Under the pieces are notes generated by a model. That model was given only the letters and a program-made list of their open reading frames with translations, was not told where the DNA came from and made no database searches. Of a stretch of DNA of 64,000 nucleotides, positions 1-64,000 are shown piece after piece. Within the stretch, counting starts at the first letter, position 1. Each line of letters opens with the position of its first letter. Made by a program: the position numbers and the translations under genes. The DNA comes from Chitinophagales bacterium (lineage in GTDB: Bacteria > Bacteroidota > Bacteroidia > Chitinophagales > Saprospiraceae), in the NCBI GenBank assembly GCA_013299105.1, contig JAAFJY010000001.1:204978-268977 (forward strand). Direction: 5' to 3'.

Positions 1-2
1 AA

Positions 3-419
3 ATTCCAGAGATTTACCGATTGGCCAAAGAAATCGGAGTTGATGAAGTCAAACTTAAATCGGCTCAGGTTTACGATTTTGAAAATGGCAATCCGCTGAT
101 TCCTGAAAACGAGCGTTATTCGCGCTATAAAAAAATGCCCGATGGAACTTTTCGCATCAAAAACCGCTTATTGAATCATTGCTGGAAACTGTGGCATGCT
201 TGTGTCATCACTTGGGATGGAAAAGTGGTACCCTGCTGTTTTGACAAAGACGCAAAATACCGCTTGGGCGATCTTCGCCAAAATTCTTTGGGCGAGGTTT
301 GGCGAAGTGATGCTTACCATCAATTTCGACAAAAACTGCTCCTCGGAAGGAAAAAAATTGACATATGTGCCAATTGCACGGAGGGTTGTGAGACCTGGAT
401 TGTGAGCGAAGTAAATTAA
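3..419 (+). CDS. Radical SAM protein with SPASM domain, C-terminal part
   Basis: The reading frame is open from the first bases of the window, so the gene is cut at its 5' end and the catalytic CxxxCxxC radical SAM domain lies outside. What remains looks like a C-terminal SPASM/twitch region: a Cys-rich stretch with HCWKLW, then VPCCFD, the 'LGD...N.LGEVWRS' signature that usually precedes the last cysteines, and a closing CANCTEGC. Such domains bind one or two auxiliary Fe-S clusters in enzymes that modify peptides, sugars or cofactors. The substrate cannot be told from this fragment. The next gene on the same strand is more than 800 bases away, so no operon partner is visible downstream. 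Confidence 0.8.
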   Translation: MPEIYRLAKEIGVDEVKLKSAQVYDFENGNPLIPENERYSRYKKMPDGTFRIKNRLLNHCWKLWHACVITWDGKVVPCCFDKDAKYRLGDLRQNSLGEVWRSDAYHQFRQKLLLGRKKIDICANCTEGCETWIVSEVN

Positions 420-894
420 AATTTTGTTGAGGTGTAATCTGTACTTCAGCTAATTTTATTTTACCAGAAAGAAAACAAGGCATCGTAACAATGTTTTTTC
501 GGCAAAAACACCAAACAATCGCTCTGTCATTTTTTCGTCAAGAAATAAAAAATACAAAAAAAATGCTTTTGAAAAATTGCATAATCGCTTGAATAAGTAG
601 AACTTTATAGCCACGTCGCTTGATGGAAAACAGGTTTTTAGTGCGTTGGTTCGATTTTTGGACTCTCTCGGAGTTCAAAATAGCTGATTTCTGAGTAAAA
701 CCGCCTTTGAAACACAAATCCCTGGTTCTGCACTGTAAACTTTTTTAGGACATTTTGTCATTGACTGTACTTTAAGAAACGTACTATTCCTGTTCAAACA
801 CAATTTGAACGCAATAAAAATTTTTCTTGGAATTCAATGACTTGTATTGTTTTTTTGCGTCGAAACACACGCAAGTTTTTAAAAACTTAGCCTA

Positions 895-1026
895 GGAAGC
901 AAAAAACCAAGATAAACGAGTTTAGGCTTAGTGAAAAAAGACAAGCAACTGACTGGAAGAAAGTTGTGTACTTTTTTTGCTAAACTTCAATAGCAAAGTT
1001 GTTTACCTTGTTTTAGCTCGGATACC
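895..1026 (+). repeat. Dispersed palindromic element, copy A
   Basis: A diverged copy of the 130-146 bp intergenic element. The left arm has AGATAAACGAGTTT and the right arm GTTGTTTACCTTG followed by TTTTAGCTC. The central hairpin GCAACT...AAGTTGTG is kept. The arms belong to the TAAAC type, on both sides. Confidence 0.75.
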
Positions 1027-1137
1027 TAGCGGCTTTGAGACAAAAAACACAACGGTTTTTCGTCAGTTGAGCTTGCTTTTAGCGAAGATAACTGGGACTG
1101 CTTTCGCTAAAAGAGGTGAAGGATCACGGAAAACGGC

Positions 1138-1192
1138 TTTTTGGGGCCGAAATGGGAGCAGGGTAAGTTTTTACCAATTTTTAATTCAGTAA
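1138..1192 (+). repeat. Short dispersed repeat (GGCCGAAATGGGAGCAGGGT type)
   Basis: The motif TTTTTGGGGCCGAAATGGGA followed by GCAGGGTAAGTTTTTA recurs with small changes at 36806-36868 and 24845-24885. Function unknown. Confidence 0.6.
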
Positions 1193-1260
1193 GCAATCGC
1201 TGTTGCGGGGTGATGTGCCACCGTCAACAGCCAATTTGAGGCTATAAAAAACAGAGCGCC

Positions 1261-2196
1261 ATGACATTCAAGGTTATTCTGTCGGGAAGATTGGAATTTG
1301 GTCACGACAGGTCTTTTGAAATTGCATTAAAGTCTTTCAATCATCAGGTAGAAAGTCTCTACCGCAATGATGTATTACTCAAAGCTGAACAAGTTTTTGT
1401 TGCAGATGCTTTTGTGTTAGATATTCCACGTTTAATTATCCCAGTTGCTAGTGACAAGTCTTGGCGCAACACTGTAAGTATCCTGGATAACATGGCGCAA
1501 TTTGCTCTCGCAGGCTCAGTTTCAGCCTGGAAACTGGACAACAGCACCCTGGCTGATAATGCTACATTGGAGCCCAAAGGTGATAAAACTGCGGTTCAGT
1601 CTTTTCTGAAAGGCCGTACTTTCTTGCACGAAGGCAAGCAAAGTGAAGCCCATACAGCTTTGACCCAAGCTATTGAAAAATTTGAACGCCACGCGTTGGC
1701 TTACGAGAAAAGAGGTTTTGTAAACTTTCAATTGGGCAATGTAGAAGATGCTTTGTACGATTTTTCAAAGAGCATCGACTTCAACCCCAATAGCCCGGAT
1801 GCACACATGGGGCGTGCCATTATCCGTATGACACAGAGGAACTTCACTGCTGCCATCACGGATTTGGAAAACGCAGTCAAAACTTCGATTCCACACCAAA
1901 CCATCCACTTCCGCGCCCGCCGCATGAAAGGGGAATGCCACTTGGAATTGGGCGAATTTGCGAAGGCTGAGTTCGAGTTGAAACTGGTGACGGCCCGTAG
2001 CTTCACAAACCAGGACCCCAATGCTGCCTGGCAGCACCGCGCATGGTTCAACTATGGCCGTACCCTGCATGGTTTAAACAAATTCACCGAGGCTAAAACC
2101 GCCTTGGATCGCGCCCTCCAGTTTGAGTCAGAGCCTTCTGACGCGCTGAAAAGTCTTTATAATGATGTACTGGAAAAGTGCAACATTCGAGCTTAA
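1261..2196 (+). CDS. TPR-repeat protein
   Basis: A 311-residue protein without a signal peptide or membrane segment, so probably cytoplasmic. Residues 1-100 are not recognised; they include a stretch on fixed-length beta/alpha sequence (AFVLDIPRLIIPVASDKSW). Residues about 115-300 form tetratricopeptide repeats, with typical positions such as ALAYEKRGFVNFQLGNVEDA and ALYDFSKSIDFNPNSPDAH. TPR arrays bind partner proteins, and the partner is unknown here. The ATG at 1261 follows a spacer with no strong ribosome-binding site, as is usual in this phylum. A clear rho-independent terminator sits 42 bases after the stop, so the gene is probably transcribed alone. Confidence 0.75.
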   Translation: MTFKVILSGRLEFGHDRSFEIALKSFNHQVESLYRNDVLLKAEQVFVADAFVLDIPRLIIPVASDKSWRNTVSILDNMAQFALAGSVSAWKLDNSTLADNATLEPKGDKTAVQSFLKGRTFLHEGKQSEAHTALTQAIEKFERHALAYEKRGFVNFQLGNVEDALYDFSKSIDFNPNSPDAHMGRAIIRMTQRNFTAAITDLENAVKTSIPHQTIHFRARRMKGECHLELGEFAKAEFELKLVTARSFTNQDPNAAWQHRAWFNYGRTLHGLNKFTEAKTALDRALQFESEPSDALKSLYNDVLEKCNIRA

Positions 2197-2237
2197 AACG
2201 ATCATTGATTCGTAGATACCTTTGAATATACCCTATG

Positions 2238-2272
2238 CGGTGCTCAGATCTGTTTTTGGGCACCGTTTTTTT
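2238..2272 (+). terminator. Rho-independent terminator after the TPR gene
   Basis: CGGTGC pairs with GCACCG across a 16-base loop and is followed directly by seven T residues. Confidence 0.8.
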
Positions 2273-2279
2273 ATGCGGG

Positions 2280-2385
2280 ATTTTTTTGGTCTAAATCAGA
2301 ATTGCAGAATTACTTGCGTGACGTTGACTAAAACAAGGATTTTAAAGGATTAGAAAATTAGCCCGATTTGCGGCCATGAACGCTT
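2280..2385 (+). repeat. Dispersed repeat (GTCTAAATCAGAATT type)
   Basis: Begins GGTCTAAATCAGAATTGCAG, passes through a GTTGACTAAAAC segment and ends near GCCCGATTTGCGGCC. Relatives lie at 2461-2515, 2640-2727 (inverted), 5190-5255 (inverted) and 36946-37055. Confidence 0.65.
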
Positions 2386-2460
2386 CATCTTCATCATAAA
2401 AATCACAAAATTCATAACTACCGAAACTTCACCGAAATTTTCAGGATTTTCAGGGTTACC

Positions 2461-2515
2461 TAATTCCAGAATTACTTACGTGGTGTTGACCAAATTTAGG
2501 GCTTGCAAAAGAATA
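2461..2515 (+). repeat. Dispersed repeat (GTCTAAATCAGAATT type), partial
   Basis: Shares about 30 identical bases, including CCAGAATTACTTACGTGGTG, with the copy at 36974-37005. Confidence 0.65.
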
Positions 2516-2639
2516 AGTTATAAAAATTGGCAGGGCAAATTTTGAGTTAAGTGGGGGCCAACATCATGCTGGAAATCAGTTGAATCTGTTTTTTCTGTGT
2601 TCCCATCACGTGCCGTGTCACGCCTTGGCATGAAAGCGG

Positions 2640-2727
2640 GCCAATTCTCTAATTCTTTGAACTTCTGGTTTTGGTCAACGTCATGCAAGAAATTCTGCAA
2701 TTCTGGCAATTCTGGTTTAGACAAAAA
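2640..2727 (-). repeat. Dispersed repeat (GTCTAAATCAGAATT type), inverted
   Basis: The reverse complement reads GTCTAAACCAGAATT... CAGAATTTCTTGCATGACG... and matches the copy at 2280-2385. Confidence 0.65.
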
Positions 2728-2851
2728 CCCTACATAAAAAAGTCGCGCCAGGAATGTTGCCAAAAAGACTTTTGGTACTCTAAATTACACTTCAAGCAAA
2801 ACACAATTTTAAAGCCACAAAGCGCGTCTTTTCACAAAAATCAGGCTTCTC

Positions 2852-4768
2852 ATGCGCCAAGTTCTGCTATTCTGCTGCATTAGTTTTTTGAACACTGTAA
2901 CGCTGTTCGCTCAAGACAATTTTACCACCCGCAAAACCACCAGCCCCAAGGTGCTGAAAGCCTACGACGAAGCATTTGAACTGGTCAAAACACAAAAACT
3001 GGACAAAGCGCTGGAGATTTTGCAAAAAACGCAGACGCAAGACCCCAAATTCATCGACGCGCCCATTTTGATGGCCCAAATCAAGTACGACCAGGGCAAA
3101 TATGCCGAATCTATCGCCCTGTACCAAAAAGCCCTGGCCCTTGGCCCAGACTACCGCCCCCGACTGTATTATCAACTGGCCCTTACGCAACTGAACCTGG
3201 AGCAGTATACCGACGCCATCACCAGCCTGGAACAGTTTTTGAAACGCGAAAAAACCAACCAAGACCTGATCAGAAGGGCCCAAAAGCACCTGCGCAATGC
3301 CCAATTTGCCAAAGACGCGGTGCTGAAACCCGTGTCGTTCAAACCTGAAAAACTTCCCCCCAGCATCAACACATCCGAGCACAATGAAACCCTGCCTTCG
3401 CTCAGCGCAGATGGGCAAACCATCATTTTTACCCGCCGACTGGGCAAGCAGGAAGATTTTTTTGTCAGCAAAAAAGAAAACGGACAATGGATGCCTGCGC
3501 AAGCCCTCGCTGCCCTCAACTCTGAACTGAGCGAAGGGGGACACTCCCTGAGCGCCGACGGGCGGACTTTGGTTTACACCGGATGCAACGTGCCGGGTGG
3601 CCTGGGTAGTTGTGATTTGTACATTTCTAGCCAACAAAACGGACAATGGACCCCATCCGCCAACCTCAAAGGTCCAGTCAATACCCGTGCTTGGGAGTCA
3701 CAAGCTTCACTTTCGGCAGATGGGAAGATTTTATTTTTTGCCAGCGACCGCCCCGGCGGACTGGGGGGGCGCGACATCTGGCAAACCCAGCGCCAATCCG
3801 ATGGCAACTGGAGCACCCCGAGCAACCTAGGCGCAACAATCAATACGCCCGATGAAGACCAGGCCCCATTTTTTCATCCCGACGGAAATTCCTTGTACTT
3901 CATGTCGGACGGGCACGCGGGCATGGGTGGCACCGACCTTTTTGTAGCCCGCAAACAAGCCGACGGCAGCTGGGGAAAACCCCAAAACTTGGGTTATCCG
4001 ATCAATACCCGCGCCGATGAAGGGGCCCTGGTCGTGAGTTTGGATGGCACCCAAGCTTACTACACTGGCGGCACACCTGACGGCAAACTCGATATTTATA
4101 CCTTCTCTCTACCCGCCGAGGATCGTCCACAACCGGTGACCTACGCTCGTGGACTGGTATTTGATGCCAAAACCCAGCAAAGCCTGGCTGCCAAAGTAGA
4201 ACTGATTGATTTGGCCACCAAGCAAGTACTGATCCAACAGGAAACCTCAGCAGATGGCATTTTCCTGGTTTGCCTGCCCTTAGGCAAAAACTACGCCCTG
4301 AACGTGAACAAGGCCCAGTACCTTTTCTATTCCGACAATTTTGCCCTGCAAGAAAAACGCAACCAAGCCGAGCCTTTTGAACTAAAAGTGCCCTTGCAGG
4401 CCATTACTAGCAACAATACGCCAGTGGTTGGGCAGCCCGTAATATTGAAAAACGTGTTTTTTGCCAGCGGCTCGGCGGCCTTGCAACCCGAATCCAATGC
4501 CGAGTTGCAGCGCCTAAACGACTTACTCAAGCAAAACCCTAACCTGAAAATCCGCATCCACGGCCATACCGACAATGTAGGCGACGATACCACCAACCAA
4601 AAACTTTCGGAGCAACGGGCCAAAGCCGTGTACGACTACTTGGTGCAACAAGGCATACCACCTATCCGCCTTGCCTACCAAGGCTTCGGAGAAAGCAAAC
4701 CGATTGCCGACAACAATACGGCGGAAGGTCGGCAAGTGAATCGGCGGACGGAGTTTGTGGTGTTTTAG
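2852..4768 (+). CDS. TPR-PD40-OmpA outer-membrane family protein
   Basis: A 638-residue exported protein. Residues 1-21 are a signal peptide ending LFAQ. Residues 35-150 are TPR repeats, followed by a beta-propeller of PD40/WD40-like repeats (about 175-420) with recurring 'LSADG..I.F.S.R.GG.GG.DI' blades. A carboxypeptidase-regulatory-like domain (about 435-510) comes next, and the C-terminal 110 residues are an OmpA/MotB domain with 'FASGSAALQP', 'IRIHGHTDNVGDD' and 'NRRTEFV'. In this phylum the architecture is typical of envelope proteins whose OmpA domain clasps peptidoglycan while the propeller faces the outside; some relatives are encoded with gliding/T9SS-associated PorE-like proteins. 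It stands alone here, so a secretion role is inference only. Confidence 0.88.
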   Translation: MRQVLLFCCISFLNTVTLFAQDNFTTRKTTSPKVLKAYDEAFELVKTQKLDKALEILQKTQTQDPKFIDAPILMAQIKYDQGKYAESIALYQKALALGPDYRPRLYYQLALTQLNLEQYTDAITSLEQFLKREKTNQDLIRRAQKHLRNAQFAKDAVLKPVSFKPEKLPPSINTSEHNETLPSLSADGQTIIFTRRLGKQEDFFVSKKENGQWMPAQALAALNSELSEGGHSLSADGRTLVYTGCNVPGGLGSCDLYISSQQNGQWTPSANLKGPVNTRAWESQASLSADGKILFFASDRPGGLGGRDIWQTQRQSDGNWSTPSNLGATINTPDEDQAPFFHPDGNSLYFMSDGHAGMGGTDLFVARKQADGSWGKPQNLGYPINTRADEGALVVSLDGTQAYYTGGTPDGKLDIYTFSLPAEDRPQPVTYARGLVFDAKTQQSLAAKVELIDLATKQVLIQQETSADGIFLVCLPLGKNYALNVNKAQYLFYSDNFALQEKRNQAEPFELKVPLQAITSNNTPVVGQPVILKNVFFASGSAALQPESNAELQRLNDLLKQNPNLKIRIHGHTDNVGDDTTNQKLSEQRAKAVYDYLVQQGIPPIRLAYQGFGESKPIADNNTAEGRQVNRRTEFVVF

Positions 4769-4854
4769 TTGAAATGTGGAAATGTTGAAGGGCTGAAGAG
4801 AGGGAAATCATTTGGCCTTGTCTGAAGACTTGACACCAGCATAACTTCGACTTG

Positions 4855-4905
4855 AAGTTGGTTCTAGGTCTCTAACCGGAATTTGTTTCCACATGTTTGT
4901 AACGC
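4855..4905 (-). repeat. Repeat shared with the nested-hairpin region at 34.4 kb
   Basis: GGTTCTAGGTCTCTAACCGG followed by CATGTTTGTAACGCTTAAA matches the reverse complement of 34352-34405. Confidence 0.55.
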
Positions 4906-4985
4906 TTAAACAGAGGGTGCAGCTCCAGATGTAGAGGTCAAGCTTTTTGACAGATATTTATCGGAGCTCAAACGGGCCTTGAGCA

Positions 4986-5161
4986 AATCCCGATAAGAAA
5001 ATTTTACCCTGATTTTGACTTATGAAAATCCGGATTATTGGGCAATGAAGCGGTCTTTTTCATTTTTGTGAAAATTTTGCGCGAAACCTGAGATCAAGAA
5101 AAAAAGAAAAAGGACTTTTTTGTGAAAACTAATGTACTGAAAACTTCGGTGAAGTTTTTGT
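4986..5161 (+). repeat. Long dispersed repeat, plus copy
   Basis: Aligns over about 170 bases with the reverse complement of 11091-11275. Shared blocks include GATAAGAAAATTTTA, CCTGATTTTGAC, AATTTTGCGCGAAAC and ACTTCGGTG. It may be an old element or a diverged non-coding RNA. Confidence 0.6.
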
Positions 5162-5189
5162 AGCTGCGATTTTTATAGTGAACATGCAG

Positions 5190-5255
5190 TGTTTATGACC
5201 GCGAATCGGGCCGATTCTGAAATTCTTTCAAATTCTGGTTTAGACGAAAAAGTCT
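5190..5255 (-). repeat. Dispersed repeat (GTCTAAATCAGAATT type), inverted
   Basis: CCGCGAATCGGGC...AATTCTGGTTTAGAC is the reverse complement of the 2280-2385 type. Confidence 0.55.
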
Positions 5256-5433
5256 TGCTTGATTATCGAGATCGCTTTTCTCCGAAGTTTTCAGAATGTA
5301 TCAAATTTGAGTGAACTTTTTCGTTTAAAAGTACATCTAACGGGAGCCGCATCCTTTTCCAACAGCGTAAGGAAAACAAAGCCCAACCCACCATTCACCC
5401 CCCCTACTCATAACTCATCATTCATAACTCCCC

Positions 5434-6414
5434 TCAAAACGTCCCCAAATGCAAGATCCGTCCCCCTGTTTGGTTTACTGGGTCCACACTTTTGCCGATG
5501 ACGATGCCGTCTTCGGGAGCTTGGTACTCGCGGATGATGTCGCCGAAAATGTTGCGCAGGGTGGCGATGGTTTCGCCCTTGAAAACCAGCTCACTAACAT
5601 TGGGGCTTACGCTGAGCAGGCCACCTGAATCGGTGTAAAGCCAGTAAGAGTTCTTGCATACATACGCTTTTGCTTCGGGCAATTCCAAAGCACCAGGGAT
5701 CATTCCGAGGTTACAGAGTACATTGTGTATGCCGATTAGGCCGGAGCGCAAAAAGCCTTTTTGAAAAGTATGTGGACTACCAATTTCAAGGTTAATGGCA
5801 TTGATTCCCAAGGCATTGGCAGCTCCGCGCAAAGATCCATCGGCAGGCTCGTTGTGCACAATCACTTGGGCATTTTGCAAGATCGCCATCTCGCGGCAGA
5901 TGCGGTTGTTGAGGTCGGCGCGGATGTAGTGAGCGTTGATGCGGCCAAAACTGGCTGTATGAAAATCCAAAAGATAGTGAAAATACTTGATCAGGCGGTC
6001 CATGATGCGGAAAGCATACAAGGGGCCGTTGCTGCCATTGGCCTTGCCCGGCATGATGGCATTTAGGTCGCTGCCGTCGAGGAAATTGCGTTCGCGCAAC
6101 AAAAAGGAGGGCACATTGACCACTGGCACTCCCACCACAAAGCCCGATAAGGTCTCCAGGTCGATTTCAGAAAAAAGGCGCTGGATGAGCGGAATACCGT
6201 TGATTTCATTGCCACGCACTGCCGCAGTAACCCCAAAAACAGGACCGTCTTTTTTACCCCTGGCCACGATCACAGGCACATGCACGGGCACACTCATGCC
6301 ATCGGTGACGATGTGTAACCAAAAGCGGCGGATGCTGCCAACTGGAACTTTTTCAAGTTCCAACTTGCGGATGACTTCGGCGGGGGTAGAAAGGTCTTGT
6401 AGCAATGCGTCCAT
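5434..6414 (-). CDS. Aspartoacylase/succinylglutamate desuccinylase family protein
   Basis: A 326-residue member of the AstE/AspA branch of the M14-like zinc hydrolases. These enzymes normally cut amide bonds in N-acyl amino acids or, as in RimB, trim amino-acid tails added by an ATP-grasp ligase. The fold signature is clear: 'TAAVRGNEINGIPLIQRL' (61-78) and 'LDFHTASFGR' further on. In the first motif the usual zinc ligand in HGNE is arginine (R67, codon CGT) while E70 is kept. The enzyme may therefore be inactive, use metal differently, or carry a one-base change. It lies 12 bases downstream of the ATP-grasp-like gene on the same strand, so the two are very probably co-transcribed and act on one product. 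Confidence 0.82.
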   Translation of the reverse strand: MDALLQDLSTPAEVIRKLELEKVPVGSIRRFWLHIVTDGMSVPVHVPVIVARGKKDGPVFGVTAAVRGNEINGIPLIQRLFSEIDLETLSGFVVGVPVVNVPSFLLRERNFLDGSDLNAIMPGKANGSNGPLYAFRIMDRLIKYFHYLLDFHTASFGRINAHYIRADLNNRICREMAILQNAQVIVHNEPADGSLRGAANALGINAINLEIGSPHTFQKGFLRSGLIGIHNVLCNLGMIPGALELPEAKAYVCKNSYWLYTDSGGLLSVSPNVSELVFKGETIATLRNIFGDIIREYQAPEDGIVIGKSVDPVNQTGGRILHLGTF

Positions 6415-6426
6415 GTAGTTAAGGGA

Positions 6427-7911
6427 TTAGCGCAGGGTAAGGTCAGGGTTACCTGTCATGATCTCTTCCAACAGGGAGGGGTCGTTGTTGAGCGTGCTGA
6501 ATAACTTCAAACGGAATTTTCCTTGGTTATTGACCAGCGATTGGGCCATTTTGTCGATGGCTACCGTTGACAAAACCGTTTGAATATAAGCCTCAATTAA
6601 ATCATCGAGCCCGATGCCTAGTTTGTTGAAATCTCGGCGGTCCATCAGCACCAAGCGTTCGGTATCTGAGTCCCAGGAGCCGTCGGCGCGGCGCACGGAA
6701 AGGTTGGTGCCCAGCATGTCCCAACTTTCACTGCCCGCTTCAATCTCGTCTTCCAGGGGTTTGCGGGCGCGGCGCGCATATACGCACAAAGGCAGGAGCC
6801 CTTCTTCGGTGCTACTGATCATCATGCGCAAGTCAGCTACATAAGTTTTACCGTTGGCGGTAGGGATGGTGCCTACATGGTAAAGTTTACCGGTAGAACT
6901 GAGCGAACTCCACTGGTAATTGCCAATCAAACTTTGCACGATGAACCGATCATAACTAAAGTTTTGGGCCATGAATTCGTCGAGTTCGGCTTGTGAAACG
7001 ATGGTGAATACGCCCTGCCCTGCGTTGCTATAAGGCACTTTCACTACAGCTTGCCCGCCCATGCTGGCGACCCACTTGGGAATGTCTTCTTTGGCCACGT
7101 CCCAGATTGTTTCGGGGATATTGACTTCAAGTCCGGCTGCTTCGAATTCTTCGTTGAACTGGTTGTAGGCTTTGGCCGCCATCATTTTATTGCGTCCACC
7201 AGCCAAGCAAGCTAGCGTAGGGTTGAAAACCTTGGTCTTGCTGTGCAGTGGCAGGCGGTTCCAAGGTTTTTGGGTCACGTAGCGAAAGGCAGCACGGATA
7301 GGATGCCAGGTACCCTCTTCGTCGCGGACTTCCATCACGCCGTCTACAAAACGCAAAGGAGGGTTGGGGTCTTCGTCGAAAGAAGGGGTGAAAAACACCG
7401 TTTCTTTGAACACATCTGCCATCACAGCAGCATAGCCCGATGCCTCCATGTAATTTTTGTCGTACACCACAGCCAGGCCACCACTTACGGGCAGTCGCTT
7501 TTTGTTGAGCAGAGGAGCGAAGGTGCGATCCATCAGCAGTCGGTAGCCTCCTTGCTCTTGGTGGTCATCGGTAAGCGGCATGGATTTTTGGCCACTGGGG
7601 CAGGAGTTGTTTTCGATGACCACCATTTGTCGGCGGCCCGACGCCGAGGTTACATTCAGTAAATCGGCACCAGCCCACATAAAATGTTTACACCGGTAAT
7701 CGAGCATGGCTTCCAGGGCTTCGGCTTTCACCTTGGGATGCAGGTGGCAATAGCGCAGAATGATTCTTTCCCGACTCAGGTTCAGGAAAAAATTGACCAT
7801 CGGGTGGATGGTGGCGTTCAGGGCTTTGGGATACCAGTGTTGGCTGGCTTCAAAGTTGCCTGGTTGAACGCGTTGCGCTGCCTTGGGTGGCTTGATCTCG
7901 CTTAGGATCAT
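6427..7911 (-). CDS. ATP-grasp-like ligase (possibly circularly permuted)
   Basis: A 494-residue soluble protein with no signal peptide. Two regions suggest an ATP-grasp ligase. One is '[16 protein letters not shown]' (about 97-112), resembling the N-terminal motif of circularly permuted ATP-grasp proteins. The other is a glycine-containing nucleotide loop, '[18 protein letters not shown]' (about 284-301). ATP-grasp enzymes join a carboxylate to an amine via an acyl phosphate. The downstream gene is an aspartoacylase-family hydrolase, so the pair resembles the RimK/RimB or glutathionylspermidine logic of one enzyme adding and the other removing an amide-linked group. The substrate is unknown. 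Copy B of the palindromic element sits just upstream of the start. Confidence 0.65.
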
Positions 7912-8024
7912 GTGATATTGCTGCTTTCTGGTGGAAGAAGTGTTCTTGGCCTAAGTTTATCGATTTTCAAAAATACAAGATTTTATCTGAAAGCGAAAGG
8001 GAATGTTTTTCCCTCCTCAACTTT

Positions 8025-8170
8025 AGTATTTGAGCTAAAATAAGGTGGCCATATTTGCTTTTGAGGTTTAGCAAAAAAAGAACACAACTTCCTTTCATCC
8101 AGTTGCTTAAACTGGTAGTGATCTTTTTTCACTAAACCCAAATCCGTCCACCTTATTTTTTTACGCTCCC
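8025..8170 (-). repeat. Dispersed palindromic element, copy B
   Basis: A full copy, about 146 bases because of a small central insertion. In element orientation it begins GGGAGCGTAAAAAAATAAGG and ends TATTTTAGCTCAAATACT. Both inner arms are of the GGTGG type (GGTGGACGGATTT and, read inward from the other end, GGTGGCCATATTT). It touches the stop codon of the lactonase gene and lies upstream of the ATP-grasp gene. Confidence 0.85.
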
Positions 8171-9334
8171 TTACCTAAACTTAACACAAACAGGTGTGGG
8201 TGTCTTGACTTCATTCCTGAATGTCAGGTCGCCATTGGCTTCGAGGGCAAAAATCACGATGTTGTCGCTGTTTTGATTGGCGGCATACACAAAGCGGCCA
8301 TCGGGCGAAAGGGCAAAGTTGCGCGGGAAATCGCCTTGGGTTGGCGTGTACCCCAACGCATTGAGCTGCCCATTGACTGCCACCGCGTAGCGGGCCAGAC
8401 TGTTGTGTCCCCGGTTGGCGGCAAACAAGAATTGGCCATCGGGGCTGAGGTGGATGTCGGAACAATAATTGGCAGCCTTAAAATCGGCGGGTAGGGTACT
8501 GATTTTTTGCAAAATGCTCAAAGTTCCCTTGCTCTTGTCCCAGCTCAAAGCAATGACCGTGCTGTTGAGTTCATTGACCACGTAGGCGAACTGCCCATTG
8601 GGGTGAAAAGCCAGGTGGCGCGGCCCCGATCCCGCAGGCAGTTTGCAAGGAGCCATTGCTTCCAGTATTGGCCCATTGCTTACGTAACGCACTTTGAAGC
8701 AGTGGATTTGATCCAGCCCCAAGTCGGGTACATATAGGTATTGTTCATCGGGAGAAAGGACCGTGCTGTGCGGGTGCGAGGCGTCTTGCCGGGGGGTGCT
8801 GCCTTTGCCGGGGAATTTCATCCAAACCGTTCTTTGGCTCAGTTCGCCATTGTCTTTCAAGCCGTATGCGGCGATGCTGCCGCCGTAATTGGCCACAAAC
8901 AGGGCCTTGCCCGCCCGGTCGCCGCTCACATAACAAGGTGCAAAGCTACCCGAAGAAACCTGGTTCAGTTTTTTCAATTGCCCCTCTTGCCAGGCGAAAG
9001 CCACTACGCGGCCCGCAGTATCCACTTCAGGCGAGCCAATTTCTTCGACGGCATACACAAAACGGCCATTGTCGCTGGGCCACAAAAAGGAGGGGTTGAC
9101 CAAATCGCCCTGGGCTTCGATGGGATCGAGATAGCCCGAAGTGCTGTCGAGGCTGAAGAGGTGAATGCCCTGGCCTTTGCCGTCCACATGGCCTTCTTTG
9201 CGGGTGTAAGTGCCTACAAAAGCATCATAGGTTTTGGCTTTTTTGGCGCTGGTTTTTTCTGTACTGGGTTTGGGATTGCAGGCTTGGGCCAGCAGGAGTA
9301 GGCCGAAAAGGGCCAGGTACAATGGTTTTTGCAT
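8171..9334 (-). CDS. Lactonase-family lipoprotein (6-phosphogluconolactonase type beta-propeller)
   Basis: A 387-residue seven-bladed beta-propeller of the lactonase/YbhE (Pfam lactonase) family. Residues 1-19 form a lipoprotein signal ending LLLAQAC, so the protein should be anchored in the envelope rather than in the cytosol where the pentose-phosphate enzyme works. Family marks include 'FVGTYTRKEG', 'ASHPHSTVLSPDEQYLYVPDLG', 'GSGPRHLAFHPNGQFAYVVNEL' and 'GDFPRNFALSPDGRFVYAANQN'. The enzyme class opens sugar lactones, but many members have no tested substrate. A second oddity is position: its stop codon abuts palindromic element B. Confidence 0.85.
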   Translation of the reverse strand: MQKPLYLALFGLLLLAQACNPKPSTEKTSAKKAKTYDAFVGTYTRKEGHVDGKGQGIHLFSLDSTSGYLDPIEAQGDLVNPSFLWPSDNGRFVYAVEEIGSPEVDTAGRVVAFAWQEGQLKKLNQVSSGSFAPCYVSGDRAGKALFVANYGGSIAAYGLKDNGELSQRTVWMKFPGKGSTPRQDASHPHSTVLSPDEQYLYVPDLGLDQIHCFKVRYVSNGPILEAMAPCKLPAGSGPRHLAFHPNGQFAYVVNELNSTVIALSWDKSKGTLSILQKISTLPADFKAANYCSDIHLSPDGQFLFAANRGHNSLARYAVAVNGQLNALGYTPTQGDFPRNFALSPDGRFVYAANQNSDNIVIFALEANGDLTFRNEVKTPTPVCVKFR

Positions 9335-9362
9335 GGTTATGGGCTTTTGTGGGGGGAAAATA

Positions 9363-9429
9363 GTTGAAATGTTGAAATGTTGAAGGGTTGAAAAGATCAG
9401 GGTTGAAAAGATCAGGGTTGAAAAGTTGG
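9363..9429 (+). repeat. GTTGAA short-unit repeat
   Basis: A run of GTTGAAATG, GTTGAAGG and three GGTTGAAAAGATCAG-like units. Similar strings lie at 4768-4800, 21305-21345 (inverted) and 59592-59628. Confidence 0.6.
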
Positions 9430-9448
9430 GCCTTGTTTGAAAGCTCGC

Positions 9449-9760
9449 TCATTCCTTCTTCAAATCCCTAATCTCCTGCCGCAGCTCGTCAACACTGTTT
9501 TGTAGGTTTTGCAGCATGTTTTTGATGACGGCCAGTTCATTGCCTACTGCCGATTCGAGGTGCTGGTTGAGGGAGGTGATGCTGTATTCGGTTTCGAGTA
9601 TTTGTACAATGCGTTGAAAGGCCTTGTTATTGCCCCCATTCAAGGCTTGGCTGATGGAGGCTTGCTTCACGCCAAGCTTGTCGGCCAGGTCCGCTTGGTC
9701 CAGTCCCAGTGATTTTATGACTCCTTTTACCTGCTGGTATTTGTCGGGTTGATCCGGCAT
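9449..9760 (-). CDS. Small XRE-type helix-turn-helix regulator with coiled-coil tail
   Basis: A 103-residue protein. Residues 8-52 are a Cro/CI-type helix-turn-helix ('LGLDQADLADKLGVKQASISQALNG'), giving DNA binding. Residues 65-103 ('LAVIKNMLQNLQNSVDELRQEIRDLKKE') form a heptad coiled coil, probably for dimerisation. A perfect 8+8 palindrome (9785-9801) lies 25 bases upstream of the start and is a plausible operator for self-control. The next gene upstream, in the opposite direction, is the toxin candidate at 10067, so control of that pair is possible but unproven. Confidence 0.8.
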   Translation of the reverse strand: MPDQPDKYQQVKGVIKSLGLDQADLADKLGVKQASISQALNGGNNKAFQRIVQILETEYSITSLNQHLESAVGNELAVIKNMLQNLQNSVDELRQEIRDLKKE

Positions 9761-9784
9761 CTTTTACAAAAATTTATAAAAAAT

Positions 9785-9801
9785 AAGTTAAAATTTAACT
9801 T
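9785..9801. promoter_or_regulatory. Candidate operator palindrome
   Basis: AAGTTAAA-A-TTTAACTT is a perfect dyad just ahead of the XRE-type gene. Such short dyads are typical of Cro-like operators. The site is AT-rich, so chance is a real alternative. Confidence 0.35.
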
Positions 9802-9891
9802 GCAGAAGAAAATTTTGTATTTTCACCCCCACAAGGAACCTTTCACCAAGGTAAATCAATTATGGGATAGGTTTCCGAATAATGTTCCAAT

Positions 9892-10060
9892 AAATAGACT
9901 TTATGCACATTAGATTTTTGAGGCAGAACAGAGGAGTTTTTTGGCTGATTGAGGCTTCTTTTTTAGCTCGTAGCCCAGCTACGGGCTAAAAAAGAAACGA
10001 TAAGCAGGCGAAAAAGACCCTGTTATGGCCAATTAATTTAGTGTTCATAAAGTCTAATCT
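9892..10060. repeat. Large imperfect palindrome
   Basis: The outer arms are TAGACTTTATG near 9895 and CATAAAGTCTA near 10045. Inner arms pair AACAG...TTTTT...CTTCTTTTTTAGC with the reverse complement of the right half. The apex is a tight hairpin, TTTTAGCTCGTAGC-CCA-GCTACGGGCTAAAA, around 9962-9992. The 306-base spacer 9761-10066 holds this, the operator candidate and little else. Confidence 0.7.
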
Positions 10061-10066
10061 AAAGCT

Positions 10067-10612
10067 ATGCACAACATCATTGCCCCTAGGCCCATTTCCC
10101 GGCCCAGCCCACCTAAATTACAACCCACTCCGCAAGGGCCTAAAAAGTTCTTGCTTTTCCTTTTGATTTGTGGTATATTTGGCTTGTTTGCGTATTGGCG
10201 CGGCATGGATGAGGTGATCATCGGTGATGATGGAGCCTTGGTGCTTTCTCCCGAACGCCAAGATGAACTGGATAGAAGGATCTATAGACTGGACAATGCT
10301 GAACAATATGTATTAATAGCCATGTATGATGGGCACTATCCATGTTATAATTGCGGTCCTGATACGCTAAAAATATTCCTTTTCGCTGGAGAGACTTGGA
10401 AATATGGTGTCACCATTCAAGGGCAAAAAGGAAGATATAGCACGAAAAAACTGAATGGAATGGGACTCGATTATAGGGTTCAACTCCGATCAAATATCCA
10501 TAACTGTTTGAAGGCTGAGGCAAAAATGATATTTCATTACCCGCTTATGCCCGAAAACATCAAAAGGCTTCGTCCAATCAATCGCCCACCGGGGAATAAA
10601 AATGACTTATAA
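10067..10612 (+). CDS. Membrane-anchored GIY-YIG-like toxin candidate
   Basis: A 181-residue protein with a proline-rich head (1-26), one membrane segment (about 27-43, 'KKFLLFLLICGIFGLFAYW') and a compact C-terminal domain. That domain carries PCYNC (92-96), 'FLFAGETWKYGVT' (104-116), GRYS (122-125), a conserved-looking Glu in 'CLKAEAKMI' (151) and the ending 'YPLMPEN...RPPGNKNDL'. The order K-Y-G-x-T, then Arg, then Glu, matches the core layout of GIY-YIG nucleases. From memory, the same domain occurs at the C-terminus of Bacteroidota polymorphic toxins. Ten bases downstream is a 146-residue protein of the size expected for an immunity protein. The toxin role is inference; the fold call is moderate. 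Confidence 0.55.
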   Translation: MHNIIAPRPISRPSPPKLQPTPQGPKKFLLFLLICGIFGLFAYWRGMDEVIIGDDGALVLSPERQDELDRRIYRLDNAEQYVLIAMYDGHYPCYNCGPDTLKIFLFAGETWKYGVTIQGQKGRYSTKKLNGMGLDYRVQLRSNIHNCLKAEAKMIFHYPLMPENIKRLRPINRPPGNKNDL

Positions 10613-10622
10613 ATATTGACTC

Positions 10623-11063
10623 ATGCTTTACCAACCATTCGTAGTCACTGGAATTTTAGATGAAATCATTGCAGATAAAGTTTCCTATGTCAACACTACC
10701 ACCATTGCAAACTTGTTGAATGCTAAACTTCAATTCAGTACCTACGGCACTGGCCTGATCGGCATTTCCTTTTATTTTATCGTCACTGCACCAGAAGACA
10801 TCATCCATCACGAATACACTCGCTACAGCAGCAAAGAACGAGAGCTGCACCTGCAATTGCGCTTGCCTTACGAAACCGTACTGCACGCCAGCCGGGAGGA
10901 AGTGCTGCTAATGATGGTGCACACCTATCTGAACGGCTTGAAAACTTACCTGCCCAAAAAGAAAATCCAGGATTTCGATACGGCTACTTTTCTGCGCGAT
11001 GTGGAGCGCTTGTTTGCGGGGCAAGGCTGGATTGCAAGAGGTGTTGACTCAACTGCTGGATAG
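10623..11063 (+). CDS. Hypothetical protein, candidate immunity partner
   Basis: A 146-residue soluble protein, not recognised. It starts only 10 bases after the upstream stop, so the two genes are probably translated together. The sequence is mixed alpha/beta with a middle segment 'YGTGLIGISFYFIV' and a helical half 'SKERELHLQLRLPYETVLHASREEVLLMMVHTYLNGLKTYL'. Size, solubility and tight linkage to a compact nuclease-like domain are what one expects of an immunity protein in a polymorphic-toxin system. No known immunity family could be assigned with confidence by eye. Confidence 0.55.
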   Translation: MLYQPFVVTGILDEIIADKVSYVNTTTIANLLNAKLQFSTYGTGLIGISFYFIVTAPEDIIHHEYTRYSSKERELHLQLRLPYETVLHASREEVLLMMVHTYLNGLKTYLPKKKIQDFDTATFLRDVERLFAGQGWIARGVDSTAG

Positions 11064-11090
11064 ATTTCAAATGGGTGTGGCTCCCTTTTG

Positions 11091-11275
11091 ATGTAATTTT
11101 GAACGAAAAAGTACACCGAAGTCTAATGTATTGGATTTCAAAATAAAGCCCTTTTCCTTTTTTTTTGACTTCCCGTTTCGCGCAAAATTTTAGCAAAAAT
11201 GAAAATGACCGCTTTTCTGCCGGATAATCCGGGTTTATATAGGTCAAAATCAGGATAAAATTTTCTTATTAGGAT
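11091..11275 (-). repeat. Long dispersed repeat, minus copy
   Basis: Inverted partner of 4986-5161. The reverse complement shares TAAGAAAATTTTATCCTGAT, AAAGCGGTCATTTTCATTTT and AAAATTTTGCGCGAAACGGG with it. Confidence 0.6.
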
Positions 11276-11412
11276 TTTTAACACTTATTAAAAATAAATA
11301 AAAAATTAAATTTCGTTTCACTCTGCAATTTGAGCGCAAACGAAATAAAAGCAGGTTTTTGCTCCATTTTTTTATTTTTCAATTACGCGGGACGTGAACT
11401 TAGTGACAAGCC

Positions 11413-11683
11413 ACGAATAAACCTTACCAAATCGCAACTGGTTGCCCCGCTGCGCGAGGCTATTTTGGGAACGCGGATAAAATTGGGTTTGGGTGTGTTG
11501 GTTTGGGTGTGAGTGTGAGAAAACTCCGTTTTCAAGTGATCGGAGACGAAGGTTAATGCTCGAAGCTCCCACACTCGAACTCGCACTTACACACTTCAAA
11601 CCCTTTCTTGTGGATTTCCAGCATTACGTTGACCATGATGTTGACAACTGGCAATCAAAAAACTTGGTAAGGTTTATTTTTGA
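11413..11683. repeat. GT-rich hairpin element, copy 1
   Basis: The outer arms are an inverted pair, AATAAACCTTACCAAA (11416) and TTGGTAAGGTTTATT (11664). Inside, a GT-rich arm (GGGTTTGGGTGTGTTGGTTT, then GGGTGTGAGTGTGAG) faces an AC-rich arm (CTCCCACACTCGAACTCGCA, then CTTACACACTTC). Copies lie at 60535-60750 and 61218-61560. Confidence 0.7.
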
Positions 11684-11840
11684 ACCGTTACTTAACAAAA
11701 AAAGAGACAAAAAAGCCAAGGGTTGTGATCAAATCCTGCGATTTTGCTTGAAAGGGCAGTTCCAAGGAAAAACGGGAATCCACCAAACTCGCTCCTTCGT
11801 CGCTCATCCCCCCTTCAACATGTCAAGTTTTAAACTAAAA

Positions 11841-13160
11841 TCACCTTACCCTGGCAAAAGCCCGATCCAAAATGTCCAAAGCCTTGGCTACATCCTCTTC
11901 TTGAGCGGTGAGTGGTGGAGAAATACGGACCACATTACCGTACAACCCACCTTTACCAATGAGCAGCCCCAATTCGCGGGTGGTTTCAAAGAGTTGTTTG
12001 ATTCCCTCGGTGTAGGGCTCCTTGCTTTGGCGGTCTTTCACCAACTCTAGCCCTTGCATCAGGCCCTTGCCCCTTACATCGCCGATGATCGGGTATTTTT
12101 CCTGCAATTTTTCCAGCCCGGTGCGCAGCATTTTGCCCAAGCGGGCGCTGCGAGCGGGATCGGCCTCTTGTTCGATCACCTCCATCGTGGCCATTGAAGC
12201 AGCACAGGCAACTGGGTTGCCGCCAAAAGTGCTCAAACTCAAGCCCTGGCTCACCATGCTATCGGCAATGGCTTTGGTGGTGATGGTATTGCTGAGCGGG
12301 AACCCATTTGCGATGCCCTTGGCCATGGTCATGATGTCGGGTTTGACGCCACCATGTTCGATGCCAAACCACTTGTCGCCAGTACGACCAAAGGCGGTTT
12401 GCACCTCGTCCGAAATAAACAAGCCGCCGTAGTGTTTAACGATGTTGTAAACAATTTTGAAATACTCATCCGGCGGGGTAATGAAGCCCCCAACCCCCTG
12501 GATGGGCTCGATTAAAAAGCCTGCAATTTGCCCCGAAGTGGTGGTTTTGATTACGTCTTCCACGTCCTGCGCGCAAGCCACGCCACACGAAGGGTACTTC
12601 AATTTCAGCGGACAGCGGTAGCAATAGGGATTGAGCGCGTGTGAAATTCCCGCCGCTTGGGTGGCCCCCAAGCGCCAATTGCTGTTGGCGGTAAGTGCCA
12701 TGCCGATGGCCGAGCGCCCGCTGTAGCCATGCCTGAGGGCAACGATATCTTGCCGCCCCGTGTAAATGCGCGCCAGCAAGACTGCCGTTTCGTCTGCATC
12801 CGTACCCGATGTGCCAAAGAACGAAACCTGCAAGTCTCCAGGCGTGATTTGGGCCATTTTTTCGGCCAAATTCACATGCGTTTCGTTGGGATAGAGGGTG
12901 GAAGAATGGATCATTTTCTCCGTTTGCTCCTGCACGGCCCGATTCACTTCAGGGCGGTTGTGGCCCACACTGGTGGTGAGGATGCCGCCAAAAAAGTCGA
13001 GGTATTGCTTGCCATCTACATCCCAAACATTGACGCCTTCGCCCCGGTCCAGGGGCAGTGGTTCGGTATAATAAAGGATGTGGTTGGGCCAAAGGTACTG
13101 CTGCTGTTTAGCCAGGATATCAGCTTTGGTAGAGACTTGAGTATCGGAGCTCGTGTGCAT
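11841..13160 (-). CDS. Class III aminotransferase (AGXT2-like)
   Basis: A 439-residue PLP enzyme. Motifs of class III transaminases are present: 'SFFGTSGTDADETAVLLAR' (113-131, phosphate binding), 'LIEPIQGVGGF' (217-227), 'LFISDEVQTAFGRTG' (247-261) with the PLP-nitrogen Asp, and 'MAKGIANGFPLS' with K281 as the likely Schiff-base lysine. A Cys-containing insert, 'NPYCYRCPLKLKYPSCGVAC' (177-196), and overall similarity point to the alanine-glyoxylate transaminase 2 branch. This branch moves amino groups from alanine, beta-amino acids or methylated arginines to a keto acid. It appears to be a single gene. The substrate cannot be fixed from sequence. Confidence 0.87.
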   Translation of the reverse strand: MHTSSDTQVSTKADILAKQQQYLWPNHILYYTEPLPLDRGEGVNVWDVDGKQYLDFFGGILTTSVGHNRPEVNRAVQEQTEKMIHSSTLYPNETHVNLAEKMAQITPGDLQVSFFGTSGTDADETAVLLARIYTGRQDIVALRHGYSGRSAIGMALTANSNWRLGATQAAGISHALNPYCYRCPLKLKYPSCGVACAQDVEDVIKTTTSGQIAGFLIEPIQGVGGFITPPDEYFKIVYNIVKHYGGLFISDEVQTAFGRTGDKWFGIEHGGVKPDIMTMAKGIANGFPLSNTITTKAIADSMVSQGLSLSTFGGNPVACAASMATMEVIEQEADPARSARLGKMLRTGLEKLQEKYPIIGDVRGKGLMQGLELVKDRQSKEPYTEGIKQLFETTRELGLLIGKGGLYGNVVRISPPLTAQEEDVAKALDILDRAFARVR

Positions 13161-13200
13161 GGCGAACGGATTTAGGGTAAAGGTAGGGAAAATTCGATAC

Positions 13201-13908
13201 TCAGGGCTGTTGGAAAACGAGTTCTTTTAGTGAAATCGGGATCCCAGACATGCAGCCCTGGCAGACCATGATCTTTGGGTTGTATTCCAATAAATCGTAC
13301 ACATATTCAAGCAAGGACGCCTCCAGGTCAACTTTCTTGTGCTTTAATTCTAAAAGCCCCATCACTCCATAGGCTTGCATCTCCAAGTTGAAATTTCCCA
13401 ATAAGGCTTTCAACGGTTTTACATCTCGATTGTACACCGCTTTATACATCATGCTGGCCTCTGGTCCAAAGTTGAATATATTCATATCTCCGCAACTAAG
13501 TGCAAAAACATGCCGATGGCTAATTTCTTTCAAAAATTGGTGATTAGAAACTTTAATTCCCAGTTTTTTCCTTGCTTCAATCAAAGGCGCTACCCGTTCA
13601 GGCCAATATTGCAAAACGTCGATTTTATCATCTTCTTCCACTAAAAGGACTGCAATCTGCTGTTCGTGGGTCAACAAAACCAAAGTCCTTGTAAAGTCCA
13701 GACTGAAATAGGTCTGTTCAAAACCCTCTTTGATGAATCGATCCAATATGGATTCGCCTTTGCACAAAGTCTTTGCTTTTTTCAACAAGTCCTGAACTTC
13801 GTTACTCGTGTTCGCTTTTTTCAGCGCTTTGAAAAGCACTTTATCCTGCGAAAACCCATTTTCACAAATCAAGCAAAGCAAGACGAGCATCAACAACAAA
13901 GTTCTCAT
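13201..13908 (-). CDS. Hypothetical secreted protein
   Basis: A 235-residue protein when started at the ATG at 13908, which opens a good signal peptide ('MRTLLLMLVLLCLICENGFSQ'). The longer frame from 14004 would overlap the upstream gene and place a non-signal-like head before it. The mature part is mostly helical with no recognised domain; a pair of Cys lies near the end ('MVCQGCMSG'). The gene is 16 bases downstream of the 124-codon gene at 13925-14299, suggesting co-transcription. Confidence 0.6.
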   Translation of the reverse strand: MRTLLLMLVLLCLICENGFSQDKVLFKALKKANTSNEVQDLLKKAKTLCKGESILDRFIKEGFEQTYFSLDFTRTLVLLTHEQQIAVLLVEEDDKIDVLQYWPERVAPLIEARKKLGIKVSNHQFLKEISHRHVFALSCGDMNIFNFGPEASMMYKAVYNRDVKPLKALLGNFNLEMQAYGVMGLLELKHKKVDLEASLLEYVYDLLEYNPKIMVCQGCMSGIPISLKELVFQQP

Positions 13909-13924
13909 CCGACTAATGTTCTCA

Positions 13925-14299
13925 TCACAACAAAACTTCAAGTTGACTTTGCAAACGCTGCGTAGCCATCCCAATGATCCGCCGATTGACTTCTGCTTCT
14001 TCATTCAGGTAAAGTTCCAACTGCTCCGCATTCAAGCCAGCGATCACCATACCGATGAGCAGCCCACGCAGGCGATTGTCTTTGCTGAGGCTATCGGCTA
14101 TCCAGTTTTTTTGTTCGGCAGTAGCCATTTTTGCAAAAGGTACGTGGCGTTTTTGTAAAAAATAGCGGTACACCTGCACCAGGGCCTCGTTTTGGGCTTT
14201 TAGGATGGGGCGCAAGGCTTCGTTTTGCAGTTTTTCGAGGGCACCAGTGTGTTCAAACACTTTGCCGATGGGATTGGGGTTGGCTTTGGGTGAATCCAT
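13925..14299 (-). CDS. Hypothetical small helical protein
   Basis: A 124-residue, almost entirely helical, soluble protein with no recognised family. The sequence has a conserved-looking centre, 'FAKMATAEQKNWIADSLSKDNRLRGLLIGMVIAGL', followed by an acidic helix. It has no signal peptide, while the gene 16 bases downstream encodes an exported protein. Together they may be a small operon of unknown role. Confidence 0.6.
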   Translation of the reverse strand: MDSPKANPNPIGKVFEHTGALEKLQNEALRPILKAQNEALVQVYRYFLQKRHVPFAKMATAEQKNWIADSLSKDNRLRGLLIGMVIAGLNAEQLELYLNEEAEVNRRIIGMATQRLQSQLEVLL

Positions 14300-14505
14300 G
14301 TGCTGTTTTTTTTCGTGGTCTACTGATAGAACGATAAAACGGGGGGCTTGGGTTTCAGAAAAGTGCAGGAATTTTGGATTTTAAGGGTTTATACCCCCTT
14401 TTTTAGGGATTTTGAAAATTTCGACCAGGACCTATTTTTGCGTAAGCGCTGAAATATGCATCACACCTAATCGGCTTATGCCAAAACACCAAAACCTGTT
14501 TTCTA

Positions 14506-16560
14506 ATGAGAAAAGGTCTTTATTCCTGGTTTTTAGCCCTATTGTTGGGCTGTTTTTCGAGCCATGCTCAACAAAACAAACCCTTAATGATCAGCATTGA
14601 GTCGATCGATTCTTCCCAGCAGTTGCCTGCGGCTATGTTGAAGAAAGTACTTAAATCCTCTTCGCAGCCGATTTTTGGAAGCGATTGTACACCTGAGCAA
14701 CAGACTTTCAATCGGACAGTAGTGGCCTACGGTAGAACGGTAGTCGCCTCTAAGATTTTTGAAGAATTGCTCCGCAAAAAAATGCGCGAAGCTTATGGCA
14801 AATGCAATGGCGATCCCTTTTATGACAGTGATTTGGAAACCCAAATTCGACAAGTTCTGGCGGCTTGTCGTGCGCCCAGATCAATTAAAATCAACTGCAC
14901 TGGGGGTTCTGGTAATGCATCGGCAGGCATTAGCAATTACGACTTGAACAAAATACCTGAATTTTCTTGGGGTGGCTGGTTCCAAGGTGTTTCGCAGTGT
15001 GCCATACAAAACAATTGTACCTGGGCCCCTTTTCCTTGGCCTTACACCCAGGCAGCGGGCACCGTTTGGCACGAGTTGATGCACCAATACGGTTATGTGC
15101 ATGGAGCCAATAGTCCTGACGAGAACCCACAAGCCAAAATAGCATGTGGTATACCAGCTTCCAATACCAGTTGGCATTTCCAAAACAATACGGTACCTTA
15201 TATCGTAGGCAATTGTATATCCGAGGTTCTGGACTTGTCGCAGCGGGCCTGTGGTGACATTCGCAGTTGCACAAGTCCGAATCAAATCAAACTTTTAGAT
15301 AGATTGGGTGGCACAACCTGTTCTTGTGTGAATGATCCAGGCAAAAAAGGCCTGGGAATTCTCGAACTAAACAATGGAAAACTTACTGACCTTGCCATGT
15401 GGGGCGATCAGGATTGGATTGGGGGCTGGAATTACAATTCAGCAGACAACAAAATTGTGGGTACGGGTGATTTCAATGGCGATGGAAATCGAGATTTCAT
15501 CTTGTTCAGCAACTGGGGCATTGGCATTGTCACTTACATCAAGCCGCATTGGAGAGCCCTGGTGGTAAAGCCCAACGGTACTTGGTTTGGGGGATGGAAT
15601 TTCAACTCCACGCAAAACAAGGTCATCGGCTCCGGTGACTTTGATGCCAATGGCAAAGATGATATTTTGATCCAAAGTGATTGGGGACTTGGCATCCTTA
15701 GTTTTGATGGCAGTTCATCGCTTCAATCTACCATGTCCCAAGCCCGCAATACTTGGTTTGGGTCCTGGCGCTGGGATGCAACTGTAAATACAGGGAGAGA
15801 TAAAATTCAGGCAATAGGCGATTTCAACAATGATCGGAAAGCCGATATTTTAGTCACCAGTTCTTGGGGGATCGGCATTCTGACGCTTGCAGGCAACTCC
15901 ATGAATGCTTACGTTGCCAAACCCAACGGCACTTGGTTTGGTGGCTGGAATTTCAGTTCCAGAGACAATTCTTTTCCAGGAGTAGGTGATTTAAATGGTG
16001 ATGGTAAAACCGATATTGTGTTACAAAGTGGCTGGGGCCTAGGTGTTTTTTCTTTTGACAATGCTGGTTCTTTATCTGCTTTGATGAGCCATCCAAGAGA
16101 TACCTGGTTTGGCTCCTGGCGTTGGGATGCAAGCGTAAATGCCGGGCGAGACAGAATCCGAGCCATTGCAGATTTCAACAACGACCGCAAAGCTGACATT
16201 TTGGTAAGCAGCAGTTGGGGCCTTGGCATTTTGACCCTTGCTGGTAGTTCGATGAACGCTTATGTAGCCAAACCCAACGGCACTTGGTTTGGCGGTTGGA
16301 ATTTTAGTTCAGCGGACAATTGGTTTCCTGGTGTTGCGGATCTAAATGGGGACAATAAAAAAGACATCCTCATTCAAAGTAGCTGGGGGATTGGCGTACT
16401 GGCTTTGAATGCCGCGGGTAATAACCTAATGGGGCTGGATGCCCAACCTAACCGGGCATTTTTAGGCAGTTGGGTGATGGAAAGTACCGACAATTTTGCA
16501 GGTGCTGGGAATTTCAGCAATGCAACTGCAAAAGAGGAGTTGCTTTTTAAGAAGAATTGA
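14506..16560 (+). CDS. Metzincin-like secreted protein with FG-GAP/VCBS-type repeats
   Basis: A 684-residue exported protein. A signal peptide (1-21, ending SHAQ) is followed by a Cys-rich domain to about residue 270 that contains HELMHQYGYVHG at 189-200, a full match to the metzincin zinc site HExxHxxGxxH. Residues about 280-680 are an array of repeats alternating 'TWFGGWNF' and 'TWFGSWRWD' with calcium-type loops such as DFNGDGNRD, DLNGDGKTD and DFNNDRKAD. Two long repeat blocks are nearly identical in DNA as well, so the array expanded recently. The likely role is an extracellular metalloprotease with a calcium-binding adhesive propeller. No T9SS sorting tail is evident. Confidence 0.75.
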   Translation: MRKGLYSWFLALLLGCFSSHAQQNKPLMISIESIDSSQQLPAAMLKKVLKSSSQPIFGSDCTPEQQTFNRTVVAYGRTVVASKIFEELLRKKMREAYGKCNGDPFYDSDLETQIRQVLAACRAPRSIKINCTGGSGNASAGISNYDLNKIPEFSWGGWFQGVSQCAIQNNCTWAPFPWPYTQAAGTVWHELMHQYGYVHGANSPDENPQAKIACGIPASNTSWHFQNNTVPYIVGNCISEVLDLSQRACGDIRSCTSPNQIKLLDRLGGTTCSCVNDPGKKGLGILELNNGKLTDLAMWGDQDWIGGWNYNSADNKIVGTGDFNGDGNRDFILFSNWGIGIVTYIKPHWRALVVKPNGTWFGGWNFNSTQNKVIGSGDFDANGKDDILIQSDWGLGILSFDGSSSLQSTMSQARNTWFGSWRWDATVNTGRDKIQAIGDFNNDRKADILVTSSWGIGILTLAGNSMNAYVAKPNGTWFGGWNFSSRDNSFPGVGDLNGDGKTDIVLQSGWGLGVFSFDNAGSLSALMSHPRDTWFGSWRWDASVNAGRDRIRAIADFNNDRKADILVSSSWGLGILTLAGSSMNAYVAKPNGTWFGGWNFSSADNWFPGVADLNGDNKKDILIQSSWGIGVLALNAAGNNLMGLDAQPNRAFLGSWVMESTDNFAGAGNFSNATAKEELLFKKN

Positions 16561-16620
16561 CAAAGTAACATCTTCGGGCGCATGATTAGGACTTGGGAAT
16601 AAAAAAATCCACCCTAGCTC

Positions 16621-16650
16621 TTGCACAAAAACGACAAAAGCTTATCTTTG
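16621..16650 (+). promoter_or_regulatory. Bacteroidota-type promoter for tRNA-Met
   Basis: TTG at 16621-16623 and TATCTTTG at 16643-16650 are separated by 19 bases, matching the -33 TTG / -7 TAnnTTTG consensus of this phylum. Transcription would begin just ahead of the tRNA. Confidence 0.7.
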
Positions 16651-16689
16651 CACTCGCTTTGGCCAAAGGGCTTACTTTTGGCTCAAAAT

Positions 16690-16763
16690 GGCGCGATAGC
16701 TCAGTCGGTTAGAGCACACGATTCATAATCGTGAGGTCGAGGGTTCAAGTCTCTCTCGCGCTA
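16690..16763 (+). tRNA. tRNA-Met (CAT)
   Basis: A 74-nt cloverleaf without encoded CCA. The acceptor GGCGCGA pairs with TCGCGCT (one G-T pair), the D-arm contains AGCTCAGTCGGTTAGAGC, the anticodon stem CACGA/TCGTG holds the loop TTCATAA with anticodon CAT at 16724-16726, and the T-arm has GGTTCAAGT. The sequence looks like the elongator type; a lysidine-modified tRNA-Ile (CAT) is the alternative. Confidence 0.93.
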
Positions 16764-16770
16764 CAACCTA

Positions 16771-16806
16771 AAGGCAGTTTTACAGAAATGTGAGGCTGCC
16801 TTTTTT
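16771..16806 (+). terminator. Rho-independent terminator after tRNA-Met
   Basis: AAGGCAG pairs with CTGCCTT and runs into TTTTTT. Confidence 0.75.
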
Positions 16807-16890
16807 CGTTTCAAAATCATCTCTCCTTTTCCATTACCCAATATTTCGTACTTTAGCCCTAGCAACTGTTCACCAAAAAACACACAGTCT

Positions 16891-17436
16891 ATGAAAAAAA
16901 TAGCGTACCTGCTCTTGCTGGGCGTTTTTGCACTGAGTACACCAGCCCTCGCCCAAGGCGGCATGTCAGACAAGGAGAAAAAAGAACTCGCCAAGGAAAA
17001 AGCCGACGCGGCCAAAGAAGCGGCAAAAGCCAAGGAAGAAGCGGCCAAGGAAGCCGCAGAAGCCAAAAAGGATGCGGCCAAAGACAAAGCGGAGGCTGCT
17101 AAAGACGCTGCGGAAGCCAAAGAAGACGCCAAAAAAGACGCCGAAAAGCAAAAAGCAGCTGCGGCCAAAGAAAAAGCCGAAGCACAAAAAATGGCCGCCA
17201 AAGACAAAGCTGAAGCTGCAAAAGCCAAGGAAAAAGCCAAAAAAGAGGCCATGAAGGAGAAAGAAAAGGTCAAAAAAGAGACCGAAAAGGCCAAAGCTCA
17301 AGCTAAAAAAGATGCCGAAAAAGACAAAGCAGAACTAGCCAAAGAAAAAGCCCAGGCTAAAAAAGACGCTGCTAAAGAAAAGGAAATGCTGGCCAAAGAA
17401 AAGGCCAAAGCCGCCAAGGAGGCCAAGAAGAATTAG
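16891..17436 (+). CDS. Secreted Lys/Ala/Glu-rich coiled-coil protein
   Basis: A 181-residue protein with a clear signal peptide ('MKKIAYLLLLGVFALSTPALAQ', 1-22). The rest is almost only Lys, Ala, Glu, Asp and Gln in repeats such as KAEAAKDAAEAKEDAKKDAE. It should form one long, highly charged single helix or coiled coil in the periplasm, somewhat like the charged linker of TolA or histone-H1-like proteins. Function unknown. The DNA is internally repetitive, which creates long false open frames on the other strand. A strong terminator follows 23 bases after the stop. Confidence 0.75.
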   Translation: MKKIAYLLLLGVFALSTPALAQGGMSDKEKKELAKEKADAAKEAAKAKEEAAKEAAEAKKDAAKDKAEAAKDAAEAKEDAKKDAEKQKAAAAKEKAEAQKMAAKDKAEAAKAKEKAKKEAMKEKEKVKKETEKAKAQAKKDAEKDKAELAKEKAQAKKDAAKEKEMLAKEKAKAAKEAKKN

Positions 17437-17459
17437 GGCTAGCCCAAGGCTTCGATTAC

Positions 17460-17498
17460 CCCTCGTTCGATTACAGGTTGGACGAGGGTTTATTTTTT
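17460..17498 (+). terminator. Rho-independent terminator
   Basis: CCCTCGT (17460) pairs with ACGAGGG (17482-17488), followed by TTTATTTTTT. It separates the Lys/Ala-rich gene from the convergent ATPase gene. Confidence 0.85.
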
Positions 17499-17509
17499 AT
17501 GCCCTCCGT

Positions 17510-19438
17510 TTATTGCGGCAATTCTTTCAGTTTTTTGCTCAATCTTGGCTCCCCAGGTTTCATCCGTAAGCCGCGCTCGCAGGCGGCACGTGCTAAGTTG
17601 GTAGGTACGCCAGGGCTGATGGCCAAGTTGTACTGCACTTGCACCAGGCTGTCGCGGTATTTTTCGGCGCGGCCCAACACTTGTTTCAGTCGTTCGTCGG
17701 GCTCCAGGTTTAGGGCTTCCCGATAAGTGGCCAGGGCATTGGGCAGGGTATTTTCCTGCCGCATTTGGGTTTCAGCGCTTTGTACCTTGGTTTGGATTTC
17801 TTGCCAGGTATTTCGCAAATCTTCCAGGCTTTTTACTTGGCTACTTTGCAAGTCGCTGCGCCGAATCTGACCCAACAAGTCCACCGCTTCCCTATAGCGG
17901 CCTTCAGTTTTCAGAATCCTGGCCGTTTTGACCTGGGTTTCGAACAAGGCCAAAGCCAGGCGATTGCGGGCCTGGAAAGCGTACACCGAAGCCGCCGAAG
18001 CCGTGAGCGCCAAGACCAAAAGCGCTGCGGCCACTTGCATGGTGATGCGGCGTTTGCGGCGCTCGGCCAGCAGTTCGGCATTTTCGAGGGCATCGTTGTG
18101 GGCCTGGCTTTGCTGGATGTATTGCCATACTTGGGGTTCCAGGCGCGGCTGAAATTCGGGCAAAAAATCCTCCAGGTTCAACAATTGCTTGCGGCTGAGG
18201 AATTCGCCCGTGTCCTGGTACTCGCGGTAGTTGTTTTGCAGGCGTGTCCAGGTTTCGTTGCGGCGGCGTTGTTGGTTGCTGCGACGTTCGTCGATCAAAG
18301 CAGCCAAGGCATCGTGGGCCAATTCGAGGCTGCCGTCCTGGTCGCGCAAAATGCGGGCTGCCCTCAGTTTTTGGATCAAAAAAGTGAGGCTTTCCTTGCT
18401 GATGCCCCGCAGCCATTCGGTCTCCGGGCTTTCTTTCAGGCTGAGAAGGATGCCGTTTTGTTCGTAGCGCAATGGGCGTTTGGTGCCCGCCTCAGTCACC
18501 AGGGCGTCCAGCAGCAAGGCCAATGCTTGTGGATTTTCGCGGGGAAATTCAGCACTCAAAGCCCCTTGCAAATCCCTTTCCTGTTCTTGTAAAAAACGGC
18601 CCAATACGTCTTCGATCCCGCCAAAATGCTCAATTTCGGCGGTACTAAAGGTCAATTTCGGCAAAGGCTGGGGCAGTTTAACCTGTTTGGCCAGATCGGG
18701 ATAAGTGCGCTGAAAATCTTCGCGGTACAACAAATCGAGGTAAACTTGCAAGTAGGGCAATTGCACCCCCGACTTTCCGGCGCTGAGTTTGTCGTAAATG
18801 CTGCGGATGTTTTTTTCGGGTTTTTCAAAGCTGATGTTGAACTTCTCAGCCGATTTTTCCAAAACCTCTCCCACTTTTTTCAGGCCCATCGGTTCCACGC
18901 GCAAGCGGTGGTCAAAAACGCTGGGCAAGTATTTTTCCAGGTCGTACAAGTGCCCCAGGTATTCTTCGCGGATCACCAAAATGACCTTGCAGGCCAGTTC
19001 TGACTCGACCAAAGCTTGAATGTTTTTGGCAAAATTTTCCTGCTCTTCTTCCGTGCCCAGGATGAACAATTCCTCCAATTGGTCGATGATCAAATACACC
19101 GGGCGCAGGTAAAAACGGAACAAAAACGCCACCGTATCAAGCAGCGAGTCTTTAGGAGTTTCTCCCTGGGGCAGGGCCCGATCCAATGCCTGGCGGATCG
19201 AATCGTTGAGGTTATCTTGCCTACGAATGAGGAAGGGATTCCAGTCGGCCCCATCAAAACGGCTGGCCAAACCACATTGCACCAAGCTGGTTTTGCCTGT
19301 ACCCGACTGGCCATAGACCAACATCAATGGGCTTTTGAAAACCATTTGGTACAGGTTTTCGGTTTCCTCTTCGCGACCAAAAAAAGCTTCACGGTCGGCC
19401 CAGGTATAAGCATCCAGAAATTTGAACGGGCTTTTCAT
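17510..19438 (-). CDS. nSTAND-type ATPase with membrane segment and TPR-like tail
   Basis: A 642-residue STAND-class P-loop NTPase. Residues 8-24 ('LDAYTWADREAFFGREEE') are the usual lead-in of novel STAND proteins. GQSGTGKT (43-50) is the Walker A motif and 'VYLIIDQLEELF' (114-125) the Walker B. A winged-helix region follows, with 'RILRDQDGSLELAHDALAALIDERR' typical of the C-terminal end of the module. A single membrane segment lies at about 462-485 (MQVAAALLVLALTASAASVYAF), and helical repeats resembling TPRs make up the rest. STAND ATPases act as signal-dependent switches. The start overlaps the stop of the CHAT gene by four bases (ATGA), so the two are translationally coupled and probably act as sensor/switch and effector. 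Confidence 0.85.
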   Translation of the reverse strand: MKSPFKFLDAYTWADREAFFGREEETENLYQMVFKSPLMLVYGQSGTGKTSLVQCGLASRFDGADWNPFLIRRQDNLNDSIRQALDRALPQGETPKDSLLDTVAFLFRFYLRPVYLIIDQLEELFILGTEEEQENFAKNIQALVESELACKVILVIREEYLGHLYDLEKYLPSVFDHRLRVEPMGLKKVGEVLEKSAEKFNISFEKPEKNIRSIYDKLSAGKSGVQLPYLQVYLDLLYREDFQRTYPDLAKQVKLPQPLPKLTFSTAEIEHFGGIEDVLGRFLQEQERDLQGALSAEFPRENPQALALLLDALVTEAGTKRPLRYEQNGILLSLKESPETEWLRGISKESLTFLIQKLRAARILRDQDGSLELAHDALAALIDERRSNQQRRRNETWTRLQNNYREYQDTGEFLSRKQLLNLEDFLPEFQPRLEPQVWQYIQQSQAHNDALENAELLAERRKRRITMQVAAALLVLALTASAASVYAFQARNRLALALFETQVKTARILKTEGRYREAVDLLGQIRRSDLQSSQVKSLEDLRNTWQEIQTKVQSAETQMRQENTLPNALATYREALNLEPDERLKQVLGRAEKYRDSLVQVQYNLAISPGVPTNLARAACERGLRMKPGEPRLSKKLKELPQ

Positions 19439-21183
19439 AAGCTTTTTTGCAGGTTTTGTTGAAACAATAGCTGCGCAAAAGCGTCAAACTGTGCTTTTAC
19501 CACCAAATAATGGAGTTGCTTGGTAATCAGCAAGGGCTGGTCACTGGGCTTATAGATGTGCCGAAACACGTAGCTATCTTGCTCACGAATATAGCGGTCG
19601 AAGTAGTGCAACTTGGCAATGGGCGCCTTGGCGTCAAAAGCGTTTTCATCGATCACGAAAGGGCTGAGATTCATGAAATTGCGCTGCCCGTCCTTTTCTC
19701 GGATCAGGAGTACTGAGGTGTTGTCCATGAATTTTTCGAGTAGTTCGGGCTCTTCGGCCAAGCCTACAAAGCGCTGCACCAGCTTGACCACCGTGTGTTT
19801 GTACTTGGGAGTTTTCAAGTGGCGGGGTTTGATCACGTCGATATTTTTGACTGAAGCCACGGTGTATAAGGCGATGAAACCCAACTGAACCAGTACCTTA
19901 CCCAATTGTTCCTCGGCGGCCACGCATTGGATTTCGGCTTCATTTTCGCTGGGCTCGGCGCTGGCGACTTGTTTTCGGAGGGTTTCAAAATATTGGCAAG
20001 CTTCATAAAAAGGCTCACCCGGCTGGAACACCCCTTGCAGGTCTTTCAGCTCCGGCACGAAATAAGACAAATCATGCTCGTCCAGGGTTTCGCGGAGCTG
20101 GATGATGAGCGGGAAAAAATCATACTGCCGCCTTTGAGTAGCCGTTAGGCGAAAAAAGTTTTGCAGCAGTTCCCTTAGTTTGGGCTGGATCGGAATTTTT
20201 GGATTCTCGGACAAAGCATCCCACAATTGCCCCAGCATGATGAAGGCCATCATTTCTACGATGGTTTCATAAGTAGTTTTCATTTGTAAGAGGCGGGCGC
20301 TGCCCAATTTGTCGTAAAAAGGCCCCATGCTACCCGTCTCAGGTACCAACAACTTGCGAATTTGCTCACTGATGGGGTGAGGTGGGCATTTGAGGGCCGC
20401 CTCGCGTTTATCGAGAATATTGGCAGCTACCCCCAGCGATTCGTTTTCACGCATTTGCCGGATTTCGGCATTGTAGGGCGCAAAAGCCTCCATTAGGTTT
20501 TCGATTAAGATGCTATTGGGCACAAAATCAGCTTGTTCCTCATTGCTCATGCCCAAAGGCAGCGACCATTGGGTCGTTTCATCCATTCCCGCTTGCTGAA
20601 ACAGGCCCCACAACGAGGCTTGGGGATCGGTGCTGGTAGCAGCCATGCGGCCGCTGGAGCGCTCGAAGTGTACTTTATCGTCCATGGCCAGTACCTTGCC
20701 CTTGGCGGCATCGTAGGCTTCGCTGATGTTTTCCTGGTTGGCCAAAGAGCGGTAGAGTTGAATGGCGAATTCAGCGGCTTTATTGTCGGCTATCGGGGCC
20801 GAAGTAGCTACTACTACCGGGATATTTTTTTCTTGCAAAAGTTGCACCTGCGCCTGGGTTGAGCAGCCATTGAGTACCACAAGCTTGAGGCGATCACACT
20901 GGGCCAGAAGCTCGGCGATGCCCCTGGCTTTGGCGTCTTCACCACCTAGGAATAGACCTTGGCCATCGGCGTGCCCGCTGTAATGAAATAGCACAATGCG
21001 CTTGCGGTAAAGCGTCAGGTACTCGGTAATCTGTCCCAAATCAGCGAAGGAATCGCGGTGAATCATGAAGTGCATTTGCGCCTGACGAGGGGCTAAAAGG
21101 CTGTAGATCAACTCGTCCTCTTTTTCGAGGTTGGGCAAGGGATTGTCGCGGTCGTTGGCAAAAGCAAAGAAGAGTACGTCCAT
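19435..21183 (-). CDS. CHAT-domain caspase-like protease
   Basis: A 582-residue protein with an N-terminal CHAT (caspase HetF-associated with TPRs) domain over about residues 1-190. The catalytic pair is visible: H71 in 'VLFHYSGHADGQG' and C107 in 'LVVLNGCSTQAQV'. The next 370 residues are largely helical and not recognised; the last third has a short beta-rich part around 'VLLIREKDGQRNFMNLSPFVIDENAFD'. CHAT proteases cut a partner protein when triggered and appear in bacterial immune and programmed-death systems such as CRISPR-Craspase (Csx29/TPR-CHAT) and gasdermin loci. Here the partner gene is the overlapping nSTAND ATPase. No gasdermin-like small gene is next to it. The protease target is unknown. 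Confidence 0.85.
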   Translation of the reverse strand: MDVLFFAFANDRDNPLPNLEKEDELIYSLLAPRQAQMHFMIHRDSFADLGQITEYLTLYRKRIVLFHYSGHADGQGLFLGGEDAKARGIAELLAQCDRLKLVVLNGCSTQAQVQLLQEKNIPVVVATSAPIADNKAAEFAIQLYRSLANQENISEAYDAAKGKVLAMDDKVHFERSSGRMAATSTDPQASLWGLFQQAGMDETTQWSLPLGMSNEEQADFVPNSILIENLMEAFAPYNAEIRQMRENESLGVAANILDKREAALKCPPHPISEQIRKLLVPETGSMGPFYDKLGSARLLQMKTTYETIVEMMAFIMLGQLWDALSENPKIPIQPKLRELLQNFFRLTATQRRQYDFFPLIIQLRETLDEHDLSYFVPELKDLQGVFQPGEPFYEACQYFETLRKQVASAEPSENEAEIQCVAAEEQLGKVLVQLGFIALYTVASVKNIDVIKPRHLKTPKYKHTVVKLVQRFVGLAEEPELLEKFMDNTSVLLIREKDGQRNFMNLSPFVIDENAFDAKAPIAKLHYFDRYIREQDSYVFRHIYKPSDQPLLITKQLHYLVVKAQFDAFAQLLFQQNLQKSL

Positions 21184-21382
21184 CGGGTGCAGGTTGGGTG
21201 CTGTTTAGGACTATAATATTACGAAAAAAATGACCCGTGCCCAGTTTTTAAGCTGAATTTATATGAACACCCATGTGGAACCCATCTTTTCAGCCCATCA
21301 GCCCGTCAACATTTCAACGTTTCTACTTTTTTCAACCATCCTTAGATCTTCGCCAAATCATGAATTCTAGTACCTTCGCGCC

Positions 21383-22288
21383 ATGCAACACTCCGAGCCA
21401 CAACCCTACCCGTTGCTACGGGCTTATGTTCTGATGTTTTTCTTGAGCCTCATTTGGGGCACTTCCTTTATTTTGATCAAAAAAGGATTGGTGTCTTTCC
21501 AGCCCGTGCAAGTGGCTTGCCTGCGCATGTCCTTTTCGGCCTTGGCTTTTTTGCCTTATTTGCTCATCAAAAGAAAGGTTTTTGTATGGTCGCGACTGCC
21601 CCTACTCACCTTGATTGGCATCATGAGCAGCGCATTTCCGGCTATTTTATTTGCTACCGCACAGACCAAAATCAGCAGCGCCACCGCAGGCGTCATGAAT
21701 TCCCTGACGCCCCTTTTCACCCTGGTCATTGCGGTTTTTTTGTTCAAAAACAAGGTGAGATCAGTGCAGGTGATGGGTATTTTGCTGGGCTTGGTAGGGG
21801 CTGCTACCTTGGTATGGTCCAGCCGCAATCCTGGGGCGAGTGGCACCACCCAAGCGGTTTATGCCTTATTGTTGGTCATTTCATCCATTTGCTACGCTAC
21901 GGGCAACAACATCATTGCGTCCCGCTTACGCGATGTACCTTCAATCATGATCAGCGCAGGCTCTTTTGGTGTAGTGGGCATCCCGATGGTGCTCTATTTA
22001 TTTTTTGGCACCGATTTTTTTCAACGGGTAGCGAGTCATCCACAAGCCTGGAATTCGCTGGGGGCCATATTGATCTTGTCTTGGATGGGTACGGTTTTGG
22101 CCACCATTTTGTACTTTCATTTGATCCAAAAAACCTCAGCCGTATTTGGTGCTACCGTGGCCTACCTCATGCCGATTGTGGCAATGGGCTGGGGGGTATT
22201 GGATGGCGAAACGATTGGCGTTTGGCATTTCCTGGGCATGGGTTTGATTTTGGGCGGGGTTTATTTGAGCCGAGGGAGGAAGGAATAA
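21383..22288 (+). CDS. EamA-family (DMT) transporter
   Basis: A 301-residue inner-membrane protein with ten predicted helices in two five-helix halves, as in the drug/metabolite transporter superfamily. The first half carries 'MFFLSLIWGTSFILIKKGL' and 'PVQVACLRMSFSALAFLPY', and the second ends 'ATVAYLMPIVAMGWGVLDGE'. Relatives export amino acids, nucleotides or other small metabolites. The substrate is not predictable. The ATG is only about 10 bases after a TACCTTCG sequence that resembles a -7 box, so the leader would be very short. The gene faces moaA convergently. Confidence 0.85.
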   Translation: MQHSEPQPYPLLRAYVLMFFLSLIWGTSFILIKKGLVSFQPVQVACLRMSFSALAFLPYLLIKRKVFVWSRLPLLTLIGIMSSAFPAILFATAQTKISSATAGVMNSLTPLFTLVIAVFLFKNKVRSVQVMGILLGLVGAATLVWSSRNPGASGTTQAVYALLLVISSICYATGNNIIASRLRDVPSIMISAGSFGVVGIPMVLYLFFGTDFFQRVASHPQAWNSLGAILILSWMGTVLATILYFHLIQKTSAVFGATVAYLMPIVAMGWGVLDGETIGVWHFLGMGLILGGVYLSRGRKE

Positions 22289-22320
22289 AAAGGGGGATTT
22301 ATTTCGGACCAATCATCAAC

Positions 22321-23310
22321 TCAGCCTCCAATCGTCGACATTGATTCTCCTACTGGAATCCCGAAGTTGCGGTTTTTTTCCGCCTCCCAACCATCTTTGG
22401 CGCGATTGCCTAGAGCCTCCAGAAAAGTGTCCCGGATTTGGGCGTCGCTGGCTTCAGCGCGCATTAGGTCGCGCACGTTGAATACGCCGCTATCGTACAA
22501 GCAAGTTTTGAGCATACCTTGTGGGGTAATGCGAATGCGGTTGCAAGACCCACAAAAAGTGCGGGTATAAGCCGCAATGATGCCAATATTACCCTTGAAA
22601 CCTGGAACCCGGTAGTGGTAAGCCGTAGAATTGGGTGGATCGGGCAGCTTTTCTAAGGAGGGAAAATGAGCTTGTAGGTGTTCCAAAATGGCGCGGTGGT
22701 GCCAGTTGAGCACCTGGTAATGGCTACCCTCACCGTTAAAAGGCATTTCCTCAATGAAGCGCACACTGACTGGATAGCGCTCAGTCAGCTCTACCATCGG
22801 CACCAGATCGTCGATGTTTTTGCCTTCCATCACCACAGCGTTGATTTTGGTATCAATGCCATGTTCCACTAGGGCATGAAAAGTGTCCATTACCGCCTTG
22901 AATTCATTGCGGCGGGTAATTTCCCAAAAACGCTTTTCGTCAAGGGTGTCCAAACTGAGGTTGATGGAGCGGATGCCCAAGACTTTCAGTTCTGGTACCA
23001 AGGAAGCGGTGGTGGTGCCGTTGGTAGTGATGTGAATCTGGCGCAGACCTGGCGTTTGGCTGATATTGCGCAAAAAATCCATCATGTCGCGCCTTACAAA
23101 AGGCTCGCCGCCCGTGATGCGCAGTTTTTCAATACCCATGCTGGCCAGCAGACGCACCAGGCGCAGCATTTCTTCGTAGCTGAGCAGCTCTTGTTTGGGC
23201 ACGTAATCAATCCCTTCTTCTGGCATGCAGTAAAAACAACGCAGATTGCAGCGGTCGGTTACAGCCAGCCGCACATAATTGATCAGGCGTTGGTGGTTGT
23301 CGTAAAGCAT
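22321..23310 (-). CDS. moaA: GTP 3',8-cyclase MoaA
   Basis: A 329-residue radical SAM enzyme that makes the first intermediate of molybdenum cofactor from GTP. C21, C25 and C28 in 'CNLRCFYC' bind the SAM cluster. A second cluster is held by 'RTFCGSCNRIRITPQGMLKTCLY'. The protein ends in GG ('VGESMSTIGG'), the double glycine needed for activity. The ATG at 23310 is preferred over one nine codons upstream because the common MoaA start 'L.D...R.I.Y.RLAVTDRCN' begins there. The only other Mo-cofactor gene in the window is moaE at 41.1 kb. Confidence 0.95.
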   Translation of the reverse strand: MLYDNHQRLINYVRLAVTDRCNLRCFYCMPEEGIDYVPKQELLSYEEMLRLVRLLASMGIEKLRITGGEPFVRRDMMDFLRNISQTPGLRQIHITTNGTTTASLVPELKVLGIRSINLSLDTLDEKRFWEITRRNEFKAVMDTFHALVEHGIDTKINAVVMEGKNIDDLVPMVELTERYPVSVRFIEEMPFNGEGSHYQVLNWHHRAILEHLQAHFPSLEKLPDPPNSTAYHYRVPGFKGNIGIIAAYTRTFCGSCNRIRITPQGMLKTCLYDSGVFNVRDLMRAEASDAQIRDTFLEALGNRAKDGWEAEKNRNFGIPVGESMSTIGG

Positions 23311-23365
23311 GGATGATGGATTGTTGTAGCATTTCAACGCCTAAGGTAGGGATTTGGTTGGGTAC

Positions 23366-24322
23366 TCAATACACCGACTCTACAATCTTGCGAATGATGG
23401 CTGAATCACCCATCGTATAATAATGAAGACATGGAACACCCGCCGCTTTGAGTTCCTTCGATTGCTCAGTGCACCATTCTACGCCTATTTGGGCGCGGGC
23501 TTCGGGGGTGATGGCTTTTGAAAATTCTTTCACCAAAGCCTCCGGCAAGTTAATGAAGAAGTGTCGCGGAATGGAATTGAGCTGATATTGCTTGGTGATG
23601 GGTTTTAAACCCGGTACAATCGGCACATTGATACCTGCTTTGCGGCATGCATCCACGTAGGCGAAGTAGTTTTTGTTGTCGAAAAACATTTGAGTCACGA
23701 TGTAATCCGCGCCTGCATCTACCTTGGCCTTGGTCCAGGTGAGGTCGAATTCCATGTTTGGTGCCTCGAAGTGTTTTTCGGGATAACCTGCGATGCCAAT
23801 GCAAAATTCAGTTTGTAAGCCATTTTCGATATTGGAATCGAGGTACTTGCCCTCGTTCATGTCTTTGATTTGCTTCACCAAATCGAGGGCGTAGTGGTGG
23901 CCACCAGCTTCGGGCTCAAATTTGCTCTCAAACTGCCGGGCGTCCCCGCGCAAAGCCAGGACGTTTTGCACGTTCAGAAAGTTGAGGTCGATCAGGGCAT
24001 CCTCGGTTTGCTCACGGGTGAAGCCCCCACAAAGCAAGTGTGGCACTGCATCTACACCATAACGGTTCATGATGGCCGCACAAATACCTACTGTACCGGG
24101 GCGCTTGCGAATGGCAACTTTTTCGTAAAAACCAGCTGGGTTTTGTTTGTACAAAAACTCCTCGCGGTGGTAAGTTACGTCCACAAACGGAGGTTTGAAC
24201 TCCATCAGCGGGTCCAAAATTTTGAAAATATCCTGCATTCTTCCACCCTTCAAAGGCGGAAGAATTTCAAATGAAATAAGGGTATTGTCCTGGGCTTTTC
24301 CAAAATATTCAGTGACCTTCAT
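23366..24322 (-). CDS. metF: Methylenetetrahydrofolate reductase
   Basis: A 318-residue flavoprotein of the MetF family that reduces 5,10-methylene-THF to 5-methyl-THF for methionine synthesis. Typical segments are 'ISFEILPPLKGG' near the N-terminus, 'FVDVTYH', 'PHLLCGGFTREQTEDALIDL', 'NVLALRGD', and 'AGADYIVTQMFFDNKNYF' for the barrel. The length is normal for a bacterial enzyme. It follows no methionine gene here. Palindromic element C lies just upstream of its start. Confidence 0.95.
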   Translation of the reverse strand: MKVTEYFGKAQDNTLISFEILPPLKGGRMQDIFKILDPLMEFKPPFVDVTYHREEFLYKQNPAGFYEKVAIRKRPGTVGICAAIMNRYGVDAVPHLLCGGFTREQTEDALIDLNFLNVQNVLALRGDARQFESKFEPEAGGHHYALDLVKQIKDMNEGKYLDSNIENGLQTEFCIGIAGYPEKHFEAPNMEFDLTWTKAKVDAGADYIVTQMFFDNKNYFAYVDACRKAGINVPIVPGLKPITKQYQLNSIPRHFFINLPEALVKEFSKAITPEARAQIGVEWCTEQSKELKAAGVPCLHYYTMGDSAIIRKIVESVY

Positions 24323-24337
24323 GGCTCGTTTAGGTTA

Positions 24338-24468
24338 GGGAGCGTAAAACATAAGGTGGACGATTTAAGTTTAGTGAAAAAAGAAAAGCAACGGAATGAA
24401 AAGGAGTTGTGTTCTTTTTTGCTAAACCTCGAAAACAAGTATCTCCACCTTATTTTAGCTCAAATACT
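24338..24468 (+). repeat. Dispersed palindromic element, copy C
   Basis: Full copy. It begins GGGAGCGTAAAACATAAGGT and ends TATTTTAGCTCAAATACT. Both arms are of the GGTGG type (GGTGGACGATTT and, from the other end, GGTGGAGATACTTG). Confidence 0.85.
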
Positions 24469-24530
24469 CAAAGCGGGCGCAAAGCTAGTGAATCAGGAGC
24501 AATTTTAGAGTCAGATTTCACAAATCCTTC

Positions 24531-24836
24531 TCAAGCGTGCTCTTCCAGCAAGTTGGTCAGCGTATGGGCCGTTTGCATGCCCGCTGCCCGCCAGAGTATT
24601 TCGCCATTTTTGAACAAAACAAAGGTAGGTACGGCCTGGATGCCCATTTTTTCGGCTAGGGCTTGGTTGGCGTCGATGTCGATTTTGACAATCTTGCCTT
24701 TGTCGCCAACTTTGGCTACTACTTCGTCCAGGATTGGGGCCATTGCCTTGCAGGGGCCGCACCAAGTTGCCGTGAAATCAACCAATACTGGAGTACTGCC
24801 GTTGATCAGGTCGCTGAATTTCATTTTTTGTTCCAT
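24531..24836 (-). CDS. Thioredoxin
   Basis: A 101-residue thioredoxin-fold protein with the active site WCGPC (C26 and C29) in 'VLVDFTATWCGPCKAMAPIL', and the cis-Pro loop 'AVPTFVLFKNGE'. It is cytoplasmic, with no signal peptide. The ATG at 24836 is preferred; the frame runs 17 codons further up but that part is unlike thioredoxin and overlaps a dispersed repeat (24845-24885). It serves as a dithiol reductant for cellular disulfides. Confidence 0.92.
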   Translation of the reverse strand: MEQKMKFSDLINGSTPVLVDFTATWCGPCKAMAPILDEVVAKVGDKGKIVKIDIDANQALAEKMGIQAVPTFVLFKNGEILWRAAGMQTAHTLTNLLEEHA

Positions 24837-24844
24837 GTTCTGAT

Positions 24845-24885
24845 TCTTTTTGGGCCGAAATGTGAGTGGGGTAAGTTTTATCTTC
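24845..24885 (-). repeat. Short dispersed repeat (GGCCGAAATG type)
   Basis: TTTTTGGGCCGAAATGTGAG followed by TGGGGTAAGTTTTA recalls 1138-1192 and 36806-36868. It lies in the leader of the thioredoxin gene. Confidence 0.5.
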
Positions 24886-25030
24886 AATGTAAAAACTGCA
24901 TCAAGGTAAAATAGGTTGCAAATAACAAGGTGCCAATCTGATTTTCTTGTCTCAGGGCGGACATTCAGAATATTGGTTTGCTTTTACGAAATCAGGCGAT
25001 AAAAACTAACTTGCCTCAAAAATCCTTGGC

Positions 25031-25699
25031 ATGTCGTCAGCCCATCCATTCATTTCTTACCAGACCCAACATTTTTCGAAAGCAGAAAGCCTAGAGCGCA
25101 GTCGGGATTTTTACCACTACGCCAATCAACGCCGCACGGTCCGCGACTTTTCGGACCAGGCTGTCGAGCGGGAAGTCATCGAAAATATCCTCCTTACGGC
25201 TTCGACGGCTCCATCAGGCGCGCACAAACAACCCTGGACTTTTTGTGTGGTGAGCGATCTGGCTTTGAAAAAACAAATCCGTGAAGCAGCAGAAAAAGAA
25301 GAGTATGAAAGTTATCACGGTCGCATGAGCACCGAATGGTTGAGCGATTTAGCGCCCCTGGGTACCGATTGGCACAAACCTTTTCTGGAAATCGCACCTT
25401 ATTTAATTGTTGTTTTCCGCAAGGCTTATGACTTTGGAGCAGACCAAAAGCAGCACAAAAATTATTACGTCAACGAATCGGTAGGCATCGCTTGTGGGAT
25501 TTTGTTGGCGGCCATTCACCAGGCTGGGTTGGTGGCATTGACGCATACTCCCAGCCCAATGAATTTTTTGCAAAAAATATTGAATCGGCCTGAAAATGAA
25601 CGGCCTTTTCTCTTGGTCCCGGTCGGTTATCCGGCAGTTGATGCTCAAGTGCCAGACTTGCAACGCAAGGGACTGGATGAGATCGCGGTGTTTTATTGA
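25031..25699 (+). CDS. Nitroreductase-family flavoprotein
   Basis: A 222-residue FMN-dependent oxidoreductase. The N-terminal signature 'RRTVRDFSDQAVEREVIENILLTASTAPSGAHKQPWTFCVV' carries the RR.VRDF and PS..QPW flavin-binding positions, and 'NESVGIACGILLAAIHQAGL' is the second conserved helix. The tail is a substrate lid. Members reduce nitro compounds, quinones or dehalogenate aromatics (the iodotyrosine-deiodinase-like branch is close in length). The natural substrate is unknown. Its stop is three bases from the convergent aldehyde dehydrogenase stop. Confidence 0.88.
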   Translation: MSSAHPFISYQTQHFSKAESLERSRDFYHYANQRRTVRDFSDQAVEREVIENILLTASTAPSGAHKQPWTFCVVSDLALKKQIREAAEKEEYESYHGRMSTEWLSDLAPLGTDWHKPFLEIAPYLIVVFRKAYDFGADQKQHKNYYVNESVGIACGILLAAIHQAGLVALTHTPSPMNFLQKILNRPENERPFLLVPVGYPAVDAQVPDLQRKGLDEIAVFY

Positions 25700-25702
25700 G
25701 CG

Positions 25703-27154
25703 TCACTTGCTAAAAACCCCGTCCACCGTTCGCCAAATATCCAGCGGATTGCCATCTTGCAAGGCTTCGGGCAAGATACTTTGCGGGAAGTTTTGGTAAG
25801 AAACCGGACGGGCCCAGCGCTTGATGGCGTCCGAACCAACTGAAGTAAAGCGGCTGTCGGTAGTAGCTGGAAAAGGCCCGCCGTGGGTCATGGAAGCCAC
25901 CACTTCTACACCTGTAGGCACCCCGTTGACGATCACCCGGCCTGCTATTTCCGTGGCGCTTTGGACCAGGGCTGGGTTTTTTTGCAGGTCAGCTTCTGTT
26001 GCCATCAAAGTGAGGGTCAGTTGGCCTTCAAGGGCTTGTAAAACCTGGCCCAACTCCGCAGCATCTTTACATTTGATAATCAATGCATAAGGGCCAAAAA
26101 CCTCTTCGTGCAAAGTAGGATTTTGCATGAAAGTCTCCGCATCAACCAAGGCCAAAGCAGCTTTGGGTTGGATACCGCTCACCTCAGCTGCGGTTTGCCC
26201 CAAGAGGCCCAAACCAGGCTGGGCGAGGGCTTTTTCCAAGCCCACTGTATAATTTTTGTGAATACCCGCGTGCAACATCGGCGCAACCCCAATGCTGGGC
26301 ACTTCGCCGGCCCAGGTGCGGATAAAATGGTCCATCGCTTCGCCATCTACTCCCAACACAATGCCGGGTTTGGTGCAAAACTGTCCCATGCCCAGGGTGG
26401 CACTGGCAGCCAGTTGCTTGGCCAGGCTTTCGGCTTCCTGCTCCAGTTTTTCAGGCATCAACACCACCGGGTTCAAGCTGCCCATTTCAGCAAAAACGGG
26501 GATTGGCACTTTCCGATTGCGGGCGTATTCCACTAGGGCCATCCCGCCGTGCAAAGAGCCTGTAAAAGCTACGCCTTTGGTTTCAGGGTGCTCAACCAGG
26601 GCCTGACCCAAGGCAAAATCGCTGCCTGCAATATGTTGTACGACATGAGTTGGCAAATTGCAAGCCTGGGCCGCTTTTTGCATGGCCCCAAATACCATCG
26701 CCGAAGTGTCGGGATGCCCCGGATGCCCTTTGATCACCACTGGGCAACCCGCAGCCAAAGCAGAAGCAGTATCACCTCCCGCCGTAGAAAATGCAAAAGG
26801 GAAATTGCTGGCTCCAAACACCACCACTGGCCCCATCGGCACCAGCATTTTGCGTAAGTCTGGCCGAGGCGGGGTGCGCTCAGGTTGGGCACTGTCGATC
26901 ACCGCCTCCACCCAAGAGCCTTCACGCAACAGGTTTGCAAAGAGCTTGAGTTGATTGACCGTGCGGCCACGCTCACCCAATAATCGCGCTTCTGGCAAGT
27001 TAGATTCGCGCATGGCAGTTTGGATCAAATCGGGGCCAAGTGCTTCGATCTCTACTCCGATTTTTTCCAAAAATTCGGCCCTTTGTATGGGTGTTGTGTT
27101 GCGGTAAGTAGGGAAAACCGCAGCAGCCTGCACCATTGTATTGTGAACTTCCAT
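25703..27154 (-). CDS. Aldehyde dehydrogenase, probably 2,5-dioxopentanoate (ketoglutaric semialdehyde) type
   Basis: A 483-residue member of the aldehyde dehydrogenase superfamily. 'MVPMGPVVVFGASNFPFAFSTAGGDTASALAAGCPVVIKGHPGHP' contains the coenzyme site, 'FAEMGSLNPVVLMP' the general-base Glu, and 'GQFCTKPGIV' the catalytic Cys. The GSLNP and 'PGHPDTS' variants are typical of the NADP-type alpha-ketoglutaric semialdehyde dehydrogenases. The DapA-family gene directly upstream on the same strand fits this, because that pair converts 4-hydroxyproline-derived pyrroline intermediates to 2-oxoglutarate. The spacing is 27 bases. Confidence 0.85.
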   Translation of the reverse strand: MEVHNTMVQAAAVFPTYRNTTPIQRAEFLEKIGVEIEALGPDLIQTAMRESNLPEARLLGERGRTVNQLKLFANLLREGSWVEAVIDSAQPERTPPRPDLRKMLVPMGPVVVFGASNFPFAFSTAGGDTASALAAGCPVVIKGHPGHPDTSAMVFGAMQKAAQACNLPTHVVQHIAGSDFALGQALVEHPETKGVAFTGSLHGGMALVEYARNRKVPIPVFAEMGSLNPVVLMPEKLEQEAESLAKQLAASATLGMGQFCTKPGIVLGVDGEAMDHFIRTWAGEVPSIGVAPMLHAGIHKNYTVGLEKALAQPGLGLLGQTAAEVSGIQPKAALALVDAETFMQNPTLHEEVFGPYALIIKCKDAAELGQVLQALEGQLTLTLMATEADLQKNPALVQSATEIAGRVIVNGVPTGVEVVASMTHGGPFPATTDSRFTSVGSDAIKRWARPVSYQNFPQSILPEALQDGNPLDIWRTVDGVFSK

Positions 27155-27181
27155 GTGGATATAAGTTTGGGTGGACTGATG

Positions 27182-28090
27182 TTATAGGATAGGCAACACT
27201 GGGCGGGTAGCCAAACCATGTGCAATAATGCCCATGACTCGCTCGCGCTCGGCACCAGTCAAGGGCAAACGGGGAGCACGCACGTGTTCGGATCCAATGC
27301 CTGTGGCTTGTTCGGCAAGTTTGATGTATTGAACAAGTTTGGGATGAATATCCAGTTCGAGCAGGGGCAAAAACCAGCGGTAAATGGGCAAAGCCTCTTG
27401 GTAGCGACCAGCTTTAACGAGTTTTACGATCGTCACTGTTTCGGCAGGGAAGGCGCAAACCAAGCCCGCTACCAGGCCATTGGCCCCCATTAGCAATTCT
27501 TCCATCGTGAGGGTGTCTACGCCGCACAGGATGCTGAGGCGCGAACCAAAACGGTTGATCAGGCGCGTGACGTTGGATACATCGCGGGTCGATTCTTTGA
27601 CGGCCTGGATATTGGGTTCCTCGATCAGCTCGGCAAACATGTCAAGCGTGACTTCAATTTTGTAATCTACTGGATTGTTGTAAATCATGATTGGCAGGTC
27701 CACAGCTTGGGCTACAGTGCGAAAAAAAGTGGTGGTTTCGTGGTCGTCGGCCTTGTAGCGCATCGGGGGCAGCAACATCAGGCCATCGGCACCCCAAGTT
27801 TGGGCCAATTGTGCCTGGCGAATGGCCTCACGGGTCGAGCCCTCTGCAATGTTGAGGATGGTGGGCACTTTTCCTGCCACTCTTTCAACCGTGTATTTCA
27901 GGAGTTTTTCTTTTTCGTCCTGGGTAATGGTGCTGGCTTCGCCCAGAGAACCTCCAAGGATGATGCCACTGACTCCAGCAGCCAATTGTGCATCAAGGTT
28001 TTTGCCAACCAAGGGCAAATCGAGTTCGTCCTGAGCGGTAAACTTGGTCGTTACGGCAGGGAAGACACCTTCCCAAACAAAAGGAATCAT
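27182..28090 (-). CDS. DapA-family lyase/deaminase, probably hydroxyproline or sugar-acid catabolism
   Basis: A 302-residue class I aldolase barrel of the dihydrodipicolinate synthase family. Y137 in 'IMIYNNP' and the Schiff-base K165 in 'IQAVKESTRD' are present, as is 'GGSLGEASTITQDEKEKLL' near the N-terminus. Pairing with a ketoglutaric semialdehyde dehydrogenase points to 1-pyrroline-4-hydroxy-2-carboxylate deaminase rather than lysine synthesis; 5-dehydro-4-deoxyglucarate dehydratase is the alternative. No hydroxyproline epimerase or oxidase gene is in the window. Palindromic element D occupies the divergent spacer upstream. Confidence 0.82.
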   Translation of the reverse strand: MIPFVWEGVFPAVTTKFTAQDELDLPLVGKNLDAQLAAGVSGIILGGSLGEASTITQDEKEKLLKYTVERVAGKVPTILNIAEGSTREAIRQAQLAQTWGADGLMLLPPMRYKADDHETTTFFRTVAQAVDLPIMIYNNPVDYKIEVTLDMFAELIEEPNIQAVKESTRDVSNVTRLINRFGSRLSILCGVDTLTMEELLMGANGLVAGLVCAFPAETVTIVKLVKAGRYQEALPIYRWFLPLLELDIHPKLVQYIKLAEQATGIGSEHVRAPRLPLTGAERERVMGIIAHGLATRPVLPIL

Positions 28091-28113
28091 AGGTTTTATT
28101 GGTTTGCCAACAA

Positions 28114-28248
28114 AGTATTTGAGCTAAATTAAACTGGACTTATTTTGCTTTTGAGGTTGAGTAAAAAAAGAACACAACTTCCGTTCATCCAGTTGCTTTT
28201 CTTTTTTCACTCAACCCAAATCCGTCCACCTTATTTTTTTACGCTCCC
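28114..28248 (-). repeat. Dispersed palindromic element, copy D
   Basis: Full copy in the divergent spacer between the DapA-family and adenosine deaminase genes. Both inner arms carry TGGAC (GGTGGACGGATTT and ACTGGACTTATTT read inward). Confidence 0.85.
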
Positions 28249-28333
28249 AAAGCTAATGTTTTAAATTCATCGTGCAATCCGAAGTGAAAAAAGAAACCAG
28301 CCTTTGCCTATTTTTGCAGCGAAAATTACTGCC

Positions 28334-29803
28334 ATGAGAAATTCTATCGCCCTAGTATTTATTTTGCTGCTTTGTTGTCCTCTTTTAGCCCAAAACCGCA
28401 TTGAAAAATGTGCAAGCCGTTACCTTGAATCCATCCGAAATAAAGAGGCTGAACTCACTGCTTTTTTTCTCGACATGCCCAAAGGTGGTGACCTTCACCA
28501 CCATTTTGCAGGATCCGTATATGCCGAAAGCTTTGCTACTTTGGCTGTTTTGAGGCAAATGTGGCTCCACACTGCTACGCTAAAACTTGCCAATCAGCCT
28601 GGGACCGAGAGTGATTGGGTAAAAATCAGCGACTTGCAAAAATCAGGCACTTGGCCCGACTACCGCGATCGGCTTTTGCGCTTGTGGTCGGTTATGGACT
28701 TTCAGGCCGCAGAGAACAAACCTTCCTATGCACAGTTTTTCAACTCTTTTGGTCACTTTGGCCAAGTTGAAGATGACCTAGATGGCGGACTTTTGGAACT
28801 GAAAAAACGAGCCAAAGCCGAAAAAGTAGCCTACCTCGAAACCATGATGAAGCGGGTAAACTGCGGCCCTTTGCCCGAAAAATACAAAACGTACACAGCC
28901 CTTTTACAAAATTTGGCTCGCAATAACGAATCCGCAGCCTTGGACACCTTGCGCAGTTTATATCGTCAATTACGGACCCCTGGGCTCGAAAACTGTGTCC
29001 GCGATTTCAATGCCAATTTGAATGAGCGGCACCAGCGCCTTGGCATTGACGATGAAGAATTTACCCTGCGTTACCAAACCTATGTTTTGCGCATCAACGA
29101 CCCCATGTTTTTATATCGGCAGCTGATCGCTTCATTTTTGGCAGCAGAATGGAGTCCCTTGGTGGTGGGAGTCAACATTGTTGCGCCTGAGCACGATGAG
29201 ATTTCGATGAGCAATTACCAATTGCACATGTTGATGTTTAGGGTATGCACTGAATTTCATCCGACCGTGAAAAAGAGTTTGCACGCTGGTGAATTGACGC
29301 TGGGCTTGGTCAAGCCCGAAGACCTACATTGGCACATTACTTCAGCAGTGCAGACCGCAGGTGCAAATCGCATTGGGCATGGCGTAGACCTGGCGCATGA
29401 ATTGAACAGCGGTGTTTTGCTACGCCAAATGGCTCAGCAAGGCATTGCAGTAGAGATCAACCTGAGTAGCAATGCTTTTATCTTAGGCATAAAAGGTTCT
29501 GCACATCCGATCAGCATGTACCTTCGAGCAGGGGTGCCCTTGGTCATCAGCACCGACGATGCTGGTGTTTTGCGCAGCAACCATACTGCTCAATTTGTGC
29601 AGTTGGCGCAGCAATACCCCCAAATCACTTACGCTGAGACAAAGAAAATGGTGTTCAACAGCATCCAGTACAGTTTTCTGGACGAAGTAGAAAAGCAGAG
29701 CTTGTTGCAAAACCTTGCTGTGGATTTTCAGGTTTTCGAGGCGAAATGGGGCGAAAATGCCCATCGACTCAAGCGGAACGAGGCAGTGAAAAGTAAAAAG
29801 TAG
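28334..29803 (+). CDS. Secreted adenosine deaminase-family protein
   Basis: A 489-residue metal-dependent deaminase when started at the ATG at 28334, which opens a signal peptide ('MRNSIALVFILLLCCPLLAQ'). 'MPKGGDLHHHFAGS' supplies the first metal ligands, 'HAGELTLG' and 'NRIGHGVDLAHE' the next ligand positions, and 'LVISTDDAGVLRSNHTAQF' the late Asp pair. A long helical insert follows the HxH motif, as in the ADGF/CECR1 growth-factor-like deaminases. It probably removes the amino group from extracellular adenosine for nucleoside salvage. Its 3' end overlaps the convergent histidine kinase gene by 35 bases. Confidence 0.87.
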   Translation: MRNSIALVFILLLCCPLLAQNRIEKCASRYLESIRNKEAELTAFFLDMPKGGDLHHHFAGSVYAESFATLAVLRQMWLHTATLKLANQPGTESDWVKISDLQKSGTWPDYRDRLLRLWSVMDFQAAENKPSYAQFFNSFGHFGQVEDDLDGGLLELKKRAKAEKVAYLETMMKRVNCGPLPEKYKTYTALLQNLARNNESAALDTLRSLYRQLRTPGLENCVRDFNANLNERHQRLGIDDEEFTLRYQTYVLRINDPMFLYRQLIASFLAAEWSPLVVGVNIVAPEHDEISMSNYQLHMLMFRVCTEFHPTVKKSLHAGELTLGLVKPEDLHWHITSAVQTAGANRIGHGVDLAHELNSGVLLRQMAQQGIAVEINLSSNAFILGIKGSAHPISMYLRAGVPLVISTDDAGVLRSNHTAQFVQLAQQYPQITYAETKKMVFNSIQYSFLDEVEKQSLLQNLAVDFQVFEAKWGENAHRLKRNEAVKSKK

Positions 29804-31832
29804 CCCCGCTGCCCGAATCGCTGTGAGCCCAGATGCGACCCCCATTTTTTTCGATAAAATCTTTGCAAAGGATCAATCCCAGTCCCACACCTTTTTCGTT
29901 TCTGGTGCCTGGAGTAGAGCTTACTTTGTCAAAAAGCTTGCTCATTCGTTCCCTTGAAATTCCTCCTCCTTGGTCTTTTATCGAAAGGATCACTTCTTCT
30001 AATTTCACTTCGTGCTGAACGGAAACCCTTTTCCCTTGTGGGCTGAACTTCAGGGCGTTATCAATCAAGTTTTTCAAAACCAAGCCGACCATTTCTTTGT
30101 CGGCAAAAACCGTAAGTGAAATGGGCACACTGTCGTAAGCCAATTCTACAGCTTTGTCGCGTGCCTGAGACTTCAGTTGGCTAATGCTTTCTAAAGCCAG
30201 GTTTTGGAGGTCGAAGCTTTCGCGTTGAACTTGTACACCCTCCAACTGACTATGTGCCCAACTCAAGAGATTTTCTACCAGGTAATTGGTAGTGCTTACA
30301 TTTTTGGCCAATTGTGGAATCAATGCTTTGAACTCCTCGTTGCTGTAATCGCCTTCATTGACCAGTTTCAGAATATCCTGTAACAGGCTCAAAGGCTTGC
30401 GCAAGTCTTGTGAAACGATCGAAAAAATCCGTGTTTTTACGCTATTCAGCTCCTCTAACTCGGTATTTTTTTGTTCCAGTTCGGCCTGTTGTCGCGAAAT
30501 TTCTTCCGTCTTAGCATTTAATTGTTGTAAGGCGCGGTCCTTGGTTTGACGGCTGCGCTGGGTAAAGTAAATGGTAGCGCCACTCAAAAGCAGCGCCAGG
30601 ATCAGAATCGCAGTCCACCAGCGTTGTTGTTGGATGCGTTTTTCACTAATCAAATCCCTGCGCTCTTGCTGTAGTTTGAGTTCCTTTTCCCTTTGTTCAA
30701 ATTCGAATCCGGCTTCTAATTCGGCTAGCCGGCGCTCATTTTCTTGGTTGAAAAGACTGTCCTTAAATTCGGTATTGATTTCTTTGAATTCCAGTGATTT
30801 GGCAAAATTCCCCTGGCGTTTATATATTTTGTACAAGACATCTGCGGCCTGTTGCGCTTCTTCCAAACGTTGGTTGTCGTTGGCAATTTTAAAGCTGCTT
30901 TCAGCTAGTGACAAGGCGCTTTGAACATTTCCACTTTCCAAGGACATTTCAGCCAGGTTCACTTTTACCAAAGCCTGGATGTTTAAGTTTTTACTACGCT
31001 CAGCATACTCCAAGCTTTTTTGGAAATAAACCCTGGCTTTTTCCGGGTTATTCAACTTGCGATAGGCCAATCCCATGGCGTGATAATCGCGCGCCAAAAA
31101 GCTGATTCTCGTGAGGCGGGTATTGATTTCAATAGCTGTTGGGATGTATTCAAGTGCTTTTTTGTATTGGTCTTGTTCCAAAAAATTTAAGCCCAAATTG
31201 GTATGAATCAAGGCCAGTTCATTTGCGAACCCCTCTTTTTTGGCGATGGCTAGCCCCTGAAATAAATACTCATTTGATTTTTGATATTGTTTCAAGTGCC
31301 GAAAAGAAACACCAAGATTATTGAAGCATACGCAGATGCCTTGGGGATTTTTCAGCTGTTGCTCAATCAGCAAAGCCTTCATAAAATAGTTGATGGCTTT
31401 GTTTTGTTTACTCAAGTAACCATAAACAGCACCAATGCGACGAGTAGCAAGCGCCTGACCAGCCAAATCACCAGCTGCATCGCTAGTTTGCACGGCTTGG
31501 TCAAGGGTTTCCAAGGCTTGATCAATTTCACCCTTCGAGTACAGCGAAATCCCAATGATTTGCAGGGCTTCTCCCTGGCCCTTGGTGTAGTTCAAGGTTT
31601 GAGCGAGGCGGTAAGCGCGGTTGGCGAGCAACTGGCAACTGTCTTGATTAAAGAAACTGTAAGCGTTGGCACATTCGTTGAGTAAGCGTACAAAGCTGGT
31701 GTCTTTGCGATTGCCTGCTTTGCGATCCAATTTTTTGATTGCCAGGGACAAACTATCTGCCAGCTTTTGTTGAGCAGCGAGCCCTGATACAAAAGCACAG
31801 AAAATTCCGAGCACAATCAATTTACGAATCAT
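29769..31832 (-). CDS. TPR sensor kinase lacking the phospho-acceptor histidine
   Basis: A 687-residue membrane sensor. A signal peptide (1-20) is followed by about 360 residues of TPRs in the periplasm, a membrane segment near 405-425 ('WWTAILILALLLSGATIYF'), a coiled coil and a kinase core. The dimerisation box reads 'IFSIVSQDLRKPLSLLQ': the expected His is Gln (residue 475, codon CAA). The ATP-binding half is complete, with 'LKNLIDNALKFSP' (N box), 'IKDQGGGIS' (G1) and 'GVGLGLILCKDFIEKNGGRIW' (G2). The protein may bind ATP but not phosphorylate itself in the normal way. No response regulator is adjacent; the closest is the LytTR gene at 35.4 kb. Confidence 0.85.
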   Translation of the reverse strand: MIRKLIVLGIFCAFVSGLAAQQKLADSLSLAIKKLDRKAGNRKDTSFVRLLNECANAYSFFNQDSCQLLANRAYRLAQTLNYTKGQGEALQIIGISLYSKGEIDQALETLDQAVQTSDAAGDLAGQALATRRIGAVYGYLSKQNKAINYFMKALLIEQQLKNPQGICVCFNNLGVSFRHLKQYQKSNEYLFQGLAIAKKEGFANELALIHTNLGLNFLEQDQYKKALEYIPTAIEINTRLTRISFLARDYHAMGLAYRKLNNPEKARVYFQKSLEYAERSKNLNIQALVKVNLAEMSLESGNVQSALSLAESSFKIANDNQRLEEAQQAADVLYKIYKRQGNFAKSLEFKEINTEFKDSLFNQENERRLAELEAGFEFEQREKELKLQQERRDLISEKRIQQQRWWTAILILALLLSGATIYFTQRSRQTKDRALQQLNAKTEEISRQQAELEQKNTELEELNSVKTRIFSIVSQDLRKPLSLLQDILKLVNEGDYSNEEFKALIPQLAKNVSTTNYLVENLLSWAHSQLEGVQVQRESFDLQNLALESISQLKSQARDKAVELAYDSVPISLTVFADKEMVGLVLKNLIDNALKFSPQGKRVSVQHEVKLEEVILSIKDQGGGISRERMSKLFDKVSSTPGTRNEKGVGLGLILCKDFIEKNGGRIWAHSDSGSGATFYFSLPRSA

Positions 31833-31993
31833 GGTAGTGCGGTACAGGGTTCTAAATAGATTTTTTGGGGTGAAATTGGAATAGGATGGGCTTTTGCTTT
31901 TTTAAGCAGTAAAAATAAACCTGAATGTGATTGTAAGTTCTTTTCGCCTACAAATTACATCATTTTCTGGTAAAAACTTGGTCTAGACGATTA

Positions 31994-32680
31994 CTACAAA
32001 TCAACTATTTCAAGTTGCTTGATGGTTTGTTCAAACCACTTCACTGGAGCCTGCGTTTTGTCACCAGTACGGGTGTCGCACTTGAAAAACAAATAGTACA
32101 ACTGAACATTGCTTTCGATGCGCCGAAGTAATTTTTGAAACCGCGCCTGCCCCTGTTCATGCTGGTGATAGAGGTGCTCCATGCGCCAAGAATAATAAGC
32201 TTCATCGTGCAATTCTGTGATGTCTAAAATCACTTGGTCATCACAATAGTTTTGTAAAAATTGGCGAGCCAAAACGCTATGGTGCCGGGTCCAATCCCGC
32301 GGAGAACCTTTGTGTTCAATGTTTTTGAAGGTATCATGGACATAGGCAATGACTCGTAGCCGGTAGCGGTCATTAGCCGATAGGCTGAGCCGGTCAACAT
32401 TGTCCAGTACCTCAATTACGTGTTTATACACTTCTCCTTCGGGATGCCCATAGCGAGGTGATCCCCACATCAGGCCTTCCTGAAAGGCTGGGATACTCAA
32501 CAACTCGAACTCCAGCGGATTTTCGGGTTGCAACTCACTATAAAAATCAACTTCAGGAGCAAAGCTGGTCAGCATGGATGCATCAAACTTTTGTGTGGCA
32601 AAGATAGGGCTTTCCTGGGCAAGACTAGTCATTGATGATAAAAATTGCGTGGAGTTTATGGGGCTTACTTTTTTTGACAT
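31994..32680 (-). CDS. HD-domain protein
   Basis: A 228-residue cytoplasmic protein with an HD-type metal-dependent phosphohydrolase-like core: a first His around 'YGHPEGEVYKHVIEVLDN', the HD pair in 'VIAYVHDTFKNIEH', and later His/Asp residues in 'TRHHSVLAR' and 'ELHDEAYYSW'. Such domains hydrolyse phosphate esters of nucleotides or other small substrates. The ATG at 32680 is chosen because the four codons before it add nothing family-like. It has no operon partner. Confidence 0.72.
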   Translation of the reverse strand: MSKKVSPINSTQFLSSMTSLAQESPIFATQKFDASMLTSFAPEVDFYSELQPENPLEFELLSIPAFQEGLMWGSPRYGHPEGEVYKHVIEVLDNVDRLSLSANDRYRLRVIAYVHDTFKNIEHKGSPRDWTRHHSVLARQFLQNYCDDQVILDITELHDEAYYSWRMEHLYHQHEQGQARFQKLLRRIESNVQLYYLFFKCDTRTGDKTQAPVKWFEQTIKQLEIVDL

Positions 32681-32867
32681 TACAATGTGCAACCAAGCTA
32701 CTCAGATGTGTGTTAAAATGCTGTTAAATGGGCTTAAACCCGTAACAAGAGGTTAAAAAAATGGGTTTTTAAATCAAAGTGTCGGAGTTTCGTCACATTT
32801 GAGTTGACCCGCTTCATTTTTGGCCTTAACTTGAAGGTGATTTTACAACAAAAACCAACAACTCATC

Positions 32868-33995
32868 ATGAAAAATTGGCTTGCTCTTGTTCTTTCAGGA
32901 ATCATCGGTGGGGTCGTAACCCTGGCCGGAGCACAGTATTTCATCAATCGTCAAGCACCTCAGCAAGATACACCTCTTGCGATAGCCCGTCAGGTCAACC
33001 AAACCCGTGCGGTAGTAAGCAGTGTCCCGTTCGACTTCGTTGCTGCCGCTCAAAAGGCCACCCCCTCGGTGGTCAACATCAATACCAAGGTGGCCCGTAG
33101 CAACCGAGAGATGGGTTTTCCTTTTTTCAATCGAGGTGGAGAATCGCCCTATGGTGAAGGTGCTGGTTCTGGTGTGATTTACAGCGAAAACGGTTACATC
33201 ATAACCAATAACCATGTAATCGAAAACGCCAGTGAAATCACTGTTACCACCAACGACAATCGCAAATTCAAAGCTGAACTGATCGGTACGTACAAGAATA
33301 CCGATCTGGCCGTATTGAAAATAGATGCATCAGGTCTTATCCCTGCCGAATTGGGCAATTCTGATGAGGTGCAGATCGGTCAATGGGTTTTGGCAGTGGG
33401 CAATCCACTGGAGCTGGCTTCTACCGTTACCGCTGGTATCGTGAGTGCCAAAGGTCGCAACATTGAACTGTTGGGCAGGGGTGCAGCTATCGAAGCTTTC
33501 ATCCAAACCGACGCCGCCGTAAACCCTGGCAACAGTGGTGGGGCCCTGATGGACGCAACCGGCAAATTGGTGGGCATCAATACTGCCATTGCCACCCGTA
33601 CGGGCTATTTTCAAGGCTACAGTTTTGCCATTCCGGTGAATCTGGTGCGCAGGGTAGTAGACGACATCATCAAGTTCGGAGATTACAAGCGTCCTTTCCT
33701 AGGGGTTGAAATCGCGGATTTGGACAGCGAATTGGCCAAAGAACTCAATGTGGAAGCCAGCCAGGGGGTGGTCATCGCCCGTGTAGAACCCGGTGGCTCC
33801 GCTGATTACGCAGGTCTGATGAGCGATGACGTGGTCGTAGGCATTGACGGCCTGGACGTGAAATCCATGCCCCAACTGCAAGAAGTGATTGGTCGCGCCA
33901 AAGTGGGCGATACCGTCGTGCTGAAAGTATTGCGCAAGTCCAAAACGTTGAGCATCCCTGTCAAACTGAAAGAAAAGAAAGAAACAGATAAATAA
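32868..33995 (+). CDS. HtrA/DegP-family serine protease
   Basis: A 375-residue envelope protease. Residues 1-24 are an uncleaved anchor or signal ('[19 protein letters not shown]'). The trypsin-like domain has H116 ('[13 protein letters not shown]'), D146 ('[10 protein letters not shown]') and S223 ('NPGNSGGAL'). One PDZ domain follows (about 275-370), starting '[11 protein letters not shown]', while Escherichia coli DegP has two. With one PDZ domain and an N-terminal membrane segment it resembles DegS-type or generic Bacteroidota HtrA proteins. It degrades or refolds damaged envelope proteins. Two terminators follow. Confidence 0.93.
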
Positions 33996-34007
33996 GGCTG
34001 GCTTGGA

Positions 34008-34037
34008 CAAGCCGCTGGTATCCGCAGCGGCTTGTTT
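34008..34037 (+). terminator. Hairpin after htrA
   Basis: CAAGCCGCT pairs with AGCGGCTTG, followed by only three T residues; a weaker first terminator. Confidence 0.6.
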
Positions 34038-34065
34038 AAAGTTGGTTTTTCGTTTTGTTTTGAGG

Positions 34066-34099
34066 CGTCTGTCCTGTTTTTGGGGCAGACGTTTTTTTT
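34066..34099 (+). terminator. Rho-independent terminator after htrA
   Basis: CGTCTGTCC pairs with GGGGCAGACG across TGTTTTT and is followed by eight T residues. Confidence 0.8.
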
Positions 34100-34656
34100 C
34101 AAGGGCGTCCTGTATTTAAATTAACGTGAGTTGTTCAGGTTTGTTTGGTATGTTTTTTGACATACGAGTAGATGACATACGGTAGATGATTTATAGGCTC
34201 GCTGGAGAGATTTGTCGTGATTTAGATTATCATTTGCACGGTTTGAGATTTTTGAAATTTTTAATTGATAAAACTTTGCCTGTTCTCTGGAATAAACCCT
34301 TGAAACCAATCTTTTACTCAGCATTCGTAAGTTCTCAATCCACTGAAGATCCATTTACGCGTTACAAACGCATGTAAGATGGTTCCGGTCAGAGACCGTG
34401 AACCAACGTCAATTGAGCGTTGTGCTGGTGTCGGGTCTCCTGACCGACACCGGTCTTGCGCACGTTTGTAACGTACTTACGAGAACTTGTCATTGTTGCC
34501 CACACAAAGAAAGTTACTTGCTGAAATGCGGGTTGAGAACTTACCCAATTCATGTTAAATTAAGGTATTACCAGCTTGTTTTTGAATTAACTCTGCGATT
34601 CCAGCCCCAAGTCATTCTTTTCAAACCCTCAACTTGTCAACTATTCACTACCACCC
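34100..34656. other. Intergenic region with short repeats and nested hairpins
   Basis: No gene is supported. It contains a GACATACG-type string ending in TAGGCTCGC (34153-34205), which resembles 41612-41672, and a cluster of nested hairpins (34324-34490). The last 160 bases, up to the DtxR-family stop, show nothing recognisable apart from a short TCAAC-rich string. Confidence 0.55.
34324..34490. repeat. Nested hairpin cluster
   Basis: An outer pair CGTTACAAACG (34360) / CGTTTGTAACG (34463) encloses three consecutive hairpins: GGTTC.GGTC/GACC.GAACC (34381-34404), CAACG/CGTTG (34404-34422) and GGTGTCGG/CCGACACC (34427-34451). Part of it recurs inverted at 4855-4905. Confidence 0.65.
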
Positions 34657-35328
34657 TCACCCCTTCACCACCTGCACCAATAAATTCTGACAGATTTTCT
34701 TCGATAAAGTAGTCTCCTGCCCACTTTGCAAGCGGATATGCATGGATTCATCGTAGTCAAAAAGCCCCAAAACCTCCAAGCGGGCACCAAGGCTAAGGCT
34801 TTGCTGGTCGAGGTATTGCAAAAAAGCGGGGGAATGGTCTTGCACCCCCACCACCACCAGTTTTTCGCCGACCTGGCTTTCGGCCAAGGGGGCCTGCTTG
34901 CGAAACAAGAAATTGCCCTCTGCATCGGGAATGGGGTCGCCGTGGGGATCGAAACGAGGATGCCCAAGGTAAGAATCTAGTCGAGCCACCAGTTCTTCCG
35001 ACTTGATGTGTTCCAGTTGTTCGGCAATGTCATGCACTTCGTCCCAAGAAAAGCCCAGTTTTTCTACCAGAAAAACCTCCCACAAGCGGTGTTTGCGCAC
35101 CAATAGGGTAGCAACGCTGCGACCTTGAGGGGTGAGCGACACCCCCCGGCGGTTTTCGTGCAGTACCAGTCCCTTGCTTTTCAGGCGCAGGATCATGTCT
35201 GTTACCGAAGCAGCACTGGTTTGCATGTGCGCAGCAATGGCATTTGTACTGGCCCGCTCTTCATCTTGTCCGGTGATCTGGTAAATCGCCTTCAAGTAAT
35301 TTTCTTCGGTTTGGGAGATATTTTCCAT
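34657..35328 (-). CDS. DtxR/MntR-family metal-dependent repressor
   Basis: A 223-residue transcription regulator. Residues 5-70 form a winged helix ('EENYLKAIYQITGQDEERASTNAIAAHMQTSAASVTDMILRLKSKGL'), residues 75-140 the metal-sensing and dimerisation domain with 'HRLWEVFLVEKLGFSWDEVHDIAEQLEHI' and 'LGHPRFDPHGDPIP', and the last 70 residues an SH3/FeoA-like domain. These repressors block iron or manganese uptake genes when metal is bound. No metal transporter is beside it, so its targets lie elsewhere. Confidence 0.92.
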   Translation of the reverse strand: MENISQTEENYLKAIYQITGQDEERASTNAIAAHMQTSAASVTDMILRLKSKGLVLHENRRGVSLTPQGRSVATLLVRKHRLWEVFLVEKLGFSWDEVHDIAEQLEHIKSEELVARLDSYLGHPRFDPHGDPIPDAEGNFLFRKQAPLAESQVGEKLVVVGVQDHSPAFLQYLDQQSLSLGARLEVLGLFDYDESMHIRLQSGQETTLSKKICQNLLVQVVKG

Positions 35329-35375
35329 GCTGTAGTGGGGAGAAAGTTCAAATGATTGTCTATCTCCAGCACAAA

Positions 35376-36068
35376 TTAAAGGAAATTCAGTCGATTCATC
35401 AAACCTGGGCGGTGGGCCCGGCTGATTGGGATCACCGCATCGCTGATCACTAGTGTGTTTTCCTCGATGTCTTTAATCTGGTCAATATTGATGATGAAGG
35501 TGCGGTGAACTTTCACAAAACGAGGATCCTGCAATTTGGCATCAATACTTTTCAAAGTACTGTATATAATGTAGTTGGCACTTTTGGCACGGATGCGCAC
35601 ATAGTCGCCAATGTTTTCGAAATACAAAATGTCATCATAACTGATGCGAACGTAGCGGCCATCGTGTTTGACATATATGTCTTTGGTTTGAGACTTATAG
35701 GCTTGAATTGCTTTTTCGGCTTCCTGTACTTTTTCGATGGCGAGTTGGAAACGGGGCAGAACTACTGGTTTTTTCAAATAGTCGATCACCTGGTGTTCAA
35801 ATGCCTCAAAGGCGTATTCTATCCTTGATGAAGTGATTACCACATAAGGCGAAGTAGTCAATTGGCCCAAAAACTCAATCCCAGTCATTTCTGGCATTTC
35901 AATATCCAGAAAAATCAAATCGATGGGTTCTTCTTCCAAGTAGGCAAGGGCTTCTATCGCTGAATCACATAACTTTACCACTTGCAGGTCTTCTATTTTG
36001 CTGCATAGATTTTGCATGGCCGTGCGGGCCATCACATCATCGTCTACAATCAAACAACGCAGGCTCAT
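35376..36068 (-). CDS. LytTR-family response regulator
   Basis: A 230-residue two-domain regulator starting at the ATG at 36068. The receiver domain (1-120) has the acidic pocket 'LIVDDD', the phospho-acceptor D55 in 'IFLDIEMPE' and the conserved Lys in 'IDYLKKPV'. The C-terminal LytTR DNA-binding domain (about 130-230) includes 'DILYFENIGDYVRI' and 'FVKVHRTFIINIDQI'. No histidine kinase adjoins it. The nearest kinase-like gene (29769-31832) lacks its phospho-acceptor His, so the partner is unknown. The frame upstream to 36131 is not included because the LytTR family begins at this ATG. Confidence 0.93.
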   Translation of the reverse strand: MSLRCLIVDDDVMARTAMQNLCSKIEDLQVVKLCDSAIEALAYLEEEPIDLIFLDIEMPEMTGIEFLGQLTTSPYVVITSSRIEYAFEAFEHQVIDYLKKPVVLPRFQLAIEKVQEAEKAIQAYKSQTKDIYVKHDGRYVRISYDDILYFENIGDYVRIRAKSANYIIYSTLKSIDAKLQDPRFVKVHRTFIINIDQIKDIEENTLVISDAVIPISRAHRPGLMNRLNFL

Positions 36069-36242
36069 TGATGGGATGTTGGGCGAGTGACAGAATAGGG
36101 TAATGTTGAAGTAAAGTCTAAACTTTTGCAACTTATTTGCCTTCGAGGATCATCACTTGAAGGCAAATCAAAGGTAAGCCAAGAATGGAGAAATAATTGA
36201 GGATAGGGAGAAAACCAAGGAATTTGTCGAAGAAGTAAGTAC

Positions 36243-36293
36243 AAAAAAAAGTTGCCCGCCTTTGCGCCGTTTCACCGGCCGAAAGTGGGCAAC
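36243..36293 (-). terminator. Rho-independent terminator, minus strand
   Basis: GTTGCCC (36251) pairs with GGGCAAC (36287-36293), with further pairing inside. On the minus strand it runs into eight T residues (AAAAAAAA at 36243-36250 on the plus strand). No minus-strand gene ends nearby apart from the intron remnant. Confidence 0.65.
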
Positions 36294-36630
36294 CAAACTT
36301 CCTATTCCCAAAACCCTTGACAGAACGCTTTTGGCGTTCGTTGCCAAGAATATTTTATAGTTGAAGCAACTGTTGTTGCATTGACTATGCTTATTGTAAA
36401 ATCGAACTGCATCAAAGCCTTTCGCTAACACAAATATAGCGCCTCGAAACATGAGTTGGGTGGGATTTTCTGTTTTTGGGCATGAAAGCCCTGATTTTGG
36501 TAAAAAAGCAGGGTTTTTTGGAACACTTCCTTTAAGCACCAGTTTTTACGGCGTTCTACTGGCTTTAATGTAGCGCAAAATTTTTGATTTGTTTGAACGA
36601 ATTTTGAAAAAATTGGTAGAAACTTAGCTT

Positions 36631-36690
36631 AAGGAGCGTAAAATAATAAGGCAACCGAGTTTGGGTTCAGTGAAAAAAGAACTAAAAATT
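36631..36690 (+). repeat. Dispersed palindromic element, truncated copy E
   Basis: Only the left half is recognisable: GGAGCGTAAAATAATAAGGC, then AACCGAGTTTGGGTTCAGTG and AAAAAAGA. The central hairpin and right arm are missing. Confidence 0.6.
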
Positions 36691-36805
36691 TAGCCTCGCG
36701 CTTTCGACACAAAAAAGCAGGCCATTTTGGGTCTATCAAGCCATTTTTTGGGAGTCGATGCCCAGCATCGGCGCAAAAGAATGGCGAAGAAGGGGCAGAA
36801 AGTGA

Positions 36806-36868
36806 CCTTTTTTGGCCGAAATGCGAGCAGGAAAAGCTTTTACAAAAATCGGCTTAATCGGTTAGCAA
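36806..36868 (+). repeat. Short dispersed repeat (GGCCGAAATG type)
   Basis: TTTTTTGGCCGAAATGCGAG, then CAGGAAAAGCTTTTAC, matches 1138-1192. Confidence 0.55.
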
Positions 36869-36945
36869 CGGTTCAAAAATAAACCTTTCCAATTTTTCAA
36901 TTGCTAGTGGAACGCGAACGAAATAATAGCCCATTATCAACGCGA

Positions 36946-37055
36946 TTTTTTTGTCTAAATCAGAATTTGCAGGATTCCAGAATTACTTACGTGGTGTTGA
37001 CCAAAACCAGAATTTGAAAGAATTAGAGAATTGTCACGCTTCGCGTGAGAGCGCG
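36946..37055 (+). repeat. Dispersed repeat (GTCTAAATCAGAATT type)
   Basis: TTTGTCTAAATCAGAATTTG...CCAGAATTACTTACGTGGTG...AATTAGAGAATTG. It ends at a small CACGCTTCGCGTG hairpin. Confidence 0.65.
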
Positions 37056-37167
37056 ATACACACCGTCTAAGCCCAGATAATGGAGGCACGACGGGTAGAA
37101 TTTTCACCAAGAATATAGACATTTATTTGTCGGGTAGGTAGGCCCCTTACGGTGCTTTCCCCCCAAA

Positions 37168-37201
37168 GAACTGTACGTGAAACTTTCGCTTCATACAGCT
37201 C
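37168..37201 (-). ncRNA. Group II intron domain V
   Basis: On the minus strand this is exactly 34 nt, starting GAGCTGTATGAAGCGAAAGT and ending CACGTACAGTTC, with the AGC triad and a perfect-looking stem. It is followed by a domain VI-like segment and CCTACCCGAC. Confidence 0.85.
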
Positions 37202-37230
37202 AAAAGTTCAGCACCTCGCTCCGATTGCAG

Positions 37231-38048
37231 TTAGGAGGACACGGCAGCGTTCTTAGTGAACGAGAACCCGTTTAGAGGAACACTGGGATGAAGCATGACT
37301 AAGTTATCCACGGTATCTTTTCCGCCATGAATGCGTTGGGTAATGTGGTGAAAGTGCCAGCCTGATTTGAGGTCGATCAGTCCATTACAATACGGACAGC
37401 GTAACTGTTGTCGGTTGAAGATATAGCGTAACTGTTGTCGGCCATGCCATTTAGCCATCATTTTTCGCTGCACTCTTAACTCGAAGTAAGGTTCGTCGCT
37501 CGGTTCATAAATATTAGCCTTGCTGTCGATCTTGGTGTGTCTTTGGATGGGGATTGAAGCCACGTGAAAAAGTGTAACTTGATGTTGCGTTTCTTCGTCA
37601 GTACCAAAAAACAGCCAATCTCTGCCCTCAATTCGAGTAAAATAGCGATTTTTAATCCACATGACATTCTTTTTTCCAGAGTGCCTGCGTTATATAGATC
37701 CGACGTACTGCTTTGGCTTAGTAGCCTTTTAAGCGTAGTTGATGGACCGCTCTTTGCTTGGCAGGAGCCGTTGGCCAAGTTTGGCCGTCGATCCCTGCGG
37801 TGTGTTTTCCTTGGTTCTCGGTCACTCGTCTTACCGCCAGTAGCTTTGCTGGCTGTCACTGCCTTTGCGATACGGATTTGAAGGGATTTTACAGTATGGT
37901 TGACCACACCCCAGTCGATGTAGTGCCACCACAGGTTGTCTGCACCAGCCGCATTAATGCCTTTGAGCAAGTATTGATCAGGTATGCTTTGGACACTATC
38001 CATGTGCTTGCTGGTTTTGCTAAAATCTGCTGTCTTCTCCTCTCGCAC
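37231..38048 (-). pseudogene. Group II intron reverse transcriptase/maturase remnant
   Basis: Three pieces in different frames. First, 'WHYIDWGVVNHTVKSLQIR' then IAKAV (about 37860-37940), the start of the RT-0 region. Second, after a frameshift and small loss, 'AKLLAVRRVTENQGKHTAGI' then DGQTW...AVHQLRLKGY, an in-frame stop, and AKAVRRIYI (about 37700-37845). Third, a jump of some 300 codons to the C-terminal 'ASIPIQRHTKI...YFE' and the HNH endonuclease 'LRCPYCNGLIDL...WHFHHITQRIHGGKDTVDNL', with its last Cys-His segment damaged. RT domains 1-7 and most of the X domain are missing, so no active protein is possible. Confidence 0.85.
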
Positions 38049-38137
38049 TGTACGTTTAACGGAAGTGGGCAGCCTTTCGACTCATCATCATCTACACAGT
38101 TCATCAAGTAACTTCATGTCACACTGTTCCTGATCCA

Positions 38138-38301
38138 CTAGTGGTCCAAATTGTAAATCCGCCCCAAGTTCCACGGGCTCTTTGTCTGCGTAGCTGCGTT
38201 GTTCGTCGGTCAAATAGTCCACTATTTTCCCTCCTCTCACCTTGCTATGAAGCCAAATAGCCAACCGGAACCTAGGGGTTATTTGTAATTCGTACCACTA
38301 G
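38138..38301. mobile_element. MITE-like element with 36-bp terminal inverted repeats
   Basis: CTAGTGGTCCAAATTGTAAA...AAGTTCC at 38138 is mirrored by GGAACCTAGGGGTTATTTGT...ACCACTAG ending at 38301. The 164-base unit carries no coding sequence and lies 14 bases from the intron's 5' end. A single related end occurs at 40758-40795, across the trehalose gene. Confidence 0.6.
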
Positions 38302-38309
38302 TCACGTTC

Positions 38310-40490
38310 TCAGCTTGCCATATCACCTAGTAAAGCCCTTACCTCCTGCACCCCAGGCAGATGATACTGGGCGATGCTCTGTTCAGTGCCTACTTTCACC
38401 GCGAATGCATTTTTACGGGGCAAAACCCGGAAAATATCCTCATCGGTTTGATCGTCACCGATGGCCATGATGAAATCCCAAGGGCCTTCGTTGATCCAGC
38501 TGAGGCTGGCTTTGCCTTTGCTTACGCTGGCGTGTTTGATTTCCACAACCTTGTTGCCCTCCAACACTTGCAAGTCGTGGTTGGCGGTCAGGTACAAAAG
38601 GCCGTCGCGAATTTCTCTCACGCGCTTTTCTCCCAGATCTCGGTCGATGCGGCGGTAATGCCAGGCCAACGAATAATCTTTTTCTTCTACAAATGTGCCA
38701 GGGGTACGGTCCACGAGGTCATCCAAGACAGTTCGTACATCAGCTTTCCAATCGCTTGAAAGACCGGGATTGATCTTCCACTTGCCGCCCCGGCGAATCC
38801 AGACTCCGTGCTCGGCAGCCATGTCCAACCCAAGTGGCCCCAGCCATTGTTGGAGGGTCTGGTGATCGCGACCACTGTTGATGATCAACTTGGTATTGCT
38901 CATTTGGCGCAAGGCGCGCAATAAGCGCAGCAAGCCCTCGTCGGGCGACACCGCTTGTGGATCGGGGTGAAAAGACATCAAAGTACCATCATAATCCAGG
39001 ATGATTAAACGGTTTTCTGCTCGGCGGAAAGCGCTCAGGAGGTTTTCGCGGTGCAAACCTTTTAGCAGCACCGTACTTTCATAGTTCTGCTGTTGTTTGA
39101 TGAGTTTTTCTTGCCCCTGGATAAAACTTGTAGCCCAGCGGCGCACATTGTAATCTTTTAGGTGTTTTTGCATGCTCTCCAGGCGCCAACTTTGTTCTGT
39201 TTCGCTCATTTCTAAGGCTTGGCGAATGGCTTTGGCCATCATCGGCAAATCGTGCGGATTGACCAACAGGGCTGCACTCAACTCATTGGCTGCTCCCGCC
39301 ATTTCACTGAGTACCAATACCCCTTTTTTGTCCTGTTCTTTGGCAGCGATGAACTCCTTAGCTACCAAATTCATGCCATCGCGCAAGGGGGTGATCAGGG
39401 CAATGTCAGCGACCCGGTACAAGGCACTCAATTCGTTGAAATTCAATGAGCGATACAGATATTGAATCGGCATCCAGTCAAAGGAGCCATACGTGCTGTT
39501 GATTTCCGTAACCAAGATTTCCACCTGCTGCTTAAGCTCCTGGTAGTTATCGACACTAGCCCGTGAAGGCACCGCGATCATGAGCAAAGACACCTGTCCT
39601 CGGTACTGCTGGTTTTCGGCTATAAAACGGCCAAAAGCCTGGATGCGTTGGGGGATGCCCTTGGTGTAATCGAGGCGATCTATGGAAATGATCAAGCGCC
39701 GAGTGGAGGCCAATTGCTGGATTTTGGCTGCGTCGTCATCCTGTTCGTAATTGGTTTGGGGGAAAGCGTATTTTTCATAGTCGATGCCCATTGGAAACAC
39801 ATCGACGTTGATCAGGCGGTTGCTGATGCGCAGCTTACCAAAATTGTGCTCATGTCCGGCGATGCGGTAAACTGCGCTCAAGAAATGGCGCATGTAGTCG
39901 AAGGTATGAAACCCGATCTGATCCGCCCCAAGGATACCCTGCAATAGCTCCTCGCGCCAGGGCAACACACGGAAAATCTCATAAGAAGGAAAAGGTATGT
40001 GTAGAAAAAAGCCAATGGATGTTTGCGGCATAGCTCGCCGAATCAAAGCAGGCAAGAGCATCAGCTGGTAGTCGTGTACCCAAACCAGGTCATCGGGCTC
40101 CAGGATTTCCAAAATAGCCCGGGCAAATTTTTGATTGACCGTTTGGTAGGCTTCCCAATACTCGTCGCGATAAGTAGTGTATTGGGTAAAGTAGTGAAAA
40201 TGCGGCCAAATGGTTTTGTTGCTGAAACCGTCGTAGTAAAGTTCAATTTCTTTTTGGGTCAAAAAAACGGGTACCAAGTGGTCTTTTTTGAGTTCTTCGG
40301 TCAATACCGCCTGTTCTTTGGCTGATTCTACCTCATATCCAGGCCAACCTACCCAAGTGCGTGGCAATTCATCCCCCAAAGAACTAAGCCCTGTAGCGAG
40401 CCCCCCAGAACTAGGCTGGTACAGCAATTGGCCGTTGCTTTTCTGAACGGTGATGGGCAAACGATTGGAAACAATGAGTAGTCGTCGCAT
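38310..40490 (-). CDS. Bifunctional trehalose-6-phosphate synthase/phosphatase
   Basis: A 726-residue OtsA-OtsB fusion that makes trehalose in two steps from UDP-glucose and glucose-6-phosphate. The GT20 synthase half (1-470) has 'SNRLPITV', 'GGLATGL', 'WVHDYQLMLLPALIRR', 'GIDYEKYA' and 'PLRDGMNLVAKEF'. The C-terminal HAD phosphatase half has 'LIILDYDGTL' near residue 497 and the late 'MAIGDDQTDEDIF'. Domain order and length match the fused enzymes common in Bacteroidota. Trehalose protects against drying and osmotic stress. The gene is alone and flanked on both sides by related repeat ends (38265-38301 and 40758-40795, inverted to each other). Confidence 0.95.
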   Translation of the reverse strand: MRRLLIVSNRLPITVQKSNGQLLYQPSSGGLATGLSSLGDELPRTWVGWPGYEVESAKEQAVLTEELKKDHLVPVFLTQKEIELYYDGFSNKTIWPHFHYFTQYTTYRDEYWEAYQTVNQKFARAILEILEPDDLVWVHDYQLMLLPALIRRAMPQTSIGFFLHIPFPSYEIFRVLPWREELLQGILGADQIGFHTFDYMRHFLSAVYRIAGHEHNFGKLRISNRLINVDVFPMGIDYEKYAFPQTNYEQDDDAAKIQQLASTRRLIISIDRLDYTKGIPQRIQAFGRFIAENQQYRGQVSLLMIAVPSRASVDNYQELKQQVEILVTEINSTYGSFDWMPIQYLYRSLNFNELSALYRVADIALITPLRDGMNLVAKEFIAAKEQDKKGVLVLSEMAGAANELSAALLVNPHDLPMMAKAIRQALEMSETEQSWRLESMQKHLKDYNVRRWATSFIQGQEKLIKQQQNYESTVLLKGLHRENLLSAFRRAENRLIILDYDGTLMSFHPDPQAVSPDEGLLRLLRALRQMSNTKLIINSGRDHQTLQQWLGPLGLDMAAEHGVWIRRGGKWKINPGLSSDWKADVRTVLDDLVDRTPGTFVEEKDYSLAWHYRRIDRDLGEKRVREIRDGLLYLTANHDLQVLEGNKVVEIKHASVSKGKASLSWINEGPWDFIMAIGDDQTDEDIFRVLPRKNAFAVKVGTEQSIAQYHLPGVQEVRALLGDMAS

Positions 40491-40569
40491 TTGGTTTGGG
40501 ATGGATCTGGTTGCAAAATTGAGGTAAAACTTAGATTACTTGCTTGTTTTATGAGGAAAATAATTAGGG

Positions 40570-40760
40570 ACTTAGAGCATGTTTAAATTTTGGAAGCTTA
40601 GTCCAAAAACGAGTCACTTTTTGACAACCCCTTTTTAGAGCGGTAGCTGGAAAATTGGAATTATGCAGCGCATATTGTGCATTTTCCTAATGACCACATT
40701 TAGAACGGTTAGGCGAAATCAGGTCGTTTTATGGCCAACAAAAAAATTAAACATGTGCTT
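40570..40760. repeat. Large imperfect palindrome upstream of the trehalose gene
   Basis: The outer arms are GCATGTTTAAATTTT near 40577 and AATTAAACATGTGC near 40747. The centre pairs GGAAAATTGG...ATGCA with TGCATTTTCC (about 40651-40690). The spacer 40491-41130 otherwise holds the repeat end at 40758 and palindromic element F, and no gene. Confidence 0.55.
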
Positions 40761-40795
40761 AGTGGTCCGAATTACAAATAACCCCTAAGTTCCGG
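40758..40795 (+). repeat. Single end related to the MITE-like inverted repeat
   Basis: AGTGGTCCGAATTACAAATA followed by ACCCCTAAGTTCCGG matches the reverse complement of 38265-38301 at nearly every position. Confidence 0.7.
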
Positions 40796-40937
40796 AAGTT
40801 GATCAGTTGTCAGGCTAAAGCCAGGGCGACACTCGCAATCTCCTACCAGAGAATTTGGCTTGCCGGACCAAATTTTCCTACTTTTTGGAATCAAGTCCGT
40901 TGGGCTAAGTTTTTACCTATTTTTTATCTCATCCTTT

Positions 40938-41068
40938 GGGGAGCCCAAAAAATAAGGTAAATGGGTTTGGGTTTAGTGAAATAAGTTAAACAACAGATTG
41001 AAAGAAAGTTGTATTTTTTTACTAAACCTCAAAAGCAGGTTCGTTTACTTTATTTTAGCTCAACTATT
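40938..41068 (+). repeat. Dispersed palindromic element, copy F
   Basis: Full copy with TAAA-type arms on both sides (AAGGTAAATGGGTTTGGG and, from the other end, AAAGTAAACGAACC). The left end is slightly changed (GGGGAGCCCAAAAAATAAGG). Confidence 0.82.
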
Positions 41069-41130
41069 TATACAAAGATTTGCGTTTCAAGTGCCTTTGA
41101 AATTCTCAATGTACTTTGAGACCGCCCCTA

Positions 41131-41547
41131 TCACGGATGCGCGGCGACCCATATTTCTCCATCCGCAAAAACCTCTTTTTTCCAAATTGGAACAGTTTCC
41201 TTCAAAGTATCAATGCAGTATTGACAGGCCTCAAATGCGGCTGCGCGATGCGGCGTGGATACGGCTATGATCACTGCAATATCGCCAATTTCAAGGATCC
41301 CCACGCGGTGATAGATGACCACATGGTGTGCCTGCCAGCGTTTTTCAGCCTCCTCGGCAATTTTGCGCATTTCGGACAGGGCCATCGGTGCATAGGCCTC
41401 AAACTCCAGGCGAATCACCGCCTTGCCTTTGGTCTGGTCGCGAACCGTGCCAATGAACACCGTGCTACCACCTGCGCCAGGGTGTGCAGCGAGGTCGATA
41501 CAAGTTTGCGGATGCAAGGTTTGTTCGGTGAGGTGGAGGTGGATCAT
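41131..41547 (-). CDS. moaE: Molybdopterin synthase catalytic subunit MoaE
   Basis: A 138-residue MoaE with the family core 'HPGAGGSTVFIGTVRDQTKGKAVIRLEFEAYAPMALSEM', 'IYHRVGILEIGDIAVIIAVSTPHR', and 'FEACQYCIDTLKETVPIWKKEVFADGEIW', which contains the substrate-binding lysines. It moves sulfur from MoaD to precursor Z (cPMP) to form molybdopterin. The start is set at the ATG at 41547: the longer frame to 41817 has no family resemblance and runs through short repeats. No moaD is adjacent. Confidence 0.95.
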   Translation of the reverse strand: MIHLHLTEQTLHPQTCIDLAAHPGAGGSTVFIGTVRDQTKGKAVIRLEFEAYAPMALSEMRKIAEEAEKRWQAHHVVIYHRVGILEIGDIAVIIAVSTPHRAAAFEACQYCIDTLKETVPIWKKEVFADGEIWVAAHP

Positions 41548-41869
41548 TGGGTATGCGATGTCAATGAGAGTGCTAAGATAACGCAAGTTCTCGATTGGTC
41601 TAGCTGTTCCTTTGACATACAATAGACGATAGACAACATACGATATATGATTTGTAGGCTCGCAGGGAGGAATTGAGTTTTCTGAAGTACTCGTTCCCCT
41701 GCTTGGCTTTAGACTATTTTTGAAGTCCAAGCTTAAAGCCGAAAGCCCTGAAAGTGCGAAATCTGTCAGCGATGGGTGAAGCCCATCGAAATGGTCAACG
41801 TTATATTGGAAATTCATGTTCCAAAACCCCGACCGCGAACCGTTTCAAACCTTGGCGTAAGCGGGTCCG
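41548..41869. other. Intergenic region with two short repeats
   Basis: Holds a GACATACAATAGACGATAGA-type string ending in GTAGGCTCGCAGGGAGG (41612-41672, similar to 34153-34205) and a single copy (about 41735-41800) of the GCCCTGAAAG...CAGCGATGGG...CCCATCG hairpin motif that is tandemly repeated at 43184-43306. No gene is seen. Confidence 0.6.
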
Positions 41870-42613
41870 TTACCGCCTATAAATCCGTGGCTTCGCCAGC
41901 CCCATGCGCGCCAAAAAATGCCCCATTGATACCCGCAGTACCCCGAAACCGTACTTCATGCTGCGGCGAAAATTGATCGAAGAAGCCTCCTCAAAATATT
42001 TGGTAGGACAGGTCACTTCGGCAATGTCAAAGCCCGCAAAAACGATTTGCGACAGCATTTCATTGTCAAAAACGAAGTCATCCGAATTCGCATTGAAGTT
42101 GATGCCCTCCAGTACTTGCCGGCTGAAGGCGCGGTAGCCCGTGTGGTATTCCGAAAGTTTGTAGTTGATCAACAGGTTTTGGGCAAGGGTCAAAAATCGA
42201 TTGGCGATATACTTGTACATCGGCATGCCGCCCTTCAGCGCACCCATACCCAGGATGCGCGAGCCCAAAACCACCGGATAAAGGTCCTCGCCGATGATGT
42301 TGACCATCGAAGGGATCAGCTTGGGCGTGTATTGGTAATCGGGGTGCAACATGATTACGATGTCGGCCCCCAGGTCCAGGGCTTTGTTGTACAGCGATTT
42401 TTGATTGCCGCCATAACCCTTGTTTTGCTCGTGTTTGATCACATGCTGGATGCCGAGGCTCTTGGCCAGGCCAACGGTATTGTCCTTGCTCGCATCATCA
42501 CACAAAACGACTTCATCCACCAAGTCAAAGGGGATTTCCCGGTAAGTTTTTTCCAGGGTGCGCTCGGCATTGTAGGCGGGCAAAACAACCACTACTTTTT
42601 TTCCTTGGTACAT
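41870..42613 (-). CDS. Family 2 glycosyltransferase
   Basis: A 247-residue GT-A fold enzyme with 'VVVLPAYNAERTLEKTYREIP' at the N-terminus, 'DEVVLCDDASKDNT' for nucleotide-sugar binding, and 'ADIVIMLHPDYQYTPKLIPSM' for the metal-binding Asp. 'LSEYHTGYRAFSRQVLEGI' is typical of the polyprenyl-phosphate mannosyl/glucosyltransferase (DPM1-like) branch. No membrane helices follow, so it is a cytoplasmic, membrane-associated enzyme that charges a lipid carrier or builds surface glycans. Neighbouring genes do not indicate the pathway. Confidence 0.88.
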   Translation of the reverse strand: MYQGKKVVVVLPAYNAERTLEKTYREIPFDLVDEVVLCDDASKDNTVGLAKSLGIQHVIKHEQNKGYGGNQKSLYNKALDLGADIVIMLHPDYQYTPKLIPSMVNIIGEDLYPVVLGSRILGMGALKGGMPMYKYIANRFLTLAQNLLINYKLSEYHTGYRAFSRQVLEGINFNANSDDFVFDNEMLSQIVFAGFDIAEVTCPTKYFEEASSINFRRSMKYGFGVLRVSMGHFLARMGLAKPRIYRR

Positions 42614-42830
42614 GGGTACGGATTAAAGCCGCAAAGGTAGCATTTGTACGGGGAAGGAAGAAAGGTTTTTGAGGGGTGAAATGACAAAAGCTTGCGGTGG
42701 GAAAAGGGCAAGGGGCACTTTTTGCTTGCTGGATTTGTTAAAAACATGGTATCTTTATTCTTCTCTGGTAAAAATACAGCCAAACCTAAACAACCATCCC
42801 ACACCCATCTCCACCCTAAACCAATAAACC

Positions 42831-43175
42831 ATGGAGCTCAGCAAAGCAGACAAAAAAGTAGCCCGCGCCATCCTCGAAAAAGGCATGCAACGGGAGTTTT
42901 AACAGGGCATAGAACGAGCCGAGGAGATACTAAAAGCCTGGCGCGATGGGACGGCGGGCACCGCACAAGACTCGTATTACATCCTCTTCAAGCACATCAA
43001 AGCATTTGACAAGGGCATCGCTCAACGCTACGATCGAATGACGGGCTCCAGGTATTTTCTCTTGGTTGGTGAGCTACTGCTTGACGGGTTGGTAGATCAA
43101 GCCGACTTAGCCCCTTTTTCCGAGCAAACAAAAGAGGACTTCAAGACATTCTTGAAAATCTATGACCACACCTAA
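42831..43175 (+). pseudogene. Small conserved-looking protein broken by one in-frame stop
   Basis: From the ATG at 42831 the frame reads 23 codons ('MELSKADKKVARAILEKGMQ' then REF), meets TAA at 42900-42902, and continues open for 90 more codons to TAA at 43173 ('QGIERAEEILKAWRDG...HIKAFDKGIAQRYDRMTG...LLDGLVDQADL...DFKTFLKIYDHT'). The combined 114-codon frame is a coherent, helical protein with normal codon use on both sides of the stop. This looks like a recent nonsense mutation (or sequencing error) in an otherwise intact gene. Function unknown. Confidence 0.65.
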
Positions 43176-43183
43176 AAAGCCCT

Positions 43184-43306
43184 GAAAGGGCGAGATACGT
43201 CAGCGATGGGCAACGTCCATCGAGGAAAGGGCGAGATACGTCAATGATGGGCAACGTCCATCGAGGAAAGGGCGAAATACGTCAATGATGGGCAACGCCC
43301 GTCGAA
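43184..43306 (+). repeat. Three tandem 41-bp hairpin repeats
   Basis: Units start at 43184, 43225 and 43266, each GAAAGGGCGAGATACGTCA, then A/GYGATGGGCAACGTCCATCG. GATGG...CCATC forms a hairpin in each unit. A lone relative lies at about 41735-41800. There are no unique spacers, so this is not CRISPR. Confidence 0.75.
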
Positions 43307-43313
43307 ACGATAG

Positions 43314-43359
43314 GCAAAAAACGCGAACGGCGGACCGAGATTTTCGATCCGCCGTTCGC
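43314..43359 (-). terminator. Rho-independent terminator of the nqr operon
   Basis: GCGAACGGCGGA (43323) pairs perfectly with TCCGCCGTTCGC (43348-43359). On the minus strand the stem runs into TTTTTT (AAAAAA at 43316-43321). It lies 10 bases after the nqrF stop. Confidence 0.9.
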
Positions 43360-43368
43360 ATTTGATAT

Positions 43369-44667
43369 TTACCCGCCAAAATCATCGTAAGCGATGTTTT
43401 CAACAGGGACGCCCAGTGCATCGAGCATTTTTTGCACTGCCGAAAGCATCAAGGGTGGACCACAGATGTAGTATTCGATCTCCTCTGGTTCCGGGTGGTT
43501 TTTGAGGTAATTGTCCAAAAGCACTTGGTGGATGAAACCTTTGTAGCCCGTCCAATTGTCTTCGGGCAGGGGCTCCGAAAGGGCGATGTTGAACTGGAAA
43601 TTCGGAAAATCCTTTTCGATCTGCCGGAAATCTTCTTCGTAAAACAACTCCTTGCCCGAACGGCCTCCGTACCAGTAACTCACCTTGCGGTCGGGGGTTT
43701 TGAGGGTATGGAACATGTGAAAGATGTGCGAACGCAAAGGAGCCATACCCGCACCACCACCAATGTAGATCATTTCACGTTTGGTGGGCTTGATGTGAAA
43801 ATCACCGTAGGGGCCGGAAATGACCACTTTATCCCCCGGCTTGGCGTTGAATACGTAGGAAGAGCATACCCCTGGATTCACGGCCTGCCAGTTGTTGGCG
43901 GCACGGTCCCAGGGTGGAGTAGCCACGCGGATGTTGAGCATGATGATGTTGCCCTCCGCCGGGTGGTTGGCCATCGAATAAGCCCGAAACTGCGGATCGG
44001 GATTCTTCATTTTCAAGTCCCAGAGCTTGAACTTATCCCAGTCCTCTTGGTAGCAATCGGGTGTGCGGTCGGTCAGGCGCGGGTGTGCAGTGATGTCGAT
44101 GTCTTTGAAATCGACATTTACCTCAGGCACGTCAATTTGGATGTAGCCACCAGATTCGAACTCCAGGTGCTCACCTTCCGGTAGTTTTACCACAAACTCC
44201 TTGATGAAAGTGGCCACATTGTAGTTGGACACCACCTCGCATTCCCACTTTTTGATGCCAAAAACTTCCTCTGGCACGCGGATTTTCATGTCTTGGCGCA
44301 CCTTGACCTGGCAAGCCAAGCGGCGGTGTTCAGCCACATCACGACGCGAAAGGTGGTTCAACTCAGTGGGCAACACGTCGCCACCGCCCTCATCGACCCA
44401 GCACTTGCACAATGCACAAGTGCCGCCGCCGCCGCAAGCCGAAGGCAAGAACACATTGGACCCCGACAAAGCCGATAGCAAAGACGTGCCTGGCGAAACC
44501 AGCAAGGGTTTTTCGTCATCACCATTGACGAACAGTTTGACATCACCTTGGGGCACCAACTTCATTTGGGCATAAATCAACCCAAAGGTGAGCAACAAGA
44601 TGATGACCGTGAACGCCACCGTGCCGTAAACAATCGGCATCACATCGAAGAGCAAAAAGAAGCTCAT
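43369..44667 (-). CDS. nqrF: Na+-translocating NADH-quinone reductase subunit F
   Basis: A 432-residue subunit that takes electrons from NADH into the complex. Residues 11-34 are the membrane anchor ('[24 protein letters not shown]'). The 2Fe-2S ferredoxin domain has C78, C84, C87 and C119. The FAD and NADH domains follow, with '[10 protein letters not shown]' for flavin binding, '[11 protein letters not shown]', '[15 protein letters not shown]' and '[17 protein letters not shown]'. It is about 25 residues longer than the 408-residue Vibrio protein. Last gene of the operon; a strong terminator follows. Confidence 0.97.
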
Positions 44668-44955
44668 AAGTTGACCTTTAAATACTTGTAAAAGGTTGTT
44701 TTCCTATTTTCACAGGCTATTTATGCCTTTGAATTTTTGACTTACGATTTACAACTTACGACTTACGAAGTATTGGCTCGCTGACCGGATTCCGTGGGAC
44801 CTTAAGTTTTCGATTTACGGACAAGTGTTGCCTCGAAAATTGAAATTTTAAAATCCTGAATTTGAACGGGGCTCAAAACAAGCCTGCCAATCAAATCTCA
44901 ATGCGAAGCCCGCAATTAAAATGTCGTATATCGTACGTCATCTATCGTATGTCAA
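44668..44955. other. Spacer inside the nqr operon with short repeats
   Basis: A 288-base gap between nqrF and nqrE, unusually long inside this operon. It contains ACTTACGA-type strings (44740-44776) and a TCGTATATCGTACGTCATCT string (44924-44953) that stops right at the nqrE stop codon. Nothing else is recognised. Confidence 0.6.
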
Positions 44956-45561
44956 TTACATGTACTTCGCAGGATTAATGCCCATCAGCGCCATGAATGC
45001 CAGGCCCATCAATCCCGTTAGAATAAACGTAATGCCCAAGCCACGCAATGGCGCTGGCACATCGGAATAGCGGATTTTTTCGCGGATTGCTGCCATTGCC
45101 ACAATCGCCAATGCCCAGCCAATGCCCGATCCTACGCCATACACCACCGACTCAGAGAAGTTGTAAGAACGTGCCACCATGAACAAAGCTGCACCAAGGA
45201 TGGCGCAGTTTACCGTGATCAGGGGCAAGAAAATCCCGAGGGCGTTGTACAAGGAAGGCGAGTACTTTTCCACCGCCATTTCCACCAATTGCACCGAGGC
45301 AGCGATGCTGGCGATGAACAGGATGAAGCGCAGGAAAGTCAGGTCAGTTTTAAAAATACCATTGGGGCCTAAAACCAACTCACTGATGATCCAGTTGATC
45401 GGCACGGTGAGCGCCAATACGAAGATCACCGCTGCCCCCAAACCAATGGCCGTTTTGACCGTTTTGGATACCGCCAGAAAAGAGCACATCCCAATGAAAT
45501 AGGAAAGCACCATGTTTTCGACGAAGGCGGATTTGATGAAAATATTGAGCAAATTGTCCAT
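44956..45561 (-). CDS. nqrE: Na+-translocating NADH-quinone reductase subunit E
   Basis: A 201-residue integral membrane subunit with six helices, paralogous to NqrD and RnfA. Typical sequence includes '[22 protein letters not shown]' in the first helix, with the Cys that shares the intramembrane 2Fe-2S site with NqrD, and '[21 protein letters not shown]' in the fourth. It starts 36 bases after nqrD. Confidence 0.96.
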
Positions 45562-45597
45562 TGCTACATGTTTTTACCCTTGACAAAAGGTGCTTAA

Positions 45598-46290
45598 TCA
45601 GGAAATGTCGATCAACTTGCGGTTGCGCGAGCGTTGGATCCAAATGATGATGCCCACCAAGAAAATAGCGGAAGTAGGCAAAACCATCAAACCATTGGGC
45701 TGGTACCAACTCAGGAGCCAAGAGCTGCTGGTATTGACCAAGAATTCATCCGTAGGCCCAATGATTTTGAAGCCCGCAATGGCCCCACGACCAAAAAACT
45801 CGCGAATCACCGCCAAGGCAATCAAAATGGCACCATACCCAGCGCCATTGCCCAAGCCATCGAGGAAGGAACGCCAGGGTGGATTACCCATTGCATAAGC
45901 TTCCAAGCGGCCCATCACGATGCAGTTGGTGATGATCAAGCCAATAAATACAGACAACTGTTTCCACACCGGATAGTTGTACGCCTTTAAAACCTGCTCC
46001 ACAATGGTCACCAAAAAGGCGATGACCACCAATTGCACGATCATGCGGATCTGCTTGGGAATACCCTTGCGCATGAGCGAGATCACCAGGTTGGAAAAAC
46101 CCGTTACCAAGGTCACTGCCACAGCCATGATCAGCGCAGGTTTGACCATACTCGTTACTGCCAATGCCGAGCATACCCCCAGAATCTGCACAGTAATCGG
46201 GTTGTCGTCATTCATTGGGTCACTCAACAATTTCCGCTCTTTTTTTCCAAAAAGTTCGGCGGATTCTTTCTTTTCAAGTACTTCTGCCAT
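45598..46290 (-). CDS. nqrD: Na+-translocating NADH-quinone reductase subunit D
   Basis: A 230-residue membrane subunit with six helices. Recognised by 'DDNPITVQILGVCSALAVTS' (with the Cys that joins NqrE in holding the intramembrane iron-sulfur centre), 'VFIGLIITNCIVMGRLEAYAMG' and 'DGLGNGAGYGAILIALAVIREFFG'. It is preceded by a charged cytoplasmic tail. It begins 40 bases after nqrC. Confidence 0.96.
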   Translation of the reverse strand: MAEVLEKKESAELFGKKERKLLSDPMNDDNPITVQILGVCSALAVTSMVKPALIMAVAVTLVTGFSNLVISLMRKGIPKQIRMIVQLVVIAFLVTIVEQVLKAYNYPVWKQLSVFIGLIITNCIVMGRLEAYAMGNPPWRSFLDGLGNGAGYGAILIALAVIREFFGRGAIAGFKIIGPTDEFLVNTSSSWLLSWYQPNGLMVLPTSAIFLVGIIIWIQRSRNRKLIDIS

Positions 46291-46330
46291 GATGACTTGA
46301 TTTTATGGTCCTGAAAAATCAGGGCCCAGT

Positions 46331-47044
46331 TTACTTTTTTTGCGATTCCAGGTAAGGCAAATAAACCGCCAAACCTGTTTGCATCATATCGGACACTCCT
46401 ACAGAGGTAATGGTGGCTCCAGAGATGCCATCGACCTCATGCTCAGGATCTTTTGCGCCGCCTTTGATTACTTTAACAGACACATAATCCCCTTCGTTCG
46501 TGAAAATTTTTTTTCCGACAAACTGCTTGCCAAAGTTAGGATTGTCCTTGATCTCAGCGCCCAAACCAGGGGTTTCGGCGGCGTGACCAAAGGAGGTGCC
46601 CACGATGGTATTCATGTCGTCTTTCATTGCCACATAGGCCCAGATTTTGTCCCAAAGGCCATTGCCGCGCACGGCCATGAGGTAAACCTTGCCTTTTTCG
46701 CCTTTGTAAACAAAAATCGGGTAACGCCTCTCGGCTTCGGGTTTCCTTTCTTCCACCGCCAGGTCAATCGACTCCGCACTGACACCATCCACCGGGGTGC
46801 CTTCGGCGTTGATGACCACTTGCTCTACGTTTTTGTTGAACAAATCGAGGACTTGCTCGTCGCTCATCTTGTCGAGGTCTTGCCCCAATTGGTCTTTGAT
46901 CGAGCCCAGCAGGTCGCGTTTTTTGTACACCGCTTCGGCTGCATCGTGGAAAGGTTTGAGGCCAATGACTGCCAGAGCCAGGCCAATCGCCACGATGAGG
47001 GTCATGATCAGGGTGTAGATGGTGATATAGCGGTTACTGTACAT
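46331..47044 (-). CDS. nqrC: Na+-translocating NADH-quinone reductase subunit C
   Basis: A 237-residue subunit with one N-terminal helix ('YITIYTLIMTLIVAIGLALAVIGL') and a periplasmic FMN domain. The flavinylation motif is 'DGISGATITS', where a Thr carries FMN through a phosphoester bond made by ApbE; no apbE is in this window. Its start overlaps the nqrB stop by 11 bases, a sign of translational coupling. Confidence 0.96.
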   Translation of the reverse strand: MYSNRYITIYTLIMTLIVAIGLALAVIGLKPFHDAAEAVYKKRDLLGSIKDQLGQDLDKMSDEQVLDLFNKNVEQVVINAEGTPVDGVSAESIDLAVEERKPEAERRYPIFVYKGEKGKVYLMAVRGNGLWDKIWAYVAMKDDMNTIVGTSFGHAAETPGLGAEIKDNPNFGKQFVGKKIFTNEGDYVSVKVIKGGAKDPEHEVDGISGATITSVGVSDMMQTGLAVYLPYLESQKK

Positions 47045-48296
47045 TTTGCATGCGTTTATTGATGTTCGACTGCAACACGAAATGGTCGATCAGTGGTGCA
47101 AAAACATTGAGGAACAAAATGGCCAACATCCAACCTTCAGGATATGCGGGGTTCATCACCCGGATGATGAGGCCAATCATGCCAATCAAGAATCCATAAA
47201 TCCATTTACCCCGGTTGGTCGAAGCCGCAGTCACTGGATCAGTAGCCATGAAAGCCATTGCAAAGAGGAAACTGCCCATCGAGAAGTGCTGATACCAAGG
47301 GATGTTCATGTAAGCATCAAAATTCCAGGCGTTGAGCAACAAGCCCATAAAGGCCATACCCAAGACCATCGACACCATGATGCGCCAACTGGCAATGCCA
47401 GTCATGATTAAGGTCAAAGCACCAATGATGATGAAAGGTTTACTGGTTTCGCCAATTGAGCCAGGAATAAAGCCCCAGAACATTTGCGCAGGACTGTAGT
47501 GCGCCATGACCGCATCCCAACCGCCTTTTGAAGCCAAGGCCAAGGGAGTGGCCCCGCTGTAACCATCAATAACGGGTAAGCCTGCTTCAAACTGGCTCCA
47601 ACCCAAGGACCCAAACAAGGGATTGAGCACGTTCAAGTGGAACCAACCATACTCGGCCATGCCTCCTTCGCCAGCTTTGGTCAGGCCCGCTACCCATACT
47701 TCGTCACCGGAAATGGTACCTGGGTAGGCAAAAAACACAAAAACCCGCGCCAGCAAGGCAATGTTGACCACGTTCATGCCTGTACCTCCAAAGGCCTCTT
47801 TGCCCAAGATCACCGCAAAAACGATGGACAAGGACAAAATCCAAAGGGGAATATCTGGCGGCATGATCAACGGAATCAAAGCTCCCGTGACCAGGAACCC
47901 TTCTTCCACCGCGTGTTTTTTCTTGGCGGCAAAAAGAAACTCAATGCCCAGGCCTACTACGTGGGTAACGACCCAAATGGGCAGGATTTGCACCAAGCCG
48001 TAAAACAACTTGAGGTGAAAACCTTCGAGCAGATTGTCGTCATATTTGCCCAAGGCCAGGAAGTGCTGATGGCCAATGTTCAAGGTGCCAAACAAGTAGC
48101 ACAATTGCAGGGCCAAGACCACGATGACCATGGTGCGCTTCAAGTCCATGCCATCGCGGATGTGCACGCCGTCTTTGGTGACGGTCTTGGGCGTAAAGGC
48201 AAACGTAAAAAAGGCATCGTAGGCCGTATGCAGGAGGGGTGATTTCTCCTTGTCGGGCTCAATGCGTTCGAAGAATTTGATTAAAGTATCTTTCAT
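47034..48296 (-). CDS. nqrB: Na+-translocating NADH-quinone reductase subunit B
   Basis: A 420-residue main membrane subunit with ten or so helices. Marks are 'AYDAFFTFAFTPKTVTKDGVHIRDGMDLKRTM' near the start, 'GYSGATPLA' containing the Thr that binds FMN covalently, 'GFIPGSIGETSKPFIIIGALTLI' and 'MAFMATDPVTAASTNRGKWIYG'. It takes part in Na+ movement and ubiquinone or menaquinone reduction. The start is 26 bases after nqrA. Confidence 0.96.
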   Translation of the reverse strand: MKDTLIKFFERIEPDKEKSPLLHTAYDAFFTFAFTPKTVTKDGVHIRDGMDLKRTMVIVVLALQLCYLFGTLNIGHQHFLALGKYDDNLLEGFHLKLFYGLVQILPIWVVTHVVGLGIEFLFAAKKKHAVEEGFLVTGALIPLIMPPDIPLWILSLSIVFAVILGKEAFGGTGMNVVNIALLARVFVFFAYPGTISGDEVWVAGLTKAGEGGMAEYGWFHLNVLNPLFGSLGWSQFEAGLPVIDGYSGATPLALASKGGWDAVMAHYSPAQMFWGFIPGSIGETSKPFIIIGALTLIMTGIASWRIMVSMVLGMAFMGLLLNAWNFDAYMNIPWYQHFSMGSFLFAMAFMATDPVTAASTNRGKWIYGFLIGMIGLIIRVMNPAYPEGWMLAILFLNVFAPLIDHFVLQSNINKRMQNVQ

Positions 48297-48322
48297 CGCT
48301 TAGGGCGTGATTTGTCAGGTAA

Positions 48323-49966
48323 TTACAAGCCTTCTTTTTGCATCATTTTGATGCCATCGCGTAGGATTTTCTGCAAAGGTTGCTTGGACGTGCAGGCGAA
48401 TTCGCAGAGGGCTACATCCTCTTCCACCAGTTCGTGAATACCCAAACCTTGCATGCGCTCCACGTCACCTACGATGATCGATTTCATCAGGTGTTGTGGA
48501 TAAACATCCATTGGAAGCAAGTTTTCGTACTGGCCTGTTACCACAAAAGCGCGTTTTTCGCCGCGTGTATTGGTATCGGGGCTGAAACGCATGTCGTGAA
48601 ACAAGCTAGTCAAGTATGTTTTGGAAGCACTTGGAATAGCCTTGGAGGGCAACAACCAACCAAACATATCATAATCATCTCCTTCAGGAATAACCGTGAT
48701 CTGGTCGTCGAAGGTGCCCAGGAATTGAGTTGCACTTTTTGCTTTGCCCGACAACACATCGCCCGAAATGATGCGCAGTTTGCTGCGGTCTTCAGCGATT
48801 TGTCCTTTAAGCAAGTCGGCCAAACTTGCACCTAAGTGCGTACGGATATAGCCTGGACTACTTACTTCCGAGCCGCCAAGGGCTACCACACGGGTCGTAT
48901 CGTATTTTTTTTCGCCGAACAAAGTACCGATGGTAATGACTTCTTGTACTCCTAGGGTCCACACCTTTTGGCTGCCGCGAATGGGGCTGATGTGGTGGAT
49001 CTGTACACCCACGTTACCAGCAGGATGTTTGCCTTTGAACCATACTTTTTCAACTCCACTTGCGTGGGTAAAAGCTGTAGAAGGTTGTTCGGCAGCATTC
49101 AAGCCCAGGTAAACCTTGCCATCCGTCAGGTGGCCCAGTACATTTAGGCCCTCTTGGAAAGCCGCCTCACGGCCTTCGACCACCAAATCAAGATTGGGAG
49201 CCAAGGGAGCGGTGTCAAATGTGGAGATGAAAATATTGACAGGTACCACTGCTGGATCAGCTACTATATTATAAGGTCGTTGCCGAATCAGTGGTATTGC
49301 GCCATATTCACAAAGGAATTCGATGATTTCACTGCGATTGGCTTTATCCAGCGCAGGTAGGTTTTTGATTTCTCGTGACTTTTGGGTTTTGTCGGCCAAA
49401 ATGACCACTTCGGTAATGGCCCGCTTGTCGCCGCGATTGATGGCGATCACTTCACCACTGACCGGAGCTACGAACTTGACCTCCGGACGGGCTTTGTCAA
49501 AAAACAAAGGATCGCCAGCCAACACTGATGATCCTACTTCTACTTCCAATTTGGGCAAAGGCGAAATGCCTTGGAAATCGGGAGCTTGCAAAGCAAAAGT
49601 CTGCACCGAAGCAGACTGGACTTTGCCTCCAGGCTGGCCTTCCAGCATGATGTCATGGCCTTTTTTGAGGCTTTTGATGCTGGCTTTACCCACGAATTGT
49701 GGCTTGTCGGCAGGAAACAACTCATCGCTATCGGGCATTACCCCATAGTTGACCCCTTCTTTTTCAACCCCCAAACGGCGCGACTCCATGATCAACATGT
49801 TGTCAGATACGCGCATGATGGCCATGAACAGCAATACAACTGCCGCTGCCAACATGCCGTATAGCAGTGTATTTCCAGCACTAGCAGATGGGGTTTGGGC
49901 AAACAGTGGTACAGTGAAAAAAAGACAAAGGGCAAAAAGGACTAACCCAGTTCTGGATTTATTCAT
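48323..49966 (-). CDS. nqrA: Na+-translocating NADH-quinone reductase subunit A, with N-terminal membrane extension
   Basis: A 547-residue first subunit. The usual NqrA begins at about residue 98 here ('IKSLKKGHDIMLEGQPG'), followed by 'FVAPVSGEVIAINRGDKRAI', 'GAIPLIRQRPYN', 'IHHISPIRGSQKVWTLGVQEV' and the C-terminal 'VEEDVALCEFACTSKQPLQ'. Vibrio NqrA is about 446 residues and has no membrane segment. This one has about 97 extra residues: a hydrophobic signal-like helix (5-23, ending LFAQ) and a second helix (34-52, 'LLYGMLAAAVVLLFMAIMR'). It is therefore probably membrane-tethered. First gene of the operon. Confidence 0.93.
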   Translation of the reverse strand: MNKSRTGLVLFALCLFFTVPLFAQTPSASAGNTLLYGMLAAAVVLLFMAIMRVSDNMLIMESRRLGVEKEGVNYGVMPDSDELFPADKPQFVGKASIKSLKKGHDIMLEGQPGGKVQSASVQTFALQAPDFQGISPLPKLEVEVGSSVLAGDPLFFDKARPEVKFVAPVSGEVIAINRGDKRAITEVVILADKTQKSREIKNLPALDKANRSEIIEFLCEYGAIPLIRQRPYNIVADPAVVPVNIFISTFDTAPLAPNLDLVVEGREAAFQEGLNVLGHLTDGKVYLGLNAAEQPSTAFTHASGVEKVWFKGKHPAGNVGVQIHHISPIRGSQKVWTLGVQEVITIGTLFGEKKYDTTRVVALGGSEVSSPGYIRTHLGASLADLLKGQIAEDRSKLRIISGDVLSGKAKSATQFLGTFDDQITVIPEGDDYDMFGWLLPSKAIPSASKTYLTSLFHDMRFSPDTNTRGEKRAFVVTGQYENLLPMDVYPQHLMKSIIVGDVERMQGLGIHELVEEDVALCEFACTSKQPLQKILRDGIKMMQKEGL

Positions 49967-50021
49967 AACAAGGCTTATTTACAGCAAGGAATGAAAACGC
50001 AGTAATTTCGTCTTCCACCTC

Positions 50022-50029
50022 CAAATGTA
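50022..50029 (-). promoter_or_regulatory. Candidate -7 box for the nqr operon
   Basis: On the minus strand TACATTTG matches TAnnTTTG about 56 bases ahead of the nqrA start. No clear TTG lies at the right upstream distance, so the call is weak. Confidence 0.35.
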
Positions 50030-50075
50030 AAAAAATGATTGAAATTCATGGGAATATTGGCGTAAAATTTGCTAA

Positions 50076-50209
50076 GGGAGCGTGAAAAAATAAGGTAAAC
50101 GAGTTTGGGTCTAGTGAAAAAAGATAAACAACTGGATGAAAGGAAGTTGTGTTCTTTTTTTGCTAAACCTCAAAAGCAAAGTTGTTTAGCTTATTTTAGC
50201 TCAAATACT
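50076..50209 (+). repeat. Dispersed palindromic element, copy G
   Basis: Full copy upstream of nqrA. It begins GGGAGCGTGAAAAAATAAGG and ends CTTATTTTAGCTCAAATACT. Both arms are of the TAAAC type (GGTAAACGAGTTTGGG and, from the other end, GCTAAACAACTTTGC). Confidence 0.87.
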
Positions 50210-50256
50210 AACTTGTTGTTTTTACCAACTTTTTAGCGATTTATTGGCCCCCCTAT

Positions 50257-51102
50257 TTAGGGTTTGCCGGCCAAATACTCCTTCACCCGCTCCATAAACA
50301 AGACTTGCAGGCGGCCCGTAATTGGTCCAGGTTTCCCATCGCCAATCACTTGCTCATCGACTTGTCTAATCGACATGGCACCTTTGGTAGTACTGGTGAA
50401 AAAAGCTTCGCGAGCAGTAGCCAATTCGCTGATATGGACTTCGCGTTCTTCAACTACGATGCCATTTTTGTGGGCGAGATCCAAAATCTGTTTGCGGGTC
50501 ACGCCCCACAGGATTTTTTCGGGAGTAGTCACGATGTGCCCCGCAGCAGTGACTAGGTAAAAATTTGAACGGGCCGATTCGCGCAGGTATTCGCCATCGA
50601 CGTACACCAGGTCCTGGGCATTGGCGGCTTTTACTTCCTTGAGTTTGCGGATTCCCATCGCGTAGTTAGTAGTTTTCACCTCCGGCAAATCGCGCTGAAA
50701 AGGCACCGTGATGACCTTGATGCCGGTGGGCGAAAACTCCCAAGTATTGGCTGGTAAATCGTATACCATGATCGCCAGATTGGGATCAGTAGGCGTATAA
50801 CCGTCGGGCGAATAACCGCCAGTCAACAACAAACGAATGCCCGCATCGCGCATTTCGTTGGCGGCGAGTAAGTCGTAAAGGTGTTGGGTAAAAACCGAAC
50901 GCGAGAAAGGAATTTTCAAGTCTAATGACTCTGCTGAACGGTAAAAGCGGTCTAGGTAATCATCAAGAAAAAGCGGATGCCCCTCGCGGGCCAGGAAATA
51001 GTCGAAAATGCCGAAACCCCTTAACAAACCAATGTCTGAGATGTGCAAAACCGACTTTTCGATGGGCGTTATTTCGCCGTTGATGTGGTAGAATTTGGGC
51101 AT
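50257..51102 (-). CDS. Class IV PLP aminotransferase
   Basis: A 281-residue fold-type IV enzyme of the branched-chain/D-amino-acid aminotransferase or aminodeoxychorismate lyase group. Motifs are 'ISDIGLLRGFGIFDYFLAREG' near the N-terminus, 'TTNYAMGIRKLKEVKAANAQDLVYVDG' containing the likely PLP lysine, 'ESARSNFYLVTAAGHIVTTPE', and 'TSTTKGAMSIRQVDEQVIGDGKPGPIT'. Substrate choice among these cannot be made by eye. The ATG at 51102 is preferred; the 25 codons above it are unlike the family and would nearly touch upp. Confidence 0.88.
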   Translation of the reverse strand: MPKFYHINGEITPIEKSVLHISDIGLLRGFGIFDYFLAREGHPLFLDDYLDRFYRSAESLDLKIPFSRSVFTQHLYDLLAANEMRDAGIRLLLTGGYSPDGYTPTDPNLAIMVYDLPANTWEFSPTGIKVITVPFQRDLPEVKTTNYAMGIRKLKEVKAANAQDLVYVDGEYLRESARSNFYLVTAAGHIVTTPEKILWGVTRKQILDLAHKNGIVVEEREVHISELATAREAFFTSTTKGAMSIRQVDEQVIGDGKPGPITGRLQVLFMERVKEYLAGKP

Positions 51103-51177
51103 GATGAAGGGCGTGATAGATAAACTTATTGGAGGCGAATTACTGGTTTTTACGGGAGAAAACAAAAATTGATGCAA

Positions 51178-51840
51178 TTATTCCTGCAGCTTTTCGCCAA
51201 AGGCGAGGTCGCCAGCATCCCCCAAGCCTGGCACAATATAAGACTTGGCGGTTAGTTCTTCGTCAATGGCTCCGGTCCAAAGGCAAGCCTGCGGGAAATT
51301 GCGCTGCACATATTCTACCCCCGGCATAGCAGCGATCGCGGTCACAAAATGGATAGCAGCAGGCTGGCCCATTGTCAGCAGTTGTTTGGCAGCTAAAACC
51401 ATCGACGCTCCTGTAGCGAGCATGGGATCGGCCAGAATCAGGGTTTTACCTTCCAGACTGGGGCAAGAAAGGTATTCGAGGTGGATGTCAAAACTGCCAT
51501 CTTTGTGGTGCTTCCGGTAAGCAGAAATGAAAGCGTTTTCAGCTTGGTCAAAATAATTCAACAAACCTTGGTGCAAGGGCAAACCTGCCCGCAGAATGGT
51601 AGCCAAAACAAGGGGATGTTTAGGTACCGTGCAGGGCGCAATGCCGAGCGGTGTTTCGACATCCAGGGGCTCATAATCAAGTTTTTTGCTCAACTCATAG
51701 CCCAGGATTTCACCCAGTCGCTCCATATTGCGCCTGAAACGCAAACGGTCATTTTGGCGATTTACATCTCGCATTTCGGCAATAAAACTGCCTGCAATGC
51801 TGTTGGCCTGACTCAGGTTGAATACAAATGGGCGCGACAT
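51178..51840 (-). CDS. upp: Uracil phosphoribosyltransferase
   Basis: A 220-residue type I PRTase that makes UMP from uracil and PRPP for pyrimidine salvage. 'TILRAGLPLHQGLLNYFDQAENAFISAYRK' holds the conserved base-side segment and 'LILADPMLATGASMVLAAKQLL' is the PRPP-binding loop. It ends 'YIVPGLGDAGDLAFG', a signature of Upp. The class IV aminotransferase gene follows 75 bases downstream on the same strand. Confidence 0.93.
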   Translation of the reverse strand: MSRPFVFNLSQANSIAGSFIAEMRDVNRQNDRLRFRRNMERLGEILGYELSKKLDYEPLDVETPLGIAPCTVPKHPLVLATILRAGLPLHQGLLNYFDQAENAFISAYRKHHKDGSFDIHLEYLSCPSLEGKTLILADPMLATGASMVLAAKQLLTMGQPAAIHFVTAIAAMPGVEYVQRNFPQACLWTGAIDEELTAKSYIVPGLGDAGDLAFGEKLQE

Positions 51841-52330
51841 GAGCGGTGGATTTTAAACACGCTCCAAAAGTACAGGATATTTGTATTTTTGGTATAACGA
51901 CTTGGTAAGAAACTGTTTTTAAGACACCCTTCGGGCCATAAAATACCATCTTTTGGAGTCATACTGCGAAGTTTTTGAAGCGATAGCCCCGGCTAGTCGG
52001 CTAGGAATAAAATAGTTTTCTACATTATTTGGTGAATCAATGTTTGAGTTTGATTGAAGCATAGTCCACCTCCCAAATGCCAAAACGTGTAACGAAATGT
52101 TGATGCTAACGTTGAAATCCCATTAGCGAGCACGCTTCGCAAGAAGCCAAAAGCTTTGTAGAACCTGGGTTTCAATGGGGAGTTCGGGCTTCGGAGAAGC
52201 CTAAGACATCAAAAATCTGATGCTTCTTGCGAAGCTGGGCATTAGGGATGCTTTAAGGCACAGGCGTAAAAATGTAATGGCTTATTATTTCGTTCGCATC
52301 GCATTAGTCAGTTGAAAGGCCTCATCCTGA
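51841..52330. other. Intergenic region with an inverted repeat
   Basis: No gene is supported. It holds a 26-29 base inverted repeat, CCCATTAGCGAGCACGCTTC...AAGAAGC at 52119 and GCTTCTTGCGAAGCTGGGCA...TTAGGG at 52222-52247, and a short string near 52290 (TTATTTCGTTCGCATCG) that recalls 36910-36930. Confidence 0.6.
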
Positions 52331-53233
52331 TCAAATTTTAAGGTAGGGCATTTTGAAATTTGCATTCGGTTTCAAATAAACGAATGCGCGCCGGGCGTCT
52401 AAAATCCAGTTGAATCTTTTGAGGACATCCCCACCCATGATACTTATTTTTTGATTCCCCAGGGCACCTGCAAAAAAGCCCACCGAAACATCGGACAGTG
52501 GATGCTTTCCAATCTTCAGGGCGGGCATAATAGCTTTCTTCGTTTTGATGACATTACCATAAGAATCTTTTAGCGCTTTTTCACCAACGATTTCTAATTT
52601 TTCATTCAGCTTGTTGTCATTTGCAAATTTGTCATCCAGTAAAATACTTCCTGCATAACCCGAATGGATAAGGAATCTATTCGTTAGAACATTATTTTTT
52701 TCTATCTCGCAATCCGCCTCCATAAACATAGAGCCGTTGTCATATGATAATTGATGTTTTTCAAATCCTTTGAGGTATTTAGGCAATTTGTCGGATAAAA
52801 TGATTACTTTCCTTTCAAAATCTATGGCTACAAACTTACCTTTAAAGAGGTCTAACCCAATTTTACCGTCTGTAAATTGTCCGGAATGCTTGTTTTCGGT
52901 GATCGTTAAACTATCCCACCTGAGCCCTTCGATGGTCAATGAATTGTGCGCACTCACTCGTGCCCCATCCGTTTGGCCGCCCCAACTTTTTATGCCGTCA
53001 ATGCTCCTATCAAAAATTGGACTTTTAAGCCTTTTTGTTGCTTCTTCGGTAAGCGTTACATCGGTGGCTCCAGTATGAAGCATCAATTGAACGGTATCTT
53101 TTTGGTTAAGAACGGCACGAATGGATATGTTGTTGAATGAAGTCAGTTGAAACGGAATAATTGTCTTATCCGTTTGTCCAAAGGCAATTTGGCAGATTGC
53201 CAATGTCAAAAACGTAATGATGTATTGCTGCAT
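52331..53233 (-). CDS. Retropepsin-like aspartic protease relative with both catalytic Asp replaced by His
   Basis: A 300-residue secreted protein (signal peptide 1-19, ending AFGQ) built of two lobes, like the bacterial aspartyl-protease family. The first-lobe motif reads 'VQLMLHTGATDVTLTEEA' and the second 'RFLIHSGYAGSILLDD', so the expected DTG/DSG are HTG (H53) and HSG (H190). The flap and hydrophobic-hydrophobic-Gly parts ('GKIGLDLF', 'IMGGDVLKRF') are kept. Both changes are in equivalent positions, so they look selected, giving either a binding protein or a different active site. Palindromic element H lies upstream. Confidence 0.75.
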   Translation of the reverse strand: MQQYIITFLTLAICQIAFGQTDKTIIPFQLTSFNNISIRAVLNQKDTVQLMLHTGATDVTLTEEATKRLKSPIFDRSIDGIKSWGGQTDGARVSAHNSLTIEGLRWDSLTITENKHSGQFTDGKIGLDLFKGKFVAIDFERKVIILSDKLPKYLKGFEKHQLSYDNGSMFMEADCEIEKNNVLTNRFLIHSGYAGSILLDDKFANDNKLNEKLEIVGEKALKDSYGNVIKTKKAIMPALKIGKHPLSDVSVGFFAGALGNQKISIMGGDVLKRFNWILDARRAFVYLKPNANFKMPYLKI

Positions 53234-53275
53234 TTTGATTGGTTTTTAAACGCATGTTTGAATAATGGTGGATCA

Positions 53276-53410
53276 GGGAGCGTAAAAAATAAGGTGGCCC
53301 GATTTGAGTTTAGTGAAAAAAGATAAACAACTGGATGAAAGGAAGTTGTGTTATTTTTTTTGCTAAACCTAAAAAAGCAAATACGTCCATTTTAATTTAG
53401 CTCAAATACT
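53276..53410 (+). repeat. Dispersed palindromic element, copy H
   Basis: Full copy between two divergent genes (spacer 53234-53602). It begins GGGAGCGTAAAAAATAAGGT and ends TTTAGCTCAAATACT. Both arms are of the TGG type (GGTGGCCCGATTTGAG and, from the other end, AATGGACGTATTTGC). Confidence 0.87.
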
Positions 53411-53503
53411 TAGACAGCGAAAGAGAATAGAAACCGAGTCAAATTTCGACTACTCAACCCAGGAAAAACTGAGTCGTACAGACCATGATGCGCATTTTTG
53501 TAA

Positions 53504-53511
53504 CAAAGGTA
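53504..53511 (-). promoter_or_regulatory. Candidate -7 box upstream of the aspartic-protease-like gene
   Basis: TACCTTTG on the minus strand is a consensus -7 box. The nearest TTG upstream is only 15 bases away instead of 19. If used, element H would be in the 5' leader of this gene. Confidence 0.3.
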
Positions 53512-53602
53512 GGGTATCCACTCCTACAATCGTTTTCTTTCTGATTTTTAGCCCAAAAAAAGTGGCATTTGGCTACTGTTTACCCACAAAACGAGGTCCG
53601 TT

Positions 53603-54511
53603 GTGATCAATGATGATGCATTTTTGGCCCGCTGGCTTGCCCAGGAACTAAGCGAAGAAGAACTCGCGGAATTTCGGCAAAGTGCCGAATACCCGGACTA
53701 CTTTGCCATCGTTAATGAGATGAAGTCTTGGAAAAATCAAGCTTTAGACCTCGAACAAGCCCTGAAAACTACCCGTGAGCGCCTGCCAAAAGCTGCTCGC
53801 CCACGCCCCATTGTGCGCCGCATAATCATGATTGCCGTTGCTGCGGTAATTTTGTTGCTGGCCCTCAGCTGGCAATTTGTATTGGCTGTTCCAAAGACCG
53901 AACAAACAGGCATCGGCGAATCCACTGCTTTGGTTTTACCAGATCAATCCAAAATTCAGCTCAATGCGGCCAGTAAAGCCCGTTATCGACACCACACACT
54001 GGCCTGGAATCGAAAAATCGAGCTAGAAGGCGAAGCTTACTTTCAGGTAACCAAAGGCTCTACTTTTACTGTGAAAACCGAACATGGTACGATCAAAGTA
54101 CTCGGTACGGAATTTGATGTTTTGGCACGTAAAAATCGCTTTGTTGTATACTGTTTCAGTGGAAAAGTAGCCGTGGAAAGGCCTGGAGCTCAAGCGACTA
54201 TTTTGCGAGCCAACGAAATTTTTTCCCTGGATTTTGGCCAAGCCAAACGTTTTGAAGACAAAGGACTCAAAAAACCAGCATGGATGCAAGGCCGCAGCAT
54301 TTTTCACAGTACCCTCTTGACCGAAGTTTTTGCTGAAATGCAACGGCAATATGGTCGCAATTTTTCCCTCTCCGCCAACAGCCGAAATGAGCGTTTTACT
54401 GGCAATTTTGTGAACAACGATCTCTCAACAGCCCTTGAAATGGTTTGTAAGCCCATGAACCTCGTCTACCGCATTGAAAAAGACCGGGTTGTGATTTCCA
54501 CAAAAAGGTAG
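53603..54511 (+). CDS. FecR-family anti-sigma/sensor protein
   Basis: A 302-residue protein with a cytoplasmic helical head ('LARWLAQELSEEELAEFRQS'), a membrane segment at about 75-98 ('IIMIAVAAVILLLALSWQFVLAV') and a periplasmic FecR domain ('STALVLPDQSKIQLNAASKARYR', 'LEGEAYFQVTKGSTFTVKTEHGTIKVLGTEFDV', 'CFSGKVAVERPGAQATIL'). The tail ('FHSTLLTEVFAEMQRQYGRNFSLS') resembles the DUF4974/STN-like end common in Bacteroidota. It probably relays the state of the receptor 34 bases downstream to an ECF sigma factor. No such sigma gene is adjacent. The start is GTG at 53603; no in-frame ATG lies close. Confidence 0.88.
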   Translation: MINDDAFLARWLAQELSEEELAEFRQSAEYPDYFAIVNEMKSWKNQALDLEQALKTTRERLPKAARPRPIVRRIIMIAVAAVILLLALSWQFVLAVPKTEQTGIGESTALVLPDQSKIQLNAASKARYRHHTLAWNRKIELEGEAYFQVTKGSTFTVKTEHGTIKVLGTEFDVLARKNRFVVYCFSGKVAVERPGAQATILRANEIFSLDFGQAKRFEDKGLKKPAWMQGRSIFHSTLLTEVFAEMQRQYGRNFSLSANSRNERFTGNFVNNDLSTALEMVCKPMNLVYRIEKDRVVISTKR

Positions 54512-54545
54512 TAATTTTAGGCGCAGCAATCCACGATTCGCGCCA

Positions 54546-57350
54546 ATGGGCTTAATTATCAATAAAAAAACTGGCAAAGCCCCTGCAATCTTTGGTTTTC
54601 ACCGACAAAAATCGACTTGCTTTTTTGTTGCGAAAAACTGGTGCAGGTCCTTAGCCAATTCTTCTGAAGGCATTAGTTTATTGCCAAAGTTCAGTACTTT
54701 GGCCCTCCTTCTTTTTGCCTTTTTAGTTACCAATATCCATGCCCAAAACACGAATTTGATCAGTGCCGATTTCAATAACCTGCCCATGCGGGAGGCCTTG
54801 GAGTTGCTGGAAAAAAAATACCAGGTTTCTTTTTCTTATGACGATGAGTTGCTCAAAGGCTTGAAAATTTCTGCCCGCTTTCAGCACAAAACCTTGTCCG
54901 AAGCCATGCAACGCATGTTGTTAGGCAAAGCCATCGACTACGAAATCCTCAATAACCGGGATGTTTTATTGCTGCGGAAAAAAGTGGCCCCAGAGTCCGA
55001 ATCTTCAACCAGTAGCATTTTGCGCAAATTCAAGGGCCGAGTGCTGAGTTTACCCAATGCGATGCCCTTGCCCGCAGCTTCGGTTTTTTTATCTAAATCG
55101 GGTCAAGGGACTGTAACCAGTGATGATGGCACCTTCTTTTTTGAAACGCCCATCAATGGCAACGATACCCTGGTCATCAGCTATGTAGGGTATCAAAAGG
55201 AAAAATACCCCTTGGCCCAAACCGGGATATTGCCTTTTTGGGAAGTCAAACTCAAGCCCTTTACCGAGTGGATCAGCAATATTACGGTTCAAGATTTTGC
55301 AACCGATATGGTTCGTTTTGACTCCTCTGGCCGTGCAACCTTGTTCAAACCCGAACGCATGCCGACTCTGCCAGGCTGGGGCCAAACTGATGTAACGCGT
55401 CTCTTGCAACTCCTGCCTGGCGTTACCAGCCCTGATGAAAGTGCAGCAGCCCTGAATGTGCGTGGCGGTACCCCCGACCAAAACCTGATTCTGTGGGATC
55501 ATATTCCGATTTATCATCCAAGTCATTTTTTTGGATTGTACGATGGTTTCAACCCCCAAGTGGTGCAAAATGTGCAATTTTTCAGCGGCAATTTTGGTGC
55601 CGAATTCGGTGGGCGTACATCCAGTGTGATCAATCTGGCCAGTAAGCCAGTGCAAAATGATGGGAAAATGCACGGAGGAGTAGCTATTAACCTGCTCAAC
55701 CTATCAGCCCATGTAAGCGCACCGCTGGTGAAAAACAAATTGCAATTGATGCTGGGCACCAGGCGTTCCTACTCAGATATGTTCAAAAGCGGGGCTTTTC
55801 AAAGCCTATTCAATCAGATTTTTCAAAACAGCCGCGTCAACACTGAGCGCCGCGAATCGACGCTCAATAGTAGCTCCATAACTTGGCGTCCCGATTTTTA
55901 TTTTTTCGACTTCAATTCAAAATTGCTTTTTACCCCCAACAAGAAAACCGAGCTGCACCTTAGTTCTTATCGTAGCAAAGATGCGCTAGATTATTTTTAC
56001 AAGTACGATGACCAATGGGGCTATTTCAGTAGTTTGGATAAATTCGTCACTCAAAATACGGGCCTGAGCGCAGGGTACAAATCGCAGTGGAACGATAAAT
56101 TTGCGGTCAACTATGTGGCTACTTTCAGCGATTTTGGCAGCGATTACGACTACGAACTCGCCTGGAATCGTGAAAGCATCTTGGATTATGGGCACCGACA
56201 ACGAAATGCCTTGCGGGACTTGGGGCTAAAACTACAGCACCAGTACCGTTTTTCACCCCAAAGCAGCCTCAACTTTGGCTACCAAACCTCTAACTACCGA
56301 CACAAAGTGTCCTACCTAGATACCAGCATTACCCAAAAGAAAACTTTCTGGCAATATGCCGATTCTTCGCGGGCTTGGTTGCACACCATTTATGGCGAAG
56401 TACGAATGCAATTGACCAAGGATCTATTGCTGGAACTGGGATACCGTGAAAATTACTACATTCCCCATCAGCAGTTTTACTCAGAACCCCGTTTTTTTCT
56501 GCAATGGACCCCACCCAAAAAAAGCTTCCGCTTGCGGGCCTCTTTTGGTAAATACTACCAGTTTTTGTACCAAGTCAACGAATGGAATAGCCTAGGAGTA
56601 GGCGATGCTTCCTGGTTGATTGCCAACCAAGACCTGCCCGTGCAAGAAACCTGGCAAGGGGCCTTGGGCATTCAATGGCAAAGTGAAAAAACCCTTTTCA
56701 GTGCAGAAACTTATTTTAAAAAACAAAACAACCTCACTTCAGTAACCTTGGTTTTGGAACCGGACATCGACAACCCCTGGACTTTCGACGGTACCAGTAC
56801 CATTAGGGGTTTAGACCTTCTTTTTCGGCAACGCTGGAAGAAATACAGCATGTGGACCTCATACACCTTTGGTTCCGTGCAGCAGTATTTTCCTGGGTTG
56901 AACCGCGATCAGCCTTTTCCGGCTAGGCATGACATCCGGCACAATTTCAATTTCATCCACATGCTCAATTTTGGAGGCTTGAGCATGTCCTTGAATTACC
57001 ATTTCAATACAGGTGTACCTTTCGCTGAACCGGACACCATCCTGACTGTGAAATGTGACGATTGCTTTGGAGACATGACCCAAAAACTGGGCTATCAGCG
57101 CTTAAATACTGGTCGCCTACCGAGCACCCATCGCGTCGATTTTTCTTTGAATTGGCGCATTGAAGCATCGCGATGGTATGCGAAACTGGGCTTCTCCGTG
57201 TATAACCTACTCAATCGCGAAAACCTGCTCGACCGCGACTATTTCCTGAACTTGCCGCCCAAGGACCAACAACAAATTGGCGAAATCCAACGCCTCAACC
57301 GCCGCGCCTTGGGACGGACTCCCAATTTGGTCTTGCAGATCGGGTTTTGA
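54546..57350 (+). CDS. TonB-dependent receptor with STN and carboxypeptidase-regulatory domains
   Basis: A 934-residue outer-membrane receptor. The hydrophobic signal is at about 46-66 ('LPKFSTLALLLFAFLVTNIHAQ'), so the true start may be downstream of the ATG at 54546. The STN signalling domain follows ('FNNLPMREALELLEKKYQVSFSYDDELLKGLKISARFQHKTLSEAMQRML'), then a CarboxypepD_reg-like domain ('FKGRVLSLPNAMPLPAASVFLSKSG'), the plug ('LQLLPGVTSPDESAAALNVRGGTPDQNLILWDHIPIY') and a barrel ending in F. An STN domain and adjacent FecR indicate transcriptional feedback, as in FecA. The ligand is unknown. It is SusC-like only in part, and there is no SusD gene. Confidence 0.9.
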   Translation: MGLIINKKTGKAPAIFGFHRQKSTCFFVAKNWCRSLANSSEGISLLPKFSTLALLLFAFLVTNIHAQNTNLISADFNNLPMREALELLEKKYQVSFSYDDELLKGLKISARFQHKTLSEAMQRMLLGKAIDYEILNNRDVLLLRKKVAPESESSTSSILRKFKGRVLSLPNAMPLPAASVFLSKSGQGTVTSDDGTFFFETPINGNDTLVISYVGYQKEKYPLAQTGILPFWEVKLKPFTEWISNITVQDFATDMVRFDSSGRATLFKPERMPTLPGWGQTDVTRLLQLLPGVTSPDESAAALNVRGGTPDQNLILWDHIPIYHPSHFFGLYDGFNPQVVQNVQFFSGNFGAEFGGRTSSVINLASKPVQNDGKMHGGVAINLLNLSAHVSAPLVKNKLQLMLGTRRSYSDMFKSGAFQSLFNQIFQNSRVNTERRESTLNSSSITWRPDFYFFDFNSKLLFTPNKKTELHLSSYRSKDALDYFYKYDDQWGYFSSLDKFVTQNTGLSAGYKSQWNDKFAVNYVATFSDFGSDYDYELAWNRESILDYGHRQRNALRDLGLKLQHQYRFSPQSSLNFGYQTSNYRHKVSYLDTSITQKKTFWQYADSSRAWLHTIYGEVRMQLTKDLLLELGYRENYYIPHQQFYSEPRFFLQWTPPKKSFRLRASFGKYYQFLYQVNEWNSLGVGDASWLIANQDLPVQETWQGALGIQWQSEKTLFSAETYFKKQNNLTSVTLVLEPDIDNPWTFDGTSTIRGLDLLFRQRWKKYSMWTSYTFGSVQQYFPGLNRDQPFPARHDIRHNFNFIHMLNFGGLSMSLNYHFNTGVPFAEPDTILTVKCDDCFGDMTQKLGYQRLNTGRLPSTHRVDFSLNWRIEASRWYAKLGFSVYNLLNRENLLDRDYFLNLPPKDQQQIGEIQRLNRRALGRTPNLVLQIGF

Positions 57351-57425
57351 ACGTAAAAATTTAGCCCAAGGGTTTCAATACGAAAAAATCCCCGTGTTTT
57401 GCCCGCTCAAAAATTTCGTTTTGCC

Positions 57426-58529
57426 ATGCGCCAGAGAATTTTCAGCCTCCTCATCCTGGGTGCTCGTGCGCCCGTTGCCTTAGAACTCTGCCGTGCTTTT
57501 GGCCGTGCTGGTCACCGTGTCATCATGGCAGATTCCCTGCGCTGGCCGCTGGCCCGTTGGAGCTCTTATGTGGCTCGATATGTGGTATTGCCAGCCCCCG
57601 CTCAAGACTTTCCTGCCTACCGAAGGGCTTTGAAAAAACTGGTCGAAGCAGAAAAAGTCGACCACCTCATCCCCACCTGCGAGGAGGCATTTTACCTCAG
57701 CTATTGCCGCGAAGACTTTGCAGCCAAAGTCTGGACCGACGACTGGCGCTTGCTGGATCAACTCCACCACAAACAGCGCTTTTTGGACTTGGCCGCTGGC
57801 TTTTTTTCCATTCCGAGTACGAGGTCCTGCACCCATTTTAGCGATTGGGAAAACAGCAAAAACTACGTTTTCAAGCCCATTTATTCGCGTTTTGGCACTC
57901 AGGTCCTGATCAATCGGCCTACAGCCGAATGCCAGGCTCCGCGTGAACACCCCGACGACTGGATCGTACAGGAAAAAATCAGTGGGCGGGAAATTTGCGT
58001 GTACTCGCTCTGGAATGAGGGCAAAATCCTGGCTTTTACGGCCTACCAACCCTCCATTCGCCTGAAAAATGGCGCAGCCCTGGTTTTTGAGCCCTTTTTT
58101 GACCAGGCCACTTACGAGGCAGTTGTTGGTTTGGGACAATCTTTGCACTATACCGGGCAGCTGTGCTTTGATGTGATCATCAAAGACGGGCGGCCTTATG
58201 TACTCGAGTGCAATCCACGTAGCACCAGCGGCATCCACTTGTTGGGTGCGCGGTTAGTACCTTGTTTTTTGGAGGAAAAAGCCTTGTCACCGCTCAAAAA
58301 TGCCCCAGTCAAGGGGCTAAAAACTGTACTTTGGCTCAGTTTTCGGCGCAAGGGCGAATACCCGCTTTCTCAAGTCCAAGACGTGGTATTTGACAAGCAA
58401 GATTTGGCTCCATTTTTCGGCCAGGCATGCAGTGTTTTAGAATTGGTGTATCTTGCTTTGCGCAGGCAGCGCAGCATCACCCGTGTTTCAACTTGGGACA
58501 TTGAATGGAATGGACTGCCTGTGGAGTAG
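57426..58529 (+). CDS. ATP-grasp domain protein
   Basis: A 367-residue enzyme of the carbamoyl-phosphate-synthetase-like ATP-grasp family. It begins with a Rossmann-like pre-domain ('FSLLILGARAPVALELCRAFGRAGHRVIMADS') and has the metal site 'DVIIKDGRPYVLECNPRSTSGIHLL' around residues 250-275. The ATG at 57426 is chosen over a TTG nine codons upstream. It starts 75 bases after the receptor gene and is followed by epimerase and MBL-fold genes on the same strand, suggesting a small biosynthetic operon. The amide or ester it makes is unknown. Confidence 0.82.
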   Translation: MRQRIFSLLILGARAPVALELCRAFGRAGHRVIMADSLRWPLARWSSYVARYVVLPAPAQDFPAYRRALKKLVEAEKVDHLIPTCEEAFYLSYCREDFAAKVWTDDWRLLDQLHHKQRFLDLAAGFFSIPSTRSCTHFSDWENSKNYVFKPIYSRFGTQVLINRPTAECQAPREHPDDWIVQEKISGREICVYSLWNEGKILAFTAYQPSIRLKNGAALVFEPFFDQATYEAVVGLGQSLHYTGQLCFDVIIKDGRPYVLECNPRSTSGIHLLGARLVPCFLEEKALSPLKNAPVKGLKTVLWLSFRRKGEYPLSQVQDVVFDKQDLAPFFGQACSVLELVYLALRRQRSITRVSTWDIEWNGLPVE

Positions 58530-58590
58530 AGTATATTCAAAATTTGACTCGTTTTCTGCCTAAACCTCCAACATTTAAACCTACTCTGAA

Positions 58591-59604
58591 ATGGAAAAAC
58601 ACCAAAAAATCCTCATCACTGGAGCATCCGGTTTCTTGGGCGGGCGTATCCTCAAAGATTTTACCCAGCGTTTTCCAGATTCAGAAGTCATCGGCACCGG
58701 GCGACGCAATGATCGGCGAGCGGAATTTGTGGCCTTGGGCTGTAAGTTTGAGGCCGGCGATTTGGAAAAAATCGAAGACTGCGAACGCTTGATGGAAGGG
58801 GTCGATTTGCTAATTCATTGCGCGGGTTTGTCCTCGCCTTGGGGCTCTTACCAGCAATTCTATAATTCGAATGTCAAGCCTACCCGGCAATTGTTGGAGG
58901 CGGGGAAAGCCCGAAATTTGCGCCGTTTGGTCTTGATTTCCACACCCAGCGTGTATTTCAATTTCAAAGACCGCTACAACGTGAAGGAGTCCGACCCTTT
59001 GCCCGATCCGATGGTCAATCAATACGCCTACACCAAGCTGGAGGCTGAGCAATTGGTCCTTGCCGCCAATGGTCCCGATTTAAAAACCATCGCCATTCGC
59101 CCACGGGCCATCATCGGCGCAGAGGATACGGTGATCTTCCCGCGTGTGCTGCGCGCCTATCACGAAGGCAAGCTCCAAATCATCGGCAATGGCCAAAACA
59201 AGGTTGACCTGACCTGCGTGAAAAACGTGATCGAGGCCGTGGCCTGCTGCATCAAAGCCGAAGGAGAAGCACTGGGCAAACCTTACAACATATCGGATGG
59301 TAACCCGGTTTCGCTTTGGGGCACGATCAACCAGCTTTTGCAAGACCTGGGCCTGGAGCCAGTCAAAAGGAAAGTGCCACTCTCGCTCGCTATGACGATT
59401 GCAGGGCTCAATGAGACCTTCAACCGCTGGTTTCGGCCCGATCAAGAGCCTGCTTTGGTGCGTTACAGCATCGGTATTTTGGCCCGCAATTTTAGCATGG
59501 ACATCTCGCAGGCTCGTGATTTGTTGGGCTATCGGCCAGTGCAAAGTACCGAGGAAGGCGTGCGAGAGTTTGTAGAATGGTATGGGGCGCAGTTGAAAAG
59601 TTGA
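58591..59604 (+). CDS. NAD-dependent epimerase/dehydratase (extended SDR, 3-beta-HSD-like)
   Basis: A 337-residue extended short-chain dehydrogenase. The dinucleotide fold is 'KILITGASGFLGGRI' (G11, G14, G17), and the catalytic pair is in 'NQYAYTKLEAEQLV' (YxxxK). The 'AIRPRAIIGAEDTVIFPRVLRAYHEGKLQIIGNGQNKVDLTCVKNVIEA' segment is characteristic of the 3-beta-hydroxysteroid/OleD-like group, which act on beta-keto or hydroxy-acyl substrates. It lies 61 bases after the ATP-grasp gene. In this phylum similar genes occur in polyketide or fatty-acid-like clusters. Confidence 0.88.
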   Translation: MEKHQKILITGASGFLGGRILKDFTQRFPDSEVIGTGRRNDRRAEFVALGCKFEAGDLEKIEDCERLMEGVDLLIHCAGLSSPWGSYQQFYNSNVKPTRQLLEAGKARNLRRLVLISTPSVYFNFKDRYNVKESDPLPDPMVNQYAYTKLEAEQLVLAANGPDLKTIAIRPRAIIGAEDTVIFPRVLRAYHEGKLQIIGNGQNKVDLTCVKNVIEAVACCIKAEGEALGKPYNISDGNPVSLWGTINQLLQDLGLEPVKRKVPLSLAMTIAGLNETFNRWFRPDQEPALVRYSIGILARNFSMDISQARDLLGYRPVQSTEEGVREFVEWYGAQLKS

Positions 59605-59628
59605 AGGGTTGAAATGTTGAAAAGAGGG
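59592..59628 (+). repeat. GTTGAA short-unit repeat
   Basis: GTTGAAAAGTTGAAGGGTTG then AAATGTTGAAAAG spans the epimerase stop codon; the last codons of that gene are part of the string. Confidence 0.55.
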
Positions 59629-59669
59629 CATTGGGGTAAAGTTTGGAATCTCGTAATTTGATATTGCTG

Positions 59670-60515
59670 ATGGGAGGAATTGGTTTAAAACTGCAAATTT
59701 TTCATTCGGGCTATTGCGTAGCCGACGGCGCAGTGGTCAACCCCAAAGAAGGGCGCGGCAAATGCCGATTTTACGCCACTTGGGCCTTGCTTGAGCATCC
59801 AAAAGAAGGTTACGTCCTGTTCGACACGGGCTATAGTTTTCGTTTTGGCGAGGCCATCCGGCACTGGCCTTTTCGGATTTATGGGTTGATGACGCCTTAT
59901 TTTTTGCAAAAAGAAGAATTGGCGATTGAGCGATTGAAAACGATTGGCATTGACCCCCAGGAGGTCAAAACGATCATCCTTTCGCATTTTCATGCAGACC
60001 ATATTGCTGGGTTAAAGGATTTTCCTGACTCGAAAATTGTCAGTAGTCGCTCGGGTTTGGAGCAGGCCTTGCGGGTCAGAAGCTGGTCGGCGCTGGGCTG
60101 TGGGGTTTTGCCCGATTTACTGCCCGCCGATCTGGAGGCCAGAACGCAAGTCGTTCCCGATGAAAAGCTCGCTCCAGTTGCCGAATTAGAAAATGGCCAT
60201 GATCTTTTTGGCGACGGCAGCATTCACCTTTGTGCTTTGCCGGGGCACGCCAGAGGGCAACTGGGAGCCTATTTTCACACTGCATCAGGCCCGGTTTTGC
60301 TCGCTGCCGATGCTGCCTGGGACTTAGTAACTTGGCAAAAAGGCATTTTGCCCCGCTCCATCGTGCGCCTGTTTTTTGACGATTGGAAGGCTTATCAAGG
60401 CACGTTTTGGGCCTTGCGGGCATTCCATGAGCGCAGGCCAGATTGTAGGGTTTTGTTTACGCATAGCCCTGAATTGGTGGAAATGGACTTAGAGCCACTG
60501 AGAAATAAATTGTAA
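59670..60515 (+). CDS. MBL-fold metallo-hydrolase
   Basis: A 281-residue metallo-beta-lactamase-fold hydrolase. The metal site is SHFHADHIAGL (HxHxDH, 106-111). A further His lies in 'LCALPGHARGQLGAYF' and the bridging Asp in 'LLAADAAWDL'. The layout resembles N-acyl-homoserine-lactonase-like enzymes. The ATG at 59670 is preferred over a TTG nine codons earlier. It is third in the ATP-grasp/epimerase run and may cleave a thioester or lactone formed by the pathway. Confidence 0.85.
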   Translation: MGGIGLKLQIFHSGYCVADGAVVNPKEGRGKCRFYATWALLEHPKEGYVLFDTGYSFRFGEAIRHWPFRIYGLMTPYFLQKEELAIERLKTIGIDPQEVKTIILSHFHADHIAGLKDFPDSKIVSSRSGLEQALRVRSWSALGCGVLPDLLPADLEARTQVVPDEKLAPVAELENGHDLFGDGSIHLCALPGHARGQLGAYFHTASGPVLLAADAAWDLVTWQKGILPRSIVRLFFDDWKAYQGTFWALRAFHERRPDCRVLFTHSPELVEMDLEPLRNKL

Positions 60516-60534
60516 GAATTGGTGCTTTGCCCCG

Positions 60535-60750
60535 CTTCGCGGGATGGGAACACAGATGAAAATGGGTTTGGGTGTGCTTGTTTGGGTTCGGGTGTGTTGG
60601 CATTTCGTTTCCAATGTTGGAGACACACTTTCACACTCACACTTCCACACCTACACACAATCTTGCGGATTTCCAGCATGATTTTGACCATGACGTTGCA
60701 TCCAAAGTAGGCTTGATCAAAAAATAAACGTGTTTACCTTATTTTTTGTG
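60535..60750. repeat. GT-rich hairpin element, copy 2
   Basis: GGGTTTGGGTGTGCTTGTTT and GGGTTCGGGTGTGTTGG on the left face CACACTTTCACACTCACACT and CCACACCTACACAC on the right. The tail GCGGATTTCCAGCATGATTT is shared with copies 1 and 3. Confidence 0.72.
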
Positions 60751-60797
60751 ATTCCTAAACATGCTCTTATTTTTGTCAAAAAACGAAAAACCTTGTT

Positions 60798-61217
60798 ATG
60801 AAGATTTACACCTATCTCCTCTTGTCGCTCACCGTCGCCATCCTGGCCTGCCAACCCAAGGCCAAAAAATTGGAAGACGCCGACCTGCCGCCCGCCGAAG
60901 AAATACCCGCCAAACCCGCCGATCCTATTTCTTACCGTTGCGCTGGTACCGAGCCTTTTTGGGGCCTCCGAATCATGCCCAACGGCATCGAGTACGACCG
61001 CGCAGGCGAAGGCCAAACCATGTACCCTTACCAAGCACCTAGCAGCAAAGGCGATACGCTTTTTTTTCAAACTGAAGTAAAATTGGAAAAAATGACCAGC
61101 CGGATCAGCATCAAAATCTGGCCAGGTTCTTGCAGCGATGGCATGTCGGACAACACTTATCCCTTTGAAGTGAGGGTAACAAGGGATGGCGAAGCTCTGC
61201 AGGGTTGTGGAGAATGA
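60798..61217 (+). CDS. COG3650-like lipoprotein
   Basis: A 139-residue lipoprotein with lipobox 'AILAC' (C18) and a spacer rich in Pro/Glu/Ala. The conserved halves 'YRCAGTEPFWGLRI' and 'GSCSDGMSDNTYPFEVRV' with a final GCG match an uncharacterised lipoprotein family (COG3650/HslJ-neighbour type). A heme, metal or copper role has been suggested for neighbours of the family, but none can be shown here. Its stop lies at the edge of a GT-rich repeat, whose GTG-rich DNA begins within the last codons. Confidence 0.75.
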   Translation: MKIYTYLLLSLTVAILACQPKAKKLEDADLPPAEEIPAKPADPISYRCAGTEPFWGLRIMPNGIEYDRAGEGQTMYPYQAPSSKGDTLFFQTEVKLEKMTSRISIKIWPGSCSDGMSDNTYPFEVRVTRDGEALQGCGE

Positions 61218-61560
61218 AAATGGGTGTGGGTGTGATGGTGTGAGTTCGGGTGTGTGGGCTTCGAGATGAATTTTTCGTCGCGGTCAGGCCATATGGGCCG
61301 CAGATTAACATCTTCGGTGCCTCGCTGTGCGAGGCTAGTTGGGAACACGGATAAAATTGGGTTTGGGTGTGTTTGTTTGGGTGTGGGTGTGAGAAAACCC
61401 CGTTTTCAAGCGATCGGAGACAAGAGTAAAAGCTCGAAGCTCTCACACCCGAACTCACACTTGCACACTCCACACTCATTCTTGCGGATTGCCAGCATGA
61501 TTTTGACCATGATTTTGGCTATAAGGTTGCCACGCAAAGGGCTTAATCAAAAGTCAAAGA
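61218..61560. repeat. GT-rich hairpin element, copy 3 (double)
   Basis: Two GT-rich arms (GGGTGTGGGTGTGATGGTGT at 61221 and GGGTTTGGGTGTGTTTGTTT near 61360) and one AC-rich arm (CTCACACCCGAACTCACACT near 61442). GTTGGGAACACGGATAAAAT matches copy 1 (TTTGGGAACGCGGATAAAAT). It fills most of the 451-base spacer 61218-61668. Confidence 0.7.
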
Positions 61561-61668
61561 TGTCCACTTTGTTTTTTTTTGTTCCTACTTTATTATAAAA
61601 GTTTGCCACCAAGAACTTCAACGTATATTTTATATGTTATCTTGTCCGAAAAGAAATCACTAATCATC

Positions 61669-62880
61669 ATGGAAAACTGTACCCTTTACAGCCATCAACT
61701 CAATTTTGAAAAAGTAATCGAAATCGTCCAATCCACCCTACCCAAGGCAAGTGTGGAGTACAAGGATGGTGGAAAACAGAAATCTCTACTTGTGACGATT
61801 AAAGGTGGCTTGTTCAGTAAGCCCAAAACGCTGAAGATCAACTACAGGGAAAGGCTCAATCCCTCCTATACCCTGAAAGAGGTGGAATGTGGATTGACGC
61901 AAAACCTGGCAGGTATGCTAGGTTTCGTCGATTCTTTTCGCACCAGAAATGAAGCACTAAAGCAAAAGCTCCGCTACAAAGTGATGTCCGCTAATTGCGA
62001 AATGCCTTTCATCGCAGATCCGGCGATTGATGCGGATTTTGGAGCGGTATTGCGAAAAATCGCCAGCGAGTTGGGTTGTTTTGTTTTTGCGCAGCCCAAT
62101 CGGTTTTTTACCAAATCCGCAGGGCAGCATTTTTTGGATAAAAACCTGAACCTCATCCTGGATGCCAGCGGCAATTGGGAAATCGAAGACCTGGAAGTGT
62201 CGGTTGACGCCAAATACCACGATCAAGCCATTGAGGAGGTTTCGGAAGGACAGTTGGCCCGAAAAGCTAAATCAGAGGCTTTTTTGACTGAAAATGGGGT
62301 AAAAGTCAATAAAAACCTGCCTCCTGTGCGCTCGGATGAGCAAGTTGAACTAAGGAGCTTACAAGCAGTACTTGACCGGGCTTATGCATTGCTGATCATT
62401 GCGGTAAAAGGAGAAGGCATTGAACAAGAGCACTTGGAGCGGACCGTAGCGGATAAGCAAATCAACTCTTTTACCCCAGAAGAGCTGCATATTTACCACG
62501 CATCCGCTTTGAATGATCGGGAAAGGGCTTATTCGACTTGGCGCTACGAAAGTCTTTACACCTTGCTTTGGGCGCTGGGGCTGATGGATGAATTGAAATA
62601 TCCCAGCGAAATCTGTGATGTACAAGCGGTGGTAGGAGCTATTTTTCAACCCAATCGGGCCGCCATAGAAAGCCAGGCCAAGTTGAGACCTAAATCAGTG
62701 ATCCTGGACGAATTGGACAAAACCTACCGCATGAATTGGGCCTGCGTTGACGCCCGAATCAATGGTCAAGAACCCGCAGGCGGGATTATGTCCAGTGTGG
62801 TGTACGAGCGGCATTATGCCTTGAATTGGCTGACGCAACACGATAACCAGGACTGGGATGACGTGCAGACGCCTACTTGA
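61669..62880 (+). CDS. DUF4272 domain protein
   Basis: A 403-residue soluble protein. The C-terminal half carries the DUF4272 signature: 'RSLQAVLDRAYALLIIAVKGEG', 'YSTWRYESLYTLLWALGLMDELKYP', 'ILDELDKTYRMNWACVDARIN' and 'GGIMSSVVYERHYALNWLTQHDNQDWDDV'. The N-terminal 190 residues are a separate unassigned alpha/beta domain. The domain family has no established biochemical function, although members often sit near polymorphic toxin or immunity genes. The ATG at 61669 is chosen; the longer frame starts inside repeat-derived sequence. Confidence 0.8.
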   Translation: MENCTLYSHQLNFEKVIEIVQSTLPKASVEYKDGGKQKSLLVTIKGGLFSKPKTLKINYRERLNPSYTLKEVECGLTQNLAGMLGFVDSFRTRNEALKQKLRYKVMSANCEMPFIADPAIDADFGAVLRKIASELGCFVFAQPNRFFTKSAGQHFLDKNLNLILDASGNWEIEDLEVSVDAKYHDQAIEEVSEGQLARKAKSEAFLTENGVKVNKNLPPVRSDEQVELRSLQAVLDRAYALLIIAVKGEGIEQEHLERTVADKQINSFTPEELHIYHASALNDRERAYSTWRYESLYTLLWALGLMDELKYPSEICDVQAVVGAIFQPNRAAIESQAKLRPKSVILDELDKTYRMNWACVDARINGQEPAGGIMSSVVYERHYALNWLTQHDNQDWDDVQTPT

Positions 62881-62919
62881 TCGATTAGTAAACTCAAATC
62901 TTACGGGCAAAGATACTTC

Positions 62920-62976
62920 GTAAGTCGTATCATGCTAAAGCTTGACACGAGTAGTCATTCGTAAGTCGTAAATCAA
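62920..62976 (+). repeat. CGTAAGTCGTA short repeats
   Basis: CGTAAGTCGTATCATG and ATTCGTAAGTCGTAAATC flank a small GACACGAGTAGTC segment. The string belongs with those at 34153, 41612 and 44740-44953. Confidence 0.5.
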
Positions 62977-63026
62977 ATAAAACAGGCTTCACAACCCAGA
63001 ACTCACATTACATAAATACATACGTT

Positions 63027-63815
63027 ATGACCCACCCCACCCTTATCGGCACCATCGCAGGCGACATCATTGGCTCCATTTACGAATGGGATGGCATCAA
63101 AACCACTGATTTTGACCTGTTCAATCAAAGATGTACGTTTACGGACGATACGGTGATGACTGTCGCGGTAGCAGATTGCATCTTACACCAGCAAGATTTT
63201 ACCAAAACGATCCACCAATACGGAAACAAATACCCCGGACGGGGCTACGGTGGCCGTTTTGTCGATTGGTTAATGTCCGAGCAACCAAGACCCTACAACA
63301 GCTTTGGAAATGGCTCAGCCATGCGGGCCAGCCCAGTTGGTTTTGCCTACAATGACCTGGATACGGTGATGGAAATGGCCAAAAAATCGGCGGAAGTGAC
63401 CCACAACCACCCAGAGGGCATTAAAGGTGCCCAAGCAGTGGCCGTAGCCATTTTGCTGGCCCGTCAAGGGAAATCCAAACAGGACATCAGAGATTTGATC
63501 ACCGATGAGTTCGGCTATCAATTGAATTTTACGGTTGAAGAAATTCGACCTACCTATAAATTTGACGTGACTTGCCAGGGTTCCGTCCCCCAGGCCATTG
63601 TGGCTTTTTTGGACAGCAGCGATTACGAAAGCGCCATCCGGCTAGCGATTTCCCTTGATGGCGACAGCGACACCATTGCATGTATTGCAGGTGGTATCGC
63701 TGCCGCTTTTTATCGGGAAATCCCGCAAAAAATCGTCGATTTTGCGCTGGATAAGTTACCAGAGGAGTTCATTCAGATTTTGCGAGATTTTGATGCGCGG
63801 TACGCTACAACTTAA
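63027..63815 (+). CDS. ADP-ribosylglycohydrolase family protein
   Basis: A 262-residue all-helical hydrolase of the ARH/DraG family that removes ADP-ribose from proteins or small molecules. The two-metal site is formed by 'CTFTDDTVMTVAVAD' (38-50) and 'SLDGDSDTIACIAGGIAAAFYREIP'. The N-terminal 'GTIAGDIIGSIYEW' is typical. Length is normal. No ADP-ribosyltransferase gene is nearby. Its stop overlaps the convergent lamin-tail gene by 11 bases. Confidence 0.93.
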   Translation: MTHPTLIGTIAGDIIGSIYEWDGIKTTDFDLFNQRCTFTDDTVMTVAVADCILHQQDFTKTIHQYGNKYPGRGYGGRFVDWLMSEQPRPYNSFGNGSAMRASPVGFAYNDLDTVMEMAKKSAEVTHNHPEGIKGAQAVAVAILLARQGKSKQDIRDLITDEFGYQLNFTVEEIRPTYKFDVTCQGSVPQAIVAFLDSSDYESAIRLAISLDGDSDTIACIAGGIAAAFYREIPQKIVDFALDKLPEEFIQILRDFDARYATT

Positions 63816-63999
63816 TCACCTTGCCCTCCGCACTGGCCTGCTCTTTGGTGTATTGTACGCCGCTGATTTTGAGGCCAGCCTTGTTGAGCAGGGTGATGGT
63901 GCCACCGCTGTTGCCTAAAGTGAAATTGCTGGAGGCGGGCACGGTGAGGATCAAAGTACTGGCTGCCGTGATGGTTTGCTCGCCAAACACGTATTCCTG
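63805..63999 (-). CDS. Lamin-tail-domain protein, C-terminal fragment
   Basis: Open to the right edge of the window, so only the last 64 or so codons are seen. 'TLILTVPASSNFTLGNSGGTITLLNKAGLKISGVQYTKEQ' matches the end of a bacterial lamin-tail (LTD) beta-sandwich, a domain that occurs in secreted nucleases and cell-surface proteins. The rest of the protein lies outside. Confidence 0.65.
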   Translation of the reverse strand, partial: QEYVFGEQTITAASTLILTVPASSNFTLGNSGGTITLLNKAGLKISGVQYTKEQASAEGKVIKL

Positions 64000-64000
64000 G

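Follow-up and report, generated by a model that had tools for sequence, protein, structure and literature searches.

A palindromic repeat of Saprospiraceae with duplicated target triplets, empty sites and one hairpin layout on unrelated stems

Known families of palindromic repeats

The described systems that lie closest to the repeat considered here are the ERIC, Correia and REP sequences and certain MITEs. The ERIC sequences of enterobacteria, also named IRU or RU-1, are intergenic elements of 127 bp (PMC2759123) with inverted repeats, TA at their termini (PMC2229807), a duplicated target and stem-loop transcripts, and number from 30 to 711 in a genome (PMC2229807, PMC10969869). The Correia or NEMIS elements of Neisseria are short, with 24-bp terminal inverted repeats, TA at the ends and a target duplication, and processing of their transcripts by RNase III has been proposed (PMC2229807). 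In Porphyromonas, BrickBuilt and MITE464 as well as the IS5-family insertion sequences ISPg1 and ISPg4 have ends that start with GAGAC; the MITEs share 12-bp terminal repeats with insertion sequences, and BrickBuilt contains 23-nt tandem repeats (PMC4596501).

The repeat described here, from a Saprospiraceae genome, resembles ERIC in its similar length, intergenic placement, inverted repeats and target duplication; it differs in duplicating a variable triplet where ERIC carries a terminal TA, and we do not class it as ERIC. To our knowledge, the mobiliser of ERIC is unknown, and we know of no report of ERIC stems replaced between genera under a constant layout. From Correia/NEMIS elements the repeat is set apart by inverted repeats that are subterminal (nt 13-32), with unlike tips. 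Porphyromonas belongs to the same phylum as this bacterium. In families B and C of the Saprospiraceae element the left tip reads GAGACGG, which recalls the GAGAC ends of the Porphyromonas MITEs; a conserved inner hairpin distinguishes the element from them, and no insertion sequence with the same ends was found. REP and REPIN sequences, linked to TnpA-REP, are likewise dispersed hairpins but much smaller units (PMC3733652), whereas 133 bp and a target duplication place the present element outside the REP/BIME group. No description of it appeared in the titles and abstract openings of the open-licence papers searched; the kind is known (the ERIC/Correia/MITE class), and this family, whose layout is independent of sequence, looks undescribed.

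Copies in the window and across the genome

The window, that is, the whole 64-kb stretch of DNA analysed, contains seven copies and a half copy, in both orientations, as a sequence-only reading had reported. With the ends set as described below, they are:

Copy 1, 895..1025, + strand: AA/TT arms; flanks CTA / CTA
Copy 2, 8026..8170, - strand: GG/CC arms, with 12 additional bp beneath the apical stem; flanks TAA / TAA
Copy 3, 24338..24467, + strand: GG/CC arms; flanks differ, TTA / TCA
Copy 4, 28115..28248, - strand: GG/CC arms; flanks TTT / TTT
Half copy, 36631..36681, + strand: left part, with the break after GTGAAAAAAGA
Copy 5, 40939..41067, + strand: AA/TT arms; flanks differ, TTG / TTA
Copy 6, 50076..50208, + strand: AA/TT arms, reference for the anatomy; flanks TAA / TAA
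Copy 7, 53276..53409, + strand: GG/CC arms; flanks differ, TCA / TTA

The flanking TAA of copy 2 (8171-8173, minus strand) is also the stop codon of the ORF 8171-9334 (Pfam Lactonase). All seven copies fold better than shuffled versions of themselves do on average (z -2.1 to -7.1).

With seven copies in 64 kb, the window is denser than the sample as a whole, in which 2.05 Mb of the genome held 95 full copies, one per 21.6 kb; provided that this sample is typical, the genome-wide total is about 355. Two of the 95 lack the tips and were dropped, leaving 93. The rule that both inner arms are of one type holds for all seven window copies and is not general, since the 93 comprise 56 GG/CC, 13 AA/TT and 24 mixed copies. 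Restriction to spacers, also claimed from the window, is true of nearly all copies: called ORFs make up ~85% of the sequence in which the 93 were placed, and two lie within a called ORF, one of them of just 101 aa. Tandem, divergent and convergent spacers hold 51, 28 and 12 copies, where spacer lengths predict 51/23/17 by our own arithmetic, and strand bias is absent in the tandem spacers (28:23). No match to the repeat was found in Rfam, on plasmids or in phages, and a role as terminator was set aside, no terminator-like site being present at the two copies scanned.

Ends and target duplication

The element measures 133 bp, with the ends GGGAGCG...AATAC. All 93 tip-bearing copies fall within a length limit of 126-150 bp and span 128-146 bp, which, as in MITEs, leaves no space for a transposase gene. 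That there is no clear target duplication, as the sequence-only reading had it, is incorrect: once AATAC is taken as the end of the element, identical triplets flank four of the seven window copies and 63 of the 93 (16.7 expected; maximum 29 across 10,000 shuffles), and, among relatives, 21 of 25. The triplet is variable, TWA being the preferred 3-bp target, and four internally deleted copies (23, 44, 70 and 74 bp) keep identical flanking triplets.

A boundary at AATA with a 4-bp duplication was rejected. In an earlier set of 53 copies (12 of 67 matches dropped for the same 50-base key or an edge, window copy 2 among them, then two of 55 for want of tips) it gave 12 of 53 (2.7 expected), which a one-base shift of the end raised to 31 of 53. 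Locus L026 was excluded as too long. In the later set of 93, the zero counts for duplications of 4-6 bases reflect a shifted register and are uninformative on longer duplications. The terminal C was assigned to the element because it ends 86 of 93 elements, as against 40 of 93 with a C before the left triplet. In 31 of the 63 copies with identical triplets the base before the left one is C, and in 31 the base after the right one is G, a target preference resembling CTWAG.

Relatives and empty sites

The sequence-only reading had proposed a covariance search of the whole genome and of related genomes as a check; copies do occur far beyond the window and in relatives. Covariance model R2 matches 29 of 398 Saprospiraceae genomes, in 15 of 112 genera (23 of the 29 at E < 1e-9), and among 395 genomes of the phylum it matches this genome alone; four congeners contain no match, by BLAST or by R2. 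Genome G387, a motif-search match, was set aside, having no match to R2, and eight of 24 loci from the R2 search, at contig ends, were left unfolded.

Empty sites were found as well. For nine of 14 insertions in genome G193, flank pairs align across the junction in a sister genome, eight in G259 and one in G225. The triplet is intact at five of these nine sites (AAA at L117 and L119, TAA at L149 and L135, and TTA at L126, where the left alignment is just 8 bases) and not intact at four. Duplicated triplets, empty sites, genome-wide copies and patchy presence among relatives favor the non-autonomous mobile element, one of several options that had been raised from the window.

Anatomy of the element

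Copy 6 (+ strand) serves as the reference, with the following parts:

50076..50087, +: left tip, nt 1-12, unmatched in register by the right tip in a comparison of consensuses
50088..50107, +: left subterminal inverted repeat, nt 13-32, outer stem; 18 of 20 positions match in the consensus of this genome
50108..50169, +: inner hairpin, nt 33-94: a stem, a 3/2 internal loop, then the apical stem, which carries the central motif
50170..50176, +: right-arm bulge, nt 95-101, on one side only in the consensus fold (right 7 nt, left 0)
50177..50196, +: right subterminal inverted repeat, nt 102-121
50197..50208, +: right tip, nt 122-133, with the AATAC end

Across four representatives the subterminal repeat matches at 18, 19, 19 and 17 of 20 positions and the tips at only 3, 5, 3 and 2 of 12. 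The inverted repeats that mark the ends of a MITE are thus present subterminally, at nt 13-32 from each end, the outermost 12 nt being unlike. The inner stem is offset rather than in register. Among 21 representatives, 19 have a right-arm bulge of 4-7 nt.

Pairing within the genome and between families

The joint change of the arms had been read as a sign of selection on base pairing, or of repair in which one arm serves as template for the other, to be examined by covariation in a larger copy set. Within this genome, none of 46 structural pairs covaries beyond a tree-based null, in a test whose power is low because the tree is built from the same short columns, and the three strongest signals, between columns 28-106, 107-111 and 108-115, fall outside the base pairs; the test, our own and R-scape-like, used FastTree, Fitch changes moved along branches, an APC-corrected G statistic and 60 null alignments. 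Rare changes show no wobble preference (G-U to A-C, 36:42), and RNA selection, considered from a wobble excess among shared states, was rejected since that excess is absent among rare changes. Compensated rare-change cells number 4 of 172 in the 93 copies (1.1 expected; shuffles reach 6), which lends no clear support to arm repair in resident copies. That arms change together in this genome is subfamily linkage.

Selection on pairing, which fails as a reading within this genome, is supported by the comparison between families. There, 25 of 42 pairs are altered on both sides; the share of paired cells is 90.6%, as against 43-58% after sliding, in a structure derived from the same alignment. Of 16 pairs in the inner stem, 11 have changes on either side, and arms of wholly unlike sequence keep one fold. 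Structure and counts alike rest on alignments and models already holding that structure; alignment A4 omits five long-loop relatives and includes 14 copies from this genome, random among those of 131-134 bp. Because covariation is seen between families and none within the genome, pairing seems to be maintained in the propagating lineage rather than in resident copies. A between-family ratio of G-U to A-C of 27:14 (p = 0.06) hints faintly that the folded strand is RNA.

Search for an autonomous partner

No transposase matching the element was found in three transposase families from few genomes, and no autonomous element with these tips among 21 partial copies, eight PF01609 loci here, five NF033580 loci in five genomes and nine PF13586 loci in seven genomes (L172 and L173 included). 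NF033580 was not found in carriers G225 and G308, with only a broken one in G259, nor was PF13586 in carriers G225, G259, G308 and G336. Broken copies lie at two of the eight PF01609 loci of this genome, a right part in L160 (the same locus as L169 and L285) and a left part in L162; the second tip is absent from both, and no tip pair encloses a gene. Tips remote from the 21 partial copies are parts of other full copies or weak matches (C9:112.8 kb, C1:307 kb). IS5-family insertion sequences are flanked by TTA/TTA at L160 and by TAA/TAA at L170 in G193, a duplication of the type seen at the element, but their ends differ from those of the element. Interrupted copies (C1:304455, C1:314525, C12:234475, C12:457276 and C9:114615) contain ~95-420 bp of other sequence, judged by eye, which is shorter than a usual transposase needs.

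Mode of propagation and alternative explanations

The element inserts at a 3-bp target, which is duplicated, its layout recurs with unrelated stems, and resident copies mutate regardless of pairing. Taking observed and proposed parts jointly, we consider it probable that the repeat is a MITE-like non-autonomous mobile element of the Saprospiraceae. A transposase acting in trans, for which a DDE enzyme of the IS5/PIF type, making a 3-bp staggered cut, is the likeliest candidate, would bind the subterminal repeats and cut at the element ends. Propagation would require the inner hairpin, formed within a single strand of RNA or DNA. Progeny would then arise only from well-paired source copies, so that stems would drift together between lineages, and the two arm types of this genome may descend from different source copies. 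Rather doubtful, and offered tentatively, is the further idea that the identity of the family resides in a single-strand fold: the mobilising machinery would read the inner hairpin itself (its one-sided bulge and internal loop as well as the apical stem and loop) in DNA or RNA form, with stem letters exchangeable between lineages as long as the shape is kept.

It is possible, though somewhat unlikely, that the repeat is an ordinary MITE, its palindrome no more than long inverted repeats left by an insertion sequence since lost, a different one for each family, and its fold without a role. Counted from either end, the subterminal repeats stand in register, as expected of double-strand binding sites, pairing selection is not seen in resident copies, and MITEs with IS5-family ends exist in Porphyromonas (PMC4596501); against this, centre and hairpin layout are common to families with unrelated arms, which independent derivation would not yield, and even the offset inner stem is altered on both sides in most between-family pairs. 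Arm-to-arm repair or conversion in resident copies could explain why arms are similar inside lineages and different between them, but the scarcity of compensated cells and the frequency of mixed arm states make it improbable.

Stable hairpins and a nearly complete confinement to intergenic DNA would suit a regulatory RNA or protein-binding site with each copy under selection, be it a REP/BIME-like host function, RNA processing or a terminator. Wobble and A-C changes are, however, about equally frequent among rare changes, copies show neither a strand preference in tandem spacers nor spacer classes far from the length-based expectation, no terminator-like site appeared at the two copies scanned and no match in Rfam, and the empty sites and the absence from congeners also speak against this reading, which we judge quite improbable. 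Very improbable is a REP-type element moved via single-stranded hairpins by a Y1 transposase (TnpA-REP/RAYT), despite the intergenic imperfect palindromes and the hundreds of copies extrapolated: the single-strand Y1 mechanism is not known to duplicate its target, nor are REP/REPIN sequences known to have a variable duplication, and the duplicated variable triplets do not fit it. The 133-bp units also contrast with REPs of 20-40 bp (PMC3733652).

Implications

The findings suggest that very small mobile elements of a family little known so far are maintained through their shape no less than through their sequence. How ERIC-like palindromes move and what their fold does is a long-standing question, and this family suits the study of the fold's purpose because it combines 15 genera, unrelated stems on one layout, an expansion to ~355 copies with none found in the four congeners, target duplications and empty sites. 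The layout itself can serve as a handle in looking for the missing enzyme. If the inner hairpin is indeed read by the machinery, a target-duplicating transposase would be combined with structure-guided recognition of its substrate.

Copies in the genome

The ~133-bp dispersed palindrome (GGGAGCG...AATAC) occurs in the window as seven copies and one half copy, all at the places given by a sequence-only reading. None of the window copies reaches the gathering score in Rfam. On folding, each of the seven is better than the mean of its own dinucleotide shuffles (z -2.1 to -7.1), with the weakest fold, that of copy 1, equalled by 7 of 200 shuffles.

Across the whole genome (7.67 Mb, 77 contigs), at least 40 near-full copies were found by BLAST and at least 150 matches with a covariance model. 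A 2.05 Mb sample of seven contigs, the window included, holds 95 full and 21 partial matches, or one full copy per 21.6 kb. Extrapolation gives some 355 full copies in the genome, a rough estimate because the sampled contigs were chosen for length and for copies already listed on them; an independent motif count yields a lower figure of 197 places. The window, with 7 copies in 64 kb, is a dense patch. Among 93 aligned copies, identity to the nearest neighbour has a median of 94.6% and a maximum of 98.5%, values that cover the sampled contigs, and closer pairs may exist in the remainder. A subclass of 141-146 bp comprises 23 of these 93 copies (e.g. window 8026-8170) and, where read, carries 12 additional bp (such as TCACTACCAGTT) to the left of the apical stem.

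The spacers holding copies are tandem in 51 cases, divergent in 28 and convergent in 12, proportions near those given by spacer length, and among the tandem ones neither strand is favoured (28 same, 23 opposite); this context says nothing about function.

Target duplication and mobility

The element had been described as having no clear target duplication, a view that does not survive placing the end one base past AATA (GGGAGCG...AATAC), which reveals a duplicated triplet. Identical triplets flank 31 of 53 copies (8.2 expected) and, in the larger sample, 63 of 93 (16.7 expected; maximum 29 among 10,000 shuffles). TAA (22) and TTA (16) are the commonest, but identical pairs of AAA, ATA, CAA, TTT, TAC, TAT, TTG, TCT, ATT and CTA are seen as well; this variety shows that the triplets are duplicated target and do not belong to the element itself. 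The surrounding target sequence favours CTWAG, with C before the left triplet in 31 of the 63 copies and G after the right triplet in 31. In 10 cases, window copy 2 likewise, the adjoining triplet serves as stop codon for a called ORF.

For an empty-site comparison, 14 insertions of G193, a relative with a complete genome, were set against the relatives G259, G490 and G225. Nine of the 14 flank pairs align over the junction without the element. The triplet is intact at five of these sites (AAA, AAA, TAA, TTA, TAA), one of which, locus L126 against G225, has just 8 bases aligned on the left; at the other four the triplet is changed or the junction alignment loose. One insertion is common to G259 (L100, 134 bp) and G193 (L154), with the same flanks, the G193 copy being reduced to 74 bp with CAA on either side. 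Identical flanking triplets are retained in all four internal deletion products:

Internal deletion products of the palindrome
Own genome, contig position C12:11047: 23 bp
Own genome, contig position C9:76815: 70 bp
G193, locus L154: 74 bp
G193, locus L156: 44 bp

Distribution among relatives

The family is taken to be Saprospiraceae, since an uncultured Saprospiraceae bacterium (55% identity) is the one named relative found for NqrA of the window. By BLAST, 39 relatives gave no match, including four congeners, one of them in four contigs. A first covariance model, trained on 53 own-genome copies, had hits in 5 of the 298 genomes searched from the order, the own genome included, and a central-motif pattern matched 7 of 398 family genomes (reversed control 0). 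A second model, trained on 34 copies from four groups, matched 29 of the 398 family genomes, representing 15 of 112 genera (own included), and in a phylum draw of 395 genomes the own genome was the sole match, under strict filters, used in both the family and phylum searches, by which weak matches are lost. Of the 29, 23 were matched at E < 1e-9, and six are weaker and less sure (G452, G561, G339, G457, G459, G402; E down to 6e-4). One genome, G387, matches the motif pattern but not the second model. Plasmid and phage collections contained no match.

One layout in unrelated arms

The relatives form families with unrelated arms, of which A, B and C originally came to light through the own-genome-trained model or the motif pattern:

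Element families and their starts
Family A (own genome, G193, G259): GGGAGCG or GTGAGCG
Family B (G193, G225, G259): GAGACGG or GGGACGG
Family C (G308): GAGACGG
Others: different starts

The 21 representatives compared are not an independent sample, because 16 were found with a model already containing the layout described here. The right end is TAC in 14 of the 21 (manual count). Read ungapped from both ends, nt 13-32 match at 18, 19, 19 and 17 of 20 positions (own genome, G193 family A, G225 family B and G308 family C, respectively), and nt 1-12 at just 3, 5, 3 and 2 of 12; to judge by sequence, a pair of binding sites equidistant from the cut would look like this. Register is lost inside nt 32, where the right arm has 4-7 extra unpaired bases in 19 of the 21 representatives, at nt 30-32 in 17; G452 and G561 are without them, and G353 and the shorter G339 have them elsewhere. 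Inward of this offset come an inner stem and, in 11 of 21 (manual reading), a 3/2 internal loop, with an apical stem-loop carrying CAACTGACTGAAAGGAAGTTG or a relative thereof at the centre. A G+C-rich hairpin (GCCTGCCTGCCTTGCGGCGAGCAGGCAGG or close) occupies the apical loop at L117, L118, L119 and L149 (G193) and L114 (G225), in two families and two genomes.

Paired change of the arms

The earlier proposal that the two arms change together fails within the genome and finds support between families. Among the 93 copies, 56 have GG/CC inner arms, 13 AA/TT and 24 mixed ones. Against a tree-preserving null, 0 of 46 structural pairs covary significantly, and none of the three strongest covarying column pairs belongs to the structure. 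When one side of a Watson-Crick pair has a rare change (present in no more than 3 copies), the result is G-U in 36 cases and A-C in 42 (p = 0.57). Of the 172 cells with such a change, 4 are compensated, against 1.1 expected and a shuffle maximum of 6. Given this parity and the little compensation, resident copies appear to mutate irrespective of pairing. Departures from consensus are, however, rarer in paired (0.075) than in unpaired columns (0.119), a deficit that the layout of hot columns or constraint at the source level may explain.

The comparison between families uses a 34-sequence alignment from which the structure itself was predicted and whose members, within any one family, do not count as independent events. 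It shows pairing in 90.6% of cells (77.5% after shuffling), two-sided changes in 25 of 42 pairs (shuffled 17.4) and a covariation score of 0.361 versus 0.149; 0 of 500 shuffles reached the observed values. Sliding partners by 1-3 columns lowers pairing to 43-58%. All stems contribute two-sided changes: outer 9/18, inner 11/16 and apical 5/8 pairs. Single stem mismatches are G-U in 42 cases versus A-C in 14 (27 versus 14 when collapsed by family, p = 0.06), a hint, at most, of RNA in this strand.

Other repeats and features

A different dispersed repeat with ends GTAAGTTCTCAATC...ATTGAGAACTTAC (C1:304455-304825, C1:57660-57890 and locus L160 ~790-810 of the own genome) interrupts two copies of the hairpin element and borders a broken third, with an 8-bp duplication by eye at the first insertion. 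Repeat-like insertions of ~150-200 bp at the same inner-stem TAA of two copies (C9:114615-114920, C1:314525-314850) may share one kind of target; the C9 insertion has a right end that recurs at C2:2650.

Further features of the window
11465-11643, 60521-60698, 61214-61259, 61316-61517: dispersed repeat family rich in GGGTTTGGGTGTG (listed direct repeats D5, D7, D10, D11)
2297-2727, 4985-5241, 11141-11277, 36948-37045: more dispersed direct and inverted repeats, ATTCCAGAATTACTTACGTGG... and others (D13; inverted repeats I1, I3, I8, I21)
16690-16764: tRNA-Met, directly followed by the next ORF
16891-17436: ORF with many imperfect Lys/Glu/Ala codon repeats (D1)
37129-37203 (-): group II intron domain (Rfam RF00029)
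37231-37662 (-): HNH-endonuclease ORF beside it, the two being perhaps what is left of a group II intron

Mechanism and relation to known elements

The hairpin element is most simply explained as a non-autonomous transposon, for which a DDE transposase supplied in trans would bind the nt 13-32 repeats and cut at the tips, which would then be joined to a 3-bp staggered target. The inner hairpin would have to fold for propagation, and selection on the propagating lineage, as we infer, would keep the stems paired while their letters change. More plainly, the outer stem could be merely a pair of binding repeats and the inner hairpin without a role; the conserved offset of the inner hairpin and the two-sided changes in its stem speak against this, though not conclusively.

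For the transposon account, a candidate type of enzyme lies nearby:

Own genome, L160:1076-2027, ~2.6 kb past the window end: IS5-family IS with a 282-aa transposase (NF033580)

Its inverted repeat is GAAGCCGTTTTAAAATCC, with TTA on either side, and an IS5-family IS of G193 (L170) has the inverted repeat GAGCCTGTTTAAAA and TAA/TAA flanks, triplets of the same kind as those of the hairpin element. PIF/Harbinger transposons likewise make 3-bp duplications and share one tree with the IS5 family (PMC12730594). No enzyme is assigned here, because the ends of the hairpin element are absent from both ISs and a search for IS5-type genes found none in several carriers.

In kind, the element is one of the bacterial MITEs, among which are ERIC and Correia (PMC2229807, PMC10969869), and no description of the family was found in open-licence literature, judged by titles and abstract openings. 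Its unusual trait is that families without a common stem sequence keep one layout, including the in-register subterminal repeats and the near-constant offset of the inner hairpin.
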